NCBI RefSeq assembly: GCF_022808915.1 | Contig: NZ_JAKZFS010000007.1 | Span: 1-64,000 of the forward strand | DNA length: 64,000 nt | Origin: Fundidesulfovibrio terrae | GTDB lineage: Bacteria; Desulfobacterota; Desulfovibrionia; Desulfovibrionales; Desulfovibrionaceae | Direction of reading: 5' to 3' | Shown: piece after piece, positions 1 to 64,000 of the stretch | Position numbering within the stretch: the first letter of the stretch is position 1 | Layout: the number at the start of each line of letters is the position of its first letter | Program-made: the position numbers and the translations under genes | The notes under the pieces: generated by a model | What the model was told of the DNA's origin: nothing | Databases searched by the model: none | What the model saw: only the letters and a program-made list of their open reading frames with translations

Positions 1-5
1 GGAGC

Positions 6-34
6 TATCTACCCCCACCCGGTCGCGGCGTCAA
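6..34 (-). promoter_or_regulatory. Leftward sigma-70 promoter, stable-RNA type (proximal)
   Basis: On the minus strand TTGACG (34-29) is followed by exactly 17 bases and TAGATA (11-6). An A-rich stretch AAAAAAGTCG lies directly upstream of the -35, like an UP element. The start site would fall at or beyond the window edge, so the product is not visible. Confidence 0.65.
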
Positions 35-114
35 CGACTTTTTTATCTGCCGTCAACCTTTTCTCCGCGCCCGCTCCGACCACCCTCTCGGGTTTCCGTC
101 GCAGGCGGAGGGGC

Positions 115-143
115 TAACTACCCGCCGGCCGCCGTCAGGTCAA
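115..143 (-). promoter_or_regulatory. Leftward sigma-70 promoter, stable-RNA type (middle)
   Basis: On the minus strand TTGACC (143-138), 17 bases, then TAGTTA (120-115). An eight-A tract lies just upstream of the -35, and a GC-rich discriminator (GCCCCTCC) follows the -10, as in stringently controlled promoters. The -10 matches the one in front of the tRNA-Asp gene at 50414-50490. Confidence 0.65.
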
Positions 144-303
144 CTCCTTTTTTTTCAAAGTCGCTCACCTTTTTCCCGCCCCAGATTCGCACCCGGAACG
201 GTCGGCGCCGCCAGGCGCTCTCCCTCTGCACTCAAGATCGATTGTGAAAGATCTCAACTACTTCCGCCGTCCCAAGACGTTGTCCCCGTCAGGCAGAAGG
301 AGG

Positions 304-332
304 CTTTTATGGGCACGAAGCCAAAACGTCAA
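304..332 (-). promoter_or_regulatory. Leftward sigma-70 promoter, stable-RNA type (distal)
   Basis: On the minus strand TTGACG (332-327), 17 bases, then TAAAAG (309-304). The 15 bases AAAAAGTCGTTGACG covering the upstream A-tract and -35 are identical to those of the promoter at 6-34, which suggests tandem duplication of a promoter module. Its -10 is weaker than the other two. Confidence 0.5.
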
Positions 333-429
333 CGACTTTTTCGAACTTTTCGACAACTTCTTCATAACACCTCGAAAGTGCGAAGAGTAAAAATGCCCGG
401 ACGGACGGTGGAAGCGTGAGGAGCAGGAT

Positions 430-480
430 GCCTCCGGCCGCCAAAAGGACCAGTCCCTTTGGAATCCCCTCTCGCTTCGC
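430..480 (-). repeat. Interspersed palindromic repeat, copy A
   Basis: Read on the minus strand this gives GCGAAGCGAGAGGGGATTCC, then CCAAAGGGAC-TG-GTCCTTTTGG (one G:T change in the stem), then CGGCCGGAGGC. It is the same element as at 4138, 10971, 30437, 31064 and 46631. It is the only copy whose GGAGGC end points away from the nearest stop codon (asnS). Confidence 0.8.
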
Positions 481-550
481 CGCGTTCGATGCGGACGAGG
501 CCCCAAGTATCTTCGTACGACAGAAAAGACGCCGGTCAACTCCGCAAACG

Positions 551-589
551 AAAAGAGGCCGGGGACCCCATTCGGGACCACCCGGCCTC
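551..589 (-). terminator. Rho-independent terminator of asnS
   Basis: Minus-strand stem GAGGCCGGG / CCCGGCCTC (589-581 with 563-555), 17-base loop, followed by TTTTCG. It begins 33 bases after the asnS stop codon. Confidence 0.7.
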
Positions 590-621
590 CCATCGCGGCA
601 CACCCCGCGGCCTGCGCGTCG

Positions 622-1998
622 TTAGAATTCCAAATGCTTGTACGTCCTGGGGAAGGCGATGACGTCACGGATGTTGGTCGCCCCGGTGGCCAGCATCACC
701 AGCCGCTCGAAGCCCAAGCCGAACCCTGCATGAGGGGCCGTTCCGAAACGCCTAGTGTCCAGGTACCACTGGTAGCATTCCATATCCAGCCCCATTTCGG
801 CGATGCGGGCCTCCAGGCGGTCCAGACGTTCCTCACGGGCGCTGCCGCCCACGATCTCGCCGATGCGCGGCACCAGCACGTCCATGGCCCCAACGGTCTT
901 GCCGTCCTCGTTCTGGCGCATGTAGAAGGCTTTGATATCCTTGGGGTAGTCGTACACGATGACCGGCTTCTTGAAGTGTTCCTCGGCCAGGTAGCGCTCG
1001 TGCTCGGTCTGGATGTCCTTGCCGAAGGCCGCCTCGTACTCGAACTTCTTGGTGGCCTTGCGCAGGATTTCCACGGCCTCGCCGTACGGGATGCGCTCGA
1101 AGGGCTCGCTCACCAGCTTCTCGAGCGTCCCCATGAGGGACGTGTCCACCCACTTGGCGAAGAGTTCCAGATCGCCCGCGCGACGATCCATAACGTCCGA
1201 GATGCAGTGCTTGAGCAGGTCCTCGGCCAGGTCCATGTTGTCGGTGAGGGTAGCGAAGGCCATCTCGGGCTCCACCATCCAGAACTCGGCGGCGTGGCGC
1301 GCCGTGTCGGACGGCTCGGCCCTGAACGTGGGGCCGAAGGTATACACGTCGCCCAGGGCCAGGGCGAAGGGCTCGGCCGAGAGCTGGCCGGACACCGTCA
1401 GAAAGGCTTCCTTGCCGAAGAAGTCGGCCTTGGCCCCCTCGGCGCCGAGCGGCTGGCCCGGGTGCAGGGTGGTCACGCGCAGCATCTCCCCTGCTCCCTC
1501 GCAGTCCGAGCCGGTGATGACGGGCGAATGCAGGTAGAAGAAGCCCCGGTCCTGGAAATAGCGGTGGATGGACAGGGCCAGCTCGGAGCGTATGCGGAAC
1601 ATGGCCCCGAACTTGTTGGTGCGCGGACGCAGGTGTGCTATGGCCCGCAGGAACTCGTCGGAGTGGCGCTTCTTCTGGAGGGGGAAGGTCTCCTGGGCGG
1701 CCGCGCCGATCATCTCCACGGATGTGGCCTTGATCTCCCAGGCCTGGCCCTTGCCCGGCGAGGCGATGAGCGCGCCGGTCACGGCGACGGAGGCTCCCGT
1801 GCCCATGTCCTTGACGGTTTCGTATCCGGGGATGCCCGCGTCCACCACGGCCTGGATGTTGGCCAGGCAGGAGCCGTCGTTGATCTCCAGGAAGGAGAAA
1901 TCCTTGGCGTCGCGGCGCGTGCGCACCCAGCCCTTGACGACAACCTGCTCCTTGGGGCCGTCGGCCGAGAGCAGGGATGCGATTTTCGTGCGTTTCAT
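622..1998 (-). CDS. asnS: Asparagine--tRNA ligase
   Basis: Class II aminoacyl-tRNA synthetase of 458 residues that charges tRNA-Asn with asparagine in the cytoplasm. The N-terminal OB-fold anticodon-binding domain (about residues 1-105, VKGWVRTRRDAKDFSFLEIN) is followed by the catalytic core with motif 1 (RYFQDRGFFYLHSPVITGSD), motif 2 (FRAEPSDTARHAAEFWMVEP) and motif 3 (GFGLGFERLVML) near the C-terminus. The length is normal for the family. The frame stays open far upstream through the antisense of ftsY, but homology begins at MKRTKIASLL, so the start at 1998 is chosen. It is divergent from ftsY with a 108-base spacer. A gene for direct asparaginylation suggests that tRNA-dependent amidation is not the only Asn route. 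Confidence 0.97.
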   Translation of the reverse strand: MKRTKIASLLSADGPKEQVVVKGWVRTRRDAKDFSFLEINDGSCLANIQAVVDAGIPGYETVKDMGTGASVAVTGALIASPGKGQAWEIKATSVEMIGAAAQETFPLQKKRHSDEFLRAIAHLRPRTNKFGAMFRIRSELALSIHRYFQDRGFFYLHSPVITGSDCEGAGEMLRVTTLHPGQPLGAEGAKADFFGKEAFLTVSGQLSAEPFALALGDVYTFGPTFRAEPSDTARHAAEFWMVEPEMAFATLTDNMDLAEDLLKHCISDVMDRRAGDLELFAKWVDTSLMGTLEKLVSEPFERIPYGEAVEILRKATKKFEYEAAFGKDIQTEHERYLAEEHFKKPVIVYDYPKDIKAFYMRQNEDGKTVGAMDVLVPRIGEIVGGSAREERLDRLEARIAEMGLDMECYQWYLDTRRFGTAPHAGFGLGFERLVMLATGATNIRDVIAFPRTYKHLEF

Positions 1999-2106
1999 GC
2001 ACAGGCAGATAACGCAGGGGCCGTTCGGGGGGCAAGCCTTGTCTCCAGGGCGACTGTAGGTTAGGAAGCCTCCGGCGGCGTTCTCCATACCATATAAGGA
2101 ACATCC

Positions 2107-3516
2107 ATGGGATTTTTCTCCAAACTGACTTCCTGGCTGGGCGGCAAGAAACCGGAAGAGACTCCCGAAGCGCAAGCTCCTGAAACTCCGGAGGTTCCGG
2201 CCGAAGGCGTCGCCGAGGCTCAGGAGGCCGCACCGGTCGCAGCCCCTGCAGCCGAGACCGCGCCCGAAGCTCCCGCCGGGGCCGAGGCGCCTGCCTGCCC
2301 TGCCCCCAATCTCGTCAGCGAAAACTGGCAGAAGGAACTCACCCTCACCCTGCGTGAGGCCGAGCCCAAGCTCTCTGTCTGGCTCGGCATCCTGCTGCAG
2401 GGCGTGGACAAGCCCGGCCCCGAGCTGTGGCAGCGTCTGAGTTTCCTTTTCCAGTGCCTGGAGGCCCCAGCCGCCGAAGCCGAGGAGTTCGTCTCCTCCT
2501 TCGAGAAGTGGCTGGCCAACATGGGCTACGAGGAGGTCGAGGAGTTCCGCTCCGAGCTGCAATACCGCCTGGCCCTGGCCCTGGACCTGGAGGACGAGGA
2601 GGACGAGCGTTCGCGCCTGTTCGTGAAGCTCTCCGAGGGTCTGGCCAAGACCCGCGAGCAGATCGCGGCCCGCATCGACGGCCTGCTCACCTCCCATGCC
2701 AAGATGGACGACGACTTCTGGGACGAACTGGAGGAAATCCTCATCATGGCCGACGTGGGCTTCGAGCCCGCCGGGAAGCTCCTCTCCCAGCTCAAGAACC
2801 GCGCCCGCAAGGCCGGGGTCAGCGAGCCCGCCGGGTTCAAGGACATCCTGCGCGAGGAGCTGGCCTACATCTTCCGCGCCCCCAAAACCATCAAGGCGGT
2901 CAACCCGCCCGAGGTGGTGATGATGGTCGGCGTCAACGGCGTGGGCAAGACCACCACCATCGCCAAGCTGGCGTACCGCGCCCAAATGCAGGGCCGCAAG
3001 GTGCTCATCGCCGCGGGCGACACCTTCCGCGCCGCCGCCATCGAGCAGCTCCAGATCTGGGCCAAGCGCGTGGGCGCGGGGTTCTTCTCCAAGGGCGAAG
3101 GGGCCGACCCGGCCGCAGTGGCCTTCGAGGCCATGGAGCGCTGCCTGGCCGAGGGCTACGACCTGATGCTGCTGGACACTGCCGGACGACTGCACACCAA
3201 GATCAACCTCATGGAAGAGCTCAAGAAGATCGAGCGCGTGCTCGGCAAGAAGCACCCCGGAGCGCCGCACCGCACCATCCTCGTGGTGGACGCCACCACC
3301 GGCCAGAACGCCCTGTCCCAGACCAAACTCTTCCATGAGGCCGTGGGCGTGGACGAGATCGTGCTCACCAAGCTCGACGGCACCGCCAAGGGCGGCGTGG
3401 TGGTGGGCATCGCCCTGGAGCACGCCATTCCCATCACCTTCGTGGGGCTTGGCGAAAAGATGGAAGACATGCGCCCCTTCTCCGGAGAGGATTTCGCCAA
3501 GGCCCTGCTTGTCTAA
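2107..3516 (+). CDS. ftsY: Signal recognition particle receptor FtsY
   Basis: SRP-receptor GTPase of 469 residues that docks SRP-ribosome complexes at the inner membrane for co-translational insertion. Residues 1 to about 165 form a long acidic, Ala/Pro/Glu-rich A domain typical of proteobacterial FtsY. The N domain (about 170-260) and SRP-type G domain follow: P-loop GVNGVGKTTTIAKLA at about 275, DTFRAAAIEQL, DTAGRLHTK at about 357 and TKLDGTAKGG at about 420. AAGGA lies 7 bases before the ATG. A short HD-domain gene follows after 74 bases in the same direction. Confidence 0.97.
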   Translation: MGFFSKLTSWLGGKKPEETPEAQAPETPEVPAEGVAEAQEAAPVAAPAAETAPEAPAGAEAPACPAPNLVSENWQKELTLTLREAEPKLSVWLGILLQGVDKPGPELWQRLSFLFQCLEAPAAEAEEFVSSFEKWLANMGYEEVEEFRSELQYRLALALDLEDEEDERSRLFVKLSEGLAKTREQIAARIDGLLTSHAKMDDDFWDELEEILIMADVGFEPAGKLLSQLKNRARKAGVSEPAGFKDILREELAYIFRAPKTIKAVNPPEVVMMVGVNGVGKTTTIAKLAYRAQMQGRKVLIAAGDTFRAAAIEQLQIWAKRVGAGFFSKGEGADPAAVAFEAMERCLAEGYDLMLLDTAGRLHTKINLMEELKKIERVLGKKHPGAPHRTILVVDATTGQNALSQTKLFHEAVGVDEIVLTKLDGTAKGGVVVGIALEHAIPITFVGLGEKMEDMRPFSGEDFAKALLV

Positions 3517-3590
3517 ACTCCGCGAATGGGTATCATGTAGGAAGATTGAGGAAACAGGCAGACGGTTTCACCCATAACACCTGATAATTC

Positions 3591-4112
3591 ATGCATATAC
3601 CCGACAGAACCACATCCATCGAGATACTCGAAAAGCACCAGGGCGATTCGCCCGAACGCATAGCCCACTCCATGGCCGTGGCCGAACTGGCCATGGCCCT
3701 GGGGCGCGAACTGGTCGCCCAAGGCCATTCGCTTGATTTGGGCCTCATCGAGGCCGCCGCCATCCTGCACGACATCCTCAAGGGCCAGCCCGCCCACGAC
3801 CACGCAGGCGGCGAGATGCTGCGATCCATGGGATACGCGCAGGTGGCCGCAGTGGTGGAGGTGCACACCCGCCTGGGAGGACGCACCCCCGCTCCCGAGG
3901 AGCCCATCTCCGAGGCCGAGGTGGTCTACATGGCCGACAAGAGCTACCGCCGCGTGAACCGCGTCACCATCGAGGAGCGTTACGGCATCTGGCGCAACAC
4001 CTGGAAGGACAACCCGACGCGCCTGGAGAGCCTGACTCGCGGCGAGAACCGGGCCAAGACCGTGCGCGAGAGGATCGAAAAGGCGATGGGGAAGACGTTG
4101 GGAGATATTTAA
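3591..4112 (+). CDS. HD-domain phosphohydrolase
   Basis: Protein of 173 residues with an HD metal-dependent phosphohydrolase fold: an early His (AHSMAVAELA, about 26), the HD pair in AAILHDILKG (about 60), HAGGEMLR and a later Asp in YMADKSYRR. Such small HD proteins hydrolyse phosphomonoesters or nucleotides in the cytoplasm; the substrate cannot be read from sequence. No signal peptide or membrane segment is present. It follows ftsY by 74 bases and may share its transcript. A copy of the interspersed repeat begins 26 bases after its stop. Confidence 0.8.
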   Translation: MHIPDRTTSIEILEKHQGDSPERIAHSMAVAELAMALGRELVAQGHSLDLGLIEAAAILHDILKGQPAHDHAGGEMLRSMGYAQVAAVVEVHTRLGGRTPAPEEPISEAEVVYMADKSYRRVNRVTIEERYGIWRNTWKDNPTRLESLTRGENRAKTVRERIEKAMGKTLGDI

Positions 4113-4137
4113 AGCCAAGAAAGAGAGAAGAGTAAGA

Positions 4138-4224
4138 GCCTCCTTAGGCCTTAGGGACCAGTCCCCTTGGAATACCCTTTAGCTTCGCGTGATGCACCGG
4201 AATGACCGGTGCATCACGCGAAGC
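4138..4224 (-). repeat. Interspersed palindromic repeat, copy B, with long hairpin arm
   Basis: A diverged repeat core (GCCTCC at 4138 to about 4175) is followed by a perfect 19-bp inverted repeat: GCTTCGCGTGATGCACCGG (4182-4200), loop AATGA, CCGGTGCATCACGCGAAGC (4206-4224). The outer CTTCGCG/CGCGAAG bases are shared with copy D while the inner stem differs. There is no T-run, so it is not a standard terminator. It lies between the HD gene and recQ. Confidence 0.8.
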
Positions 4225-4303
4225 ATCTTGGAGGGCCAGTGAAATCATCCCTCTGCCGGATCCCAGCGGCCCCCGGCCATAATCACTTCATCAGCGAGCC
4301 CCC

Positions 4304-6235
4304 ATGCCTGAACCGACCGTTTCACCCGATATCGAAAGCCTGCTGCGCGACGCCTTCGGCTTCGATTCCCTGCGCCAGGGCCAGAACGAGGCCATCAGCC
4401 GCCTTCTAAACGGCAAAAGCGTCCTGGCCATCTTCCCCACCGGCGGCGGCAAGAGCCTGTGCTACCAGCTGCCCGCCCTTGCCCTGCCCGGCGTCACCCT
4501 GGTCATCTCGCCCCTCATCGCCCTGATGAAGGACCAGATCGACTTCCTCAAGGCGCGGGGCATCGCCGCCGAACGCTATGACTCCAGCCTGGACGCCCAG
4601 CAGTCCCGCGAGGTGTTGGGGAGGCTCCGGGATGGGACGCTGAAGCTCCTCTACATCTCGCCCGAGCGCCTGGCCAACGAGCGTTTCCTCCAGACCATCC
4701 GGCGCGCTAGAGTGTCGCTTCTGGCAGTGGACGAAGCCCACTGCATCAGCCAATGGGGGCATAACTTCCGGCCGGAGTATCTGAAGATCGCCCGGGCGGC
4801 CAAGGAACTGAACATCCCGCGCGTGCTGGCCCTCACCGCCACCGCCGACCGCGAAACGGCCGCCGACATCGCCCGCGCCTTCGACATCAACGAAGAAGAC
4901 ATCGTCCACACCGGGTTCTACCGGCCCAACCTGGAGCTTCGCGCCACTCCGGCCACGCCCGGCTCCAAGAAGGCGCTCTTGCTCGAGCGGCTGCGCTCCC
5001 GCCCCAAGGGCTCGGCCATCGTGTACGTCACCCTGCAAAGCACCGCCGAGAAGGTGGCCGCGTATCTCACCGAACACGGCACCCCGGCGCGCGCCTACCA
5101 CGCGGGCATGGACACCGAAAGCCGCAACGCCGTGCAGGAAGCCTTCATGGCCTCGGACTCCATGGTCATCGCCGCCACCATCGCCTTCGGCATGGGTGTG
5201 GACAAGGCCGACATCCGCGCCATCTACCACTACAACCTGCCCAAGGGAGTGGAGAGCTACGCCCAGGAGGTGGGCCGAGCCGGACGCGACGGCAAGCCTT
5301 CCATCTGCGAGATGTTCGTCTGCCTGCAGGACACGCTGGTGCTGGAAAACTTCGTGCTGGGCGACACGCCGGACATCGAATCCCTGCGCTCCATCCTGGG
5401 TGAACTCTTCGGCGGCGAGGAGCCCCTGCTGCTCTCTCCGCCCGCCCTGGCCAACCGCCACGACATCCGGGAACTGGTGGTGCGCACACTGCTCACCTAC
5501 CTGGAGCTGGACGGCTACATGCGGGCGCTGGGGCACATCTACACCAGCTACACCCTCACCCCCAACAAGCCCTCCTCCGAGATGCTGGCTCCCTTCGACG
5601 AGGCGCGCCGGGCGTTCCTGAAAAAGGTGCTCGCGCGCTGCAAGAAGAAACGCAACGGCAGTTACACTCTGGACGTGGAAGAGGCCGCCCAATCCATCGG
5701 CGAGCCACGCGAAAGGATCCTGACCGCCCTGGAATACCTGGAAGGCAAGGGCGACATCGATCTCAAGGCCAGCGGCACGCGCCAGCGTTATCGCGTGGAA
5801 AGGCGGCCGGGGAACCTGGAGGGCCTGGCGCGGGAGCTTGAGGTACGCTTCGCCGAACGCGAAGGGCGCGAGCTGGAGCGGGTGCGACAGATGCTGGTGC
5901 TGGCCGGGGAGCCGCACTGCCTGACCATGCGGCTACTGGACTACTTCGGAGAGAAAAGTGGGCCGTGCGGGCATTGCGGCCCGTGCTTGGGCGAGGACCC
6001 GTGCGTGCCGCCTCCGTTTGCCCCGCGCAAGCCGCGTGACCGGTCGATCACCAAGCTGGACGCCCTACTGGCCGAGAAACTGCCGCAGCTTTCCACGTCC
6101 AGGCGGCTGGCCAAATTCCTCTGCGGCCTGTCCTCTCCGGCCACGTCGCGGCTCAAGGACCACGAGGCATTTGGACTCTTCGAGCGCGTCCCCTTCAAGA
6201 TGGTGCTCGAGATGGCCGAGCGCGTGACATTGTAA
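4304..6235 (+). CDS. recQ: RecQ-family ATP-dependent DNA helicase, unusual C-terminus
   Basis: Superfamily 2 3'-5' DNA helicase of 643 residues for recombination and fork repair. The helicase core is complete: FGFDSLRQGQNEAI, Walker A TGGGKSLCYQLP (about 46), DEAHCISQWGHNFRPEY (about 143), TATA, and motif VI QEVGRAGRDG (about 320). The C-terminus differs from E. coli RecQ. A winged-helix-like stretch (about 360-510) comes before the Cys-rich module (HCLTMRLLDYFG at about 538, then CGHCGPC at about 556), whereas canonical RecQ has its zinc Cys about 60 residues after motif VI. I see no clear HRDC domain; the last 60 residues are a short helical tail. GTG or ATG alternatives were not needed. 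Confidence 0.9.
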   Translation: MPEPTVSPDIESLLRDAFGFDSLRQGQNEAISRLLNGKSVLAIFPTGGGKSLCYQLPALALPGVTLVISPLIALMKDQIDFLKARGIAAERYDSSLDAQQSREVLGRLRDGTLKLLYISPERLANERFLQTIRRARVSLLAVDEAHCISQWGHNFRPEYLKIARAAKELNIPRVLALTATADRETAADIARAFDINEEDIVHTGFYRPNLELRATPATPGSKKALLLERLRSRPKGSAIVYVTLQSTAEKVAAYLTEHGTPARAYHAGMDTESRNAVQEAFMASDSMVIAATIAFGMGVDKADIRAIYHYNLPKGVESYAQEVGRAGRDGKPSICEMFVCLQDTLVLENFVLGDTPDIESLRSILGELFGGEEPLLLSPPALANRHDIRELVVRTLLTYLELDGYMRALGHIYTSYTLTPNKPSSEMLAPFDEARRAFLKKVLARCKKKRNGSYTLDVEEAAQSIGEPRERILTALEYLEGKGDIDLKASGTRQRYRVERRPGNLEGLARELEVRFAEREGRELERVRQMLVLAGEPHCLTMRLLDYFGEKSGPCGHCGPCLGEDPCVPPPFAPRKPRDRSITKLDALLAEKLPQLSTSRRLAKFLCGLSSPATSRLKDHEAFGLFERVPFKMVLEMAERVTL

Positions 6236-6344
6236 ATGGCCGTTTGTTCAAAAACAGACCGCATGGCCTTGCTCTTCACCAGGGGGTTGTGAGAGGAAAA
6301 TACACAGTACACTCAGGCACAGCCATACCCTGGAGAAGAGCACC

Positions 6345-8816
6345 TTGAGCACCAATATATTCTGGCGGCCATTCCGACACCGGTGCGTCGTGGCGTTTTT
6401 GGCCTTGGGCCTGGCAGTCTTGAATCTCGCATCGTCGGCGCCGGCCGTGGACGTCGCCGATCAATCCGCCTGGCGCGACACGGTCAAAAGAATCACCCAG
6501 GGTCTCGCCATCCGCTCGGATGAATTGAACGCCACACGCAGGGAGACGGCCGTGCTGCTTCAATCGCTTGAAGCCGACCTGGCCAAAAGCAGCCGCCGCT
6601 TCCATCAGGTGCAGCTTCTGCGCAACGTCTCGGGAGATACCCCCTGGGCCGTTCGTTCGATCCTCCTCCAGCTCCAGGACCTTCATGACGACCTGAACCT
6701 CAAGGCCCGTCCCCTGGTCCAACTCAAGGAGCAGCTGGTCCGGTCGCGGGGGGACGATCCCTCCTTCCTGGACATCCAGGAAGACATCGCGGCCAAGGAT
6801 CCCACCTCTTACGAACTTGAGGAACTCAAGCCCACGCTGGAGCGCCTCAAGACCCTCAGGATGGAGGAAGAGGCGGTTCTCAAGGACGCCGACGCGGGCC
6901 TTGCAAGCGCGGTGCGACTTCTCGACCGTGTCGCCGCCGCCCAGGAGCGGGAACGAGAACACGTCATCAGGGCGTTGTCCGCGTATTATTTCGAGCAGTA
7001 CGAATCCTTGCTCACCGCCGCGGGACGGGACACCGCGATGTCGGAGATGCGAACCTGGGCCAACGATTTCCCGCAATTCGCCACCATGCTGATCCGCTGG
7101 ATACGCTGGGACGAAGCACTCGGGTTCACTTTGACCTGCTTCATTGTCCTGTATTGGATTTTGCCTGGCCTTTGGCGGCGCTCGCGCGGCCAAGGGGAAG
7201 GCAGGACGCGCCCGTCACCCCGCAACCCTGGCTGGCTCGTATTCAGTCTTGGATTGGCAGCGGTCATGGCGTTTCGTATCGGGCTTTTCACCCTGAACCA
7301 GTTCACCAGCCTGGGAGCCTTGACGCTGTGCACCCTTGGTTTGGTGATTGCCCTGGAATACACACCCGGGAACGATTCCCGGCGCTCCTGGCTTTGCCTG
7401 GGATCCCGCCTGTTCGCCTTGTGGACGCTTTTCGCCGCCGGGGCATTGGCCCTGGCCATGAGCGTCCCCCCCACGCCGCTGGGGTTGTATTCAGCCGTTT
7501 CGTCCCTCCTTGCGGCATTGTATCTGTACAGATTGAAGACGCACGGCGAAAAGGACGCCCGGAACACCTCGCTCTCCCTGTTGACGGCGCTGCTGATCCT
7601 GTTCGCGATGATCGCGCCGTTCGGATTCGGGCCCCAGACACTCATCCTGGGTCAGGCCCTGTTCATGCTCATGCTTACGCTGCGCGCCATGGATGCGGCA
7701 AAAAAAAGGCTCTACGAGGCCGACACGACCGAGGATGACAGCCGGAAAGCGCCCGGGGTCTCCGTCATGGCCTACCCCCTGGTCGCGGCCGTCCTGGGTT
7801 TTCTGTTCATCCTGTGGGTGTTCATGTTCATCGGCGGTCCGGGATTTTTGCAGCATATGCTTGCCCATAAATGGGCCATCGGCAGCATGTCGCTCAGCAT
7901 CGAATCCCTGGGCATGATTTTGATCCTCTTTTTCGCCCTGCGGCTGGCCATGGCCTGGATCAAACTGGCCTCGGTCCACACCCGGTTCAAAGGGGAAAGG
8001 CTCAATCCCGCGATGGCCCATACGGTCAACGCCACTGTCTCCTATTTCGCCTGGACCCTGTTCATCCTCCTGTCCATCCACCTGCTCGGCGTCCCCCTGT
8101 CATCCCTGACCTGGATCGCCAGCGGCCTCTCGGTCGGCGTGGGCTTCGGCCTCAAGGACATCGTCAACAACTTCATCAGCGGCCTGATCATCCTGTTTGG
8201 GGGGGCCATCAAAAAAGGGGACGTCATCCAGCAAGGCAAAAATCTGGGCGAGGTCATAGACGTGTCCGTGCGCAACACCACCATCCGCACGCCCGACAAC
8301 ACCATGGTCATCATTCCCAACTCCACGTTTCTGCGCGGGGAGATCATCAACCTGAGCTACCAGGACACCAAGACGCGTCTGACCATACCGGTTACCGTCG
8401 TACCCGGCACCAAAGTGAAAAAGGTCATCAAAATTCTGTTGGCGGCCGCCAGGAAGAACGAAAACGTCTTGAAGGACCCGCCCCCGGAGGCGTCCCTGGT
8501 CCGCTTCGGCAGGATGGGATTGGAGTTCGAACTCTACGTATGGATCGAAAACTTCCTCAAAAAATTTGAGACGGAAGCAGATTTGGTGACCAAGATAGAC
8601 CGACAGTTCCAGGACGAAAAAGTGATGCTGTCGTTCCAGGGCGTCAAAATCAAATACAAGCCCAAAGGCAACGAGGAACAGCAATTGGAATCGCAGCGGG
8701 AAGCAATACGGGCCAAGCGCAAAAAAGTTCTGAGCCGCGTGCGTCCGCTTCGGAGTGTGTACACGCGCCTGAGATGGAACGTGGCCACGGTCGCGACACA
8801 CGACACGGAGGATTAG
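6345..8816 (+). CDS. Large MscS-family mechanosensitive channel
   Basis: Inner-membrane channel of 823 residues that releases solutes on hypo-osmotic shock. The first 35 residues look like a signal peptide (VVAFLALGLAVLNLASSAPA). A long helical, coiled-coil-prone periplasmic domain runs to about 245, followed by many transmembrane segments. The MscS pore and beta domain lies near the C-terminus: GVGFGLKDIVNNFISGLIIL, GDVIQQGKNLGEVIDVSVRN and TPDNTMVIIPNS. The overall plan resembles MscK or YbiO-type channels. The start is a TTG with TGGAGAAG 7 bases upstream. A basic tail of about 45 residues follows the channel domain. Confidence 0.88.
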   Translation: MSTNIFWRPFRHRCVVAFLALGLAVLNLASSAPAVDVADQSAWRDTVKRITQGLAIRSDELNATRRETAVLLQSLEADLAKSSRRFHQVQLLRNVSGDTPWAVRSILLQLQDLHDDLNLKARPLVQLKEQLVRSRGDDPSFLDIQEDIAAKDPTSYELEELKPTLERLKTLRMEEEAVLKDADAGLASAVRLLDRVAAAQEREREHVIRALSAYYFEQYESLLTAAGRDTAMSEMRTWANDFPQFATMLIRWIRWDEALGFTLTCFIVLYWILPGLWRRSRGQGEGRTRPSPRNPGWLVFSLGLAAVMAFRIGLFTLNQFTSLGALTLCTLGLVIALEYTPGNDSRRSWLCLGSRLFALWTLFAAGALALAMSVPPTPLGLYSAVSSLLAALYLYRLKTHGEKDARNTSLSLLTALLILFAMIAPFGFGPQTLILGQALFMLMLTLRAMDAAKKRLYEADTTEDDSRKAPGVSVMAYPLVAAVLGFLFILWVFMFIGGPGFLQHMLAHKWAIGSMSLSIESLGMILILFFALRLAMAWIKLASVHTRFKGERLNPAMAHTVNATVSYFAWTLFILLSIHLLGVPLSSLTWIASGLSVGVGFGLKDIVNNFISGLIILFGGAIKKGDVIQQGKNLGEVIDVSVRNTTIRTPDNTMVIIPNSTFLRGEIINLSYQDTKTRLTIPVTVVPGTKVKKVIKILLAAARKNENVLKDPPPEASLVRFGRMGLEFELYVWIENFLKKFETEADLVTKIDRQFQDEKVMLSFQGVKIKYKPKGNEEQQLESQREAIRAKRKKVLSRVRPLRSVYTRLRWNVATVATHDTED

Positions 8817-8878
8817 CGCGGCGTCGCGTCCCCTCCCGGCTTGTTCCCGGGTAACTTCTCCGCTATCAACAGGGTAGC

Positions 8879-10540
8879 ATGAACGCATCCGACCTTATCC
8901 GTTACACTCCCCTGGCCACGGCCAACCGCCTGCGCATCATCATTCAGGTGCTGGCCAAGCACGGCTTCGACGAACTCCTGGACCGCCTGGGGCTCCGCCG
9001 TCTCCCCTTCTGGCGCAAGCCACGCGCCGAGCCTCACGCCCTCCCCATTTGGAAGCGCCTGAAGCTCATCATCGAGGAACTCGGCCCCACGGCCATCAAG
9101 ATCGGCCAACTGCTCTCCATGCGCCCGGACATGATCCCGGGAGAACTCTGCGACGAACTCAAGACCCTCCAGGAGAACCTGCCCCCCGCGCCCTACCCCG
9201 CAATCCGGGCAGCCATTGAGCTGGCTTATTCCCGCCCGCTTGAAGACGTCTTCACCAATTTCGAGCGCGTGCCCGTGGCCACGGCCTCGGTCTCCCAGGT
9301 GCACCGCGCGCGCCTAGCCTCCGACGGCAGCCTGGTGGCCGTGAAGGTGCGCCTGCCGGGCGTCTCGGACACGTTGGCCGCGGACCTGGACATCCTGGAA
9401 TTCATCGCGGAACTTCTGGAGGAGCGCGCTCCCTCGGTGCGGGCCTTCAAGCCCGTGGACGTGGTGCGCGAGCTGCGCAAGAACGTCCGCCGGGAGCTTG
9501 ATTTCATGAACGAGGCCGTGAACATGCTGGCCTTCAACGAGATGTTCGCGGACAACAAGCGCGTCTTCGCCCCCGCCGTGCACGCCGACCTGGTGCGCCC
9601 GGACGTGCTGGTGATGGACTTCATCGAGGGCGAGCGCCTGGACCAGTTCACCGGCTCCGATGCCGAGCGTGCCGAACTGGCGGCCCTCGGCATGGAGGCC
9701 GCCGTGCGCCAGATCATGCATGAGGGCTTCTTTCATGGCGATCCGCACCTGGGCAACCTGCGCATCGTGGGCGCAAGCAGGCTCTGCTACCTGGATTTCG
9801 GCATGTGCGGCCGCCTGGCCCCGGCCCTGCGTTCGGCGCTTACGGACTGCGTCATCGCCCTGGCCGGGGGCGATCCGGTCAAGCTGACCCGCGTCGCCGA
9901 GGAAATGTCCTACTCGGTGCCGCCGGACCTGGACGTCATGAGCCTTGAATCGGACCTCATGTTCATCATCCAGAAGTTTCGCACGCCCTGCGGCGAAGGC
10001 CTGCTCGGCCGGCACATGCTGGACGTGACCAACGTCTGCCGCGAGCACGGCCTCACGCCCAGGCCCGACTTCGTCCTGGTGGCCCGGGCCATGCTGGCCA
10101 CGGAATCGGCCCTCAAGTCCCTGGCTCCCGGCCTGCGCCCAGCGGCGGACCTCTCCGGGCTGGCCCAGGCCTTCTCGATACGCCGCCTGATCCCCGGCCT
10201 GTCGGACCGTTCCTTGTGGGCGGAACTGGAGGAAGCAGCCAGGGTCATGGCCGGGTTCCCGCGCCGGATGGATTCGGTGCTGCGCAAGCTCGCGGCCGGG
10301 CAGCTCACCGTTGAGCTCAAGCAGCACGACTTCGGCAAGATGCCCGCCACCTTCAGGCTGGTGGGCAACCGCCTCGGTGGGGCGTTGGTGACGGCAGCCC
10401 TGGCCGTAAGCTCGGCCGTCGTGTTCAACTCCGGGCTCGGCCCGCACATGTGGGGCATGCCGGTCATCGGCCTGTGCGGCTTCGCCCTGGCCGGGCTTTT
10501 GGGCATATTCCTGACCTTCAAGATGTTCCGCGATACGTAA
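8879..10540 (+). CDS. ubiB: UbiB/ABC1/ADCK-family atypical kinase
   Basis: Membrane-anchored protein-kinase-like ATPase of 553 residues; the family supports isoprenoid-quinone (here probably menaquinone) metabolism. Family marks: KIGQLLSMRPD (KxGQ, about 75-85), VAVKVRLPG, RELDFMNEA (ExD), FFHGDPHLGNL (usually HADPHPGN) and YLDFGMCG. Two C-terminal hydrophobic segments (ALVTAALAVSSAVVF; MPVIGLCGFALAGLLGIFLTF) are typical. It is followed after 45 bases by a phasin-like gene, a pairing that suggests co-transcription. The substitution HADPHPGN to HGDPHLGN may be ordinary divergence. Confidence 0.88.
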   Translation: MNASDLIRYTPLATANRLRIIIQVLAKHGFDELLDRLGLRRLPFWRKPRAEPHALPIWKRLKLIIEELGPTAIKIGQLLSMRPDMIPGELCDELKTLQENLPPAPYPAIRAAIELAYSRPLEDVFTNFERVPVATASVSQVHRARLASDGSLVAVKVRLPGVSDTLAADLDILEFIAELLEERAPSVRAFKPVDVVRELRKNVRRELDFMNEAVNMLAFNEMFADNKRVFAPAVHADLVRPDVLVMDFIEGERLDQFTGSDAERAELAALGMEAAVRQIMHEGFFHGDPHLGNLRIVGASRLCYLDFGMCGRLAPALRSALTDCVIALAGGDPVKLTRVAEEMSYSVPPDLDVMSLESDLMFIIQKFRTPCGEGLLGRHMLDVTNVCREHGLTPRPDFVLVARAMLATESALKSLAPGLRPAADLSGLAQAFSIRRLIPGLSDRSLWAELEEAARVMAGFPRRMDSVLRKLAAGQLTVELKQHDFGKMPATFRLVGNRLGGALVTAALAVSSAVVFNSGLGPHMWGMPVIGLCGFALAGLLGIFLTFKMFRDT

Positions 10541-10585
10541 ACATCCGGGACGCCCTGAACGGCTGCGTCCCAAGGAGACACTGCC

Positions 10586-10906
10586 ATGAGCGATCTGCTG
10601 AAAAAGGGATTCTACACGGGACTGGGCGCGGGCCTTTTGCTCAAGGACGAAATATTGAACGCCCTGAACCCTCCGGTGAAGGTGGACGACCAGCCCGTCG
10701 AGGAAATCCGCGAACAGCTGCGTACCGTTCTCGGCAAGCTCGCTGGCAACATGGGCCAGGGCGTGGACGCCCTCAAGGATGCCGGGGAAGCGGAGCTGGC
10801 CGGGCTGCTGGAACGCTTCGGCCTGGCCAAGGCCGAGGACGTGGAGGCGCTGAAGGCCCGCATTGCGGACCTTGAGGCCAAGCTCAAGTCCGGGAAGAAG
10901 AAATAA
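10586..10906 (+). CDS. Phasin-like / PHA-granule-type small coiled-coil protein
   Basis: Protein of 106 residues, all helical, with a hydrophobic Gly-rich N-terminus (KGFYTGLGAGLLLKDEI) and a C-terminal coiled coil (VEALKARIADLEAKLKS) ending in lysines. This pattern matches the poly(3-hydroxyalkanoate)-system / phasin-like family often found beside ubiB. No PHA synthase is in the window, so a role in storage granules is unproven. The ribosome site AAGGAG precedes the ATG and a terminator follows immediately. Confidence 0.65.
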   Translation: MSDLLKKGFYTGLGAGLLLKDEILNALNPPVKVDDQPVEEIREQLRTVLGKLAGNMGQGVDALKDAGEAELAGLLERFGLAKAEDVEALKARIADLEAKLKSGKKK

Positions 10907-10915
10907 ATTAAAACA

Positions 10916-10950
10916 GGCCGGAAGCGCGGCTTTGCGCGCTTCCGGCCCCA
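10916..10950 (+). terminator. Rho-independent-type terminator after the phasin-like gene
   Basis: Perfect 13-bp stem GGCCGGAAGCGCG / CGCGCTTCCGGCC with loop GCTTTG, followed by an A/T-rich tail (ATAATTTTCT). It lies 9 bases after the stop codon. Confidence 0.75.
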
Positions 10951-10970
10951 ATAATTTTCTCATCGATCGA

Positions 10971-11022
10971 CGCGAAGCGATAGGGGATTCCAAAGGGACT
11001 GGTCCCTTTGGCCGCCGGAGGC
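10971..11022 (+). repeat. Interspersed palindromic repeat, copy C
   Basis: CGCGAAGCGATAGGGGATTC, then a perfect CCAAAGGGAC-TG-GTCCCTTTGG stem, then CCGCCGGAGGC. It sits between convergent genes, 8 bases beyond the stop codon of the minus-strand gene at 11031. Confidence 0.85.
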
Positions 11023-11030
11023 TCCTACTC

Positions 11031-11366
11031 TTAAATATGCTGCTTCAGCAGGTCGTACGGCGTATCTTCCGGCAGTTTGATGCGGTTGTCGGGCAGGAAC
11101 GTCGAGGCCAGCGCCCCCAGCCATTCCCGGCTCACTTTCAAGCTCTCGAAGGCCAGCACCGCCCTGCCCTCTTCCTGAAAGAGCCTGTAGCCCACGATCT
11201 CCACCTGCACGGGGGCGGCCTCGCCCCTGGGCAACGCCTCCACGGTCATGACCTTGGCCGAGGAGTTCACGGTGAGCTTGAACGAGTGGCAATAGCTGTC
11301 CACCAGCGGGGCCAGCTTGCTGGTGATGGCCGACGACACGGCCATGTCCTTGAGTGCTCCGAACAT
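11031..11366 (-). CDS. Conserved hypothetical protein downstream of purF
   Basis: Protein of 111 residues that I do not recognise. It has no signal peptide, membrane helix or catalytic motif; the predicted pattern is an N-terminal helix (LKDMAVSSAITSKLAPLVDSY) followed by alternating strands and a short helical end. It starts 4 bases after the purF stop, so it is very probably translated from the carB-purF transcript. An accessory role in nucleotide synthesis would be guesswork. Confidence 0.7.
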   Translation of the reverse strand: MFGALKDMAVSSAITSKLAPLVDSYCHSFKLTVNSSAKVMTVEALPRGEAAPVQVEIVGYRLFQEEGRAVLAFESLKVSREWLGALASTFLPDNRIKLPEDTPYDLLKQHI

Positions 11367-11370
11367 ACGG

Positions 11371-12783
11371 CTACCAGGTCAGGGCGTTGGACTCGTCCAT
11401 GCAGAGCTTGGTCCCTTCCGCGCAGGGGGGGATGACGTATTCGCCGTTGAAGCAGGCCATGCAGTACTGCGGGTCGCTCATATTGGCGCCCACGGAGTTG
11501 AGCAGGCCGTCGATGGACAGGTAGTGCAGGCTGTCCAGGCCGATGTAGCGGGCGATGTCCTCCACGGAGTTGTTGGCCGCGATGAGCTCGCCCTTGGAGG
11601 AAAAGTCGATGCCGTAGAAGCAGGGGAACTTGATGGGCGGACAGCTCACGCGCATGTGGATCTCGCGCGCGCCCAGTTCGCGAAGCTTCTTGATGCGCGT
11701 GCGGATGGTGGTGCCGCGCACGATGGAGTCTTCCACGATGATGATGCGCTTGTTCTTGATCATGGAGCGCACGGGGTTCAATTTCACCCGGACGGAAAAG
11801 TCGCGCATGTTCTGCGAGGGCTGGATGAAGGTGCGGCCCACGTAGTGGTTGCGGATCATGGCCACCTCGAAGGGCAGGCCGGACTGCTGGGCGTAGCCCA
11901 CGGCCGCGTACACGCCGGAATCGGGAAAGGGCATGACGAAGTCTGCGTCCACCGGCGCTTCCAAGGCCAGGGTCTGGCCCATCTGCTTGCGGCGGGAATA
12001 GACCACCTCGCCGAACACCAGGGAGTCCGGACGGGCGAAGTAGACCAGCTCGAAGATGCAGCGCCTGACGGGCTGGGACTCGCTGATGCGGTAGGACTTG
12101 AGGCACTTGTCCTTGATGACCAGCATCTCGCCGGGCTCGATGGGGCGCAGGTATTCGGCCTCGATGAGGTCGAAGGCGCAGGACTCGGAGGAGATGACGT
12201 AGTTGTCGTCCAGGCGTCCCAGGGCCAGGGGGCGAATGCCGTTGGGGTCGCGCACGGCGATCATCTTGTCGTTGGCCTGGATGAGGAGCGAATAGGAGCC
12301 CTTCACCTTCTGGCAGGCCTTGATGACCGCGTCCTCGATGGTGCCGCCGTTCAAGTTCTTGGCGATGAGGTGGACGAAGACCTCGGAGTCGATGGTAGTC
12401 TGGAAGATGGAGCCGGAAGCTTCAAGTTCCGCGCGCAGCTCGTAGGTGTTCACCAGGTTGCCGTTGTGGGCGATGGCCAGGTGCCAGTCGCCGAAGCGCA
12501 CCAGGAACGGCTGGGCGTTGCGCAAAAGCGAGGCGCCGGTGGTGGAGTAGCGGATATGGCCCACGGCGATGGTGCCCTTGAGCTCCTTGCCGAGGTGGCG
12601 TTCGCTGAACACGTCCGCCACTAGGCCCATGCCCTTCTGCTCGCGGATCTTATCACCGTCCCAGGTGACGATGCCTGCCGACTCCTGGCCCCGGTGCTGC
12701 AGGGCGTAGAGGCCGAAGTAGGTCATGCGCGCGGCCTCGGGATGGCCGTAGATGCCGAACAATCCGCAATACTCTTTTTTCAT
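11371..12783 (-). CDS. purF: Amidophosphoribosyltransferase
   Basis: First committed enzyme of purine synthesis (PRPP + glutamine to phosphoribosylamine), 470 residues, cytoplasmic. The start at 12783 is chosen because MKKEYCGLFG places a short propeptide before the catalytic Cys of the Ntn glutaminase domain. Further marks: LQHRGQESAGI, GHIRYSTTG, CIFELVYFARPDS, and the PRPP loop IIIVEDSIVRGTT in the C-terminal phosphoribosyltransferase domain. Cysteines in CFYGIDF and CMACFNGEY fit the Fe-S-binding B. subtilis-type enzyme. It follows carB by 78 bases that contain a hairpin with an embedded promoter. Confidence 0.96.
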   Translation of the reverse strand: MKKEYCGLFGIYGHPEAARMTYFGLYALQHRGQESAGIVTWDGDKIREQKGMGLVADVFSERHLGKELKGTIAVGHIRYSTTGASLLRNAQPFLVRFGDWHLAIAHNGNLVNTYELRAELEASGSIFQTTIDSEVFVHLIAKNLNGGTIEDAVIKACQKVKGSYSLLIQANDKMIAVRDPNGIRPLALGRLDDNYVISSESCAFDLIEAEYLRPIEPGEMLVIKDKCLKSYRISESQPVRRCIFELVYFARPDSLVFGEVVYSRRKQMGQTLALEAPVDADFVMPFPDSGVYAAVGYAQQSGLPFEVAMIRNHYVGRTFIQPSQNMRDFSVRVKLNPVRSMIKNKRIIIVEDSIVRGTTIRTRIKKLRELGAREIHMRVSCPPIKFPCFYGIDFSSKGELIAANNSVEDIARYIGLDSLHYLSIDGLLNSVGANMSDPQYCMACFNGEYVIPPCAEGTKLCMDESNALTW

Positions 12784-12818
12784 AATACGTACTCGCCGCC
12801 TTCCTTCAAGAAGGCTTT

Positions 12819-12856
12819 CAGATAAGGCGTACGCGGGCCCTGTCAACGGGCCCGCG
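12819..12856 (-). promoter_or_regulatory. purF promoter with -35 in a hairpin loop
   Basis: On the minus strand CGCGGGCCC-GTTGACA-GGGCCCGCG is a perfect 9-bp inverted repeat (12856-12832) whose 7-base loop contains the -35 TTGACA (12846-12841). TATCTG follows after 16 bases (12824-12819). As RNA the hairpin could also attenuate carB read-through. There is no T-run. Confidence 0.5.
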
Positions 12857-12861
12857 CGGGG

Positions 12862-16092
<3,231 letters not shown>

Positions 16093-16291
16093 GACTGGGC
16101 GGGGTTAGGGTTGCGGAACGTCTCTTAATGCCGGAAAGATGCGCGAAATGTCAAAACGGGACTTTGCCCCGGGCGAGGGTTTACGCAACTTATCCCCCGC
16201 CTGCAAGACACTTTCGCCCCCCGGAACGATTGACTTCCCGGCCAGCTCGCTTAAAGGAGTGCCAGCCGGACAAACCCGGAGGAAAAAGCCC

Positions 16292-16774
16292 GTGAAGCCC
16301 CAGTACATCCTGGCCGGAAGCATTGCAGCAGGCGTGACCCTGCTGGACCAGATCACCAAACTCCAGGTGCAGAAGCACCTGGTGCTCTACACATCCCGGG
16401 AGATCATCCCCGGCTTCTTCAACCTGGTCCACACCCTGAACAAGGGGGCGGCGTTCGGGTTCCTGAACCGGCCCGACACCTCCTGGCAGACCTACTTCTT
16501 CATCGCGGCCACGGCCCTGGCCGTGGTGATCGTCTTGAACCTGCTCTCCAAGGCCGAGCCCGGGGCCAAGCTTTTCATCATCGCTCTGGGCCTCATCCTC
16601 GGTGGGGCTCTCGGCAACCTGATCGACCGGATGCGCACCGGGCAGGTGGTGGACTTCCTGGAGTTCTACCTGGGCTCCTTCGTGTGGCCGGCCTTCAACG
16701 TGGCCGACATCGCCATCACGCTGGGGTCCCTGGCCATGATTTTATCCTTCTACGGACGCAAACGGCCGAAATAA
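16292..16774 (+). CDS. lspA: Lipoprotein signal peptidase (signal peptidase II)
   Basis: Inner-membrane aspartyl protease of 160 residues that cleaves lipoprotein signal peptides. Four hydrophobic segments are visible, with the two catalytic Asp boxes GNLIDRMRTGQVVDF and FNVADIAITLG. The frame opens earlier, but GTG at 16292 has GGAGGAAAAA 8-14 bases upstream and gives the normal family length, so that start is used. It heads a plus-strand gene string that includes a predicted lipoprotein substrate (cpoB). Confidence 0.94.
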   Translation: MKPQYILAGSIAAGVTLLDQITKLQVQKHLVLYTSREIIPGFFNLVHTLNKGAAFGFLNRPDTSWQTYFFIAATALAVVIVLNLLSKAEPGAKLFIIALGLILGGALGNLIDRMRTGQVVDFLEFYLGSFVWPAFNVADIAITLGSLAMILSFYGRKRPK

Positions 16775-16830
16775 GCGAAACCTTCGGCGGCCTTGCCAAA
16801 CGGCCCGCGCGGAGATAGCAAGGACGGACT

Positions 16831-17049
16831 ATGTCTCTCATGACCACCATCGGGGGCTATCCCCTCTGGTTTTTCCTGGTGCTGGCCCTGCCGGTTTTTT
16901 TCAACTTCTGGGCCATCGCCCACGCGTTTTATCGCAACTTTCCCACGGTCCAAGAAAAGATGGTCTGGCTGTGCCTGGCGGTCTTCGTGCCGGTGCTGGG
17001 CGGGCTCATCTACCTGATCGTGGGCCGTAAAAGAGGTAGTAAACCGTAA
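16831..17049 (+). CDS. Small membrane protein, PLDc_N-like
   Basis: Protein of 72 residues with two hydrophobic helices (PLWFFLVLALPVFFNFWAIA and WLCLAVFVPVLGGLIYLIVG) and a basic tail. The GGxIYLIVGRK ending matches the phospholipase-D N-terminal membrane domain family (PLDc_N), which on its own has no enzymatic part. Its stop overlaps the cpoB start (TAATG), so translation is coupled. Function unknown. Confidence 0.75.
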   Translation: MSLMTTIGGYPLWFFLVLALPVFFNFWAIAHAFYRNFPTVQEKMVWLCLAVFVPVLGGLIYLIVGRKRGSKP

Positions 17050-17906
17050 TGAAGACTCGTCTCGCCATATTCGCAGCACTGTTTCTTCTCTCCGGCTGCG
17101 CCGGTTCCGAAACGTCCAGCGCGCCGGTGAAGGGCAAGCCCATCGATCCCCAGGCCCAGGCCCAGGCCAACCTCGCCGCCGAGGTGGACGGGCTCAAGTC
17201 CCGGGTGCAGGCCCTCGCCGTCGAGGTTGAAGACCTGAACACGCAGGTGCGCAGCCTGACCGAGGGCGGCGACGCCTCGGGCGGAGCCACCCTGCCGGAG
17301 CTTAACAAGCGCCTCCAGAAGCTCGAAGGCAACCTGCGCCAGATGGGCTCGCAACTGGGCGTCGAAGTGGACGGCCAGCAGCCCGCGGGCGGACAGCAGC
17401 CCGGCCCCGGCTCGGGCATCGACCCCCAGGCCCAGCAGGCCTCGCTGCCCCCGGGTTCGCCAGTCGGCTCCGGCCCGCAGGCTCCGGCCGCGCCTGCTCC
17501 CCAGGCCCCCGGCCGCACCGACGTGCCCGCCGCCAACAACGCCGACCCGGCCGAAGCCATCTACACCAAGGGCATGCAGGCATTCCAGGCCAAGGACTAC
17601 GACAAGGCCGCCTCCATGTGGCGCGACGTGGCCAAGAACTATCCCAAGCACAACCTGGCCTCCAACGCCTACTTCTGGATGGGCGAAGCCTACTTCCAGA
17701 AGGGCGACATGGCCCAGGCCGTGCTCAACTACAACGAGGTCGTGGAAAAGTTCCCCAAGAGCACCAAGGCTCCCTCATCCATGCTCAAGATGGGCATGGC
17801 CTTCCAGAAGCTGAACAAGAAGGACGCCGCCCGGCTCATGTTCCAGGACCTGATCAAGAAATTCCCCGATTCCGCCGAGGCGCGCCGCGCCAAGGCCCTT
17901 CTGTAA
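17049..17906 (+). CDS. cpoB: Lipoprotein CpoB/YbgF-like, Tol-Pal system TPR protein
   Basis: Predicted lipoprotein of 285 residues: signal peptide MKTRLAIFAALFLLSGC with lipobox Cys at 17, a coiled coil (about 36-105), a Pro/Gln-rich linker (about 110-160) and C-terminal TPR repeats (AEAIYTKGMQAFQAKDYDKA; ASNAYFWMGEAYFQKGD; KAPSSMLKMGMAFQKLN). This is the YbgF/CpoB plan, which coordinates peptidoglycan synthesis with outer-membrane constriction via Tol-Pal. The tol genes themselves are not here. The start overlaps the previous stop. Confidence 0.85.
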   Translation: MKTRLAIFAALFLLSGCAGSETSSAPVKGKPIDPQAQAQANLAAEVDGLKSRVQALAVEVEDLNTQVRSLTEGGDASGGATLPELNKRLQKLEGNLRQMGSQLGVEVDGQQPAGGQQPGPGSGIDPQAQQASLPPGSPVGSGPQAPAAPAPQAPGRTDVPAANNADPAEAIYTKGMQAFQAKDYDKAASMWRDVAKNYPKHNLASNAYFWMGEAYFQKGDMAQAVLNYNEVVEKFPKSTKAPSSMLKMGMAFQKLNKKDAARLMFQDLIKKFPDSAEARRAKALL

Positions 17907-17918
17907 GGATTCGACGCC

Positions 17919-18347
17919 ATGAGCGAGATACGCAAGATCGTCCACCTGAGCTTCTCCCCGGAGACATCCGGCAAGCCGGTGGTGTGCAACATCATCAAGC
18001 TGTTCGACCTGTGCTTCAACATCCTCAAGGCCCAGATCAATCCCCGCGAGGTGGGCGAGATGATCCTTGAGATCCACGGCCTGGAGCCCGCCGTGCGCGA
18101 CGGCCTGGAGTACCTCAAGGAGCACGGGGTCAAGGTCACGCCCGTGGCCCAGAAGGTCCGCAAGGACGAAGAGCTGTGCATGCACTGCGGCGTGTGCACC
18201 GCCCTGTGCCGCCCCCGCGCCCTGGAGATCGACCGCAAGACCTGGAAGGTCTGTTTCGACTCCGAGAAGTGCGTGGCCTGCGGGCTGTGCGTGAAGGTCT
18301 GCCCGGTCAAGGCCATGGAAACGCAGTTGGAGAACGGGGCCCTCTAA
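17919..18347 (+). CDS. NIL-domain 4Fe-4S ferredoxin
   Basis: Protein of 142 residues with an N-terminal NIL domain (about 1-75; KPVVCNIIKLFDLCFNILKA) and a C-terminal two-cluster ferredoxin: CMHCGVCTALCRP (about 87-99) and CVACGLCVKVCPV. NIL is the ligand-sensing domain seen in methionine ABC transporters. In methanogens and Desulfovibrio, NIL/ferredoxin proteins with DUF39 have been linked genetically to making homocysteine from aspartate semialdehyde and sulfide, so that is the likely role (established for the family, inferred here). DUF39 is not in this window. It lies 12 bases after cpoB. Confidence 0.85.
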   Translation: MSEIRKIVHLSFSPETSGKPVVCNIIKLFDLCFNILKAQINPREVGEMILEIHGLEPAVRDGLEYLKEHGVKVTPVAQKVRKDEELCMHCGVCTALCRPRALEIDRKTWKVCFDSEKCVACGLCVKVCPVKAMETQLENGAL

Positions 18348-18370
18348 CCCCCGCCTCAGGAGGCTCGCTT

Positions 18371-18898
18371 ATGGGAGAGGAGCAACGCACCTTCCTGCGC
18401 ATCCCCACCAAGCTGCATGGCCGGATGCGCTTCGTGGCGTCGGAGAGCGAACTCCAGCTCTTCCGCGAAGCCCCCATCACCAGCTCCACGGTCACCGTCA
18501 TGGAGCTCAAAAACGCGGGCATCAACGAAGCCTTGGTCCACGCCCTGCAGGACATAGACCGCAAGCTGGACATGCTCATCGGCATCCACACCCAGGACAG
18601 CATCCAGGACGACTTCCCCTACCCCATGGAAGTGGTGGAGATCTCCGGAGCCGGGGTGAAGGTCTCCAGCGCATCGCCCCTGGCCGTTGACCAGCTGGTG
18701 GAGATGGTCTTCACCCTGACCCAGCTGCCCGTGCGCATGGCCGGAGCCATCGGCCGGGTGATCCGCGAAGAGGTCCAGGACGGACGCCAGATCTGGGCCA
18801 TCGATTTCACGAAGATTCGCGACCGCGATCTGGAAACCATCGTGCAGTTCGTTTTCCAAACGCAGCGGGACGAGCTTCGCGTCAAGAAGTGGGAGTAG
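18371..18898 (+). CDS. PilZ-domain protein
   Basis: Protein of 175 residues. The start at 18371 follows CAGGAGGC and removes an upstream out-of-family extension. The N-terminal RTFLRIPTKLHGRMRF and mid-protein EISGAGVKVSS followed by AIGRVI suggest a PilZ c-di-GMP-binding fold, though the usual DxSxxG reads EISGAG, so nucleotide binding is uncertain. A helical insert (about 45-80) lies between the two parts. It precedes cheZ by 5 bases, which links it to motility control. Confidence 0.72.
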   Translation: MGEEQRTFLRIPTKLHGRMRFVASESELQLFREAPITSSTVTVMELKNAGINEALVHALQDIDRKLDMLIGIHTQDSIQDDFPYPMEVVEISGAGVKVSSASPLAVDQLVEMVFTLTQLPVRMAGAIGRVIREEVQDGRQIWAIDFTKIRDRDLETIVQFVFQTQRDELRVKKWE

Positions 18899-18903
18899 CG
18901 CGC

Positions 18904-19638
18904 ATGACCGGACCCGACACCATGATCGACGGCCTGATGGACAAGTACATGGATGACATGGTGGACAGCCTCAAGTCCGCCATCACCCAGGCCGTGGAAA
19001 AGGAACTTTCGCGCTCGCTCACCCGGTCGCTTCTGCAGAGCGAATTCTACAAGCGCATAAGCGACGACATGCGCAACGGCCTGCAGTCCATCTACAAGGA
19101 GCTCTCCAACGCCCGCCAGGAGGAGTCCGGAACCGGCATCGTCAAGGAGAAGAAACGCGCCGACCAGCTCTTCAGCGAGGCCGCCGACCAGCTGGACAAG
19201 ATCCTCTCCACCACCGAGCAGGCCACCGGCGAGATCATGGACATCGTGGAAAAGCACATGGATATGCAGTCCAAGTCCAACCAGATCCTGCACAGCCTGA
19301 AGTCCGGCGGCGTCACCAAGGAGCAGTTGGGCGACCTGCGCGAGATGAGCGATTCGCTCAACGCCGACCTCATGACCATCATGACCACCCTCTCCTTCCA
19401 GGACCTCACCGGCCAGCGCATCAAGCGCATCATCGGGGCCATCAAGAACGTGGAGGCCATCGTGCTGGACCTCTACCTCTCCACGGGGCTCAAGGTGAAG
19501 GCCCACGAGGAGGCTCCGGACATGGACCTGGACCAGATCGAAGCCGAGGCGGACAAGAAGGTCAACGAGCTGAAAGGCCCCCAGGTGGGGACCAGCCAGG
19601 CCAGCGTGGACGATTTGCTGGCGTCGCTTGGCATGTAG
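18904..19638 (+). CDS. cheZ: Chemotaxis phosphatase CheZ
   Basis: All-helical protein of 244 residues that dephosphorylates CheY-P. The key marks are the catalytic helix segment LSFQDLTGQRIKRII (about 160, with the DLTGQ Gln) and the C-terminal CheY-tethering peptide SVDDLLASLGM. A long four-helix-bundle region lies between. ATG at 18904 directly follows the PilZ stop and was preferred over a GTG inside the PilZ gene. The N-terminal about 70 residues are longer than in enteric CheZ. Confidence 0.88.
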   Translation: MTGPDTMIDGLMDKYMDDMVDSLKSAITQAVEKELSRSLTRSLLQSEFYKRISDDMRNGLQSIYKELSNARQEESGTGIVKEKKRADQLFSEAADQLDKILSTTEQATGEIMDIVEKHMDMQSKSNQILHSLKSGGVTKEQLGDLREMSDSLNADLMTIMTTLSFQDLTGQRIKRIIGAIKNVEAIVLDLYLSTGLKVKAHEEAPDMDLDQIEAEADKKVNELKGPQVGTSQASVDDLLASLGM

Positions 19639-19692
19639 GAGGATCAGGTGCTGCCGCCGGGCTATCGGCGGCGCAGTGCGGACGAATGTTTA

Positions 19693-19713
19693 ACGGGGGC
19701 TTCGCGCCCCCGT
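19693..19713. terminator. Hairpin between convergent cheZ and CgeB-like genes
   Basis: Stem ACGGGGGC / GCCCCCGT with loop TTCGC. The T-tract is weak on both strands (TCTTCATT on the plus strand), but the position between two convergent stops fits a bidirectional terminator. Confidence 0.5.
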
Positions 19714-19715
19714 CT

Positions 19716-20990
19716 TCATTCCGCCCTGGCGCCGTACTGCTTCTGCCACTCGTCCAGAAAGAGAATCGCCGTCTCCACGGGCGTCAGCTTGCCCGCCTTG
19801 GCCCGTAACGCCCAGACCAGATCCTTGAAGGGCGCGTCTTCGGTGAGTCCGAGCCCGGCCAGGAGCCCCCTGGCCTCTTCGCGGTAGGCTTCGGGCAGGG
19901 CCGCAAGCGCTCCCTGGCCCTCCCGCGGCGCGGGCCAGCCATCCAGGCGCTCTTCCAGAAAGGCGAGCAGGGTTTTCATGCGCGCCTGGTAGGTGTGCTC
20001 CTTGAGCGCCCGCTCCCTGGCCCTGCGGGCGTACGCCTCGCGCTCCTCCGGAGCGGCAAGGAAGCGCCGCACGCCGTCCTTCAGCCCCTCCATGGAGGTG
20101 AACGTGGCCAGTTCGTCCGGGGCGAACAGCTCCGGCAGAAGCGTCCGCTCGTCCACCAACTGGAAGGCCCCGCACATGGCCAGCTCGAAGGTGCGGGGGT
20201 TCACGAAATCGCCGCCGGACACCAGCTCCTTGGCCGAAACGCTCGAATGCAGGTTCAGGTTCACGCTGGTGGCGTTGAAAATCTTCACGCTGTCCTCGGA
20301 GGATATGCGCTCGCCGCCGCGCTGCACCAGCTGCGCCAGCACCTCGTCTCCCTCCCAGTCCGAACCCCAGATCTTAAGGCCAGTGCCCATGAGTTCCTTG
20401 AAGGCGGCCCGCCGGTTGGGGTAGCCCGCGCCCAAAAAGGCCACGTCCGCGCCGAAGACGCGCTTTTCCGCCGAGGTGAGCTCCAAGGGCTTGTGGAACT
20501 CAGGGTCGGCTGCAAGCGGCAGATACAGCCCGTTCTTCTGGCCGACCTCCCCGAGCTTGGAGAGCAGCGGCTCCTTCTGGATCACGGCGAAGGCGTCGTA
20601 CTGGGCGGCGTAGCTCTCCCAGTAGGTGAAGAGCCTGAAATCCTCCACGAACCACATGACCGAGGGGATGCCCGCCTGCCTGAGGCGCTTGAGCACCTGC
20701 CGGGTCAGGGGGGCCTGGGCCATGGCCAGCACCAGATCGGGCTGGAAGGTCTCGGCCTTGCTCATGATGGCCTGGGCCACCACCTGCAAAAAGGCGTGCT
20801 CCAGGTAGTCCAACCGCTCGGTGGTGACGCGCAGATTCTTGAGCGCCGAGAAAGCGCCGAAAAAGTCCGGGGCCTCGAAAGTCTCGGCCACGTGGCCGAG
20901 CCCGGCCAGGGCCCGGGCGCAATACCGGCCTATGGGCAGCGAGCCGCCGTAGAGCGGCAGGACCACGAGCACGCGCAGGGGACGGTTCAT
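19716..20990 (-). CDS. CgeB-like glycosyltransferase
   Basis: Protein of 424 residues with a GT-B look: N-terminal RVLVVLPLYGGSLPIGRY, central MWFVEDFRLFTYW, ADVAFLGAGYPNRR, and C-terminal VNPRTFELAMCGAFQLVDER, the donor-binding motif of the CgeB / DUF3880-glycosyltransferase group. Members decorate spores, flagellin or surface glycans; the acceptor is unknown here. The last 75 residues are an extra helical domain. Its ATG overlaps the stop of the upstream GT9 gene (ATGA). Confidence 0.8.
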   Translation of the reverse strand: MNRPLRVLVVLPLYGGSLPIGRYCARALAGLGHVAETFEAPDFFGAFSALKNLRVTTERLDYLEHAFLQVVAQAIMSKAETFQPDLVLAMAQAPLTRQVLKRLRQAGIPSVMWFVEDFRLFTYWESYAAQYDAFAVIQKEPLLSKLGEVGQKNGLYLPLAADPEFHKPLELTSAEKRVFGADVAFLGAGYPNRRAAFKELMGTGLKIWGSDWEGDEVLAQLVQRGGERISSEDSVKIFNATSVNLNLHSSVSAKELVSGGDFVNPRTFELAMCGAFQLVDERTLLPELFAPDELATFTSMEGLKDGVRRFLAAPEEREAYARRARERALKEHTYQARMKTLLAFLEERLDGWPAPREGQGALAALPEAYREEARGLLAGLGLTEDAPFKDLVWALRAKAGKLTPVETAILFLDEWQKQYGARAE

Positions 20991-22213
20991 AGGTGTTCAC
21001 GCAACCCTTGAGGTTTATCCAGCATGAAATCGGGCTCTTCAACCAGACGTTCGGCCAGGTCCGGCGCAGGGGAGGCCGTCTGACCGGCCTCGATGCCCAG
21101 GTGGCGGCACAGGAACGAGCGCACCCGGGCGCGCTCGGCCGCCCCGGCGTCGGTTCCCGTGAAGGCTTTGCAGACTACGCCCAGCGCGTCCAGCTCCGTG
21201 CGGAATCCGATCATCCCGGCCGGGGGATCGCCCTTGGCCTTTTCGGCCACCAGGCGCAGGAACTCGCGGCGCTTGAACGGCTCCAGGCAGGCCTGCCCGC
21301 AGGGGCACGGCGCGGACTCCAGGCACGGCGTGCAGGGCAGCACCGCCTGCCAGACCGTGTGTCCGGCGCCGTAGGGGCCGGTCTCGTGGCACCAGGCCGA
21401 GGAGAGGAACGTGGCCGTCACCGGCACGCCCAGGTGGGCGGCCAGGTGCATGATGCCGGTGTCCGGGGTGAGCACGCGGTCCAGGCCGGACACCACGTCG
21501 GCAAGCTCGTCCCAGCCGGTCCTGCCGGTCAGGTCCACCACCATCTCGGCCACCCTGGCCGGAAGGCGCACCGTGAGCTCACGGGCGCAGGCGCGTTCCG
21601 CCGCCGTGCCCAGAAGGTAGATCTTCGGCGTCTTCGCGACCGGCACCATGGCCTGCACCACGGAAGCCAGCACCTCCGGGGGGAGCGAGCGCCGGGCGCT
21701 GCGTCCGGCCATGGCCACGCCGAGCCCGCCGCCCTTGGGCGCGGCGTTGGGGTTCACACCCGCGGTGTCGGCCATGGGCAGCGAGAATCCGGCCCAGAAG
21801 TCGGCCAGGTTGACCGCCGCCTGCCTGCGGTTCTTGGTCCAGCGAAAGGCCATAGCCGCCCAGGGGTCGCGCACGGGCTGTCCCGCGTCCAGGCGGTAGC
21901 CGCGCACCGCGTCCGGATCGAACAGGGCGCTCACCGCCAGGCTCATGCCCGCGAAATTGAGGTTGTAGACCCGGTGGAACCGGACCTCGGCGAGGGCGGC
22001 CAGGGTGGACTTCAGGGCCATGGGGTCGGGCTGCGAATGGGAGTTCACCGTATGGACGGTGACCCCGGGATAGACGAGGGCGGCAAGACGGGCCAAGGAT
22101 GCGTCCACCAGCAGGTGGACGCCCAGGCCTTTCGCCTGCAGGCCCCTGACCAGGCGCTTGGTCTGGATCAGGTCCCCGAAGCGGGCCAGCTGCATGACCA
22201 GGACGGGCTTCAT
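20987..22213 (-). CDS. Glycosyltransferase family 9 (heptosyltransferase-like)
   Basis: Protein of 408 residues. It starts KPVLVMQLARFGDLIQTKR, the GT9 N-terminus, and has VYNLNFAGMS, YLLGTAAERACA, and the donor site LDRVLTPDTGIMHLAAHLGVPVTATF. GT9 enzymes add heptose to LPS core; some Desulfovibrio members act on other glycans. The start at 22213 is chosen because the 27 upstream codons show no homology pattern. It is divergent from the precorrin-2 dehydrogenase (80 bases) and translationally coupled to the CgeB-like gene. Confidence 0.85.
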   Translation of the reverse strand: MKPVLVMQLARFGDLIQTKRLVRGLQAKGLGVHLLVDASLARLAALVYPGVTVHTVNSHSQPDPMALKSTLAALAEVRFHRVYNLNFAGMSLAVSALFDPDAVRGYRLDAGQPVRDPWAAMAFRWTKNRRQAAVNLADFWAGFSLPMADTAGVNPNAAPKGGGLGVAMAGRSARRSLPPEVLASVVQAMVPVAKTPKIYLLGTAAERACARELTVRLPARVAEMVVDLTGRTGWDELADVVSGLDRVLTPDTGIMHLAAHLGVPVTATFLSSAWCHETGPYGAGHTVWQAVLPCTPCLESAPCPCGQACLEPFKRREFLRLVAEKAKGDPPAGMIGFRTELDALGVVCKAFTGTDAGAAERARVRSFLCRHLGIEAGQTASPAPDLAERLVEEPDFMLDKPQGLREHL

Positions 22214-22292
22214 GGTCTTTTGGATTATCCCAAGGCCGGGGGGAAAGAAAGTGGCTTTGCGCGCGGGGCGGGATTTGTTATGGTGCCCGCCC

Positions 22293-22970
22293 ATGCGATA
22301 CTATCCCCTATTCGCGGACCTTACCCGCAAGCGCTGCCTCGTGGTCGGCGCTGGCGAGGTGGGCCGCCGCAAGATCGGCACCCTGGCCGCCTGCGGAGCC
22401 AGCGAAGTCCTGGTCCTGGACACCCGCGCCCCCGACGCCGACCTCCAGGAAACCCTGGCCCTGCCCGCCGTGACCTTCGAGCAGCGCTCCTTCGAGGACT
22501 CCGACCTGGACGGGCGTTTCCTGGTGATCGCCTCCACGTCCAACGAGGAGCTCAACTGGCGCATCAGCCGAGCCTGCGAGTCACGCGGCATCCTGTGCAA
22601 CATCGTGGACCAGCCCGAGAAGTGCAGCTTCATCGTGCCGGCCCTGTTCACCCAGGGGGACCTCACCGTGGCCATCTCCACCGGCGGCGGCTCCCCGGCC
22701 CTGGCCCGCAAGATCCGCAAGGGCCTGGGCGATTTCCTGGGCTCGGAATACGGGGCGGTGCTTACGCTCATGAGCCGCCTGCGCCCCCAGGTGCTGGAGC
22801 TGGGCCTGGGTTCGCCCAAGAACGCCGTCATCTTCCGGGGGCTTCTGGACTCGGGGCTTCTGGAAGCCCTGGAGAGCAAGGATTCGGCCAAGGCGGCCGA
22901 GCTTCTGGCCGCGCACATCCCCACTGAACTGCATTCCCGCATCCCGGAGATTCTGGATGGGCTTTGCTGA
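22293..22970 (+). CDS. Precorrin-2 dehydrogenase / siroheme synthase, N-terminal type
   Basis: Protein of 225 residues resembling the dehydrogenase/ferrochelatase half of CysG (Met8-like), which turns precorrin-2 into sirohydrochlorin and siroheme. It has the NAD site CLVVGAGEVGRRKI, FLVIASTSNEELN, CNIVDQPEKCSFIVPAL and TGGGSPALARKIR. It lacks the methyltransferase half. The start at 22293 replaces an over-long frame. The stop overlaps the next gene by 14 bases. With ccsA-like and hemA genes it forms a tetrapyrrole cluster; siroheme serves dissimilatory sulfite reductase. Confidence 0.9.
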   Translation: MRYYPLFADLTRKRCLVVGAGEVGRRKIGTLAACGASEVLVLDTRAPDADLQETLALPAVTFEQRSFEDSDLDGRFLVIASTSNEELNWRISRACESRGILCNIVDQPEKCSFIVPALFTQGDLTVAISTGGGSPALARKIRKGLGDFLGSEYGAVLTLMSRLRPQVLELGLGSPKNAVIFRGLLDSGLLEALESKDSAKAAELLAAHIPTELHSRIPEILDGLC

Positions 22971-23781
22971 GCTGATCCTCTACTTCGTGCTCGCCCTGTA
23001 CCTCGTGGGCAGCGGCGGGCACATCTGCGGCATCCTCACCCGCAAGGAGCGCCCCCGGGCCCTGGGCGGCGTGGTCTCGGGCGCGGGCTTCGCCCTGCAC
23101 GGGCTTTCCCTGGGGATCATGCTGGCCCAGACCCCGTCGCTGGCCCTTGCCAGCGGCGAGTTCTACCTGAGCCTGTTCTCCTGGAGCCTCCTGCTGGTTC
23201 TCTTCATCCTGTGGGTGAAGCTCAAGCTCTCGTTCCTGGGGCTCATCGCCACGCCCCTGGCCCTGGTGATCCTTTTGGGCTCCCAGGCGGTCACGGCGGC
23301 CCGCCTTCCCCTGCCTCCGGCCCTTGCCGGGCTCTTCTTCGGGCTGCACATCGGCACGCTCTTCGCCTCCATGGGGCTCATGGCCATGGCCTGCGCGGCC
23401 GGCATCGCCTATCTCAAGCTGGAAAAACGCATCAAATCCAAGGAAAAACTCACCGGCGTCTGGGCGTCGCTGCCGTCGCTGGACAAGCTGGACGCGGCCA
23501 ACCGCCTGGCGGTGACCGTGGGGTTCCCGCTCTACACCATCGGACTCGTCTCCGGATTCCTCTGGGCCGGGATCACCTGGAAGCACTTCTTCTCCTGGGA
23601 TCCCAAGGAAGTGGCGGCGGTGTTCGTGTGGCTCCTTTTCGCCTACCTGTTCCACCAGCGCATGGCCCTGGGCTGGCGCGGCAGGAAGACGGCGTGGCTG
23701 GCCATCTGGGTTTTCGGGCTGTGCCTGGCCTCGATGCTCGGGATCAACTTCTTCGTCAAGACGCACCATAGTTTCGCCTGA
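22957..23781 (+). CDS. Cytochrome c assembly / HemX-like membrane protein
   Basis: Integral membrane protein of 274 residues with about eight hydrophobic segments and the CcsA/CcmF/HemX-type motif WDPKEVAAVFVWLLF near residue 205, plus conserved His residues (HICG, HIGT, HQRM). In clusters next to hemA such proteins (HemX) may regulate GluTR abundance; others handle heme export for cytochrome c. It overlaps the preceding stop by 14 bases and shares TGATG with hemA. Confidence 0.82.
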   Translation: MGFAELILYFVLALYLVGSGGHICGILTRKERPRALGGVVSGAGFALHGLSLGIMLAQTPSLALASGEFYLSLFSWSLLLVLFILWVKLKLSFLGLIATPLALVILLGSQAVTAARLPLPPALAGLFFGLHIGTLFASMGLMAMACAAGIAYLKLEKRIKSKEKLTGVWASLPSLDKLDAANRLAVTVGFPLYTIGLVSGFLWAGITWKHFFSWDPKEVAAVFVWLLFAYLFHQRMALGWRGRKTAWLAIWVFGLCLASMLGINFFVKTHHSFA

Positions 23782-25103
23782 TGCAGCACGACATCCATCT
23801 TTTCGGCCTGAACCACCGCACGGCCGGCGTCGAGGTGCGGGAATGCTTCGCCCTGTCCGACCAGGAGCGTTTCGAGGAGTGCGTTCTCTCCTTGGGGCGC
23901 GCCGTGGACGAGGTCATGGTGCTTTCCACCTGCAACCGCGTGGAGATACTGGTGGTTTCCCCACGCGGCTCGGGGGTTTCGGAAAAGGTTCTCGAATGCT
24001 GGGCGCGAGCCAGCGGCAGGCATTCGCCGGACCTGGCTCCCCACGTCTACGAACATCGCGGCCTGGAGGCCGTGGAGCACCTCTTCCAGGTGGCCTCGGG
24101 GCTGGACTCCATGGTGCTGGGCGAGCCGCAGATCCTGGGCCAGCTCAAGCAGGCGTACAAAGCCTCGGTGGACCGGGGCCAGGCCAAGGTGGTGGTCAAC
24201 CGCCTGCTGCACAAGACATTTTCCGTGGCCAAGCGGGTGCGCACCGAGACCGGCATCGGCACCAGCGCCGTGTCCATCAGCTACGCCGCCGTGGAGCTGG
24301 CCAAGCGCATCTTCGGGGACATGGCCGACAAGAAGGCCATGCTCATAGGCGCAGGCGAGATGGCCGAGCTTGCCGCCACCCATCTGGTGGGCGCGGGCGT
24401 GCGTTCGCTGTGCGTGGTCAACCGCACCCTCTCGCGCGCCGAGGAGCTGGCCAAACGCTTCAAGGGCAAGGCCTACGCCTTCGCCGAGCTGATCGACCGG
24501 CTGCCCGAGGTGGACATCGTCATCACCTCCACCGGCTCCACCGAGCCCATCATCCGGGCGCGCGACATCAAGGACGTGCTGAAGAAGCGCAAGTACCGGC
24601 CCATGTTCTTCATCGACATCGCCGTGCCGCGCGACATCGACCCGGACATCAACAGCCTGGACAACATCTACCTCTACGACATCGACGACCTCAAGGAAGT
24701 GGTGGAGGAGAACAAGGCCCAGCGCCAGACCGAAGCCGAAAAGGCCCGGGAGATCGTCAAGAGCGAATCGATCAAATTCGGCCATTGGCTTGACTCGCTG
24801 GACCTGCAGCCCACCATCGTGGACCTTCTCTCGCGCGGCGAGGCGCTGGCCCGCAAGGAACTCAAGAGGACCCTCAAGCGCCTGGGGCCGGACTGTCCGG
24901 ACGAGGTGCGGCTGGCCATGGAGACCCTGGCCCTGGCCGTGGCCCGCAAGCTCCACCACGATCCGCTGGTGTTCCTGAAGCGCCGCGCCCAGGAGGAATC
25001 CGGCGAGCGATTCCTGGACCTGGCCCGGCGCATGTTCAATCTCGACCAGGACACGGTGCCGCCAGACGCGCACCAGGACCGCAAACCAGGCTCGGAGGAT
25101 TAG
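23781..25103 (+). CDS. hemA: Glutamyl-tRNA reductase
   Basis: NADPH-dependent reductase of 440 residues, the first step of C5-pathway tetrapyrrole synthesis. Marks: catalytic Cys in LSTCNRVEI (about 51), EPQILGQLKQAY, the Rossmann site LIGAGEMAELAA, and the V-shaped spinal helix to a C-terminal dimerisation domain. The start overlaps the previous stop (TGATG). It supplies aminolevulinate for siroheme and the siroheme-dependent heme route typical of sulfate reducers. Confidence 0.96.
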   Translation: MQHDIHLFGLNHRTAGVEVRECFALSDQERFEECVLSLGRAVDEVMVLSTCNRVEILVVSPRGSGVSEKVLECWARASGRHSPDLAPHVYEHRGLEAVEHLFQVASGLDSMVLGEPQILGQLKQAYKASVDRGQAKVVVNRLLHKTFSVAKRVRTETGIGTSAVSISYAAVELAKRIFGDMADKKAMLIGAGEMAELAATHLVGAGVRSLCVVNRTLSRAEELAKRFKGKAYAFAELIDRLPEVDIVITSTGSTEPIIRARDIKDVLKKRKYRPMFFIDIAVPRDIDPDINSLDNIYLYDIDDLKEVVEENKAQRQTEAEKAREIVKSESIKFGHWLDSLDLQPTIVDLLSRGEALARKELKRTLKRLGPDCPDEVRLAMETLALAVARKLHHDPLVFLKRRAQEESGERFLDLARRMFNLDQDTVPPDAHQDRKPGSED

Positions 25104-25439
25104 ATGCGCGCCTACACCATCGACGAACTGAGCGACGAGGACGTCGTCCGGATCGAAGACCGCCTGACGCAGAAAGGCTGGACCGGATCCATAAAAGGCA
25201 TGTACTATGTGCCCATCCCGGAGGAGTTCCTGGGGCCCGAGCAGCGCGAGCACCTGGAGTCGTGCGGGCCGTTCTTCCTGCCCCTGGAGACCGGCGACGG
25301 CTGGGTGCGCCTGGAGCTTCTGGTCAGGGCGCGCCAGATTCTGCGCTGCTCGTGCATCGCCTACGCCAACCCCGGCCTGCGCGAACACATGGTGGACATG
25401 ATCGACAGCCTCATCCGGGATCTCGACATCGCCGTCTAG
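25104..25439 (+). CDS. Conserved hypothetical protein after hemA
   Basis: Soluble protein of 111 residues I cannot assign to a named family. It begins directly at the hemA stop (TAGATG), so it is translated from the same mRNA. The sequence mixes an N-terminal helix (IDELSDEDVVRIEDRLTQKG), a strand-rich middle (MYYVPIPEEFL; WVRLELLVRA) and two Cys (LRCSCIAYA) that might bind a metal or heme. The tight linkage suggests a tetrapyrrole accessory role, which is inference. Confidence 0.72.
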   Translation: MRAYTIDELSDEDVVRIEDRLTQKGWTGSIKGMYYVPIPEEFLGPEQREHLESCGPFFLPLETGDGWVRLELLVRARQILRCSCIAYANPGLREHMVDMIDSLIRDLDIAV

Positions 25440-25448
25440 GAGTGCCCC

Positions 25449-25856
25449 ATGGCCAAAGTCCAGTGGTCCGAAGAGCTTTCCGTAAACATCCAGGAAATCG
25501 ACCTGCAGCACCGCCAGCTGGTGGCGCTCATCGCGGAGCTGGAAACGGCCCTGGCCGAGGGCCACGGCAAGGACGTCCTCGGAGGGGTCATCAAGGAGCT
25601 CAACGCCTACGTGCGTGAGCATTTCACCACCGAAGAGCGCCTGATGCGCAAGTACGGCTTCCCCGGCCTTCCGGCCCACGCAGCGCAGCACGAGGCGTTC
25701 ATCGAAAAGCTCCTCCACGTGGAGCTCGACTACCTGGGCGGCAAGGCCGACCTCCCCGAAGACCTCTTCGACTACCTCATGGACTGGCTCAAAGTGCACG
25801 TCACCGGCTTCGACCAGCTCTACGCCAGCTACTTCCTGGAGCGGGGCCTCGTCTGA
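25449..25856 (+). CDS. Bacteriohemerythrin
   Basis: Four-helix-bundle di-iron O2-binding protein of 135 residues. The iron ligands are visible in order: IDLQHRQL, HFTTEERLM, HAAQHEAF and HVTGFDQLY. There is no signal peptide or fused MCP domain, so it is a free cytoplasmic form, probably for oxygen scavenging or sensing in an anaerobe. AGGAG lies 9 bases before the ATG and the gap to the preceding gene is short. Confidence 0.92.
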   Translation: MAKVQWSEELSVNIQEIDLQHRQLVALIAELETALAEGHGKDVLGGVIKELNAYVREHFTTEERLMRKYGFPGLPAHAAQHEAFIEKLLHVELDYLGGKADLPEDLFDYLMDWLKVHVTGFDQLYASYFLERGLV

Positions 25857-25860
25857 TCCC

Positions 25861-26913
25861 ATGCCGATCCCGGCGGGCTTGAGTGACCTGACTCCCTGGG
25901 GGGCGCGTCTGTGCCTGCGCACGGAAGCCTTCATCAGGGAACTGGGCCCGCAGGGCCTGGAAGGCGGCACGCTCGTGCTGGCCGTATCTGGCGGCCTGGA
26001 CTCCACGGCCATGGCCGTGATCGCAAAGCTTCTCGCCCCCCGCCTGGGCGTTCGCCTGCGGGCCGCGCACCTAGACCACCTGCTTCGTCCGGAATCAGGC
26101 GGCGACGCCCTCTTCTGCCGCTCCCTCTGCGGGGAGCTGGGCATCCCCCTGGACGATGCCTCCCGGGACGTGAAGGCCCTTGCCGCCGATTGGAAGACCG
26201 GCATCGAGGACGCGGGACGCCGGGCGCGCTACGCCTGGCTCGAGGAAATCCGCCATAACGCCGGGGCCTGCGCCGTGAGCTGCGCCCATCATCTGGACGA
26301 CCTGGCCGCGGACCAGCTCATGCGCCTGATCCGGGGGGCCGGCTGGCCCGCCCTGGGCGGCATGCCCGCCTGGGACCCGCGCAGGCATGTGCTGCGCCCC
26401 CTGCTCCTCACCCCCAAGGCGGACCTGCGCCGCCTGCTGGCGGAGTCCGGCCTGTCCTGGCGCGAGGACGCGAGCAACGCAGACCACGACTTTACCCGCA
26501 ACCGGGTGCGCCTGAACATCCTTCCGCTCATGGCTCGTGAAAATCCGGACTATCTCGGCAGCGCGGCCGAGCTCTGGAGGCAGGCCAGGATGGACGAAAA
26601 CCACTGGAATGAAGAGGTGTTGAAGGCCACACCACAGGCTGGAGGCCCAGGTTGGAGCTTTCTGGACGACGCCATCCTGCGGGCATCGAGCCAGGCCCTG
26701 CGGCTGCGCCTCTACAAGCGGGCCGTGGAGGCCCTGGGCCCCGGGCAACCCCTCTCCGCCGCCCTGCACGGCCTGGACGAAGCCTGGCGCAACCGTGCGA
26801 CAGGAAAGCGCTTTCAGTTTCCGGGCGGCAAAGAGGCCCATGTGGAACGCGGCGGCATCCGCTTCCAACCCGGACCGGAACCCGGCGTTGACACTTCGGG
26901 GTCCGGGGGGTAG
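25861..26913 (+). CDS. tilS: tRNA(Ile)-lysidine synthase
   Basis: ATP-pyrophosphatase-type enzyme of 350 residues that converts C34 of tRNA-Ile(CAU) to lysidine so that it reads AUA. Marks: PP-loop VSGGLDSTAMAV (about 41), AHLDHLLRPES, GRRARYAWLEEI, CAHHLDDLAADQLMRLIRG and DFTRNRVRLNILPLM. The C-terminal about 130 residues form the shorter TilS accessory domain. The ATG is 4 bases after the bacteriohemerythrin stop. Confidence 0.93.
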   Translation: MPIPAGLSDLTPWGARLCLRTEAFIRELGPQGLEGGTLVLAVSGGLDSTAMAVIAKLLAPRLGVRLRAAHLDHLLRPESGGDALFCRSLCGELGIPLDDASRDVKALAADWKTGIEDAGRRARYAWLEEIRHNAGACAVSCAHHLDDLAADQLMRLIRGAGWPALGGMPAWDPRRHVLRPLLLTPKADLRRLLAESGLSWREDASNADHDFTRNRVRLNILPLMARENPDYLGSAAELWRQARMDENHWNEEVLKATPQAGGPGWSFLDDAILRASSQALRLRLYKRAVEALGPGQPLSAALHGLDEAWRNRATGKRFQFPGGKEAHVERGGIRFQPGPEPGVDTSGSGG

Positions 26914-26952
26914 AGATTCCCGATTGTTATTTTTTATACAAGGAGGCGGCGC

Positions 26953-27624
26953 GTGAATATCCTGATCTTCGGGCCCAACGGCAGCGGTAAGGGAACCCAG
27001 GGTTCCCTGGTGAAAGACAAGTACAACCTGGCTCACATCGAGTCCGGCGGCATCTTCCGCGAGCACATCGGCGGCGGCACCGAGCTGGGCAAGAAGGCCA
27101 AGGCGTACATCGACCGCGGCGACCTCGTGCCCGACGACATCACCATCCCCATGGTGCTTGAGACCCTGAAGTCCAAGGGCGGCAGCGGCTGGCTCCTCGA
27201 CGGCTTCCCCCGCAGCATCGTGCAGGCCCAGAAGCTCTGGGAAGCCCTGCAGGCCGCGAACGTGAAGCTCGACTACGTCATCGAGATCCTGCTGCCCCGC
27301 GAAGTGGCCAAGAACCGCATCATGGGCCGCCGCCTCTGCAAGAACGACAACAACCACCCCAACAATATCTTCATCGACGCCATCAAGCCCAACGGCGACA
27401 AGTGCCGGGTCTGCGGCGGCGATCTCTCCGCCCGCGCCGACGACCAGGACGAGGGCGCCATCGGCAAGCGCCACGACATCTACTACGACACCAAGACCGG
27501 CACCCTGGCCGCCGCCTACTTCTTCAAGGACCTGGCAGCCAAGGGCGTGAGCAAGTACATTGAACTGAACGGCGAAGGCTCCATCGGGGACATCAAGGAC
27601 AAGCTGCTCTCTCAGCTGGCCTAG
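26953..27624 (+). CDS. adk: Adenylate kinase with Cys/His metal site
   Basis: Nucleoside monophosphate kinase of 223 residues (ATP + AMP to 2 ADP). P-loop FGPNGSGKGTQ (about 6-16), AMP site ESGGIFREHI, and DGFPRSIVQA are clear. The LID carries Cys-X5-His-X15-Cys-X2-Cys (C-KNDNN-H ... CRVC), exactly the spacing reported for the metal-binding adenylate kinase of Desulfovibrio gigas. The start is GTG, with AGGAGG 6 bases upstream. A strong terminator follows. Confidence 0.96.
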   Translation: MNILIFGPNGSGKGTQGSLVKDKYNLAHIESGGIFREHIGGGTELGKKAKAYIDRGDLVPDDITIPMVLETLKSKGGSGWLLDGFPRSIVQAQKLWEALQAANVKLDYVIEILLPREVAKNRIMGRRLCKNDNNHPNNIFIDAIKPNGDKCRVCGGDLSARADDQDEGAIGKRHDIYYDTKTGTLAAAYFFKDLAAKGVSKYIELNGEGSIGDIKDKLLSQLA

Positions 27625-27644
27625 TTCCAAGCCATGCCATCACG

Positions 27645-27676
27645 GCCCCGGGGCTTTGCGCCCCGGGGCTTTTTTT
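27645..27676 (+). terminator. Rho-independent terminator of adk
   Basis: Stem GCCCCGGGG / CCCCGGGGC with loop CTTTGCG, then seven T. The next gene starts 6 bases later. Confidence 0.9.
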
Positions 27677-27681
27677 AGGCC

Positions 27682-28302
27682 ATGACCAAAACCGCCTCCA
27701 TCGACGCCCTGCTCGCCCGCCTCGCGGCTGTCCCAGCCACCCGGTCCCTGGGAAACCCCTTCGCGGACTCGCGGCTCGCGGGCAATCTCAAGCTGTATCT
27801 GAATTTTCTCGCGGCGCGCCCCGCGCCCCTGGCCCTGATCGGCGAGGCCGCCGGACACCGGGGCTGTGCGCTTACCGGCATGCCCTTCACCAGCCCGGAA
27901 ACCTTGCGCGACTGCCCGAACGCCTTCTTCGCCTCCCACCGGGAGCGGATGTTCCGCCAGGGGGAGATCTTTGAGCAGAGCGGGCGCTACGTGTGGGGCG
28001 TGGCCGACGCCCACGGCATCGTCCCGCTGCTCTGGAACGCCCTGCCCTTCCACCCGCACCAGCCCGGCAAGCCGCGCTCCAACCGCACGCCCACCAACGC
28101 CGAACTCGAGATGGGCGAGCCCTTCCTCACCGCCATTCTGGACATCTTCACGCCCAGCGCCGTAGTAGCCGTGGGCAAGAAGGCCGAGCAGTCCCTGCGC
28201 AAGCTCTACCCCGGTCTCGAGTTCACCACGGTGCGCCACCCGGCCATGGGCGGCAGCACGCTCTTCAAGGCCCAGATGGCCGCGATTCTGAAGACCTCCT
28301 GA
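27682..28302 (+). CDS. Uracil-DNA glycosylase superfamily protein
   Basis: Protein of 206 residues. LALIGEAAGHRGCALTG (about 52-68) resembles the GEAPG motif A, NALPFHPH (about 118) lies in the middle, and VRHPAMGG (about 190) matches the C-terminal HP motif, all typical of the UDG superfamily of base-excision DNA repair enzymes. The subfamily is unclear because motif A lacks the usual catalytic Asp/Asn pattern of families 1 and 4. It starts just after the adk terminator, so it must have its own promoter or rely on read-through. Confidence 0.75.
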   Translation: MTKTASIDALLARLAAVPATRSLGNPFADSRLAGNLKLYLNFLAARPAPLALIGEAAGHRGCALTGMPFTSPETLRDCPNAFFASHRERMFRQGEIFEQSGRYVWGVADAHGIVPLLWNALPFHPHQPGKPRSNRTPTNAELEMGEPFLTAILDIFTPSAVVAVGKKAEQSLRKLYPGLEFTTVRHPAMGGSTLFKAQMAAILKTS

Positions 28303-28531
28303 CACTTTCCACCGAGGCAGCCGAGCCTTCGCATCCTGTACGTCGGCGCGCATCTGCTCATGAGCGCGGCGCGCTTCGCCGTCGTCCCACACGCCTTCGC
28401 CTCCCCCAGGCCGCACTCTTCACGGCCGGAGAGAGGCTTCCGCGCGCACCTGTCCGGCATTTCCACTTCCGGCTTGGCACGGCATCCAGACTGTGTTCTA
28501 GAGAAAGGAGGACTGTTTCCCGGAGGTTCCC

Positions 28532-30349
28532 ATGCTGCGTTCGTTGTCCATCTCCACCCGCATATACCTGTCGCTCCTTGGCCTTGCGTTCTTCCTGATA
28601 GCCACGGTAGGCGGATTCCTCTTCGGTGCGGACAGGATCCGCGATCTCATCCTCACAGAGGTCGGCGTGATGATGCTCGACGCCCAGAAAGCCAAAATCG
28701 AAGTGGCCACGCGGGGGGCGGCCGAAACCTTCGGACAGCTCTTGCAGTCCGTCCCCAAGGAGCAGCAGCTCGACTTCCTGCGCAAGGCCATCTCGACGTT
28801 CCGCTACGAAGAGGACAAATCCGGGTATCTCTTCATCAACGAAGGCAACACCATCCGGGTTCACCCGGTCAACGCGGCACTCCAGGGGAAGGACATGTCC
28901 GACGTCAAGGACAGGAACAACGTCTACTTCACCAACGAGATGCAGCAGAAAGCCAAGCAAGGCGGTGGATTCGTCGAATATACCTTCCCCAAGCCCGGCA
29001 AAGGAGACCAGCCCAAGCTGTCGTTCGCAACAACCATCCCGGACACTCCTTATTGGGTCGGAACAGGCGTGTACATCGACAACATCGACGCGGAAAAGGC
29101 CCGCATCGGGGATGTCATAACGAGTGTGATCCGAAAGAACACGACCACTGTTCTCGTCTGCGTCTGCCTCGCGATCCTGTTATTGGTTCTGCCATCCACC
29201 TATTTCGTCGTGCGCAGCATCACCCGGCCCATCGCGCTGGCCACCGACGCGGCGCAACAGGTGGCCGAGGGCAACTACGACATCCGCGTCGACGAGGCCG
29301 GGCGGGATGAAGCTTCCAAGCTCGCCCGGGCGCTGAACTCCATGTCAGGCACCCTGCGCGAAAGCATTGAAAAGATCACCGCTAAAACCCGGGAAGCGGA
29401 ACAGAAGGCCGAGGCAGCCGAACTGGCCTCGCGCGAAGCCGAGGCGGCCAAGTGCCAGGCCGAGCAGGCCAAGAGCGAAGGCATGCTGCAGGCTGCCGGC
29501 CGCCTCGAGTCCATCGTGGGTGTGCTGGGCGCGGCCTCGGACCAGCTCACGGAACAGATCGAGAACTCGAACAGGGGAGCCCACTCCCAGGCGGACCGCA
29601 TAGCGGAAACGGCCACGGCCATGGATGAGATGACCGCCACGGTCCTGGAGGTGGCCAAGAACGCGGCCATGGCCGCCGAGACGTCCGATTCGGCCCGGAC
29701 CCAGGCGGAATCGGGGTCGCAAGTTGTCAGCGACGTGCTGGCGGGCATGAGACAGGTTCAGGCCCAGTCGGACCAGCTCAAGCAGGACATGCGCCAACTG
29801 GGCAAACAGGCCGAGGACATCGGACGGGTGCTCACTGTCATATCGGACATCGCGGACCAGACCAACCTGCTGGCCCTGAACGCGGCCATCGAAGCCGCCC
29901 GCGCAGGGGACGCGGGGCGCGGCTTCGCCGTGGTGGCCGACGAGGTGAGAAAGCTCGCCGAAAAGACCATGACCGCCACCCGCGAAGTGGGCGACGCCAT
30001 CACCTCCATCCAGCAAAGCGCCAGGCGAAACGTGGAGAACGTGGAACGCTCCGTGGCCCTCATCGGCGACGCGGCCGGGCTCGCGGGAAAATCAGGCCAG
30101 GCGCTCAGTGAAATCGTCGGGCTGGTTGGATCGACCTCGGATCAGGTGCGCTCCATAGCCACCGCCTCCGAAGAACAGTCAGCCGCCAGCGAGGAGATCA
30201 GCCGCTCCATCGAGCAGGTGAACGCCATCTCCGCCGACACGTCGCGCATCATGAACGAAGCGGCCACGGCAGTGGCCGAACTGGCGGGACAGGCCCACAA
30301 GCTCCAGGAACTCATCCAGGACCTACAGCACGAAGCCGGTGGGACGTAG
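28532..30349 (+). CDS. Methyl-accepting chemotaxis protein, sCache type
   Basis: Chemoreceptor of 605 residues. TM1 (about 10-30) is followed by a periplasmic single-Cache domain (about 35-190; [39 protein letters not shown]), TM2 (about 207-230), HAMP (to about 283), a coiled coil and a signalling tip ([18 protein letters not shown], about 444). CGGAGG precedes the ATG. The sensor is closely similar to that of the receptor at 62435, so the two are paralogues; sCache receptors often bind small carboxylates. The C-terminus has no CheR-docking pentapeptide. Confidence 0.93.
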
Positions 30350-30359
30350 TGGAGATGAC

Positions 30360-30411
30360 CTGGGGCTCCGCCCCAGACCCCGGCAGGGCTCCGCCCTGCA
30401 CCCGCCAGGGG
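30360..30411. repeat. GC-rich dyad repeat, second type
   Basis: Two hairpins in a row: TGGGGC-TCC-GCCCCA and GGCAGGGC-TCC-GCCCTG, ending CACCCGCCAGGG. The layout is that of a common dispersed intergenic repeat of GC-rich proteobacteria (from memory; only one copy is in this window). It lies 10 bases after the chemoreceptor stop and next to copy D of the other repeat family. Confidence 0.55.
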
Positions 30412-30436
30412 GATGATCCCGCCTTACCCCTCAATG

Positions 30437-30523
30437 AGCTTCGCGAGCTTTACCGGCATGCCGGTAAAGCTCGCGAAGCTATTGGTGATTCCAAAGGGAC
30501 TTGTCCCTTTGGCCGCCGGAGGC
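30437..30523 (+). repeat. Interspersed palindromic repeat, copy D, with 44-bp perfect palindrome
   Basis: Positions 30437-30480 are a perfect 44-bp palindrome: AGCTTCGCGAGCTTTACCG, centre GCATGC, then the exact reverse complement. The core GATTCCAAAGGGACTTGTCC...GGAGGC follows (30487-30523) with a perfect 10-bp stem. It is the most complete copy in the window. Confidence 0.85.
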
Positions 30524-30562
30524 ATCATCCTCTTCCCTCCCCGGCATCCCGCAGGCAAAACG

Positions 30563-30594
30563 AAAAGCCCGCGCGGCCCAGGGCCGGCGGGCTT
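30563..30594 (-). terminator. Terminator of rpsT
   Basis: Minus-strand stem AAGCCCGC / GCGGGCTT with an inner CGGCCC/GGGCCG stem, followed by TTTTCGTTTTG. It lies about 22 bases after the rpsT stop. Confidence 0.75.
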
Positions 30595-30615
30595 GGGAAC
30601 AATCGTCCAGACCAG

Positions 30616-30882
30616 CTAGGCGCCGATCTTGTTGACGGCCAGATTCAGCCGGGAGACCTTGCGAGCGGCGGTCTTCCAGTGAATGATCTTCTTGGAGGCG
30701 GCGCTGTCGAGGACGGCGGTGGCTTCCTTCAGAGCGGCGGTGGCAGCGGCGGCGTCCTTCTGGTCGATGGCGGCGCGCACGGCCTTGATGACGTTCTTCA
30801 CCTGGGTCTTAGCGGAACGGTTGCGGGCGCGGGCAACGAGGCTCTGACGGTGCCTTTTCAGCGCGGACTTATGATTGGCCAA
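30616..30882 (-). CDS. rpsT: 30S ribosomal protein S20
   Basis: Basic helical protein of 88 residues that binds 16S r[23 protein letters not shown] and the C-terminal [14 protein letters not shown] are diagnostic. The start codon is TTG (30882), with GGAGG 8 bases upstream. E. coli rpsT also starts with UUG, where the weak start is part of autoregulation, so the same control may apply here. It is a single gene with its own promoter and terminator. Confidence 0.97.
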
Positions 30883-30918
30883 GGGATCTCCCTCCTCAAA
30901 GCAAGTTCAAAGACGGAC

Positions 30919-30947
30919 TTGATAGACGCGAACGCCAACCCTGTCAA
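30919..30947 (-). promoter_or_regulatory. rpsT promoter
   Basis: Minus-strand TTGACA (30947-30942), 17 bases, TATCAA (30924-30919), 37 bases upstream of the rpsT start. A second TTGACG lies about 65 bases further upstream but has no good -10. Confidence 0.75.
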
Positions 30948-31063
30948 GCATCCAGTTGGCAAAACGGCCATCAAACCGGCAATTCTCCATACGCTTCCGC
31001 ATCCGGCCCGCGTCAACCATTCGCGCGATGCCGGACGTACCGGAAGCAAACCATACCCGATAC

Positions 31064-31103
31064 GGGATTCCAAAGGGACTTTGTCCCGTTGGCCGCCGGA
31101 GGC
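31064..31103 (+). repeat. Interspersed palindromic repeat, copy E
   Basis: GGGATTCCAAAGGGACTTTG then TCCCGTTGGCCGCCGGAGGC, with one stem mismatch and one extra base in the loop. The CGCGAAGC part is missing. GGAGGC ends 26 bases beyond the glyS stop codon. Confidence 0.85.
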
Positions 31104-31129
31104 CTCCCCCACGGCGAATCCCCTGCGCC

Positions 31130-33214
31130 CTACACCTGCAGCGCGGCGAAGTCCGCCAGGCGTCCCAGGCGGTCCACCAGCGATTTCAGCAGATTGAGGC
31201 GGCTCATCTTCAAGGTCTCGTCGTCGCACATCACCATGACGTTGTCGAAGAACGCGTCCACGGCCGGACGCAGTTCGCCAAGCAAACCGAACAGGGCGTC
31301 GAAGTCGTCGGCGGCCCACAGCTCCTCGAAGCGGGAGGCCGTGGCGGCCAGGGTGTCGGCCAAGGCCAATTCGGCAGGCTCAACCAGGGACGCCTTGTCC
31401 ACGGAACCGGTCAGCGTGAGTTCGGCGGCCTGCTTGCGGATGATGTTGGCCGCGCGTTTGAAGGCCAGCACGGCCTGGTCAAAACCCACGCCCTCGCTGA
31501 AACGCACCAGGGCGGCCACGCGGGCGTCCAGAGCCCAGACGTCGGTGAAGCCCGCGCCCATGGCGGCTTCCACCACCTGCGGGCGCACGCCCTTGCCCTG
31601 GTACCAGGCCTTGAGGCGCGATCCGAAGAACTCCACCAGCTTGGTCTTTGCCTCGGCGGGGTTGAGCTTCCAGGCCACACCGGAGTAGCCCGCGAAAGCC
31701 GCGTCCACGAGGGCTTCCAGATTCAGGCGCAGGCCGTGCTCGATGACGGTACGGCAGATGCCCAGCACCTGGCGGCGCAGGGCGTAGGGGTCGGCCGCGC
31801 CGGTGGGGATCATCTCCAGGCCGAAGCATCCAGCCAGGGTGTCGATCTTGTCGGCGACGGACAGGAGCGCTCCGGCCAAGCTCGCGGGCACGGGGCTGTC
31901 GGGGCCGAGCGGCAGGTACTGCTCGGAAATGGCCTGGGCAACCTGCTCGTTCTCGCCCTTCTTGCGGGCGTAGACGCCACCCATGACGCCCTGGAGGTCG
32001 GCGAATTCACCCACCATCTCGGACACCAGATCGGCCTTGGAAAGCCGTCCGGCCTGGCAGAGGTCCAGCATGATGGAGGGGGCGGCCAGTTCGGCCAGCT
32101 TGCCGCACAGGGCCTCGATGCGCCGGGTCTTGCTCCCCATGGACCCGAGCGGAGCCAGGAAGGTGACGTTGTCGAGCTTGTTAAGCCAAGTGTCGAAGCT
32201 GGAGGCCAGATCGGTCTCCCAGAAGAAGCGGGCGTCCTCCAGGCGAGCCTTGAGCACGCGCTCCCAGCCCTTGCGCACCAGGGCCACGTCGGTGGGCTTG
32301 AGCCCTGCCGTGGTCAGGAAGTGCGGCAGCAGGCGGCCCTTGTCGTCCTCCACGCCGAAGCTCTTCTGGTGGCTCTCCATGCTGGTGAGCAGCACCTGCC
32401 TGGGCAGTTCGAGATAGCGCTTGTCGAAATTGCCCAGGATCACCAGCGGGTATTCCACCAGTCCGCAGACTTCCTCCAGCAAGCGCTCGCCGATGATGGC
32501 CCTGCCCCCGGCAGAGGCGGAGGCCTCCTCGCACTGCTTGACGATGGATGCGCGACGGACCTCGGGGTCCAGGGTCACGCAGCCCTTGCTCTCAAGAGTA
32601 GGGAAATAGTCGGCCACAGTGGCCAGTTCCCAGGGGCCGGCCCCCATGACCCGGTGGCCGTAGGTGGCGCGCCCGGAGGCCACGGTGGCCACCTCGAAGG
32701 GGATGACCTCGTTATCCAGCAAGGCCACGATCCAGCGGATGGGGCGGCCGAAGGTGTAGTCGAGGCTGCCCCAGTGCATCTTCTTGGGGAAGTTGAAGGA
32801 CTTGAACACGGCGGCGCAGATGCCGGGCAGGAGCGCGGCGGCCTCGGTCCCGCCTGTGGCCTTGCGCACGGCGAGGTACTGGCCCTTTGGGGTGTCCACG
32901 GTGAACACGTCGGACATCTGCGCGCCCTGGCCCTTGGCGAACCCGAGGGCGGCAGGGGTGGGGTTGCCGGAGGCGTCGTAGGCGGCCTTCACGGGCGGAC
33001 CGGTGACGACCTCTTCCTCGCGGCGCTGCACGGCGTCCAGACCTTCCACCAGCGCGGTCAGGCGGCGCGGGGTGGCCCAGGCCTTGACCTCGACGAATCC
33101 CAGTTTGTTCTGCTCCAGAAGCCCGGCGAGTCCCTGGCGCAGCTCCCCGGTGAGGGAGGCCAGGAAGCGCGAGGGCATTTCCTCGAAGCCGATTTCCAGT
33201 AGAAAGGCGGGCAT
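31130..33214 (-). CDS. glyS: Glycine--tRNA ligase beta subunit
   Basis: Beta chain of the heterotetrameric bacterial glycyl-tRNA synthetase, 694 residues, carrying tRNA recognition. It starts PAFLLEIGFEEMPSRF, the standard beta-chain N-terminus, and has VTGPPVKAAYD, the HD-like ESHQKSFGVED and an anticodon-binding C-terminal region (ADDFDALFGLLGELRPAVDAFFDNVMVM). It begins 12 bases after glyQ. Confidence 0.97.
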   Translation of the reverse strand: MPAFLLEIGFEEMPSRFLASLTGELRQGLAGLLEQNKLGFVEVKAWATPRRLTALVEGLDAVQRREEEVVTGPPVKAAYDASGNPTPAALGFAKGQGAQMSDVFTVDTPKGQYLAVRKATGGTEAAALLPGICAAVFKSFNFPKKMHWGSLDYTFGRPIRWIVALLDNEVIPFEVATVASGRATYGHRVMGAGPWELATVADYFPTLESKGCVTLDPEVRRASIVKQCEEASASAGGRAIIGERLLEEVCGLVEYPLVILGNFDKRYLELPRQVLLTSMESHQKSFGVEDDKGRLLPHFLTTAGLKPTDVALVRKGWERVLKARLEDARFFWETDLASSFDTWLNKLDNVTFLAPLGSMGSKTRRIEALCGKLAELAAPSIMLDLCQAGRLSKADLVSEMVGEFADLQGVMGGVYARKKGENEQVAQAISEQYLPLGPDSPVPASLAGALLSVADKIDTLAGCFGLEMIPTGAADPYALRRQVLGICRTVIEHGLRLNLEALVDAAFAGYSGVAWKLNPAEAKTKLVEFFGSRLKAWYQGKGVRPQVVEAAMGAGFTDVWALDARVAALVRFSEGVGFDQAVLAFKRAANIIRKQAAELTLTGSVDKASLVEPAELALADTLAATASRFEELWAADDFDALFGLLGELRPAVDAFFDNVMVMCDDETLKMSRLNLLKSLVDRLGRLADFAALQV

Positions 33215-33226
33215 GGATGGCGTCCT

Positions 33227-34096
33227 TTAGCTTTTGAGAAGGGGGTATTCCATGTCGCGGCGCTGGGCGGCGTAGAGCCGGGCAAGCGACGAGGCCAGGG
33301 CGCGCACGCGGGCGATGTAGCCGGTGCGTTCGGTGATGGAGATGGCCCCCCTGGCCTGGAGCATGTTGAAGGTATGCGAGCAGCGCAGGCAGTAGTCGTA
33401 GGCGGGCCAGGGAAGCCCCGCCTCGCACAGGCGCTTGCACTCGGCTTCGCAGGCGTTGAAGAAGGAAAGCAGCATGTCCGGGTCGGACAGCTCGAAATTA
33501 TACTTGGAGTGCTCCACTTCGCCCTGGTGGTGCACCTGGCCGTAGGTGACCTTGTCGTTCCAGGAGAGGTCGTACACGGACTCCTTCTCCTGCAGGTACA
33601 TGGAGATGCGCTCCAGGCCATAGGTGATCTCAACGGCCACCGGCGAGAGCTCGATGCCGCCGATCTGCTGGAAGTAGGTGAACTGCGTGACTTCCATGCC
33701 GTTCAGCCACACTTCCCAGCCGAGGCCGGAAGCGCCCAGGGTGGGGGATTCCCAGTCGTCCTCCACGAAGCGGATGTCGTGGGCCTCGGGGGGAACGCCC
33801 AGGGCGCGCAGGCTCTCCAGATAGAGGCTCTGCACGTTGTCGGGCGAAGGCTTCAGGATCACCTGGAACTGGTAGTAGTGCTGCAGGCGGTTGGGATTCT
33901 CGCCGTAACGCCCGTCGGTGGGGCGGCGGGAGGGCTCCACGTAGGCCACGCGCCAGGGCTCGGGGCCGATGACCCTAAAGAAGGTGGAGGGGTTGAAGGT
34001 CCCCGCGCCCACTTCAAGGTCGTAGGGCTGGACGATCAGGCACCCCTGCTTGGCCCAGTAGCTCTGCAGGGTGAGAATGACGTCTTGAAAGTGCAT
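33227..34096 (-). CDS. glyQ: Glycine--tRNA ligase alpha subunit
   Basis: Class II catalytic chain of 289 residues that activates glycine. [20 protein letters not shown] and [20 protein letters not shown] are typical, as are [20 protein letters not shown] and YGLERI. AGGAGT precedes the ATG. Together with glyS it completes the enzyme, at the end of a minus-strand string that starts at mfd. Confidence 0.97.
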
Positions 34097-34120
34097 GAGA
34101 ACTCCTCGGAGTAAAAGGCG

Positions 34121-34870
34121 TCAGATGCGCCTAAACGAGCCGTGGTCCCAGGTCAAGCCCAGGTGATACTCCACGAACAGGTCCAGGGCGCGCCCGCACT
34201 CCATGCGGGCCTGCCCGGTCACGGGGATGTCCGCCCATCCGGCGGGGGGAAGCACGGACACCGCCCGCAGCACGAGAAGCGCCTCGCGCCCGAGATGGAC
34301 GCTGGCCCCGTGTCCCCAGCGGCGGCAGTCCATGCAGTGCAGCCTTCCCTGCTCCACCAGGAGCTGCGCGTCACCCGAGGCCGTCAGGTCGACTCCGCAG
34401 CGGGCGCAGGCGTCGAGCTGAAGGGCGAATCCCTGGTCGAAGGCCATGCGCGCCCGGAAATACAGCGGCATCATCCGCGGCGGTTCCTCGCTCTCCTCCA
34501 GGGCGGCCAGGGTTTCCAGGAGCAGGCTGAAGGCGGCATCGGACCCGGACGGCCCCAGGTGGGCCGCCTCGAGAAACTTCACGCAGTTTACGGCCATGCC
34601 CAGGCGCTCGGTGTCCTGGCGCAGCCTGGGGTGGGAGGCGATGAGCGAGCCTTCCAGCAGGTAGGTGTAGCCCTTGGCCGAATCGGTGCGCACCTTGAAG
34701 GCCACCAGGTTGAACGGGTCCAGGCAGCCCAAAAAGCGGCGGCGGCTCACGGAGCCGCCGAACGCGAAGGCATTGAATATTCCCTTGCGGGGCGAGAACA
34801 GGCGTACCCAGGCATCGACTTCGCGGAAGCGTCCGACCTTGAGCACCAGGGCTTTTTCGGTGGACTCCAT
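34121..34870 (-). CDS. recO: DNA repair protein RecO
   Basis: Recombination mediator of 249 residues that loads RecA with RecR. The N-terminal OB fold (ALVLKVGRFREVDAWVRLFS) is followed by a helical domain with a four-Cys zinc site (CARCGVDL ... CMDC, about 147-185). ATG at 34870 (MESTEKALV) fits the family; two earlier in-frame ATGs would add 6-14 residues and have no better ribosome site. glyQ follows after 24 bases. Confidence 0.9.
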   Translation of the reverse strand: MESTEKALVLKVGRFREVDAWVRLFSPRKGIFNAFAFGGSVSRRRFLGCLDPFNLVAFKVRTDSAKGYTYLLEGSLIASHPRLRQDTERLGMAVNCVKFLEAAHLGPSGSDAAFSLLLETLAALEESEEPPRMMPLYFRARMAFDQGFALQLDACARCGVDLTASGDAQLLVEQGRLHCMDCRRWGHGASVHLGREALLVLRAVSVLPPAGWADIPVTGQARMECGRALDLFVEYHLGLTWDHGSFRRI

Positions 34871-34983
34871 GGGGACCCGGTGTGGCATTCCTGGGAGGCG
34901 CGACGGCCTCATCCAGGAACGAGTTCATGATTTACGCGTGTCAGGCCGGAAATCCGCGCAAGCGAACTCCCGCAGGAGCACGG

Positions 34984-36018
34984 CTAGGGGAACTGGATGC
35001 TGCGCCCCTCCGCCTTGCCGCCTTCCAGCGGATAGGCCTTGCCGTTCAGCTTCACGTCAACCGAAGGGGCCTGCTGGAAGCGCACGCCCACCTTGTCATC
35101 GAAGCGTAGGGTGAGGCGCTGGCCCTTCACCAGGGTGAAGGAGCGCTTCTGGCCGTCCTCGGTTGAAACCTCGAGGGTGGCCGGCTGGCTGGCGTTGATC
35201 TCCACCACCTGCTTGCCGCTTGCGGCGAACTGGGCCTCGGCGGCCAGCTTCTCCGGGGTGATGTCCTGGTCGGCTGACGGCTGCTGCGCCGGGGCGGGAG
35301 CGGGCTTCACGCCGCCGGACCCCGGAGTGGTGGCCAACAGGTCGCGAGGGACGAGCGGAGCCGGTTCCGGCGCGGAGGCCTGGGCGGGCTCGGGCTTGGC
35401 CTCCGGCTTGGATTCGGCCTTGGGCTCGGGCTTGGGCTCAGGCTTTGCGGGCGCGGACTTGGCGTCCGTCTTGCCCTGCTGGGCCTTGGACGGCTGGGGT
35501 GCTTCGGGGGCCTGGCTCTCCAGTTTGGATTTCAGGAACCCGGTCATCTCCTCGATGTTGAAGCTCTTGCCGGCGCTTGAGAAGAAAAAGTACCAGACCA
35601 AGCCGCCGAAGACGAGCAGCAGGGGCAGTCCAAGCCACAAGGAGGGCCTGAACCCGGAGGAGCCGGACGACGCCCCCATGGACGATCCGCGATCGCGGCG
35701 TTCCTTGCGGGGTTTGATGGCGGCCACGGGCTCGCGGATCTCCGTCCGGTGGGTCTCCCGGAGCTGGTCGTCGTCCACGGCGTAATGATTGGAGAGCACC
35801 GCACCCATCTCCTCGGGGTCGAGACCGAGCAGGCGGGCGTAGTTCTTGACGAAGCCCTTGGCGTAGACCGGATGGGGCAAATCCTTGGTGTAGCCTTCCT
35901 CGAGCGCGACCAGGTACTTCTTGCTGATCTTGATCTCGGTGGCGGCCTTCTCCAGGCTTATCCCTTGGCGTTCCCGCTCTTGGCGCAAAAGAGCGCCCAT
36001 TTCCTCGAGGGTCATCAT
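34984..36018 (-). CDS. RodZ-like helix-turn-helix membrane protein
   Basis: Protein of 344 residues with the RodZ plan: cytoplasmic HTH_25 domain (about 1-75; MGALLRQERERQGISLEKAA, HPVYAKGFVKNYARLLGLD), basic juxtamembrane stretch, one TM (about 128-147; LWLGLPLLLVFGGLVWYFFF), long Pro/Ala/Lys-rich periplasmic linker, and C-terminal DUF4115 beta domain (about 255-344). RodZ links MreB to the cell-wall machinery. Two adjacent ATG codons are possible starts. The Pro-Glu-Lys repeats (KPEPKPEPKAESKPEAKPEP) span about 20-35 residues. Confidence 0.85.
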   Translation of the reverse strand: MMTLEEMGALLRQERERQGISLEKAATEIKISKKYLVALEEGYTKDLPHPVYAKGFVKNYARLLGLDPEEMGAVLSNHYAVDDDQLRETHRTEIREPVAAIKPRKERRDRGSSMGASSGSSGFRPSLWLGLPLLLVFGGLVWYFFFSSAGKSFNIEEMTGFLKSKLESQAPEAPQPSKAQQGKTDAKSAPAKPEPKPEPKAESKPEAKPEPAQASAPEPAPLVPRDLLATTPGSGGVKPAPAPAQQPSADQDITPEKLAAEAQFAASGKQVVEINASQPATLEVSTEDGQKRSFTLVKGQRLTLRFDDKVGVRFQQAPSVDVKLNGKAYPLEGGKAEGRSIQFP

Positions 36019-36041
36019 GTACCTTCCGAAGGTGAGACGAA

Positions 36042-36998
36042 TCAGAGGTTCACTTTGATGACGGACTTGGCGCGCAGCTTGTCCATGTATTCGGTGAACT
36101 GTTTCTCGAGTTTTTCACGATAAAGGCGCTCGTAAATGGAGTCCTTCACGGCCTCGAAATCCGGAGCGCCGCCGGATTTGGCAGCGGCCTGTCCGGAGTC
36201 GCCCCCGATGGTGAGCAGCACGGGCTTGCCGTCGAGCAGCACGGGCTCGCTCACCCCGCCGGGTTTCACGTTTTCCAGGGCCTGGCGCAGTTCGGGGGCC
36301 AGGTCCTTGAGTTCGACCTTGCCCAGGTCGCCGCCCTGGTCCGCGCCGGGCCCGATGGAGAACTTGCGGGCGGCATCGGGAAAGGCGATCTGGCCGGAGA
36401 GGATGCGCTGCCTGAGCGCTTTGGCCTCGTCCATCTTGGCGACCATGATCAGGCCGATACGCTGTCCCGATTCGACTCGCAGGGACCCCTTGTTGGCGTC
36501 GTAGAAGCTCTTGATCTCATCCTCGGTCACCACGACCTTGCGCTGCACCATGTAACCCAGGATCTGCTTCTTGAGCATGTCCTTCTTGAGGCTCTCGGCC
36601 AGCTGCTTGCGGGTCAGTCCTTCGACCCTGAGCTGCTGGGTGAAGTTCTCCTCGCTCAGGCCAGCCTTTTCACGCATCTCTCGGATACGCGAATCCACCT
36701 CGGTGTCCGAGATGTTGACCTTGAGCCGGACACCTTCCTGCTTGAGCAGGATGTCCTCGATCATGGTGCGCAGGATGCGATCCTGGATCTCCTTGAAGCC
36801 CGGGCTATCCGGGTTGTAAGCCTTTTTTTCGACCTGCGTGATGTAACCACGCACCCTTTCATTGAGGTCGAACAGGGTGATCATCTCACCGTTGACCTGG
36901 GCCACGATCTTGTCCACCACCTGTTGGGCGGCGAAGGACGAGGTGGCCAAGGAAAGAAACACGGCTGCGGCAATGATGAATCGGGACACGGCGGACAA
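36042..36998 (-). CDS. Periplasmic chaperone / peptidyl-prolyl isomerase, SurA type
   Basis: Exported protein of about 318 residues: signal peptide (FIIAAAVFLSLATSSFAA), SurA N-terminal domain (VVDKIVAQVNGEMITLFDLNERV) and a parvulin rotamase domain (about 170-275; GPGADQGGDLGKVELKDLAPELR). SurA-type proteins escort outer-membrane proteins. TTG at 36998 has GGAGG at a 6-base spacing and is chosen; the in-frame ATG two codons upstream (37004) directly abuts the same GGAGG. It lies 91 bases after a second PpiC/SurA-like gene. Confidence 0.85.
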   Translation of the reverse strand: MSAVSRFIIAAAVFLSLATSSFAAQQVVDKIVAQVNGEMITLFDLNERVRGYITQVEKKAYNPDSPGFKEIQDRILRTMIEDILLKQEGVRLKVNISDTEVDSRIREMREKAGLSEENFTQQLRVEGLTRKQLAESLKKDMLKKQILGYMVQRKVVVTEDEIKSFYDANKGSLRVESGQRIGLIMVAKMDEAKALRQRILSGQIAFPDAARKFSIGPGADQGGDLGKVELKDLAPELRQALENVKPGGVSEPVLLDGKPVLLTIGGDSGQAAAKSGGAPDFEAVKDSIYERLYREKLEKQFTEYMDKLRAKSVIKVNL

Positions 36999-37094
36999 TG
37001 GCATCCTCCACGGAGGCGGGTTGGCGGGCAACGCCCGGCCTTACGGCGAGGCCCTTGTATGCGCTTTTTTGAAACCTTGCAACGAAACCCGTGA

Positions 37095-38015
37095 TCAGGG
37101 CTTCGCTTTTTCGGGAACAAGCCCCGGACTGATGGCGATTACCGACCGTTCCAGGGCCTGGGCCAGCCAGAGGGAGAACTCCTGGGCGAGTTTGGCTTCC
37201 GACAGGCGCTTTTCCACCAGCGGGTAGACCTGCACGAGCCCTTCCACCTTGGACTCGGAGCGCTCCAGCACAAGATAGGCCTGGAAGCCCATCCCCCCCT
37301 GCGTCACCGGGCTCGCCTGCCCGGGCTGGACGCCCTTGAGCATTTCGCGCGTCCGGACTGGGAGCGATTCCTCGGGCAGGGCCTGGATGTCCATGGCCAC
37401 GTCCTCGAACACGGTGAGCATGCCGGCCGGATCCGGGGCCTTCCTGGCGGAGTCCAGGGCCTTCTTCAGGGCGTCGGCGGTCTTGGACTCAACCTTGATA
37501 TAGCGCACCCGGGCAGGCTGGGCGAATTCCTGGGCGTGGGTCTTGTAGTATTGCTGCACCTCCCAGGAGGCGATGGAGACCCTGGGCCGGAGCACGCGCG
37601 CCACGAAGACGTCCATGCCCACCCTGGCCCGCAGCCGTTCACGCCAGACGTCCAGGTCCAGCCCCTCTTCCCGGAGGGTTTCCTCGAAGGTGCGGCCAGG
37701 ATACCCGGCGCGTACCGCGGTTTCGGCGTTCTTGAGATCGGCCTCGCCCACCTCGATGCCGCGCTTTTCCAGTTCCTGGAAGACCAGTTCCTCCACGATG
37801 AGCCCGGCCAGGGTTTCGCCGTACTCATCCCGGAGGCGTGACATGGCCTCGCCCGGCACGGCCGAGGCGGTGGACACCTTGAGGCCCTGGGCGAACTCCA
37901 GGATCTTCAGGTCGATGGGCTTTCCGTTGACTTTGGCCGCCAGCCCCTTTTCCAGGGGGTCGTCCTGGCAGGCCGAGAGGCACAGCGCCATCAGAAGTGC
38001 AAGAACGAACTTCAT
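37095..38015 (-). CDS. SurA/PpiC-like lipoprotein chaperone
   Basis: Protein of 306 residues with lipoprotein signal FVLALLMALCLSAC (Cys at 16), an N-terminal SurA-like chaperone part (AAKVNGKPIDLKILEFAQGL) and a degraded parvulin-like region (about 165-275; PARVRYIKVES). Compared with its neighbour at 36042 the rotamase signature is weak, so it may be a chaperone without isomerase activity. Its ATG overlaps the mfd stop by 4 bases (ATGA). Confidence 0.8.
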   Translation of the reverse strand: MKFVLALLMALCLSACQDDPLEKGLAAKVNGKPIDLKILEFAQGLKVSTASAVPGEAMSRLRDEYGETLAGLIVEELVFQELEKRGIEVGEADLKNAETAVRAGYPGRTFEETLREEGLDLDVWRERLRARVGMDVFVARVLRPRVSIASWEVQQYYKTHAQEFAQPARVRYIKVESKTADALKKALDSARKAPDPAGMLTVFEDVAMDIQALPEESLPVRTREMLKGVQPGQASPVTQGGMGFQAYLVLERSESKVEGLVQVYPLVEKRLSEAKLAQEFSLWLAQALERSVIAISPGLVPEKAKP

Positions 38016-41000
38016 GCGACCAGCTTGGCCAGTTCGGCCGTGGCCTGTTCCAGGGCCTTGCGCAGCGGCGCACCCTGGTCGAGCCTGAATTCCAGTTTGG
38101 CGGGGGGCAGGAGCTTGGCCTGGGGCTGCCTGGGAGTGATCCAGGCGATGAGCGCCTCGGGCGACACGGCCTTGGCCCCCTCGTCCCAGGTGAGGGCCAC
38201 CTTGGCGGCGTGGATGTCCGCCCGGCGCACGCCGAGCTTGGTGAGCACGCGCTTCAAGGCCAGCACGGCGGCGAAGTTCTCCAGCTCCTCAGGGGCATGG
38301 CCGAAGCGGTCCTTGATGTCGGCCATGGCCTCGGCCAGTCCGGCCTCGGTCTGGGCCGCTGTGAGGTTTTTATAGAGGCGCAGTCGCTCCTTGGAGTCGG
38401 GCACGTACTGCTCAGGGATGCGCGCGGGCACGCTCAGGTTGAGTTCGGTCTCCACCTCTTCACGGGCGGGCTCGCCCTTGACCCGGCGCACTTCCTCGTC
38501 GAGCATTTCCAGGAACAGGTCCAGGCCGATCTTGGCGATGTGCCCGGACTGGGCCTCGCCCAGGATGTTGCCAGCGCCGCGCAGGCGCAGATCCTCCATG
38601 GCGATCTGGAAGCCCGCGCCCAGGTAGTCCATGTCCAGGATGACCTGGAGGCGCTTGCGGGCAAGCTCTGGGATGTGGTCGATGGAGGGCACCACGAAAT
38701 AGGCGTAGGCTTGGCGGTCCGAGCGCCCCACTCGGCCGCGCAGCTGGTAGAGCTGTCCCAGCCCGAACATCTGGGCGTTGTCCACGATGAGGGTATTGGC
38801 GCGGGGGAAGTCCAGGCCGGACTCGATGATGGCCGTGCACACCAGCACGTCGATCTCGCCGTGCCAGAACTTGTGCATGGACTCTTCCAGCTCCTTCTCG
38901 TTCATCTGGCCGTGGGCAACGGCGATGCGCGCGCCCGGGGCCAGCTTGCGCACGAAGTCCGTCACCTGGGGCAGGCTCTGCACCCGGTTGTGCACCCAGA
39001 ACACCTGGCCCTCTCGTTCGAGCTCCCGGGCCACGATGTTGGCCAGCATGCGCTCGTCGCGGTCCACCAGGGCGGTGTCCACGGCCTTGCGGTCGGCGGG
39101 CGGAGTCTCCATGACCGAGAGCCCCCGGATGCCCGAGAGCGAGAGCTGGAGCGTGCGCGGGATGGGCGTGGCCGAGAGCGTGAGCGCGTCCACGTTCATC
39201 TTGAGGGCCTTGAGCTTCTCCTTGTGCTTGACCCCGAAGCGCTGCTCCTCGTCCAGGATGATGAGCCCCAGGCGGGGAAAGCTCACGTCCTTGGAGAGCA
39301 TGCGGTGGGTGCCGATCAGGATGTCCAGCTCGCCCTTGGCCGCGGCCGCCGTGACCATCTTGGCCCGTTTGGGGGGCACGAAGCGTGAGAGCATGCCCAC
39401 ATTGACGGGGAACCCCTCCAGGCGTTTCATGAAATTCTGGTAGTGCTGCTCGGCCAGGACCGTGGTGGGGCACAACAGGGCCACCTGCTTGCCGTCCAGC
39501 ACGGCGCGGAAGGCGGCGCGCATGGCCACCTCCGTCTTGCCGAAGCCCACATCGCCGCAGACCAGGCGGTCCATGGGCTCGGGGCGCTCCATGTCATCGA
39601 GCACTTCCGAAATGGCCCGCTCCTGGTCCGGGGTCTCCTCGAAGCCGAAGGTGGCCTCGAACTCCCAGTAGAGCTCGCTCACCGGCCCGTAGGCGTAGCC
39701 CTTGGCCACGCGGCGGTAGGCGTACATCTCCACCAAATCCTGGGCGATCTTCTCGATGGCCTTCTTGGCCTTCTCGCGGCTGGACTTCCAGCGCGTGCCG
39801 CCCAGGCGGTCAAGCGACGGATCCGTGCCCTCGGGGCCCTTGTAGCGCTGCACCAGGCTCAGGCGGTCCACGGGCAGGTAGAGCTTGTCCCCGCCATCGA
39901 AGACGAGCAGCAGGTAGTCGTTGGCGGCCTGGTCAACTGAGAGGCGCGAGAGTCCCTCGAAGCGGGCCAGGCCGTAGTCGCGGTGCACCAGAAGGTCGCC
40001 GGGATTGACGTCGTCGAAGGCGGTCATGCCCTTGAAGCCCTTTTCGGGCTTGGGGCGCGCGGACGCGGTGCTGCCCGGCTGGATGACGTCCTCGGGCAGG
40101 ATGAGGCAGTTGTTCCAGCCGAGTTCCATGCCCCGGCGCAACGGCGAGATGAGGGCGTGCAGGCCGGGCTTGCCGGTGGCCGGATCCTGGGTGAGGGTGA
40201 TGCCCTCGTGCTCGCAAAGCTTCAGGAACTTTCGCCGCGACTGCTTGGAATGGAAGGACAGAAGCACCTGGCGGCGCTCCTCCTCCCACTGCTTCATGGC
40301 CGCGACCAGGGTGCTCCAGGGGCGGCGGCCCTCGTCGGGGCGCCAGAAGAGGTCCTGGAAGTTCTCGATCTTGCGCTCGGGCAGGTCCTGGCCGTGCTTT
40401 TCGTGACCGATTACCATGTCCTCGAACACGATCTGCGGCTTGCCCTGCCAGGCTCGCCGGGCCATGGCCTCAGGCCAGAGGACCTGGTGGCGGGGCCAGG
40501 ACACGCCATGGGAGGAGGAAAGCTTTTCGAACTCCGTCACCCAGCCGAATTCCTGCTCCTCCAGGCGGGGGCGCAGGCTGGTGGACTGGGCCAGCACGAA
40601 CACCGCATCCTTGGGCAGCCAGCTCTCCAGGGTGGCGGGGGCGTCGTAGAAGAGCCCGGGCCAGATGTTGCCGTCGCCCTTGATGAGCATGTCCTCCAGG
40701 TGGGCCTGGGTGGCGCGGCTGAGTTCGCCGGTCTGGGCAAGCTTGGCCCAGACAGCCCTGGCGCGAGAGAGGAACGGCTCGGCCAGGATGGCCGGAGCCA
40801 CGGGCAGGATGGACACCTCGCGGATGTCGGCCAGCGACCGCTGGCTGGCAGCGTCGAAGAGGCGGATGTTCTCCACAGTGTCGCCGAAAAACTCCAGGCG
40901 CACGGGGTGGTCGTAACCCGGCGGGAAGATGTCCATGAGGTCGCCGCGCAGGGCCAGGTCGCCCAACTGGGAGGCCATGCCCATGCGGCGGTACCCCCAG

Positions 41001-41455
41001 GCGGCGGCCTGCTCCAGGATCATCTCGGGCGAGAGGTCCTCCCCCGCCCGGATGTCCAGGATGTTGTGCTCCAGGGCCTGCAAGGGCGGCCACTTGGGCA
41101 GCAGGTTCTCCACGCTCATGCACAGAATCTTGGGTCTGGAAGAGTCGGCGCAGGCGTGCAGGAAGGCCCAGCGCTTGGCCCAGGAGGCCTGGCCGGGCAG
41201 TCCCGGCATGTAGGACGGCAGGGCTGCCCAGGGCTTCAGTACGGCCGGTTCATCCGATGCGGGGAAAAAAAGATGCAGAAGCGCCGAGATCTGGGCCAGG
41301 TCGGCGGCGCCCGGGGTCACCAGGACCACGGTGCGCCCCTTGGCCAGCATGTCGCGGCACAAGGTCACAAGGCTGCCCGGCCCGCTCTTGTAGACGCTTA
41401 CGGACTGGGTTCTGCCGGAGAGGATGTCGTGGACGGGGTTTATCTGGATGGCCAT
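38012..41455 (-). CDS. mfd: Transcription-repair coupling factor Mfd
   Basis: SF2 translocase of 1147 residues that removes RNA polymerase stalled at lesions and recruits UvrA. It has the UvrB-like N-terminus (about 1-330), the RNA-polymerase-interacting domain (about 475-560; VNPGDLLVHRDYGLARFEGL), the RecG-like motor with Walker A CGDVGFGKTEVAMRAA, DEEQRFGVKHKEKL, SATPIPRTL, GRVGRSDRQAYAYF, and the C-terminal TRCF domain. The length is normal. Upstream is cheW behind a terminator; downstream genes overlap or follow closely. Confidence 0.97.
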   Translation of the reverse strand: MAIQINPVHDILSGRTQSVSVYKSGPGSLVTLCRDMLAKGRTVVLVTPGAADLAQISALLHLFFPASDEPAVLKPWAALPSYMPGLPGQASWAKRWAFLHACADSSRPKILCMSVENLLPKWPPLQALEHNILDIRAGEDLSPEMILEQAAAWGYRRMGMASQLGDLALRGDLMDIFPPGYDHPVRLEFFGDTVENIRLFDAASQRSLADIREVSILPVAPAILAEPFLSRARAVWAKLAQTGELSRATQAHLEDMLIKGDGNIWPGLFYDAPATLESWLPKDAVFVLAQSTSLRPRLEEQEFGWVTEFEKLSSSHGVSWPRHQVLWPEAMARRAWQGKPQIVFEDMVIGHEKHGQDLPERKIENFQDLFWRPDEGRRPWSTLVAAMKQWEEERRQVLLSFHSKQSRRKFLKLCEHEGITLTQDPATGKPGLHALISPLRRGMELGWNNCLILPEDVIQPGSTASARPKPEKGFKGMTAFDDVNPGDLLVHRDYGLARFEGLSRLSVDQAANDYLLLVFDGGDKLYLPVDRLSLVQRYKGPEGTDPSLDRLGGTRWKSSREKAKKAIEKIAQDLVEMYAYRRVAKGYAYGPVSELYWEFEATFGFEETPDQERAISEVLDDMERPEPMDRLVCGDVGFGKTEVAMRAAFRAVLDGKQVALLCPTTVLAEQHYQNFMKRLEGFPVNVGMLSRFVPPKRAKMVTAAAAKGELDILIGTHRMLSKDVSFPRLGLIILDEEQRFGVKHKEKLKALKMNVDALTLSATPIPRTLQLSLSGIRGLSVMETPPADRKAVDTALVDRDERMLANIVARELEREGQVFWVHNRVQSLPQVTDFVRKLAPGARIAVAHGQMNEKELEESMHKFWHGEIDVLVCTAIIESGLDFPRANTLIVDNAQMFGLGQLYQLRGRVGRSDRQAYAYFVVPSIDHIPELARKRLQVILDMDYLGAGFQIAMEDLRLRGAGNILGEAQSGHIAKIGLDLFLEMLDEEVRRVKGEPAREEVETELNLSVPARIPEQYVPDSKERLRLYKNLTAAQTEAGLAEAMADIKDRFGHAPEELENFAAVLALKRVLTKLGVRRADIHAAKVALTWDEGAKAVSPEALIAWITPRQPQAKLLPPAKLEFRLDQGAPLRKALEQATAELAKLVA

Positions 41456-41472
41456 GGGCCTAACGTGGAAAA

Positions 41473-41499
41473 GCCGCCGGGCCGTTTCGGCCCGGCGGC
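41473..41499 (-). terminator. Terminator between cheW and mfd
   Basis: Minus-strand stem GCCGCCGGGCC / GGCCCGGCGGC, 5-base loop, then TTTTCC. It lies 26 bases after the cheW stop and just before the mfd start, so mfd probably has its own promoter or depends on read-through. Confidence 0.8.
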
Positions 41500-41524
41500 G
41501 TCGGGTTCGGGTTGCGCACCGGTT

Positions 41525-42001
41525 CTAGACGCCGGTGAGGGACTCCTTCTCCTCGTGGGAGAGCAGGCGGTCCAGGTCGAGTAGGATGAGCAGGCGGTCT
41601 TCCAGCTTGCCCACGCCGCTGATATATTCGGACTCCATGCCCGAGACCACCGGCGGAGGCGGCTCCACCGTGCTCGAAGGAATCCGCAGCACCTCGGAGA
41701 CCGAATCGACGACGAAACCGACGATCATGTTGTTGATCTCGATGACGATGATCCGGGTATGCTTATCGTGCCCACGCGCAGAAAGCCCGAAACGCCTGCG
41801 CAGGTCGATGATGGGGATGACCTTGCCGCGAAGATTGATGACACCCTCGACGAATTCGGGGGCTCGCGGCACCTTGGTGATCTCCATCATGCGGATGATC
41901 TCCTGTACCTTGAGGATGTCGACCCCGAACTCCTCTTCGCCGATGCTGAAAGTCACCAGCTGCATGAGTTCAGCGTCTTGTTTCTTCAAAACCTCGTCCA
42001 T
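41525..42001 (-). CDS. cheW: Chemotaxis adaptor CheW
   Basis: Adaptor of 158 residues that couples receptors to CheA. CheW fold marks: LVTFSIGEEEFGVDILKVQE, PEFVEGVINLRGKVIPIIDL, VVDSVSEVLRI. Start ATG 42001 has GGGAGGAACCCAGG upstream; the 16 extra upstream codons are rejected. It stands alone here, away from cheA/cheY, and may serve one of the three receptors in this window. Confidence 0.95.
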   Translation of the reverse strand: MDEVLKKQDAELMQLVTFSIGEEEFGVDILKVQEIIRMMEITKVPRAPEFVEGVINLRGKVIPIIDLRRRFGLSARGHDKHTRIIVIEINNMIVGFVVDSVSEVLRIPSSTVEPPPPVVSGMESEYISGVGKLEDRLLILLDLDRLLSHEEKESLTGV

Positions 42002-42216
42002 CCTGGGTTCCTCCCGGACAGGTCGTTGAGTTCCCGCGGCACGGGGCATTCCGCGGGAACATGGAAGGTCTATTTCGTAACCGGATTTCCAGGCAGTGGC
42101 AACCGCCTATTTCATACCTGATCTGAACACCTTGACCCAATATGCATACTTGCAAAAATTTCATGCTTGCTACATGGTGGCGCGCCGGATGCTTCCGGCG
42201 GAGGCGCCCTGACGGT

Positions 42217-42447
42217 ATGGGACAGTACTTTCCCGAGAATGATCGATTCCCATTGGAAGAACAGGTCAAGACCCTAGCCGACGACGAACTGCTCGACTTC
42301 TGGGAGGAAGCCCAATTCCTCGACCGCCCGTTCGCCGAAGAATCGGCCCCCGTGCCGGTGAACCAACTCGAGTACGAGCGCATCATCCTGCAGGAGCTCA
42401 TGCTGCGATCCTGTATCCGCGGCGCGGGCACCGAAGGCATCCGGTAG
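42217..42447 (+). CDS. Small hypothetical protein
   Basis: Acidic protein of 76 residues, not recognised. The start at 42217 (MGQYFPENDR) is preferred over an upstream ATG because the 25 added codons are Arg/Trp/Cys-rich and read like non-coding DNA. The sequence is helical (LEEQVKTLADDELLDFWEEA; LEYERIILQELMLRSCI). GGAGG lies 13 bases before the start, a little far. A good terminator follows, which supports a real transcript. Confidence 0.6.
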   Translation: MGQYFPENDRFPLEEQVKTLADDELLDFWEEAQFLDRPFAEESAPVPVNQLEYERIILQELMLRSCIRGAGTEGIR

Positions 42448-42481
42448 CCCCGCGCGTTTCGCGACGCCACGCACATTTTTC

Positions 42482-42506
42482 AAGCCCGGCCCAGGCCGGG
42501 CTTTTT
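42482..42506 (+). terminator. Rho-independent terminator
   Basis: Stem AAGCCCGGCC / GGCCGGGCTT with a 2-base loop, then TTTTTCTTT, 34 bases after the small gene ending at 42447. Confidence 0.8.
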
Positions 42507-42651
42507 CTTTCCATTCGGCTGCGAAGCCCCCTTGCTCGGCCCGGCCCTTCTCACCGACACCTCGCCCACCGATCGCCGACCACGCCCCCTTCCAGAATAC
42601 CCTCCTTGGGATTGACTCGCGAGCGCCGAGGGATTACCCAAGAAACACATT

Positions 42652-42670
42652 GAGAATGACTTTCATTTTT
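42652..42670 (+). promoter_or_regulatory. Fur-family box upstream of the metal ATPase
   Basis: GAGAATGACTTTCATTTTT matches 13 of 19 positions of the classical Fur box GATAATGATAATCATTATC and contains the inverted repeat AATGA-CTT-TCATT. It lies 73 bases before the ATPase start, downstream of a TTGACT at 42612. It could be bound by Fur, Zur or PerR. Confidence 0.45.
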
Positions 42671-42743
42671 ATCGAAACACCAGACAGAATTCCCCCGGCT
42701 GCTGACACTGCCGGGGGACCTGGCCGGCCATCAGGAAGTACGC

Positions 42744-44963
42744 ATGAATGCACCGGACAAGATGACGTTCTCGGTACCTGAAATGGATTGCATGGAGGAG
42801 GCCGCGCTCCTCAAGAGGGCGCTCGCCCCGCTGGTGCAGGATGAGGACCGCCTGGACTTCGACTTCATCGGGCGGCGCATGACCGTGAACCTGGACGGGT
42901 TGGACGTGTCCCGGGAGCGCATCCTGGCGGCCGTGGCCTCCACGGGTCTTGCCGCATCGGAACAGTCCGGGACCGGCGGCGGGATGCTCGACGGCTGCTC
43001 CTGTTGCGGCGGGTCGTGCTCCACCGGGAGCCAGAAGCAAAGCTACCTCCGCCGCAACCGGCGGGCCATCGCCTGCGCGGCCAGCGGAACGGCCTGGATC
43101 GCCGGGCTTGTCACCGCCGCCGTCGCCGGAGGATCGTTCCTGGCCGCCTTCCGCGAAGGCGCGAACGCTCCGGCCGCCTCCATGGCCTTCTGGTTGTTCG
43201 CGGCCCTGGCGGGCATGTGGCACGTGCTGCCCCGCGCCTGGGCGTCACTCAAAACTCTCCGCCCGGACATGAACCTGCTCATGGTGGCGGCGGCGGTAGG
43301 GGCCATGGCCCTTGGCGACTACTCCGAGGGCGCGTCCGTGGCCTTCCTCTTCGCCCTGGCCAACGAGCTGGAATCCTGGAGCATGGGCCGGGCGCGCCGG
43401 GCCATCCAGTCCCTGGCGGACATCACGCCGGCCACGGCCCTGGTGCTCGAGCCGCTCATGCTCACCCCGGTTCAGAAGCGAGTTGAGGAGGTGGCCGTGG
43501 GCGCGACGGTGCTGGTGCGCCCGGGCGACAAGGTCCCGCTGGACGGCGTTGTGCGCAAGGGGGCCTCGGCCGTGGACCAGTCGCCCATCACCGGCGAATC
43601 CATGCCCGTGCCCAAGGGGCCGGGCGACGCGGTCTACGCCGGCACCATCAACGCCGAGGGAGCCCTGGAGGTCGAGACCACCAGGCCCGCCTCGGACACC
43701 ACCCTCGCCCGCATCATGCACATGGTGGAGGCCGCCCAGTCCCGCCGGGCCAAGGCCGTGCAATGGGTGGACAGATTCGCCGTGGTCTACACCCCGGCCA
43801 TGATCGGCTTGTCGCTTCTGGTGGCCGTGATCCCCCCGCTCCTTTTCGGTGGCGCGTGGGCCCAGTGGTTCTACCAAGCCCTGGTGGTGCTGGTGATCTC
43901 CTGCCCGTGCGCCCTGGTGATCTCCACGCCCGTGAGCGTGGTGGCCGCCCTGGCCTCGGCCGCGCGCAACGGCGTGCTGGTCAAGGGCGGGGCCTACCTG
44001 GAAGCGCCCGCCTCCGTGACCGCCGTGGCCCTGGACAAGACCGGCACCCTGACACTCGGCCGGCCCTCGGTCACGGCCATGGAGGCGTTCGGGAAGGTCT
44101 CCGCGCGGGAGCTCCTGGCTGCGGCGGCGGCCCTGGAATCCCGCAGCAGCCACCCCCTGGCCGGGGCCGTGCTGGCCCACGCCCGGCGCGAGAGCGTCGA
44201 ACCTCCCGTGGTGGAGGACGCCCGGGCCATACCGGGCCTGGGCGCGCAAGGGCTCATCGGCGGGGTGCTCCACTTCGTGGGCAACGCGCGGCTCCTGCGC
44301 GAGCAGTCGCCCGCCCTCCTCACGCCGGAGTTGGCCGGGCGCTTCGAAAAATGCGCCGGCGAGGCGGCGGCCGCAGTGGCGGTCTGGAACGAGTCGGGCG
44401 TACTCGGCATCCTCACGATCGAGGACAAGGTGCGCCCGGAAGCCCCGGCCGCAGTGGCCGAACTGCTGAAACTGGGAGTCGAGCGCGTCGTGATGCTCAC
44501 CGGCGACAACGAAGCGGCGGCCCAAACCATGGCGCGCCGCACCGGCGTCACCGGCTACGAGGCGGACCTCTTGCCCCAGGACAAGACCCGCATCGTGTCC
44601 GAGATGGCGGAAGGCGGCGTCAAGGTGGCCATGGTGGGCGACGGCGTCAACGACGCCCCTGCCCTGGCGGCATCGAACCTGGGCGTGGCCATGGGCTCCA
44701 TCGGCACCGGCGTGGCCATCGAGACCGCCGACGTGGCCCTCATGTCCGACGATCTGTCCAAGCTGCCCTGGCTGATCCGCCACTCGCGCCGCACGCTTGG
44801 CACCATCAAGTGCAACATCGGCTTCGCGCTGGGGCTCAAGGCGCTCTTCCTGGCGATGGCATTTCTGCAGCTGGCCACCCTCTGGATGGCCATCCTGGCC
44901 GACATGGGGGCGTCGCTCATCGTGATCTTCAACGGACTGCGCCTGCTGCGCATCCGCAAATGA
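42744..44963 (+). CDS. P1B-type heavy-metal transporting ATPase (Zn/Cd/Pb type)
   Basis: Metal efflux ATPase of 739 residues. An N-terminal HMA-like domain has a single-Cys MDCMEEA site and is followed by a Cys cluster (CSCCGGSC, about 75-82). The core has TGES, the membrane metal site CPCALVISTP (about 388), phosphorylation site DKTGT (about 431), SSHPLAGA, and GDGVNDAP (about 632). CPC in TM6 with DMG in the last TM (LADMGASLIV) points to the Zn2+/Cd2+/Pb2+ class (P1B-2) rather than copper. A Fur-like box lies upstream. No metallochaperone or regulator gene is adjacent. Confidence 0.92.
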   Translation: MNAPDKMTFSVPEMDCMEEAALLKRALAPLVQDEDRLDFDFIGRRMTVNLDGLDVSRERILAAVASTGLAASEQSGTGGGMLDGCSCCGGSCSTGSQKQSYLRRNRRAIACAASGTAWIAGLVTAAVAGGSFLAAFREGANAPAASMAFWLFAALAGMWHVLPRAWASLKTLRPDMNLLMVAAAVGAMALGDYSEGASVAFLFALANELESWSMGRARRAIQSLADITPATALVLEPLMLTPVQKRVEEVAVGATVLVRPGDKVPLDGVVRKGASAVDQSPITGESMPVPKGPGDAVYAGTINAEGALEVETTRPASDTTLARIMHMVEAAQSRRAKAVQWVDRFAVVYTPAMIGLSLLVAVIPPLLFGGAWAQWFYQALVVLVISCPCALVISTPVSVVAALASAARNGVLVKGGAYLEAPASVTAVALDKTGTLTLGRPSVTAMEAFGKVSARELLAAAAALESRSSHPLAGAVLAHARRESVEPPVVEDARAIPGLGAQGLIGGVLHFVGNARLLREQSPALLTPELAGRFEKCAGEAAAAVAVWNESGVLGILTIEDKVRPEAPAAVAELLKLGVERVVMLTGDNEAAAQTMARRTGVTGYEADLLPQDKTRIVSEMAEGGVKVAMVGDGVNDAPALAASNLGVAMGSIGTGVAIETADVALMSDDLSKLPWLIRHSRRTLGTIKCNIGFALGLKALFLAMAFLQLATLWMAILADMGASLIVIFNGLRLLRIRK

Positions 44964-44994
44964 AGCCGGATTGGCCTTCTGGAATGAACCAGCC

Positions 44995-45348
44995 CTAAAC
45001 AGCGTTTCGCGAGTTCTTGTCAGAGTCGCGCAACACTTCGCCGATCAAGGCGCTGAATTCATCGTGTTCGCCGGTTCGGCAGAATTGCGAATCCACCCGT
45101 CTCCCGGATGAATCCCGCGCATGATGGGGAATTGTCGACAACAGATGCTCCACGAACACATCTTCAGCAACAGGACCCCGAGCGTACGCAGGGCCATTCC
45201 CTGCCCCACGGCCTGGGCGCTCGTCCAGATAGCGGATCAAGCGGCCCTCCTTCATCAACCTTTTCGCCAGTTCGGGATCATCTTCGAGAAGCCACTCGAG
45301 TGCCAAATCCCACCAAAATGTTTTCCCTTTGCTGTTGACATAATACAT
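44995..45348 (-). CDS. Hypothetical protein
   Basis: Protein of 117 residues with no recognised family. It begins MYYVNSKGKTFWWDLALEWL, with aromatic-rich first 20 residues, then a charged helical and Gly/Arg linker region. GGAGCATCC places a good ribosome site before the ATG. It is convergent with the ATPase gene (31-base gap) and borders a stretch of lower GC, so it may be recently acquired. Confidence 0.55.
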   Translation of the reverse strand: MYYVNSKGKTFWWDLALEWLLEDDPELAKRLMKEGRLIRYLDERPGRGAGNGPAYARGPVAEDVFVEHLLSTIPHHARDSSGRRVDSQFCRTGEHDEFSALIGEVLRDSDKNSRNAV

Positions 45349-45833
45349 GGATGCTCCTTTGTTCAGGAGTGGTGCCCCCGGGCCGTGTCAACGGACAGGA
45401 CCTTCCCGGGAACGGCGATTCACTGCCAAGGAACCATCGCCTCAAAACGATAAACTATAACAAGCACATCCAAAGCATATGCGATCCATCCAGACTGGCC
45501 CCCTAAAAAATGGGACTGAGTTCCTCGATTGTATAACACACAAATCACCCGCGACCATCCGTTTCGGCAAGAAATGCGGGACTCCCTCTCAGGAAGATCC
45601 GGCCTTCAAGAGCCACGGGCTGCGCATTCCCCGGATAAACTTTCAAAATATAAGTACATTCAACCAGGGTAATTTTGCGGGAAATTGGAATGCGGAAAAG
45701 CCGGCCCCGCGCCCCAAGCGGGAGCACAGCCCGGGAGGCGAAGCTTTCTGGATATGAAAGGGGGGAGGATGAACCAGACGCCCAGCGAGGCTGGGCGGGA
45801 ACGCTCGCGCCCGGCCCCGCTGAGCCCTGCCGG
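45349..45833. other. Gene-free, A/T-richer intergenic stretch
   Basis: About 485 bases with visibly lower GC around 45440-45690 (AAACGATAAACTATAACAAG; AAAATATAAGTACATTC). No frame has both a ribosome site and coding character. ACTGGCCCCCTAAAAAATGG near 45495 is vaguely like an IS3-family end, but there is no partner end or transposase. It may be a decayed insertion. Confidence 0.4.
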
Positions 45834-46427
45834 TCAGCCGGGCAAGCGGCAGACCAGCACCCCGGACCCAATGGGCACGATGACGCTATCCACCCGCGAG
45901 TCCTGGGGAATCATGGCCAGAAAATCCTCGATCTGATGTTTGTGGCTGATGACGTTGTCCGCGCAGATGATCCCGCCCGGGACCATGCGGGTGAGGAGCA
46001 ACTCGTAGCAGGGCGCAAGGATCGAGCGCTCGGCGTCCAGGAAGGCGAAAGCCACGCCACGGCGCTTCTCCAGTTCTTCCAGAGCGTCGCCCTGGACGAG
46101 CTCCACCTGTGACTCTATCCCGGCCAGGCGCAGGGTCTCGCGGGCCAGGGCGGCCTTCTTCTCCGACAGCTCATAGGTGGTGAGCCCGCGCCCTTTGGCC
46201 TTGCAGGCCAGGGACAGCCACATGGCCGAGTAGCCCGCCCCCGACCCCACCTCCACCCAGTCCCCCTCCGGGGTCGATGCGGCCAGGATGGCCAGAAACT
46301 TGCCCGTATCCGGGGGGATCTGGCGCAGGCGGTCTGCGTGGGGGGTGCCATCGGTGCGATCCTCGGCGTCGCGTGCTTCCAGCACGCGCATTCTTTCGAG
46401 CATGGCTGGCGAGAGGTCGTGGAACAT
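45834..46427 (-). CDS. SAM-dependent O-methyltransferase-like protein
   Basis: Class I methyltransferase of 197 residues. The SAM site is WVEVGSGAGYSAMWLSLA (about 57-74), followed by TTYELSEKKAALA, VELVQGDALEEL, AFLDAERSILAPCYELLL and a product-side GGIICADNVISHKHQIEDF, as in the caffeoyl-CoA/catechol O-methyltransferase family. The substrate is unknown. ATG 46427 has AAGGAG 8 bases upstream and is preferred over an N-terminal extension. Confidence 0.82.
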   Translation of the reverse strand: MFHDLSPAMLERMRVLEARDAEDRTDGTPHADRLRQIPPDTGKFLAILAASTPEGDWVEVGSGAGYSAMWLSLACKAKGRGLTTYELSEKKAALARETLRLAGIESQVELVQGDALEELEKRRGVAFAFLDAERSILAPCYELLLTRMVPGGIICADNVISHKHQIEDFLAMIPQDSRVDSVIVPIGSGVLVCRLPG

Positions 46428-46529
46428 GCCGGCTCCTTGCGAAAGGGCGGGAAACGGTTCGAAGAAGCCCCTTTTCCCGCGTGCGGCGGCTTCTTCCGGG
46501 CGTCCCTTCGCGTACAACTCCTGCGGGAA

Positions 46530-46564
46530 AATGAAAAGCCGGGAAGGCTTTCGCCCTCCCGGCC
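46530..46564 (-). terminator. Terminator downstream of icd
   Basis: Minus-strand stem GCCGGGAGGGC / GCCTTCCCGGC (one A:C mismatch), loop GAAA, then TTTTCATTTTCC. Between it and icd lies repeat copy F, so the repeat is inside the icd 3' untranslated region. Confidence 0.7.
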
Positions 46565-46630
46565 TGTTTCGATCGGCAATTTGCCCGGTCCTAACGGATA
46601 CGCCTCCTCATGCCCGGCGGGCAGATCCCT

Positions 46631-46682
46631 GCGAAGCGAAGCGGGATTCCAATGGGACGAAGTCCCTTTGGCCGCCGGAGGC
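46631..46682 (+). repeat. Interspersed palindromic repeat, copy F
   Basis: GCGAAGCGAAGCGGGATTCC, then AATGGGACGAAGTCCCTTTGG, then CCGCCGGAGGC. One stem mismatch (T for A). GGAGGC ends 23 bases beyond the icd stop. Confidence 0.85.
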
Positions 46683-46705
46683 ATATTCGCCCCTGCCGCT
46701 GCCTG

Positions 46706-47854
46706 CTACAGGTTCTTCTGGAGCAGCTCGCCGAAGGCGGTGCAGCCCACGGTGGTGCTGCCGGGAATCTGTCCGGCCAGGTCCACGGTGACGGTCTTGG
46801 CGCTGATGGCGGCGTCCATGGCGTCGTGGATGCTCTTGGCGGCCTCGAACCAGCCCAGGTGCTCGAGCATCATGGCGCCGCAGAGCACCAGGCTGCCGGG
46901 GTTGGCCTTGTCCATGCCCGCGATGGTGGGGGCGGTGCCGTGGGTGGCCTCGTAGAAGGCCAGGCTGGCGCTCATGTTCACGCCGGGGGCCAGGCCGAGC
47001 CCGCCCACCTGGGCGGCCAGGGCGTCGGAGAGGTAGTCGCCGTTCAGGTTGGTGGTGGCGATCACCGAATACTGCTCGGGGCGGATGAGCACTTCCTGGA
47101 ACATGGCGTCGGCGATGCGGTCCTTGAGGATGACGGGCTTGGTGCCGCCTTCCTTGGCCTGCTGCTCGGTCATGACCTCGGCGGCGAACTCCTCGGCGGC
47201 CATCTCGTAGCCCCAGGCGCGGAACGCGCCCTCGGTGAACTTCATGATGTTGCCCTTGTGCACCATGGTCACGCTGGACTTCTTCTGGGCGATGGCGTGT
47301 TCGATGGCCTTCTTGATGAGGCGCTTGGAGCCTTTGGGGGTCATGGGCTTGATGCCCACGCCCGCGGTCTCGTCCACGTTCTTGCCCAGCGAAGCCAGGA
47401 ACTCGATGAGGCGCTTGGCCTCGGGAGTGCCCGAGGCCCACTCGATGCCCGCGTAGACGTCCTCGGTGTTCTCGCGGAACACGATCATGTCCACCAGGTC
47501 GGGGCGCTTCACCGGAGACTCAATACCTTTGAAATACTTGATGGGACGGATGCAGGCGTAGAGGTCCAGCACCTGGCGCATGGTGACGTTCAGGCTGCGG
47601 ATGCCGCCGCCCACCGGAGTGCCCAGGGGGCCCTTCATGGCCAGCTCCGCCTTGGCCAGGGTATCCAGTGTCTCCTGGGGCAGGTAGTTGCCGGTTTCCT
47701 TGAAAGCCTTCTCGCCGGCCAGCAGCTCCTTCCATTCGAGCTTGCGGGAATCGCCGTAGGCCTTGGCCACGGCGGCGTCGATGACGGGGCGGGCGGCGGC
47801 GAAGACCTCGGGTCCGATGCCGTCTCCGATGATGTAATGGACGGTTTTGTTCAT
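46706..47854 (-). CDS. icd: Isocitrate dehydrogenase
   Basis: Decarboxylating isocitrate dehydrogenase of 382 residues (isocitrate to 2-oxoglutarate). Marks: IIGDGIGPEV, the substrate loop GGIRSLNVTMRQVLDLYACI, FRENTEDVYAGIEW, and TTNLNGDYLSDALAAQVGGL. At the cofactor loop the sequence is HGTAPTIAGMDKANPGS; E. coli has Lys344/Tyr345 and Val351 for NADP, whereas Ile345/Ala351 here are the NAD-enzyme pattern. Cofactor choice is therefore uncertain. AGGAG sits 6 bases before the ATG. Probably used for glutamate synthesis in an incomplete TCA cycle. Confidence 0.94.
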   Translation of the reverse strand: MNKTVHYIIGDGIGPEVFAAARPVIDAAVAKAYGDSRKLEWKELLAGEKAFKETGNYLPQETLDTLAKAELAMKGPLGTPVGGGIRSLNVTMRQVLDLYACIRPIKYFKGIESPVKRPDLVDMIVFRENTEDVYAGIEWASGTPEAKRLIEFLASLGKNVDETAGVGIKPMTPKGSKRLIKKAIEHAIAQKKSSVTMVHKGNIMKFTEGAFRAWGYEMAAEEFAAEVMTEQQAKEGGTKPVILKDRIADAMFQEVLIRPEQYSVIATTNLNGDYLSDALAAQVGGLGLAPGVNMSASLAFYEATHGTAPTIAGMDKANPGSLVLCGAMMLEHLGWFEAAKSIHDAMDAAISAKTVTVDLAGQIPGSTTVGCTAFGELLQKNL

Positions 47855-48178
47855 TTGGCGCTCCTGGAGTTCATGTGAGAAAAAGCGCTTACGGGCTTGG
47901 GGGAGCTGATGTCAACCGCGGCCGAGTGGGAAGACGCGGCCGCCGAGACGGAAAAGAACCCGGGATGAAGAGGTCTGACGGCAAGGCCTGGCGGATGATT
48001 TCCGGCACCCAGGCGCACCCGGGCGCTTCAGGATTCTTCCTGTATTTGTTGCCTCGGGCCTTCATTCATGCAAAAATGTAGGGGAAAGTACATACCGTTA
48101 TCCGGCGCTCAAATTCGGAGCTCGCCGGTCTGGATTGGGCCGGTGGCGTTTCAACTCCAAACCAGAAGAGGTGGCCGC
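47855..48178. other. Divergent intergenic region icd / chemoreceptor
   Basis: These 324 bases hold the icd promoter on the left. On the right, upstream of the chemoreceptor, I see no clear sigma-70, sigma-54 or sigma-28 signature. A short frame at 47875-48081 lacks a ribosome site and is not called. Confidence 0.5.
47887..47915 (-). promoter_or_regulatory. icd promoter
   Basis: Minus-strand TTGACA (47915-47910), 17 bases, GTAAGC (47892-47887), 32 bases before the icd ATG. Confidence 0.55.
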
Positions 48179-50329
48179 ATGAAGCTTTCGATCAAGACCA
48201 AACTGATCACCGGTCTGCTGCTCGTGATAACGGTGATCATGGCGTCCATCTTCCTGCTGGTGGGGTTCAACTTCAGCAACCAATCGCTTGAGTCATTCAT
48301 CCAGTCGGCCAGGAAGGAACTCGCCCATGTCGACTATTCCATCACCCTCTTTCTCGATGAAAGCAAAATGAACGTGGACATGATGGCCAGAGACCCGTTG
48401 GCCATGAAACTCGACGAAGTCACCACGAGCCACGTCAAAAGCACGCAGGCGCGCAAGGCGCGGGTGGATCCTGACGACCAGGCGGGAAAACAACTCGTCG
48501 AGCTGTTCACCGCCATGCAGGCATCGCACCCCGCCTTCGTGGAGGTCTTCCTCGGGAACAAGAACGGAGGCTTCATCAGCGCCCTGCAGGACTCCGACAT
48601 GCCCGCCGGGTATGATCCGCGCAAACGTCCCTGGTACATCGAGGCCCTGCCAATCACCGACAGGCCGTCCATGTCCAAGGCGTACATGTCCACCACTGGG
48701 GAGGCGGTCACCAGCGTCACGCGCACCGTGAAACGCGGTTCCGAGACGATCGGCGTGATTGGGATCGACATTTCGCTCAAGAAGCTCACCGACCTCGTCA
48801 AATCCATCAAACTGGGCCAGACCGGCTATCTGGTGCTCATACAGGATGACGGCGTCATCATGGCCGATCCCAGGCACGAGCAGTACAACTTCAAGAAGGT
48901 CACGGACATTGCCTCGCAACACCTGAACGAACTCTTCAAGCTCGGCACGGGTGAAAAGTCCCTGACCGTGGACGGCAAGGAGTATCTGGGCCTGGTGGCG
49001 ACCTCCCCCAAGACGGGCTGGAAGCTGCTGGGGTTCATCGAGCGCGACGAAATCATGGCCCCGGTGAAGCAGACCATCTTGAACCTCGCCCTGGTGGTCC
49101 TCGCGAGCCTGGCGGTGATCACCGTCATGGTGTGGCTGTTCTCGACGCGGGTGATAATCAACCCGTTGCGGCAGGTGAGCGAATTCCTGGCCTGCATCTC
49201 GCGCGGCGATTACGCCCACCGGGTTCGGCACACCCGCACGGACGAACTCGGCGCCATTCTGGACGCGCTCAACGGCACGGCCGGCATGCTCGGAGAGAAT
49301 ATCGAGGAGATCAAGCGCAAGACCCTCGATTCCGAACAGAAGGCGCTGGCCGCGGAACAGGCCACGAAAGAGGCCGAGGACGCCAGGTGCAAGGCCGAGC
49401 AGGCCAGGAGCGAGGGCATGCTCCAGGCCGCGTCCAAGCTCGAAAACATTGTCGCGGTGGTGGGGTCCGCGTCCGAGCAGCTCTCGTCGCAGATCGAAGA
49501 ATCAAGCCGGGGCGCCGAAACACAGGCCCAGCGCGTCGCCGAAACCGCCACCTCCATGGAGGAAATGAACTCCACCGTGCTGGAAGTGGCCAGGAACGCC
49601 TCCCAGGCGGCCCAAACGTCAGAATCGGCACGGTTGAAAGCCCAGGAAGGATCCCAGGTGGTCAGCACCGTCCTCGCGGGGATGACCGAGGTCCAGAACC
49701 AGTCGGCCCGCCTCAAGGACGACATGCACCAGCTGGGCCGCCAGGCCGAAGATATCGGCCGGGTCCTCACCGTGATCACGGACATCGCGGACCAGACCAA
49801 CCTGCTCGCCTTGAACGCCGCCATCGAAGCCGCCCGCGCGGGCGAGGCCGGACGAGGGTTCGCCGTGGTGGCGGACGAGGTCCGCAAACTCGCGGAAAAG
49901 ACCATGACCGCCACCAAGGAGGTGGGCGACGCCATCGCCAACATCCAGCAGAGCACCCGGCGCAATGTCGAAAACGTGGAGCGCTCGGTGTCCCTCATTT
50001 CTGAAGCCGCGACCTTGGCTGGCAAATCCGGAGACGCCCTCGGCGAGATCGTGCAGCTGGTCGATTCGGCTTCGGACCAGGTGCGGTCCATCGCCACCGC
50101 CTCGGAGGAGCAATCCGCCGCAAGCGAGGAGATCAGCCGCTCCATCGAGGACGTGAGCACGATTTCCGCGGAGACGTCCCAGGCGATGACCGAAGCGGCC
50201 AAGGCCGTCACCGAGCTGGCGGGGCAGGCCCATGTGCTTCAGTCGCTCATCGACGAACTCCAGTCCGACGCGGGAGCCCCGGGCGCCTGCCCGCCGCCCG
50301 CCAGGCAGCTCACGGCCGGACGGCGGTGA
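48179..50329 (+). CDS. Methyl-accepting chemotaxis protein, dCache type
   Basis: Chemoreceptor of 716 residues. TM1 (about 8-30) is followed by a large periplasmic double-Cache domain (about 35-290; [48 protein letters not shown]), TM2 (about 300-325), HAMP, coiled coil and signalling tip ([20 protein letters not shown], about 538). dCache domains with the WY..A pattern often bind amino acids; the ligand is not determinable here. The start at 48179 follows AGAAGAGG; 37 upstream codons are dropped. Confidence 0.93.
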
Positions 50330-50355
50330 ACCGGTCCGACGGACGGCAAAAGCAA

Positions 50356-50384
50356 AACCGGCCTGGAGCTGATCCAGGCCGGTT
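50356..50384 (-). terminator. Terminator of tRNA-Asp (copy 1)
   Basis: Stem AACCGGCCTGGA / TCCAGGCCGGTT, 5-base loop; on the minus strand it is followed by TTGCTTTTGC, fitting termination of the tRNA transcript. It also lies after the plus-strand chemoreceptor. Confidence 0.75.
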
Positions 50385-50413
50385 CGTGGTGGGGATGTTC
50401 CCCTTGATTTCAG

Positions 50414-50490
50414 TGGCGCGAGAGACGGGACTTGAACCCGCGACCTCTGACGTGACAGGCCAGCGCTCTAACCAACTGAGCTACTCCCGC
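50414..50490 (-). tRNA. tRNA-Asp(GTC), copy 1
   Basis: Cloverleaf of 77 bases with encoded CCA: acceptor GCGGGAG/CTCTCGC, D arm TAGCTCAGTTGGTTAGAGC, anticodon stem-loop CTGGC-CTGTCAC-GTCAG (anticodon GTC), T arm GCGGGTTCAAGTCCCGT. It is identical to the copy at 51396-51472. Confidence 0.95.
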
Positions 50491-50528
50491 GCATGCCTCG
50501 TAGCGGCTTCACCGCCACGGGGAAGCGG

Positions 50529-50557
50529 TAACTATACCGACGCGCGCCCGCCGTCAA
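50529..50557 (-). promoter_or_regulatory. tRNA-Asp promoter
   Basis: Minus-strand TTGACG (50557-50552), 17 bases, TAGTTA (50534-50529), with a GC-rich discriminator and A/T tract upstream (AAAAGTTTTCAAAAG). It is the same architecture as the promoter at 115-143. Confidence 0.65.
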
Positions 50558-50608
50558 GCGTTCTTTTGAAAACTTTTCGCGCAGAGAAACCGGTCGGTTG
50601 CCCGACTT

Positions 50609-51217
50609 TCATTCCCCCTGAGCGCTCAAGAGCGCACCCCTCTTCTCGCGCGCCACGAACACGACCAGCGCGAATACCGCTCCCAGGGTGTCGGCGAGCA
50701 TGTCCTTCTGGGCATCCCAGGGGTCTCCCTGGCTTCCCAGGAACTCGACTCCCGCCTCTCCGCCCTCAAGGGCCGCGTACCACCACTCGATGATCTCGTA
50801 CGCGCATGCCACGGCCATCACCGACGCGAGGCTGAACGCCAGCACCACCGCCGGGTGCGCCAACCGCTTGCGCTGGAGGTATTCCGCGAGCGCGAAGGCG
50901 TAAAATCCCACGGAAAAATGCGCGATGCGGTCGTAATTGTTGCGCTGGAATCCGAAAAGGTCCGTCACCCATCCGAACGGGACATGGGCGAAGGTGTAAT
51001 GCCCGCCCACCGTGTGCAGGAAGAGCCACGCCGCCATGAACGTGCAGGCCAGGGAAGAAAAACGAAGACGCTGGTACGAAACCGCCAGGAACGCGAAAAC
51101 AGCCATCACCGGGATGTTCTCCGCCCACCAGACATCGCGCGACACCGGGGAAACGGCCAGGATCGACCAGAAGACCGCGAAGGCCAACCCGAGAAGAAGA
51201 GGATAACGCGTGTTCAT
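50609..51217 (-). CDS. YjdF/DUF2238-like membrane protein
   Basis: Integral membrane protein of 202 residues with about six hydrophobic helices. Family marks are HTVGGHYTFAHVPFG, NNYDRIAHFSVGFYAFALAE and AYEIIEWWYAAL, followed by GSQGDPWDAQKDMLADTLGA. The function of the family is unknown. ATG 51217 (MNTRYPLLL) is chosen; a longer frame lacks a ribosome site. It lies between two identical tRNA-Asp genes on the same strand. Confidence 0.85.
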   Translation of the reverse strand: MNTRYPLLLGLAFAVFWSILAVSPVSRDVWWAENIPVMAVFAFLAVSYQRLRFSSLACTFMAAWLFLHTVGGHYTFAHVPFGWVTDLFGFQRNNYDRIAHFSVGFYAFALAEYLQRKRLAHPAVVLAFSLASVMAVACAYEIIEWWYAALEGGEAGVEFLGSQGDPWDAQKDMLADTLGAVFALVVFVAREKRGALLSAQGE

Positions 51218-51351
51218 GTGCCCCGCGTACACCGTGCGCGGGGGAAAGCCCAGTCCTGCGACGAGGGTCTTGCCCACCCGCATGGCCCCGGAGCCTGACC
51301 ACGCATCGGCTTTGCCCGACCTCCCCCGTGCGAAATCCGCCGGGATCGCGC

Positions 51352-51384
51352 AAAAAAGAAAGAGCCCGGATCACTCCGGGCTCT
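51352..51384 (-). terminator. Terminator of tRNA-Val/tRNA-Asp
   Basis: Minus-strand stem AGAGCCCGGA / TCCGGGCTCT, 4-base loop, followed by TTCTTTTTT. Confidence 0.85.
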
Positions 51385-51395
51385 TCAGATTTTAC

Positions 51396-51472
51396 TGGCG
51401 CGAGAGACGGGACTTGAACCCGCGACCTCTGACGTGACAGGCCAGCGCTCTAACCAACTGAGCTACTCCCGC
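51396..51472 (-). tRNA. tRNA-Asp(GTC), copy 2
   Basis: Same 77-base sequence as copy 1, with encoded CCA. It is downstream of tRNA-Val, 9 bases away, and shares its transcript and terminator. Confidence 0.95.
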
Positions 51473-51481
51473 GCATTTTCG

Positions 51482-51557
51482 TGGTAGGCGGAACAGGGCT
51501 CGAACCTGTGACCCCCGGCTTGTAAGGCCGGTGCTCTTCCAACTGAGCTACCCGCCC
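51482..51557 (-). tRNA. tRNA-Val(TAC)
   Basis: Cloverleaf of 76 bases with encoded CCA: acceptor GGGCGGG/TCCGCCT, D arm TAGCTCAGTTGGAAGAGC, anticodon stem-loop CCGGC-CTTACAA-GCCGG (anticodon TAC), T arm ACAGGTTCGAGCCCTGT. Confidence 0.95.
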
Positions 51558-51577
51558 CCGCCCTCACGAGGAAGAGA

Positions 51578-51606
51578 CTTCTATATCCGCGCCTCAAAAT
51601 GGTCAA
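51578..51606 (-). promoter_or_regulatory. tRNA-Val/tRNA-Asp promoter
   Basis: Minus-strand TTGACC (51606-51601) with TAGAAG 17 bases on (51583-51578); a better-looking TATAGA starts two bases earlier (15-base spacer). An A-rich tract (GCGAAAAAACGG) precedes the -35. Confidence 0.6.
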
Positions 51607-51624
51607 CCGTTTTTTCGCACCTTC

Positions 51625-52056
51625 TTACAGCCGGTTCGAGAAGCGCATCCGGTCGTGATTCATGATCTCCCACCAGGCCGCGCCCACTCCCCAGAAGGTA
51701 TTGGCGATCAGCACGTACACGGGCGTCATGCCGCCGAGCGCCAGCCCGAACATGCCCTTGCCCAGCATCTCCGGAAAGACCACCAGCAGTTGCACCGCGC
51801 TTGGGGCCAGTCCGAAGACCAGGCCTCGGAAAAACACGGACCCGGTCCATACCGGCAGCATGAAGAGAAATCCCCACACGCCGCCCCAGACAAGACGCTG
51901 GTAGAGCCACGGCGGCGTCCAGGCCGGCGCAATGTTCACGCCCACGAGCGCGCTCAGGCCCGCCGCGCCGGCCCCCCATATGAAGACGCTGTTCACCAGC
52001 CCGCCGAAGACCCCGGCGGTGAAACACCGGCTCAACTCCCGAAACACAGCCGCCAT
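51625..52056 (-). CDS. Small integral membrane protein
   Basis: Protein of 143 residues with four likely transmembrane helices (FTAGVFGGLVNSVFIWGAGA; LVWGGVWGFLFMLPVWTGSV; FGLAPSAVQLLVVFPEMLG; MTPVYVLIANTFWGVGAAWW). The family is not recognised. ATG 52056 has AAGGAG 6 bases upstream; the longer open frame starting near 52530 is antisense to the lipase gene and is rejected. It is divergent from the lipase-like gene. Confidence 0.75.
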   Translation of the reverse strand: MAAVFRELSRCFTAGVFGGLVNSVFIWGAGAAGLSALVGVNIAPAWTPPWLYQRLVWGGVWGFLFMLPVWTGSVFFRGLVFGLAPSAVQLLVVFPEMLGKGMFGLALGGMTPVYVLIANTFWGVGAAWWEIMNHDRMRFSNRL

Positions 52057-52131
52057 CGTGGACTCCTTCATTATGAGTGAATGCGCACTGGTCCTCTTTT
52101 CGACAGCCCCCGTCAAGGCGAGGGCGAAAAT

Positions 52132-52149
52132 GTAACATTCGTAACATTC
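52132..52149. repeat. Abutting 9-bp direct repeats
   Basis: GTAACATTC occurs twice in tandem in the divergent region between the membrane protein and the lipase-like gene, preceded by AAAAT and followed by G. This could be a regulator site for one or both genes, or chance. Confidence 0.35.
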
Positions 52150-52236
52150 GCCTTCGTATTGCCACACTCTCCACCCTGGTGTACAGGGGCGGCGTTCACG
52201 CCGGAGGGCCATCCGGCACGATTCGGAGTAAACGCG

Positions 52237-53145
52237 ATGCTCATCACCCTGCTTCTCACATTGCTCGGCGCCGGATGCTTCGTCTCCGCGCTGACCTACA
52301 CCTTTTTCTGGTACGAGGCCGCAAACAACCCGCACCCGTCGCACAGCGCCAACTGCCGGGGACCGCGCGGCCTCCTGCGGTGCGTGGTGGTGGGCTTTCT
52401 CTCCAGTGTCTCCAGCCAGCTCATGGTCTACCTGACCTATCCCCTCGGTTTCGCCAGGCGGCTCTGGAAACCCTCCCCGTCGGCGAACTGCTCCCGTCCG
52501 CCCGTGCTCCTGGTGCACGGGCTCTACCACAACGCCTCGGCCTGGTATCTCTACAAATGGCGGCTCAGGCGCTGCGGCTATGAGAAGGTTTTTTGCTTAA
52601 GCTACAACACCCTCAAGTACGACTTCTGGCAACTGGCCGACCAGCTCAAGGACGTCGTGCGCGAGACGGCCGGGCTCTGCGGCGGGGAACCCGTCATCCT
52701 GGTGGGACACAGCATGGGCGGCCTGCTGGCCCGGGCCGCCATAGCCGACCCAGCCACGGCCCAGCTCGTGCGGGCGGTGGCGGTGCTTGGCTCTCCCCAC
52801 CACGGCAGCAAGCTCTCGGCCCTGGCCTTCGGGCGGCTCGGCCGCAGCATCACGTATCAGGGCGAGCTCGTGCGGCGGTTGAACGCCATGCCCTCCCCGC
52901 GCCAGATGCCCAAGCTGAACATCTTTTCGCCCCTGGACAACATGGTGCTGCCCACATCGTCGCTTACGATCGACGAGCCGGGATGGATACAGGCCGAGAC
53001 CGCGCCCATCAGCCACGTGAGCATGCTCTACCACCTGCCGACGGTGCGCCTTGTCATGGAATTCCTTGACGAATTCGTTCCGGGATGCCAGCGCGGCCAG
53101 GGTCTGGCGCTGCCCCTGGCCCAGCGCGGGTCGGCGACCGCTTGA
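52237..53145 (+). CDS. Alpha/beta-hydrolase, lipase-like, membrane-anchored
   Basis: Protein of 302 residues. An N-terminal hydrophobic segment (LITLLLTLLGAGCFVSALTY) and a second one (about 50-70) suggest membrane anchoring. The hydrolase part has the oxyanion motif VLLVHGLYHNASAW (about 91), the nucleophile elbow GHSMGGLLARAA (about 157), a likely acid in SPLDNMV and catalytic His in ISHVSML. This is the triacylglycerol lipase / EstA-like group. The start at 52237 follows CGGAG; earlier codons look non-coding. Confidence 0.83.
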   Translation: MLITLLLTLLGAGCFVSALTYTFFWYEAANNPHPSHSANCRGPRGLLRCVVVGFLSSVSSQLMVYLTYPLGFARRLWKPSPSANCSRPPVLLVHGLYHNASAWYLYKWRLRRCGYEKVFCLSYNTLKYDFWQLADQLKDVVRETAGLCGGEPVILVGHSMGGLLARAAIADPATAQLVRAVAVLGSPHHGSKLSALAFGRLGRSITYQGELVRRLNAMPSPRQMPKLNIFSPLDNMVLPTSSLTIDEPGWIQAETAPISHVSMLYHLPTVRLVMEFLDEFVPGCQRGQGLALPLAQRGSATA

Positions 53146-53194
53146 TATGTGGCCTCGCCTTGGTCTACTGAGGCCCCACGGCGAGACTCACACC

Positions 53195-56100
53195 ATGAAA
53201 AGCTTAACGGCGGCAGCCGTCCTCCTGTTCGTGTTCCTCTGCGGCCTGGGCCACGCCCAGGTCGAGGTGAACAAGAAGAAGATTCTCTACGTCAACTCCT
53301 ATCACAACGGCTACGCCTGGTCCGACCAGATACTCGAGGGCATGCGCACCGCCCTGGACAAGTCCACCGTGCCTTACGACCTCCAGATCGAGTACATGGA
53401 CTCCAAGCGGTTCACGGGCCCGAACATGGACTCCACCCTGGAGACCCTCTACCGGGAGAAGTACCGGGGCTCCAGCTTCGACGCCATCATCGTCTCCGAC
53501 GACAACGCCTACCAGTTCATCCTGGCGTACGGCCAGTCGCTGTTCCCGGGAGTCCCGGTGATCTTCTGCGGCGTCAACGACTTCGACCCGGCCCAGATCA
53601 AGGGCCGCATGAACATCACCGGCGTGGTGGAATACCCCGATTTCGAGGCCAACATCCGGCTGGCCAACAAGCTCACGCCGGACGCCACCCGCATGGTGGT
53701 CATCGGGGACTACTCCCTCACCGGCCAGGCCATCCGCAAGCAGTTGCTCAAAAGCGCGGCCAAGTTCCGCAGCCAGATGACCTTCGAGTTCTGGGACGTG
53801 AGGACCCTGCCCGAACTCTACGAGAGGACCGCCGAGCTCACGGACAAGGACATGATCTTTCTCATCCCCATCTACCTGGGGACCGAGAACCAGGTCTATT
53901 CCGTGGAGGAAGTCTGCGACATCATCTCCAAGCGCCTCACCGTGCCCATCTACAGTGCATGGCAGTTCATGCTGGGCCACGGCATCGTGGGCGGCAAGCT
54001 CCATTCGGGACAGGGCGAGGGTGAACTGGCGGCCAAGATGGCCCTGCAGATCCTGGCCGGGGAGCCGCCGTCGCACATCGCCGTGGTGGACAAGTTCGAC
54101 GATCCCTATCTGTTCGATTATCTCGTGCTCAAGAGGTTCTCCATCCCCGAGGACAAGCTGCCCATGGGCGCGACCCTCATCAACGAGCCCCTCTCCTTCT
54201 ACACCATCAACAAGCAGATCGTCTGGATCAGCCTCTCGGGCTTCTTCCTGCTGGTGTTCGTGCTGGTGCTCCTGGCCACGTCCATCATCCAGAAGCGCTC
54301 GGTGGAGATGCAGATCAAGAACCAGCTGTCGTTCCTGTCCATCCTCATGGACACCATCCCCCTCCCCTTGTCCTACAAGAGCCTGGACGGGCTTTACCTG
54401 GGTTGCAACATGGCCTTCGAGAAGTGGTTCGGGGTCATGCGGGGCGACCTGCTGGGCAACGCCGCGCACCCGCTGGCCACACGCTTCGACGCCGCCGAGC
54501 GCCACTTGCTGGCCAAGCCCGGAGTGCTCAGCTTCGAGACCGACATGCTCGACGCCGTGGGCAACACCCACGGCGTCATCGTCAGCAAAGCCACCTACAG
54601 AGACGCCAAGGGCGAGATCGCGGGCGTGGTGGAGGCCATCCAGGACATCACCCTGCGCCGCGAGGCGGAAAAGGCCCTGCGCCGCTCCCAGTCCATGCTC
54701 CAGACCGTGCTCAACAACATCCCCCAGCTGGTCTACTGGAAGGGCAGGGACCTCAACTACCTGGGCGTGAACCGGTCCTTCCTGGACTTTTTCGGACTGG
54801 AGGGTCCCGAGGACATCGTGGGCAAGGACGTCTCCGCCCTGCTCCCCGACGAGGACACCGCCTCCATCGAGGAGGCGAACCGGCGCGTGCTCCTGTCCGG
54901 CCACCCGGTGCACCGGCGCGAGTGGACCCTGAACATGGACGGGCGCGAGCCGGTCAGCCTGGAGATGACCATCGTCCCCCTGCACGACGAGAAGGGCGAG
55001 ATCATGGGCGTCCTGGGCACCGCCGAGGACGTCACCGCAAAGCTCAGCCTGGAGCGCCAGCTGCTGCAGTCCCAGAAGATGGAGGCCATCGGCGCGCTGG
55101 CCGGGGGCATCGCCCACGACTTCAACAACATCCTCACCTCCATCATCAATTCCACCGAACTGGCCCTCATGGACTTGCCGGCGGAATCCGACACCGCCCT
55201 GGACCTGGAGCGCACCCTCAAGGCCGCCCGGCGCGGCTCGCGGCTGGTGCAGCAGATACTCTCCTTCAGCCGCCCCTCCCAGGAGGGCTTCGCCCCCACG
55301 GACATGGCCGAGGTGGTGCACGAGGCCCTGGCCATCTTCGCGGCCACCCTGCCCCGCAACATCACCCTGAGCGAACGTATCGACGTCCACCCGGCCATCG
55401 CCTTCGCCGACCCCACCCAGGTGCACCAGATCGTCATGAACCTGTGCGCCAACGCCTTCCAGGCCATGCGGGAAAAGGGCGGTCACATGTCCATCGAGCT
55501 CACCGAGAGGGAACTGGACGAGGTCCAGGCCGAGATGATCAACATCCCCGCCGGACGCTACCTGCGCCTCTCCGTCACCGACTCGGGGCCGGGCATCCCG
55601 CCGGACATCATGGACCGCATCTTCGATCCGTTCTTCACCACCAAGTCCAAGGGCGAGGGCACGGGCCTGGGGCTGGCGGTGGTGCACGGCATCGTCAAGT
55701 CCCACCGGGGCGGGCTCAAGGTGGTGAGCCAGCCGGGGAGCCGCACCAGCTTCGAAATCTACCTGCCCAAGCAGGGCGACTTCGATTCCGGCAAGCTCCT
55801 CGCCCTGCCCGCCGCCGGCCCCGTGCGCCGGGGGGACGAGCACATTCTCTTCGTGGAGGACGACGAGGACCAGCTCAAGGTGATCCCCCGGGTGCTCAAG
55901 CTCCTGGGGTACGCGGTCACGGCCAAGAACGGCGCGGCCGACGCCCTGGATTTCCTGGCCAAGACCCCCGGCCAGGTGGAAGTTGTGGTCACGGATTTCG
56001 ACATGCCGGGACTCTCCGGAGTGGAATTCGCCGAACGCCTGGCCACCCTTGCCCCGAAACTGCCTGTGATCCTGGTTTCCGGCAGGCGCAGCTCCTTGAC

Positions 56101-56206
56101 CGCGGCGGAACGCGCGGGCAACATCCGTACGGTGCTTCTCAAACCCTACAACGGCGACGACCTGGCCCGGGCCATCGGGCAGGTTCTCGACGCCGGGCGC
56201 AAATAG
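53195..56206 (+). CDS. Hybrid sensor histidine kinase with ABC-substrate-binding-like sensor
   Basis: Protein of 1003 residues. Signal peptide ([18 protein letters not shown]), periplasmic ABC-type substrate-binding-like domain (about 27-325; [47 protein letters not shown]), TM (about 344-369), two PAS domains (about 385-500 and 505-625), HisKA with phospho-His in [11 protein letters not shown] (about 640), HATPase ([19 protein letters not shown]) and a C-terminal receiver with Asp in [13 protein letters not shown] (about 950). It precedes a sigma-54 activator by 7 bases and the lactate genes, a context like LurS/LurR of D. vulgaris. It probably senses lactate or a related carboxylate (inference). 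Confidence 0.9.
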
Positions 56207-56213
56207 CAAATAC

Positions 56214-57620
56214 ATGTCCACAATTCTCGTAATCGACGACGATCAGGAAATCCGCGACACCTTCCAGAGCCTCTCCAGGCGCATGCACTACCGCTTCCTC
56301 GGGGCGGGAAACCTGGCGGACGGCCTGGCCCTGGTCCGCTCGGAGGCCGTTGACGTGGTCCTCCTGGACATCCGCCTGCCGGACGGCAACGGCCTGGACG
56401 CCCTGCCCGACATCCGGCGCGGGGACAATCCGCCGGAGGTCATCATCCTGACCGGCCTCGGCGATCCGGACGGCGCGGAAATGGCCATCTCCGGCGGCGC
56501 GTGGGACTATCTGGTCAAGCCCGCGCCCATCAAGCAAACCATGCTCTCGCTCACCCGAGCGCTCAAGTACCACAAGGAAAAAGGCCAGGACGTCTCCACG
56601 GTGTCTCTGCGCCGGGAGGCCATCATCGGGTCGAGCCCCAGGATGGAGGCCTGCCTGGACCTGGTGGCCCAGGCCTCGCGCCTGACCGGCCCGGTGCTCA
56701 TCACCGGCGAAACCGGCACCGGCAAGGAGCTCATGGCCCGCACCATCCACCAGAACTCGCCCCGGGCCACCGGGGACTTCGTGGCCGTGGACTGCGCCTC
56801 GCTCACGGAGACGTTGCTGGAGAGCACCCTGTTCGGGCACCGCAAGGGCTCCTTCACCGGAGCCGACCAGGACCGGCCGGGCCTGGTGAAGCTGGCCGAC
56901 GGGGGGACGCTTTTCCTGGACGAGGTGGGCGAGATGCCCATGGGCATCCAGAAGGCCTTCCTGCGCGTGCTCCAGGAGAAGCGCTTCCGGCCGGTGGGGG
57001 CCAGCGCCGAGGTGCAGAGCGATTTCCGGCTCATCGCGGCCACCAACCGCGACCTGGAGGAGATGGCCGCGCGCGGCGAGTTCCGCCAGGACCTGCTCTT
57101 CCGCCTCAAGACCTTCGTCATCGCCCTGCCGTCCCTGCGCGAGCGGCGCGAGGATATCAAGCTGCTCACCCTGAGCCACCTGGACGCCCTGTGCCAGCGC
57201 TACGGCCTGCCCACCAAGGGGGTGGGAACGGACTTCTCGGACATGCTCATGGCCTATTCCTGGCCCGGCAACGTACGCGAGCTCTTCGGGGTGCTGGAGC
57301 GCGCCCTGGCGGCCGCCGGCATGGAGCCCACCCTCTACGCCAAGCACCTGCCCCCGGAGGTGCGCATCCAGGTGATGAAGGCCTCCATTGAGCGCGGCCG
57401 CAGGGAGGAGACGCCGGTGCAGCTCCCCGTGCCCCAGCACAAGGAGCCCTGCGCGGGCATCCTCCCCACGCTCAAGGCATTCAAGGAATCCAAGGAGCGC
57501 GAATACCTGGACGCCCTGCTCTTCCAGACCGAGCGCGACCTGACGGCCATGCTGGACACCTCGGGGCTGTCCCGGTCGCACCTGTACGCTCTCTTGAAAA
57601 AGCACAATATCGTGCTCTAG
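56214..57620 (+). CDS. Sigma-54-dependent response regulator (LurR-like context)
   Basis: NtrC-family activator of 468 residues. Receiver domain with Asp in VVLLDIRLPDGNG (about 52), AAA+ domain with Walker A GETGTGKE (about 165), the sigma-54 contact loop GSFTGA (about 214), Walker B GGTLFLDEVGEMP (about 235), R-finger region DLLFRLKTF, and a Fis-type HTH at the C-terminus (TSGLSRSHLYALLKKHNI). The adjacent lactate operon has a -24/-12 promoter with paired palindromes upstream. In D. vulgaris a comparable regulator, LurR, controls lactate oxidation; orthology is inferred from context. Confidence 0.93.
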   Translation: MSTILVIDDDQEIRDTFQSLSRRMHYRFLGAGNLADGLALVRSEAVDVVLLDIRLPDGNGLDALPDIRRGDNPPEVIILTGLGDPDGAEMAISGGAWDYLVKPAPIKQTMLSLTRALKYHKEKGQDVSTVSLRREAIIGSSPRMEACLDLVAQASRLTGPVLITGETGTGKELMARTIHQNSPRATGDFVAVDCASLTETLLESTLFGHRKGSFTGADQDRPGLVKLADGGTLFLDEVGEMPMGIQKAFLRVLQEKRFRPVGASAEVQSDFRLIAATNRDLEEMAARGEFRQDLLFRLKTFVIALPSLRERREDIKLLTLSHLDALCQRYGLPTKGVGTDFSDMLMAYSWPGNVRELFGVLERALAAAGMEPTLYAKHLPPEVRIQVMKASIERGRREETPVQLPVPQHKEPCAGILPTLKAFKESKEREYLDALLFQTERDLTAMLDTSGLSRSHLYALLKKHNIVL

Positions 57621-57651
57621 CTTCACGCTCCTCGCGCCCTATTCCGGCTTC

Positions 57652-57684
57652 AGGCCGTGTCCGGAAACCCGGACACGGCCTTTT
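57652..57684 (+). terminator. Terminator of the regulator gene, with embedded palindrome
   Basis: Stem AGGCCGTGTCCGG / CCGGACACGGCCT (13 bp), loop AAAC, then TTTTC. Its upper part TGTCCGGAAACCCGGACA (57658-57675) is nearly the same 18-mer as the palindrome at 57685-57702, so it may double as a regulator site in DNA. Confidence 0.8.
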
Positions 57685-57702
57685 CATCCGGAAATCCGGA
57701 CA
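57685..57702. promoter_or_regulatory. Candidate upstream activator site of the lactate operon
   Basis: CATCCGGAAATCCGGACA matches 57658-57675 at 15 of 18 positions, centre to centre 27 bp. Each contains TCCGG-AAAY-CCGGA. The pair lies about 155-200 bp upstream of the -24/-12 promoter, the usual distance for a sigma-54 enhancer. Confidence 0.55.
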
Positions 57703-57726
57703 GACTTATTTGTCTTCGAAACGCTA

Positions 57727-57784
57727 CCAAAATGTCGGCAACCATGCGCTTTCATGGGGCATGAGAGAATTTCCGGCATTTTGG
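57727..57784. promoter_or_regulatory. Widely spaced 12-bp inverted repeat
   Basis: CCAAAATGTCGG (57727-57738) and CCGGCATTTTGG (57773-57784) are inverted repeats with one mismatch, 34 bases apart, between the activator palindromes and the promoter. They may be a looping site for a second regulator; no T-run follows. Confidence 0.4.
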
Positions 57785-57856
57785 ACGTTCACGTCCCCCC
57801 AGACCAGTCAATTCTACAACATGCCGTAATAAAAGATTTTATTTTATTCGTCCGGT

Positions 57857-57873
57857 TTGGCACGATTGTTGTT
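57857..57873 (+). promoter_or_regulatory. Sigma-54 promoter of the lactate operon
   Basis: TTGGCACGATTGTTGTT fits YTGGCACGRNNNTTGCW at every defined position except C to T in the -12 GC. GG (57859-57860) and GT (57871-57872) are 10 bases apart as required. It lies 76 bases before the dehydrogenase start and downstream of a sigma-54 activator gene. Confidence 0.75.
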
Positions 57874-57948
57874 TAGGGCTTGGCGACCGAACCCCTCCTT
57901 GACCGGGGAGGATTCCTTCAACTTACAAATTTACCGGGAGAATTTCAG

Positions 57949-59331
57949 ATGGTCAGCCAGTCTCTCAAGCAGGCTTTCGCGGGCGTCGTCGGCAACGACA
58001 ACGTCATGGACGCCGAGGCCGACAAACACTCCTACTCGTACGACGCGGCGGTGCTCGACCCCGTGCTTCCCTCCCTGGTGGTGCGCCCCACCACCATGGA
58101 AGCCATGGGCAAAGTGGTGAAGCTCTGCAACGACAACGGACTGCCCATCACCGTCCGCGGCGCGGGCACCAACCTGTCCGGCGGCACAATTCCCTCCAAG
58201 GGCGGCGTCGTCCTGCTGACCAACGCCCTGGATAAGATCCTCGAGATCAACGAAGAGGACATGTACGCCGTGGTCCAGACCGGCGCCATCACCGCCAAGT
58301 TCGCCGCCGCCGTGGCCGCCAAGGGGCTGTTCTATCCTCCCGACCCGGGCAGCCAGGCCGCCTCCACCCTGGGCGGCAACGTGGCTGAGAACGCCGGTGG
58401 CCTGCGCGGCCTGAAGTACGGCGTCACCAAAGACTACGTCATGGGCGTCAACTTCTTCGACGTCGAGGGCAACTACTGCAAGTCCGGCTCCCGCACCGTG
58501 AAGTGCGTCACCGGCCTGAACATCCCCCAGCTGATGGTGGGCTCCGAGGGCACCCTGGCGGTCATGAGCGAATTCATCCTGAAGCTCATCCCCCCGCCGC
58601 AGGCCTCCAAGGCCATGATGGCCATCTTCCCCGACGTGATGACCGCGTCGCGCACCGTGTCCGCCATCATCGCCAACAAGGTGGTGCCCTGCACCCTGGA
58701 GTTCATGGACAACTTCACCATCGGAGCCGTTGAAGGCTACGCCAAGGTCGGCCTGCCCACCGACGCCGGGTCGCTCCTGCTCATCGAAGTGGACGGCCAT
58801 CCCGCCCAGGTGGCCGAGGAAGCCGAGAAGGTGGAGAACATCTGCAAGCAGAACGGCTGCACCCGCCTGCAGGTGGCCAAGGACGCCGCGGAGCGCAACA
58901 AGGTGTGGGAAGCCCGTCGCGCCGCCCTGTCCTCGCTCGCCCGCCTGCGTCCCACCACCGTGCTGGAAGACGCCACCGTGCCCCGCTCCAAGATTCCGGC
59001 CATGATGGAGTCCCTGAACAAGATCGCCAAGGACTACAAGCTGACCATCGGCACCTTCGGCCACGCCGGCGACGGCAACCTGCACCCCACCATCCTGTGC
59101 GACCGCCGCGACAAGGAAGAGTTCCACCGCGTCGAAAAGGGCGTGGACGCCATCTTCCAGGCCGCCCTGGACCTGGGCGGCACCCTCTCCGGCGAGCACG
59201 GCATCGGGCTGGCCAAGTCCAAGTACATGGAGCTTGAGACCAACAAGGCCAGCGTCCTGTACTCCAAGCGGATCAAGGCCGCCGCGGACCCCAAGAACAT
59301 CTTGAATCCCGGCAAGATCCTGGGGGAGTAG
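57949..59331 (+). CDS. FAD-linked lactate dehydrogenase (GlcD/Dld type)
   Basis: Flavoprotein of 460 residues that oxidises (probably D-) lactate to pyruvate and feeds electrons to the membrane. The FAD_binding_4 domain (about 35-175) has TVRGAGTNLSGGTIP and DPGSQAASTLGGNVAENAGG; the C-terminal FAD-oxidase domain ends GTLSGEHGIGLAKSKYM and NPGKILGE, with GHAGDGNLHPTIL in between. The start at 57949 has GGGAG upstream; an earlier frame start is rejected. It is followed after 4 bases by its Fe-S partner. Glycolate as substrate cannot be excluded by sequence. Confidence 0.9.
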   Translation: MVSQSLKQAFAGVVGNDNVMDAEADKHSYSYDAAVLDPVLPSLVVRPTTMEAMGKVVKLCNDNGLPITVRGAGTNLSGGTIPSKGGVVLLTNALDKILEINEEDMYAVVQTGAITAKFAAAVAAKGLFYPPDPGSQAASTLGGNVAENAGGLRGLKYGVTKDYVMGVNFFDVEGNYCKSGSRTVKCVTGLNIPQLMVGSEGTLAVMSEFILKLIPPPQASKAMMAIFPDVMTASRTVSAIIANKVVPCTLEFMDNFTIGAVEGYAKVGLPTDAGSLLLIEVDGHPAQVAEEAEKVENICKQNGCTRLQVAKDAAERNKVWEARRAALSSLARLRPTTVLEDATVPRSKIPAMMESLNKIAKDYKLTIGTFGHAGDGNLHPTILCDRRDKEEFHRVEKGVDAIFQAALDLGGTLSGEHGIGLAKSKYMELETNKASVLYSKRIKAAADPKNILNPGKILGE

Positions 59332-59335
59332 GACC

Positions 59336-60625
59336 ATGGCTGATCTTAACCAGATGATCAAAATGCTCGGCGAGCTGGACGACCAGCTCGTCAACTGCAT
59401 GCGCTGCGGCATGTGCCAGAGCGTGTGCCCGCTGTTTGCCGAGACCGGCCGCGAGTCCGACGTGGCCCGCGGCAAGATCGCCCTGCTGGAATTCCTCGGC
59501 CACGAGATGATCCAGGACGCCAAGGCCGTAAAGGACCGCCTGGACAAGTGCCTGCTGTGCGGTTCCTGCGCGGCGGCCTGCCCCTCCGGCGTCAAGGCCG
59601 TGGACATCTTCCTCAAGGCCAGGGCCATCGTCACCGCTTACGTGGGCCTCTCCCCGGTCAAGAAAGCCATCTTCCGGGGCATGCTCAGCAAGCCCAAACT
59701 GTTCAACAACCTGCTGGCCCTCGGGACCAAGTTCCAGGGGTTCTTCACATCTCCGGTGAACGATATCATCGGATCTTCCTGTTCCAAGCTGCTTTCGCCG
59801 CTTCTGGGAGACAGGCACCTGCTCTCCCTCGCGGACAAGCCTCTTCGCAGCATCGGAAACCTGAACACCGCTCCGGGCAAGAGCGGCCTGAAGGTGGCAT
59901 TCTTCTACGGCTGCGTGGTGGACAAGATGTTCACCAGCGTGGGCGAAGCCATCCTGAAGGTGTTCAAGCATCACGGCGTGGGCGTTTACATGCCCATCGA
60001 CCAGGTCTGTTGCGGCGTTCCCTCCCTGGCCTCGGGCGACATGAAAAGCTTCGAGGACCTGGTGCGGATGAACCTCAAGCTCTTCGGCAAGGGTGATTTC
60101 GATTACATCATCACCCCCTGCGGCACCTGCACGTCGGCATTCCACCACGTGTGGCCGCTCATGGGCACGGGGCTCTCCCAGGCTGAACGCGACCAGATCG
60201 AGATGCTCGCCGGCAAGGCCATGGATATCAACGCCTTTATCGCGGACAAGCTGGGCGTTACCGAGGTCGAACCGTCGTCCGATGCCAAGAAGGTCACGAT
60301 CCACGATCCCTGCCACCTCAAGAAGAGCTTGGGGGTGTCCGGGCAGGTGAGGACCGTGCTCAAGGCCAATCCGAACCTGAACGTGGTGGAGATGAGCGGC
60401 TCTGACGTCTGCTGCGGCTGCGGCGGATCGTTCAACCTGCAGCACTACTCCGTCTCCACCAAGATCGGGAAGAAGAAGCGCGACAGCATCGCGGCCACGG
60501 GGGCCGAGATCGTCGCCGCTGGTTGCCCGGCCTGCATGATGCAGATCGCGGACATGATGTCCCAGGCCGGAGACCGCGTCGCCATCAAACACCCCGTGGA
60601 GCTGTACGCCCAGACCCTTGGGTAA
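59336..60625 (+). CDS. Fe-S subunit of lactate dehydrogenase (GlcF/CCG type)
   Basis: Protein of 429 residues with two N-terminal 4Fe-4S motifs (CMRCGMCQSVCP, about 22; CLLCGSCAAACPSG, about 65) and two CCG cysteine-rich domains (YGCVVDKM...QVCCGVPSL and DPCHLKKSLG...DVCCGCGGSF) of the GlcF/LldE/HdrD kind. It passes electrons from the flavoprotein at 57949 toward the quinone pool or a membrane complex. No transmembrane segment is evident. It lies 4 bases after its partner and 29 bases before the permease. Confidence 0.92.
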   Translation: MADLNQMIKMLGELDDQLVNCMRCGMCQSVCPLFAETGRESDVARGKIALLEFLGHEMIQDAKAVKDRLDKCLLCGSCAAACPSGVKAVDIFLKARAIVTAYVGLSPVKKAIFRGMLSKPKLFNNLLALGTKFQGFFTSPVNDIIGSSCSKLLSPLLGDRHLLSLADKPLRSIGNLNTAPGKSGLKVAFFYGCVVDKMFTSVGEAILKVFKHHGVGVYMPIDQVCCGVPSLASGDMKSFEDLVRMNLKLFGKGDFDYIITPCGTCTSAFHHVWPLMGTGLSQAERDQIEMLAGKAMDINAFIADKLGVTEVEPSSDAKKVTIHDPCHLKKSLGVSGQVRTVLKANPNLNVVEMSGSDVCCGCGGSFNLQHYSVSTKIGKKKRDSIAATGAEIVAAGCPACMMQIADMMSQAGDRVAIKHPVELYAQTLG

Positions 60626-60654
60626 ATTGTATCAACCCTTTGAAGGAGGAAGTG

Positions 60655-62289
60655 ATGGAAGCCTGGACCCAAATCTATGACCCCATTAGCAAGAGCATTG
60701 GGATTTCGGCGCTCGTGGCCGGTATCCCGATCTACGCCCTGTTCTATCTGCTGGCAGTGAAACGCATGAAGGGCCATGTCGCGGGCGGCATCGCCTCCCT
60801 CCTCGCTCTGGTGCTTGGCATTCTGGTGTGGGGCATCCCGGCTTCCACCGCCATCGGCTCCTATACCTACGGCTTCGTGTACGGCCTGTTCCCCATCGTC
60901 TGGATCGTCATCACCGCCATCTGGGTGTACAACATGAGCGTCGAGTCCGGCGAGTTCGAGATCATCAAGAACTCCCTGGCTTGCATCACCGATGACCGCC
61001 GCCTTCAGGCCGTGTTCATCGGCTTCGCCTTCGGCTCCTTCATCGAAGGCACCGCCGGCTTCGGCACTCCCGTGGCCATCACCGCGGCCATGCTGGTGGG
61101 CCTCGGCTTCAACCCCCTGTACGCCGCCGGTCTCTGCCTGCTGGCCAACACCGCCCCCGTGGCCTTCGGCGCGGTCGGTATCCCCATCACCGCCCTGGCC
61201 GGCGCCACCAAGCTGAACGAGATGCACATCTCCGCCATCGTCGGCCGCCAGCTGCCCTTCCTGTCCATCATCGTGCCCATCTGGCTGTCCGTCACCATGT
61301 GTGGCTTCAAGCGCACCCTGGAAGTCCTTCCCGCCCTGCTGGTGGCCGGCGTGTCCTTCGCCGGTACCCAGTTCCTGATGTCCAACTTCCACGGCCCCAC
61401 CCTGCCCGACATCCTGTCGGCCATCGTGACCATCGTCGCCCTGTGGGCCTTCCTGCGCGTGTGGAAGCCCAAGAACGTGTTCCACTTCCCCGACGAGCCC
61501 GCGCCCACCGGCCCGGCCGTTTGCAACTACAGCTCCGGCGAGATCCTGCGCGCCTGGATGCCCTACATCATCCTGGCCATCCTGGTGCTGCTCCAGGGCT
61601 GGCCCTCCATCAAGCCCGTCCTGGCCAAGGCCGTCGACATCGGCATTGACTGGCCTATGTACCACAACATGGTTGCCAAGCTGGTCGGCGACAAGGCGAC
61701 CCCCCTGCCCGTCGTCTACCACTTCCAGCCCCTGGCCGCCGCCGGCACCGCCATCCTGCTCTCCGGCATCCTGGCCCTGTTCATCATGCCCAACTACAGC
61801 GTCGGCCGCGCCATCGGCTGCTTCGGCCGCACCATCCACCAGCTGCGCTGGCCCATCGTCTCCATCGGCAACATCGTCGGCCTGGCCTTCGTCATGAACG
61901 CCAACGGCATGTCCACCACCCTTGGTCTGGCCCTGGCCACCACGGGCGCCCTGTTCCCGTTCTTCTCCCCGATCCTGGGCTGGCTGGGCGTGTTCCTGAC
62001 CGGTTCGGACACCTCCTCCAACCTGCTCTTCGGCAACCTGCAGAAGACCACCGCCACGGCCATCGGCGTCAACCCCGAGTTGTGCGCCGCCGCCAACACC
62101 TCCGGCGGTGTCACCGGCAAGATGATCTCGCCCCAGTCCATCGCCGTCGGCGTGGCCGCCACCGGCCTGCACGGCAAGGACGGCGACATCTTCCGCTTCA
62201 CGCTGTGGCACTCCGTTGCCATGCTGCTCTTCATCTGTACCCTGACCATGCTTATGGCCTACCCGCTCAAGTGGATGCTGCCCGGCTAG
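60655..62289 (+). CDS. lctP: L-lactate permease
   Basis: LctP-family proton symporter of 544 residues with about 13 hydrophobic segments. Family marks: FGSFIEGTAGFGTPVAITAA, PVAFGAVGIPITAL, and GVFLTGSDTSSNLLFGNLQK near the C-terminus, with SPQSIAVG. AAGGAGG lies 6 bases before the ATG. It is the last gene of the dehydrogenase-FeS-permease operon, which lacks the por, pta and ack genes found in the D. vulgaris lactate operon. Confidence 0.95.
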   Translation: MEAWTQIYDPISKSIGISALVAGIPIYALFYLLAVKRMKGHVAGGIASLLALVLGILVWGIPASTAIGSYTYGFVYGLFPIVWIVITAIWVYNMSVESGEFEIIKNSLACITDDRRLQAVFIGFAFGSFIEGTAGFGTPVAITAAMLVGLGFNPLYAAGLCLLANTAPVAFGAVGIPITALAGATKLNEMHISAIVGRQLPFLSIIVPIWLSVTMCGFKRTLEVLPALLVAGVSFAGTQFLMSNFHGPTLPDILSAIVTIVALWAFLRVWKPKNVFHFPDEPAPTGPAVCNYSSGEILRAWMPYIILAILVLLQGWPSIKPVLAKAVDIGIDWPMYHNMVAKLVGDKATPLPVVYHFQPLAAAGTAILLSGILALFIMPNYSVGRAIGCFGRTIHQLRWPIVSIGNIVGLAFVMNANGMSTTLGLALATTGALFPFFSPILGWLGVFLTGSDTSSNLLFGNLQKTTATAIGVNPELCAAANTSGGVTGKMISPQSIAVGVAATGLHGKDGDIFRFTLWHSVAMLLFICTLTMLMAYPLKWMLPG

Positions 62290-62312
62290 CACCCGACCCG
62301 TCCTGACCCACC

Positions 62313-62346
62313 GGGGGGCTCCGTCCTGGAGCCCCCCAATCTTTTG
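62313..62346 (+). terminator. Terminator of the lactate operon
   Basis: Stem GGGGGGCTCC / GGAGCCCCCC, loop GTCCT, then AATCTTTTG. Confidence 0.8.
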
Positions 62347-62354
62347 TCCACGAC

Positions 62355-62405
62355 TTGCAAACCCCCTTCAAATCATTAATAGATAGGTGCAACGCTCTAG
62401 CACCT
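62355..62405 (+). promoter_or_regulatory. Promoter of the third chemoreceptor
   Basis: TTGCAA (62355-62360), 16 bases, TAATAG (62377-62382). A small inverted repeat AGGTGC/GCACCT (62385-62390, 62400-62405) lies at the expected start and could be an operator. Confidence 0.45.
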
Positions 62406-62434
62406 GACCGTTTACGCCCAAGGAGGACCAACCC

Positions 62435-64000
62435 ATGTCGTCCGTCTCCCCTGCCCGGGCCAATGCCTTTATGCTCTTCTTCCGCCGTTTCTCCATTTCC
62501 TGGCGCTTCGCTCTACTCCTGATCCTGTTCTCCATCTTCGTCGGCGGCGTCGTCACCGTCTTCTATCTTGGACTCAAGCAGGTTCTCGACCATAACGTCC
62601 AGGCCGCCCAGAACATCATGATCGAAGGGCAGAAGGAAAAACTGGCAGTGGCTTCGAATTCCATGGCCCTGTCCATCGCCGAAGCCATCAAGGAAGAGAA
62701 GGACCCGGCCGCCCGGATCGAACTTATCCGCAAGATGGTGGATCCCATCCGGTTCGAACAAGACAAGTCCGGTTACTATTTCGTCTACGAAAACACCGTC
62801 AACGTGGCGTTGCCCACCAAGAAAGACGCCCAAGGCAAGGACCTGGGCGACACAAAGGACAAGAACAACGTCTACTTCGTCCGCGACCTCATGACCAAGG
62901 CCAAGGATGGCGGCGGCTTCGTCGAATACGTCTTCCCCAAGCCCGGCCAGGGCGACCAGCCCAAGCTGGCCTACTCCACCATGATTCCCGGCACCACCAT
63001 GTGGATCGGCACGGGCGTCTACATCGACAACATCGAGAAGGAAAAAGCCAACATCCGCCTCCAGAGCGAGGAGCGCATCCGCTCCATCCTGACTCAGATT
63101 TTCACGGGCATCGGCGTCTGCCTGGTGCTGATCATCCTTTTGAGCGGGCTCATCATCTCCACCATCTCCGGGCCCATCCGCGAGGCCACCTCCGCAGCCA
63201 TGCGCTGCGCCGACGGCGACCTGGACATCAAGCTCGACGCCCTGGGCAGCGACGAGGCCGCCCGCATGCAGGCCGCCCTCAACAAGATGGTGGAGACCCT
63301 GCGCGCCAACATCCGGGACATCGAAGCCAAGACCCAGGAAGCCCAGGACAAGGCCCTCGCCGCCGACGCCGCCCGCCTCCAGGCCGAAGAGGCCATGGAC
63401 AAGGCCGAAAAGGCCCGCTGCGACGGCATGGCCCAGGCAGCCTCCAGGCTGGAAGCCGTGGTGCAGCACATCGGCTCGGCCACCCAGTCCATCTCCCACC
63501 AGGCCGACGACATCAACACCCGCGCCGGTGAACAGAGCGAACGCATCGGCGTCACCGCCACCAACATGGACCAGATGTCCGACGCGGTCATGGACGTGGC
63601 CCGCAACGCCTCCTCCGCCTCCGTCCAGGCCGAACAGGCCCGCCAGAAGGCCATCGAGGGCCGCAAGGTGGTGGACGACTCCATCCAGGCCATGCGCCAG
63701 GTGGGCGGCGAGGCCCGCTCGCTCAAGAGCAACATGGACGACCTGGGCAAGCGCTCCCAGGACATCAACCGCATCCTCACCGTCATCTCGGACATCGCCG
63801 ACCAGACCAACCTGCTGGCCCTGAACGCCGCCATCGAGGCCGCACGCGCCGGCGACGCCGGGCGCGGCTTCGCCGTGGTGGCCGACGAGGTGCGCAAGCT
63901 GGCCGAAAAGACCATGACCGCCACCCAGGAAGTCACGTCCAGCATCACCGCCATCCAGAAGTCGGCCCAGGACAGCATCTCCAACACCGACCGCGCCATC
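62435..64000 (+). CDS. Methyl-accepting chemotaxis protein, sCache type (cut by window end)
   Basis: The first 522 codons of a chemoreceptor; no stop within the window. TM1 (about 23-45), a periplasmic single-Cache domain (about 50-195; [50 protein letters not shown]), TM2 (about 225-247), HAMP, coiled coil and signalling tip ([20 protein letters not shown], about 452) are present; the C-terminal helices are missing. The sensor is paralogous to that at 28532. AAGGAGG precedes the ATG. Being next to the lactate operon, it may report lactate or a similar short carboxylate. Confidence 0.93.

What the first reader, a model, noticed from the sequence alone, without database searches (positions are those of the whole stretch)
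430..46682. Six-copy family of intergenic palindromic repeats with a fixed orientation to stop codons
Copies at 430-480, 4138-4224, 10971-11022, 30437-30523, 31064-31103 and 46631-46682 share CGCGAAGC, GGGATTCC, a CCAAAGGGAC/GTCCCTTTGG hairpin and CCGCCGGAGGC. All are between genes. In copies B, C, E and F the GGAGGC end lies 8-26 bases beyond a stop codon and the element reads the same way relative to that gene; D is in the same orientation at 92 bases. That is not expected of random insertion. The lack of T-runs argues against ordinary terminators; candidates are an mRNA 3'-end stabiliser, a gyrase/IHF-type site, or a REP-like element moved by a RAYT transposase elsewhere.
Basis: partly seen in the sequence, partly recalled or inferred. 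Interest (0 to 1): 0.75.

Follow-up and report, generated by a model that had tools for sequence, protein, structure and literature searches.

The report
Mirror-tailed hairpin repeats between genes
The six repeats belong to a high-copy family of short hairpins scattered between genes in a sulfate-reducing bacterium and in members of other phyla, and a tail beside each hairpin mirrors its stem as if the DNA could fold into a triple strand.

Summary
The repeats are real. The window's genome holds 182 copies of the 21-nt core (<=3 mismatches; reversed control 0). The unit is an 11-nt leader GCCTCCGGCGG, a hairpin whose stem varies with compensatory changes, then a short tail. New observation: the tail is the mirror image of the stem's 3' arm. 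Swapping tails between stems destroys the fit (z 8.6 to 10.9). In 17 long hairpins ordinary antiparallel re-pairing is not above chance. Read on the strand opposite the leader, the tail fits the purine-motif triplex code, so the best reading is a dispersed DNA repeat kept able to form an intrastrand triplex. Closest known kinds: BoxC/PIT/TM_ECO elements and REPs. 'Fixed orientation' holds only partly: gene 3' flanks are strongly favoured (convergent:divergent 128:14), but in tandem spaces sense:antisense is 32:15 here and 69:58 elsewhere. No RAYT gene was found in 7 genomes of the genus. Element-bearing gene ends do not lack ordinary terminators. Leader-bearing copies occupy 9 of 30 orthologous sites. 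The family also occurs in Clostridia, Brevibacillus and Novosphingobium. Triplex formation, function and mover are inferred, not shown.

The parts
430..468 (+). Copy A: leader 430-440, hairpin 441-462, tail AATCCC 463-468, followed by CGCTTCGC
4138..4224 (+). Copy B (degenerate leader and stem) plus a second long hairpin GCTTCGCG...CGCGAAGC at 4182-4224; 25 nt after the stop of the HD-domain gene 3591-4112
10971..11022 (-). Copy C: leader 11022-11012, hairpin 11011-10990, tail AATCCC(CTAT) 10989-10980, CGCTTCGCG 10979-10971; 8 nt after the stop of gene 11031-11366 (-)
30437..30523 (-). Copy D: leader and hairpin 30523-30491, then a second, 42-nt perfect inverted repeat GCTTCGCG...CGCGAAGC at 30438-30479; 92 nt after the stop of the ribosomal protein S20 gene 30616-30882 (-)
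30360..30403 (+). Leaderless modules beside D, obeying the same tail rule: CTGGGGCTCCGCCCCAG+ACCCC (30360-30381) and GCAGGGCTCCGCCCTGC+ACCC (30383-30403); just after the stop of the MCP gene 28532-30349
31064..31103 (-). Copy E: leader 31103-31093, hairpin 31092-31070, tail AATCCC 31069-31064; 26 nt after the stop of the glycyl-tRNA synthetase beta gene 31130-33214 (-)
46631..46682 (-). Copy F: leader 46682-46672, hairpin 46671-46649, tail AATCCC 46648-46643; 23 nt after the stop of the isocitrate/isopropylmalate dehydrogenase-family gene 46706-47854 (-), before a T-run terminator

Best explanation
A dispersed, non-coding DNA repeat family whose unit is leader GCCTCCGGCGG + hairpin + mirror-image tail. 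SHOWN: high copy number; compensatory stem variation; a tail that mirrors the stem's 3' arm position by position across many different stems; a hairpin-plus-tail module that differs between fixed flanks at one orthologous site; presence/absence at orthologous sites; accumulation in gene 3' flanks; presence in other phyla. INFERRED: the constraint is an intrastrand DNA triplex. On the strand opposite the leader the order is third strand (complement of the tail) - short linker - purine arm - loop - pyrimidine arm, which is a class I purine-motif triplex by the definition in Holder et al. 2015. The third strand reads G over G-C pairs and A or T over A-T pairs and nearly lacks C, so it could form at neutral pH in single-stranded or negatively supercoiled DNA. 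INFERRED: the repeat spreads as a non-autonomous element (or by recombination between copies) and survives mostly where insertion is harmless, after stop codons and between convergent genes; no benefit to the neighbouring gene is needed.
For: Copy number: 182 vs 0 in control. Tail rule: fixed-register mirror 4.35 of 7 vs 3.11 +/- 0.14 with swapped tails, 0 of 2000 swaps as good, 40 nonredundant stems. Triplex code over bp4-8 of 56 lower stems: 87.2% of positions fit the purine-motif code vs 58.9% swapped (z 10.9); the pyrimidine-motif code fits 79.6% vs 56.6% (z 9.8). At bp4, A-T pairs take tail A in 14 of 15 (T.A-T, a purine-motif triplet only); at bp5 they take T in 19 of 23. 17 long hairpins: parallel complement z 6.2 (0 of 3000), direct copy z 0.8 (651 of 3000). 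Control, same mirror score >=4/6: 54 of 63 distinct perfect family hairpins in the own-genome data vs 10 of 146 non-family ones. Strand: in loci whose anchors did not fix the stem, sense A.C mismatches (G.T wobbles on the other strand) outnumber sense G.T 17:5 (p 0.017), and where the arms disagree the tail follows the 3' arm 22, the 5' arm 3, neither 4. Module difference between fixed flanks at the orthologous B site of G003 and G006. Presence/absence: leader-bearing elements at 9 of 30 orthologous sites. 3' flanks: convergent:divergent 43:4 own, 128:14 pooled with each element counted once.
Against: The commonest subfamily (AAAGGG/AATCCC) offers only about 5-6 triplets, a short triplex; its stability was not measured. 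At bp3 the tail is A whatever the pair (G-C: A in 12 of 16), which I take as linker, and the rule fades above bp8 (A-T at bp9-10 fits in 5 of 18; G-C in 17 of 26). At C-G pairs the tail letter is nearly random (C in 46 of 150). A pyrimidine-motif third strand on the leader strand fits almost as well (z 9.8). The related E. coli motif folds as a triplex in vitro, but in vivo DMS probing did not show it (PMC4666352). Stems are related by descent, so the 40-56 representatives are not fully independent. The 17:5 wobble asymmetry is modest and some of those loci were hand-picked from a listing; over all loci the tail follows the 3' arm 42 and the 5' arm 13 times. No mobilising enzyme was identified and target-site duplications were not searched for systematically. 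Absence at orthologous sites is partly a matter of definition: at C, G003 and G006 lack the leader but have chains of leaderless modules after the same stop.
Confidence: 0.55

Rival explanations
1. RNA-level 3'-UTR element: the transcript forms the hairpin and the tail folds into its major groove as a pyrimidine-motif RNA triple helix (class III), protecting mRNA 3' ends.
For: 78 of 99 own copies follow a same-strand gene, median 26 nt after its stop; tandem sense:antisense 32:15. The leader strand has purine arm - pyrimidine arm - pyrimidine tail, and the pyrimidine-motif code fits well above swaps (z 9.8). Pyrimidine-motif intrastrand triplexes can form in RNA (PMC4666352, introduction passage).
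Against: Orientation is near even in tandem spaces of other genomes (69:58, p 0.37). Runs of C+.G-C need protonation (recalled; the paper also says the class III form is more stable in acid). Tail A over A-T at bp4 is not a pyrimidine-motif triplet. Sense A.C outnumbers sense G.T, the reverse of RNA tolerance. Element F is absent after its gene in all 6 congeners.
Confidence: 0.15
2. A REP/REPIN-type miniature element moved by a RAYT or another Y1 transposase.
For: High copy, intergenic, hairpin with a conserved tag at one end, tail-to-tail inverted pairs in G034 (7 '+-' and 0 '-+' within 400 nt in the listing; counted), cross-phylum spread, presence/absence at orthologous sites.
Against: PF01797 absent in 7 of 7 genus genomes; present in 2 of 11 genomes with more than 20 pattern copies but in 29 of 48 others (phylogenetically confounded). 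The tag is neither GTAG nor CGTC (tags from PMC3733652). The tail rule is not among the REP features in the abstract and passages that I read.
Confidence: 0.12
3. Intrinsic transcription terminator, or an attenuator in which tail and 3' arm compete for the 5' arm.
For: Position after stop codons; the hairpin folds in silico.
Against: No T-run at the hairpin foot. Element-bearing ends have T-run terminators as often as others (convergent 19/56 vs 4/20; tandem 8/43 vs 10/56). In F the element sits between the stop and a T-run terminator. Antiparallel re-pairing is not above chance in long stems (z 0.8), though it is in the short ones (z 5.7).
Confidence: 0.06
4. The mirror relation is only shared ancestry of a few low-complexity G-run subfamilies (for example G-quadruplex-prone G-runs), without pairing.
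For: Many tails are C-runs opposite G-runs; the direct-copy score is also raised in short stems (z 5.7).
Against: Mixed stems such as AGAGAGGG, GGAGAGGG, AGGGAGGAAAC..TTTTTG and GGGGGAAACCTCTTG carry matching mixed tails; restricting to 35 mixed cores keeps z 8.6.
Confidence: 0.12

Closest known systems
BoxC / PIT element / TM_ECO intrastrand triplex motif (Holder et al. 2015, PMC4666352)
   Same: Intergenic, dispersed, G/C-rich purine/pyrimidine repeat of three blocks (two mirror-related, one their complement); similar in size to one module; occurs in inverted pairs; variable between strains.
   Different: TM_ECO is class II (pyrimidine block first on the purine-rich strand, 9-nt blocks, highly identical copies). 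Here the order is reversed (class I / class III), blocks are mostly shorter, stems vary with the tail co-varying, and there is a conserved 11-nt leader. TM_ECO is reported more often upstream of ORFs; this family is in 3' flanks. Desulfovibrio, Solidesulfovibrio, Oscillibacter and Novosphingobium are not mentioned in that paper's main text.
REP / REPIN / BIME repeats (GTAG- and CGTC-tagged; Di Nocera et al. 2013, PMC3733652)
   Same: Short palindrome with a tag at one end, high copy, several phyla, inverted pairs, mostly between convergent and unidirectional genes; CGTC REPs apparently also lack a dedicated transposase.
   Different: Tag is GCCTCCGGCGG; no resident RAYT found in the genus; carries a mirror tail that tracks the stem. 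Desulfovibrio and GCCTCC do not occur in that paper's main text.
H-DNA mirror repeats (general knowledge and the introduction passages of PMC4666352)
   Same: Purine/pyrimidine mirror repeat that could form a triplex under negative supercoiling.
   Different: Here the mirror repeat is only about 4-20 nt per half and is joined to its own complement in a hairpin, so the triplex could form within one strand.

Membership tests
REP/RAYT (REPIN) elements | High-copy intergenic palindromes | tested here: met
   182 copies, 0 in control; 1 of 99 own copies in a called gene, 11 of 360 over all sets
REP/RAYT (REPIN) elements | GTAG or CGTC tag at the hairpin foot | tested here: not met
   Conserved foot is GCCTCCGGCGG
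REP/RAYT (REPIN) elements | Resident RAYT / Y1 transposase gene | tested here: not met
   PF01797 in 0 of 7 genus genomes; 31 of 59 genomes positive in the same search
REP/RAYT (REPIN) elements | Inverted pairs | tested here: inconclusive
   G034 listing: 7 '+-', 0 '-+', 9 '++', 1 '--' within 400 nt. In the own-genome sample only 3 close pairs, one each of '--', '-+', '+-'; the congener stretches (7 '+-', 6 '-+', 1 '++') were partly chosen for pairs
Intrastrand triplex motif (PIT/TM) | Third block mirror-related to the purine (or pyrimidine) arm, following a triplex code | tested here: met
Intrastrand triplex motif (PIT/TM) | ITxF search definition: three blocks of 6-15 nt, loops 1-6 nt | tested here: inconclusive
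   Long-stem subfamilies fit by eye; the AAAGGG/AATCCC majority reaches about 5-6 triplets. ITxF itself was not run
Intrastrand triplex motif (PIT/TM) | Folds as a triplex in vitro (CD, NMR) | not testable with these tools
   needs oligonucleotides
TM_ECO/BoxC specifically | Class II order, pattern CCCTCNCCC..GGGNGAGGG..GGGNGAGGG | tested here: not met
   Block order is the reverse (R-Y-Y on the leader strand; RH-R-Y on the other)
Intrinsic terminator | Hairpin directly followed by a T-run | tested here: not met
   The first six tail letters are A/C-rich with no T-run; terminator rate of element-bearing ends is no lower
Rfam RNA families | Match to a covariance model | tested here: not met
   Window at gathering threshold: 3 tRNAs only; copy C region at E<=1: one hit, 15.8 bits vs 80 needed

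The most novel reading that the evidence does not exclude
A cross-phylum family of mobile, protein-free DNA elements whose recognised form is a single-stranded hairpin with a Hoogsteen-paired third strand. An unidentified widespread enzyme or host pathway reads the leader GCCTCCGGCGG plus the triplex, and base-triplet co-variation across dozens of stem sequences is the evolutionary trace of natural intrastrand triplex DNA forming in living cells.
Probability: 0.28. Interest if true: 0.88.

Novelty: new variant of a known kind. Interest (0 to 1): 0.68.

Why it matters
Whether intrastrand triplexes form in cells is an open question: the E. coli motif folds in vitro but gave no in vivo footprint (PMC4666352). 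A family with many different stems, each with a matching tail, provides comparative evidence for triplet pairing of the kind that established base pairing in RNAs, and it gives ready-made variant series for experiments. The same leader in sulfate reducers, Clostridia, Brevibacillus and Novosphingobium suggests either a mover that crosses phyla or a host factor common to them.

Tried and rejected
Terminator: rejected. Antiparallel switch (tail displacing the 3' arm): raised in short, low-complexity stems (z 5.7) but gone in long stems (z 0.8). RAYT. Pyrimidine-motif triplex on the leader strand: fits less well than the purine motif on the other strand, but not excluded. A neat code for C-G pairs (always C) seemed to hold in long hairpins but fails overall (C in 46 of 150), so it is not claimed. 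'du < dd' in convergent spaces (36 of 46) looked like orientation evidence, but the element is long on its 3' side, so it is not used. First gene models were wrong (antisense training) and were replaced; 7 of 8 called genes given to Pfam had a hit, and the ORF antisense to one of them had none. Wobble counts over all loci (34 vs 10) are biased, because two search patterns fixed AAAGGG; only the subsets are used. A first form of the hairpin control (score >=5/6: 3 of 146 non-family hairpins) was unfair, since only 10 of 63 family hairpins reach it; the threshold >=4/6 is reported instead. A script scan for leaderless modules missed known copies C and E, so its negatives count for nothing; the chains at C in G003 and G006 were seen by eye. 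Rfam: nothing. Phage records: no match to copy C. Rows dropped: 50 of 242 parsed elements failed the clean filter and three spurious stem cores were dropped before the 40-stem test; 12 of 346 elements dropped. Orientation sets were samples: about 99 of at least 182 copies in the own genome; 45, 36, 11 and 176 elements elsewhere, with overlapping genomes; counted once each, 360 in all. Of 32 distinct elements in distant genomes, 20 had mirror score >=4/6; several of the rest carry AAACC-type tails.
Full report
Observation. The six reported copies are in the sequence at the stated coordinates. Oriented by the leader, each reads GCCTCCGGCGG, then a hairpin (CCAAAGGGAC..GTCCCTTTGG in C), then AATCCC or nearly so, then in most GCTTCGC. 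B is degenerate. The window is bases 1-64000 of contig 7 of a 3.90-Mb assembly; that genome has 87 + 95 places matching GCCTCCGGCGGCCAAAGGGAC with up to 3 mismatches, against 0 for the reversed pattern. Rfam has no family for it.

Placement. I built a gene caller because none was on hand. Its first version was mistrained; the second gives the expected codon-position composition, and 7 of 8 called genes given to Pfam had a hit, including a class II tRNA synthetase on the minus strand at 622-2088, while the overlapping plus-strand ORF had none. Of 99 own-genome copies, 46 lie between convergent genes, 32 sense and 15 antisense in tandem spaces, 4 between divergent genes, 1 in a called gene, 1 without an upstream gene. 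A second pass with a stricter filter gave 43, 32, 15, 4 and 1 of 95. In the other sets tandem sense:antisense is 16:15 (congeners, 45 elements), 6:5 (G034, 36), 1:3 (G021, 11) and 46:35 (named genomes, 176), and convergent:divergent is 11:0, 20:0, 4:2 and 52:8. Some named genomes are the same as congeners or G034; with each element counted once, convergent:divergent is 128:14 (p 3e-24), tandem spaces outside the own genome are 69:58 (p 0.37), and 11 of 360 lie in a called gene. So the robust property is a gene-3'-flank preference; a fixed orientation to the stop codon is a modest bias of this genome.

Not a terminator. A T-run terminator lies between stop and element in 5 of 78 sense cases and within 160 nt after the hairpin in 19 of 78. 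Element-bearing gene ends carry T-run terminators as often as other ends: convergent 19 of 56 vs 4 of 20, tandem 8 of 43 vs 10 of 56. At F the element lies between the stop codon and a T-run terminator; three congeners (G001, G004, G005) have a terminator of similar sequence after that stop and no element.

Presence and absence. I looked at the orthologous positions of B, C, D, E and F in six congeners. A leader-bearing element is at the same place and orientation for B in G002, G003 and G006; C in G002 and G005; D in G001, G004 and G005 (in G005 with an insertion of about 80 nt in the loop); E in G005; F in none: 9 of 30. At C, G003 and G006 instead have chains of leaderless modules ending in a GCTTCGCG block after the same stop, and a leader-bearing element reading from the other side of the same intergenic space, so 11 of 30 hold some module in that place; I saw none by eye at the other 19 in the stretches read. 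At B, G003 and G006 share the purine-rich flank, leader and downstream GCTTCGCATTCCAGCG, but hairpin and tail between them are different, so hairpin plus tail behaves as one exchangeable module.

Stem variation. Among 208 distinct hairpins the stem positions 1-12 are 89-100% Watson-Crick, with several pair types at most positions: the hairpin is conserved as a structure while its sequence changes. Subfamilies include AAAGGG, AAGGGG, AGGGG, GGGGG, AGAGGG, AGAGAGGG and GGAGAGGG arms, and long arms with an A/T apex.

The mirror tail. Each stem subfamily carries its own tail: CCAAAGGG with AATCCC, CCAAGGGG with AACCCC, CCAGGGG with ACCCC, CCAGAGGG with ACTCCC, CCAGAGAGGG with ACTCTCCC, CTGGAGAGGG with ACCTCTCCC. 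The tail equals the 3' arm read backwards, which is the parallel complement of the 5' arm. With 40 nonredundant stems the fixed-register mirror match is 4.35 of 7 against 3.11 +/- 0.14 when tails are swapped (0 of 2000 swaps), and 35 mixed-composition stems give the same z of 8.6. Short purine tracts are often their own mirror, so a direct copy of the 3' arm also scores there (z 5.7), but in 17 long hairpins the parallel complement gives z 6.2 and the direct copy only 0.8. As a control, 54 of 63 distinct perfect family hairpins in the own-genome data reach a mirror score of 4 of 6 against 10 of 146 non-family hairpins, one of which is a leaderless module. Mirror relations are not produced by templated copying (general knowledge), so I infer a pairing constraint.

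Which triplex. By the definitions in Holder et al. 2015 (PMC4666352; seen: abstract, sections 14-18, part 1 of section 20, and passages of the introduction), purine arm - pyrimidine arm - Hoogsteen block is class III, and reverse-Hoogsteen block - purine arm - pyrimidine arm, as on our opposite strand, is class I. The purine motif uses GGC and A(T)AT triplets. Over bp4-8 of 56 nonredundant lower stems the purine-motif code fits 87.2% of positions (swapped 58.9%, z 10.9) and the pyrimidine code 79.6% (z 9.8). A-T pairs at bp4 take tail A in 14 of 15 and at bp5 tail T in 19 of 23; G-C pairs at bp4-8 take C in 152 of 172; at bp3 the tail is A whatever the pair, and above bp8 the rule fades. The tail is nearly G-free over its first six positions, so the third strand nearly lacks C, as a neutral-pH triplex needs. 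In loci whose anchors did not fix the stem, where the two arms disagree the tail follows the 3' arm 22, the 5' arm 3 and neither 4 times, and sense A.C mismatches outnumber G.T 17:5. Both point to the leader-opposite strand as the one that folds, since sense A.C is a G.T wobble there. This last point is modest evidence.

Distribution. In 59 genomes, GCCTCCGGCGGCCARRGRG occurs in 19, all in the window's family: all 7 genomes of the genus, and 12 others, some with only 1-3 copies. GCCTCCGGCGGCC counts: Oscillibacter MAG 240, D16-76 22, Selenomonadaceae MAG 31, Aminicenantes MAG 324, UBA2562 66, Desulfovibrio sp. DV 308, Solidesulfovibrio aerotolerans 305, F. agrisoli 127 (reversed control 0-3 per genome). 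D16-76 is unclassified in the NCBI taxonomy but has Spo0A 4 kb from an element on the same contig, so that copy is in an endospore-lineage Bacillota genome. Complete plasmids of Novosphingobium (3 records matched, 2 read) and Brevibacillus ruminantium carry it. MAG assignments may be contaminated; D16-76 and the plasmids do not depend on binning.

Mover. PF01797 is absent in all 7 genus genomes and present in 31 of 59 searched. Among the 11 genomes with more than 20 pattern copies 2 have it, against 29 of 48 others. So a resident Y1/RAYT is not the mover here. Recombination between copies could explain module exchange; what makes new insertions is unknown.

Literature. Searches for the leader letters, intrastrand triplex repeats, Desulfovibrio repeats and terminators and Fundidesulfovibrio repeats listed no paper that, by title and start of abstract, describes this family; apart from two papers I saw listings only, and most subscription papers are not in the library. 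The closest are TM_ECO/BoxC/PIT (PMC4666352) and tagged REPs (PMC3733652; abstract and passages seen). It is therefore best called a new variant: a REP-like dispersed repeat with a class I/III intrastrand triplex architecture and its own leader.

Status of claims. Shown by computation: copy number, placement, stem co-variation, mirror tail, module difference between fixed flanks, presence/absence, cross-phylum presence. Inferred: triplex pairing, the strand, DNA rather than RNA, mobility. Not known: mover, benefit to the host.

Noticed in passing
window 30360-30403 (+): A chain of leaderless hairpin-plus-tail modules after the stop of an MCP gene, facing copy D across a 42-nt perfect inverted repeat; units of about 165 nt resembling this whole region recur in the own genome and in G005.
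   Followed up: partly
window 2068-2079 (+): An exact GCCTCCGGCGGC without a hairpin, near the start of the minus-strand gene 622-2088.
   Followed up: no
L354 1921-2048 (G005, D site): A family element whose hairpin loop holds an insertion of about 80 nt while both arms and the tail are kept.
   Followed up: no
L133 630-760 and L136 (C site in G003 and G006): Chains of three to four leaderless hairpin modules, each followed by ACCC, ending in a GCTTCGCG block, directly after the stop of the gene that carries copy C in the window.
   Followed up: partly
   Followed up: no
window 10900-10960 and similar places downstream of at least 7 own copies: A recurrent T-run terminator with an RAGCGCGC..GCGCGCTT-like stem lies about 70-81 nt beyond the hairpin, as if part of a longer unit of about 125 nt.
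   Followed up: partly
L388 1440-1540: In a 9.5-kb Brevibacillus plasmid three hairpin modules lie in a row, two leaderless and one with the leader; at least the last two have matching tails.
   Followed up: no
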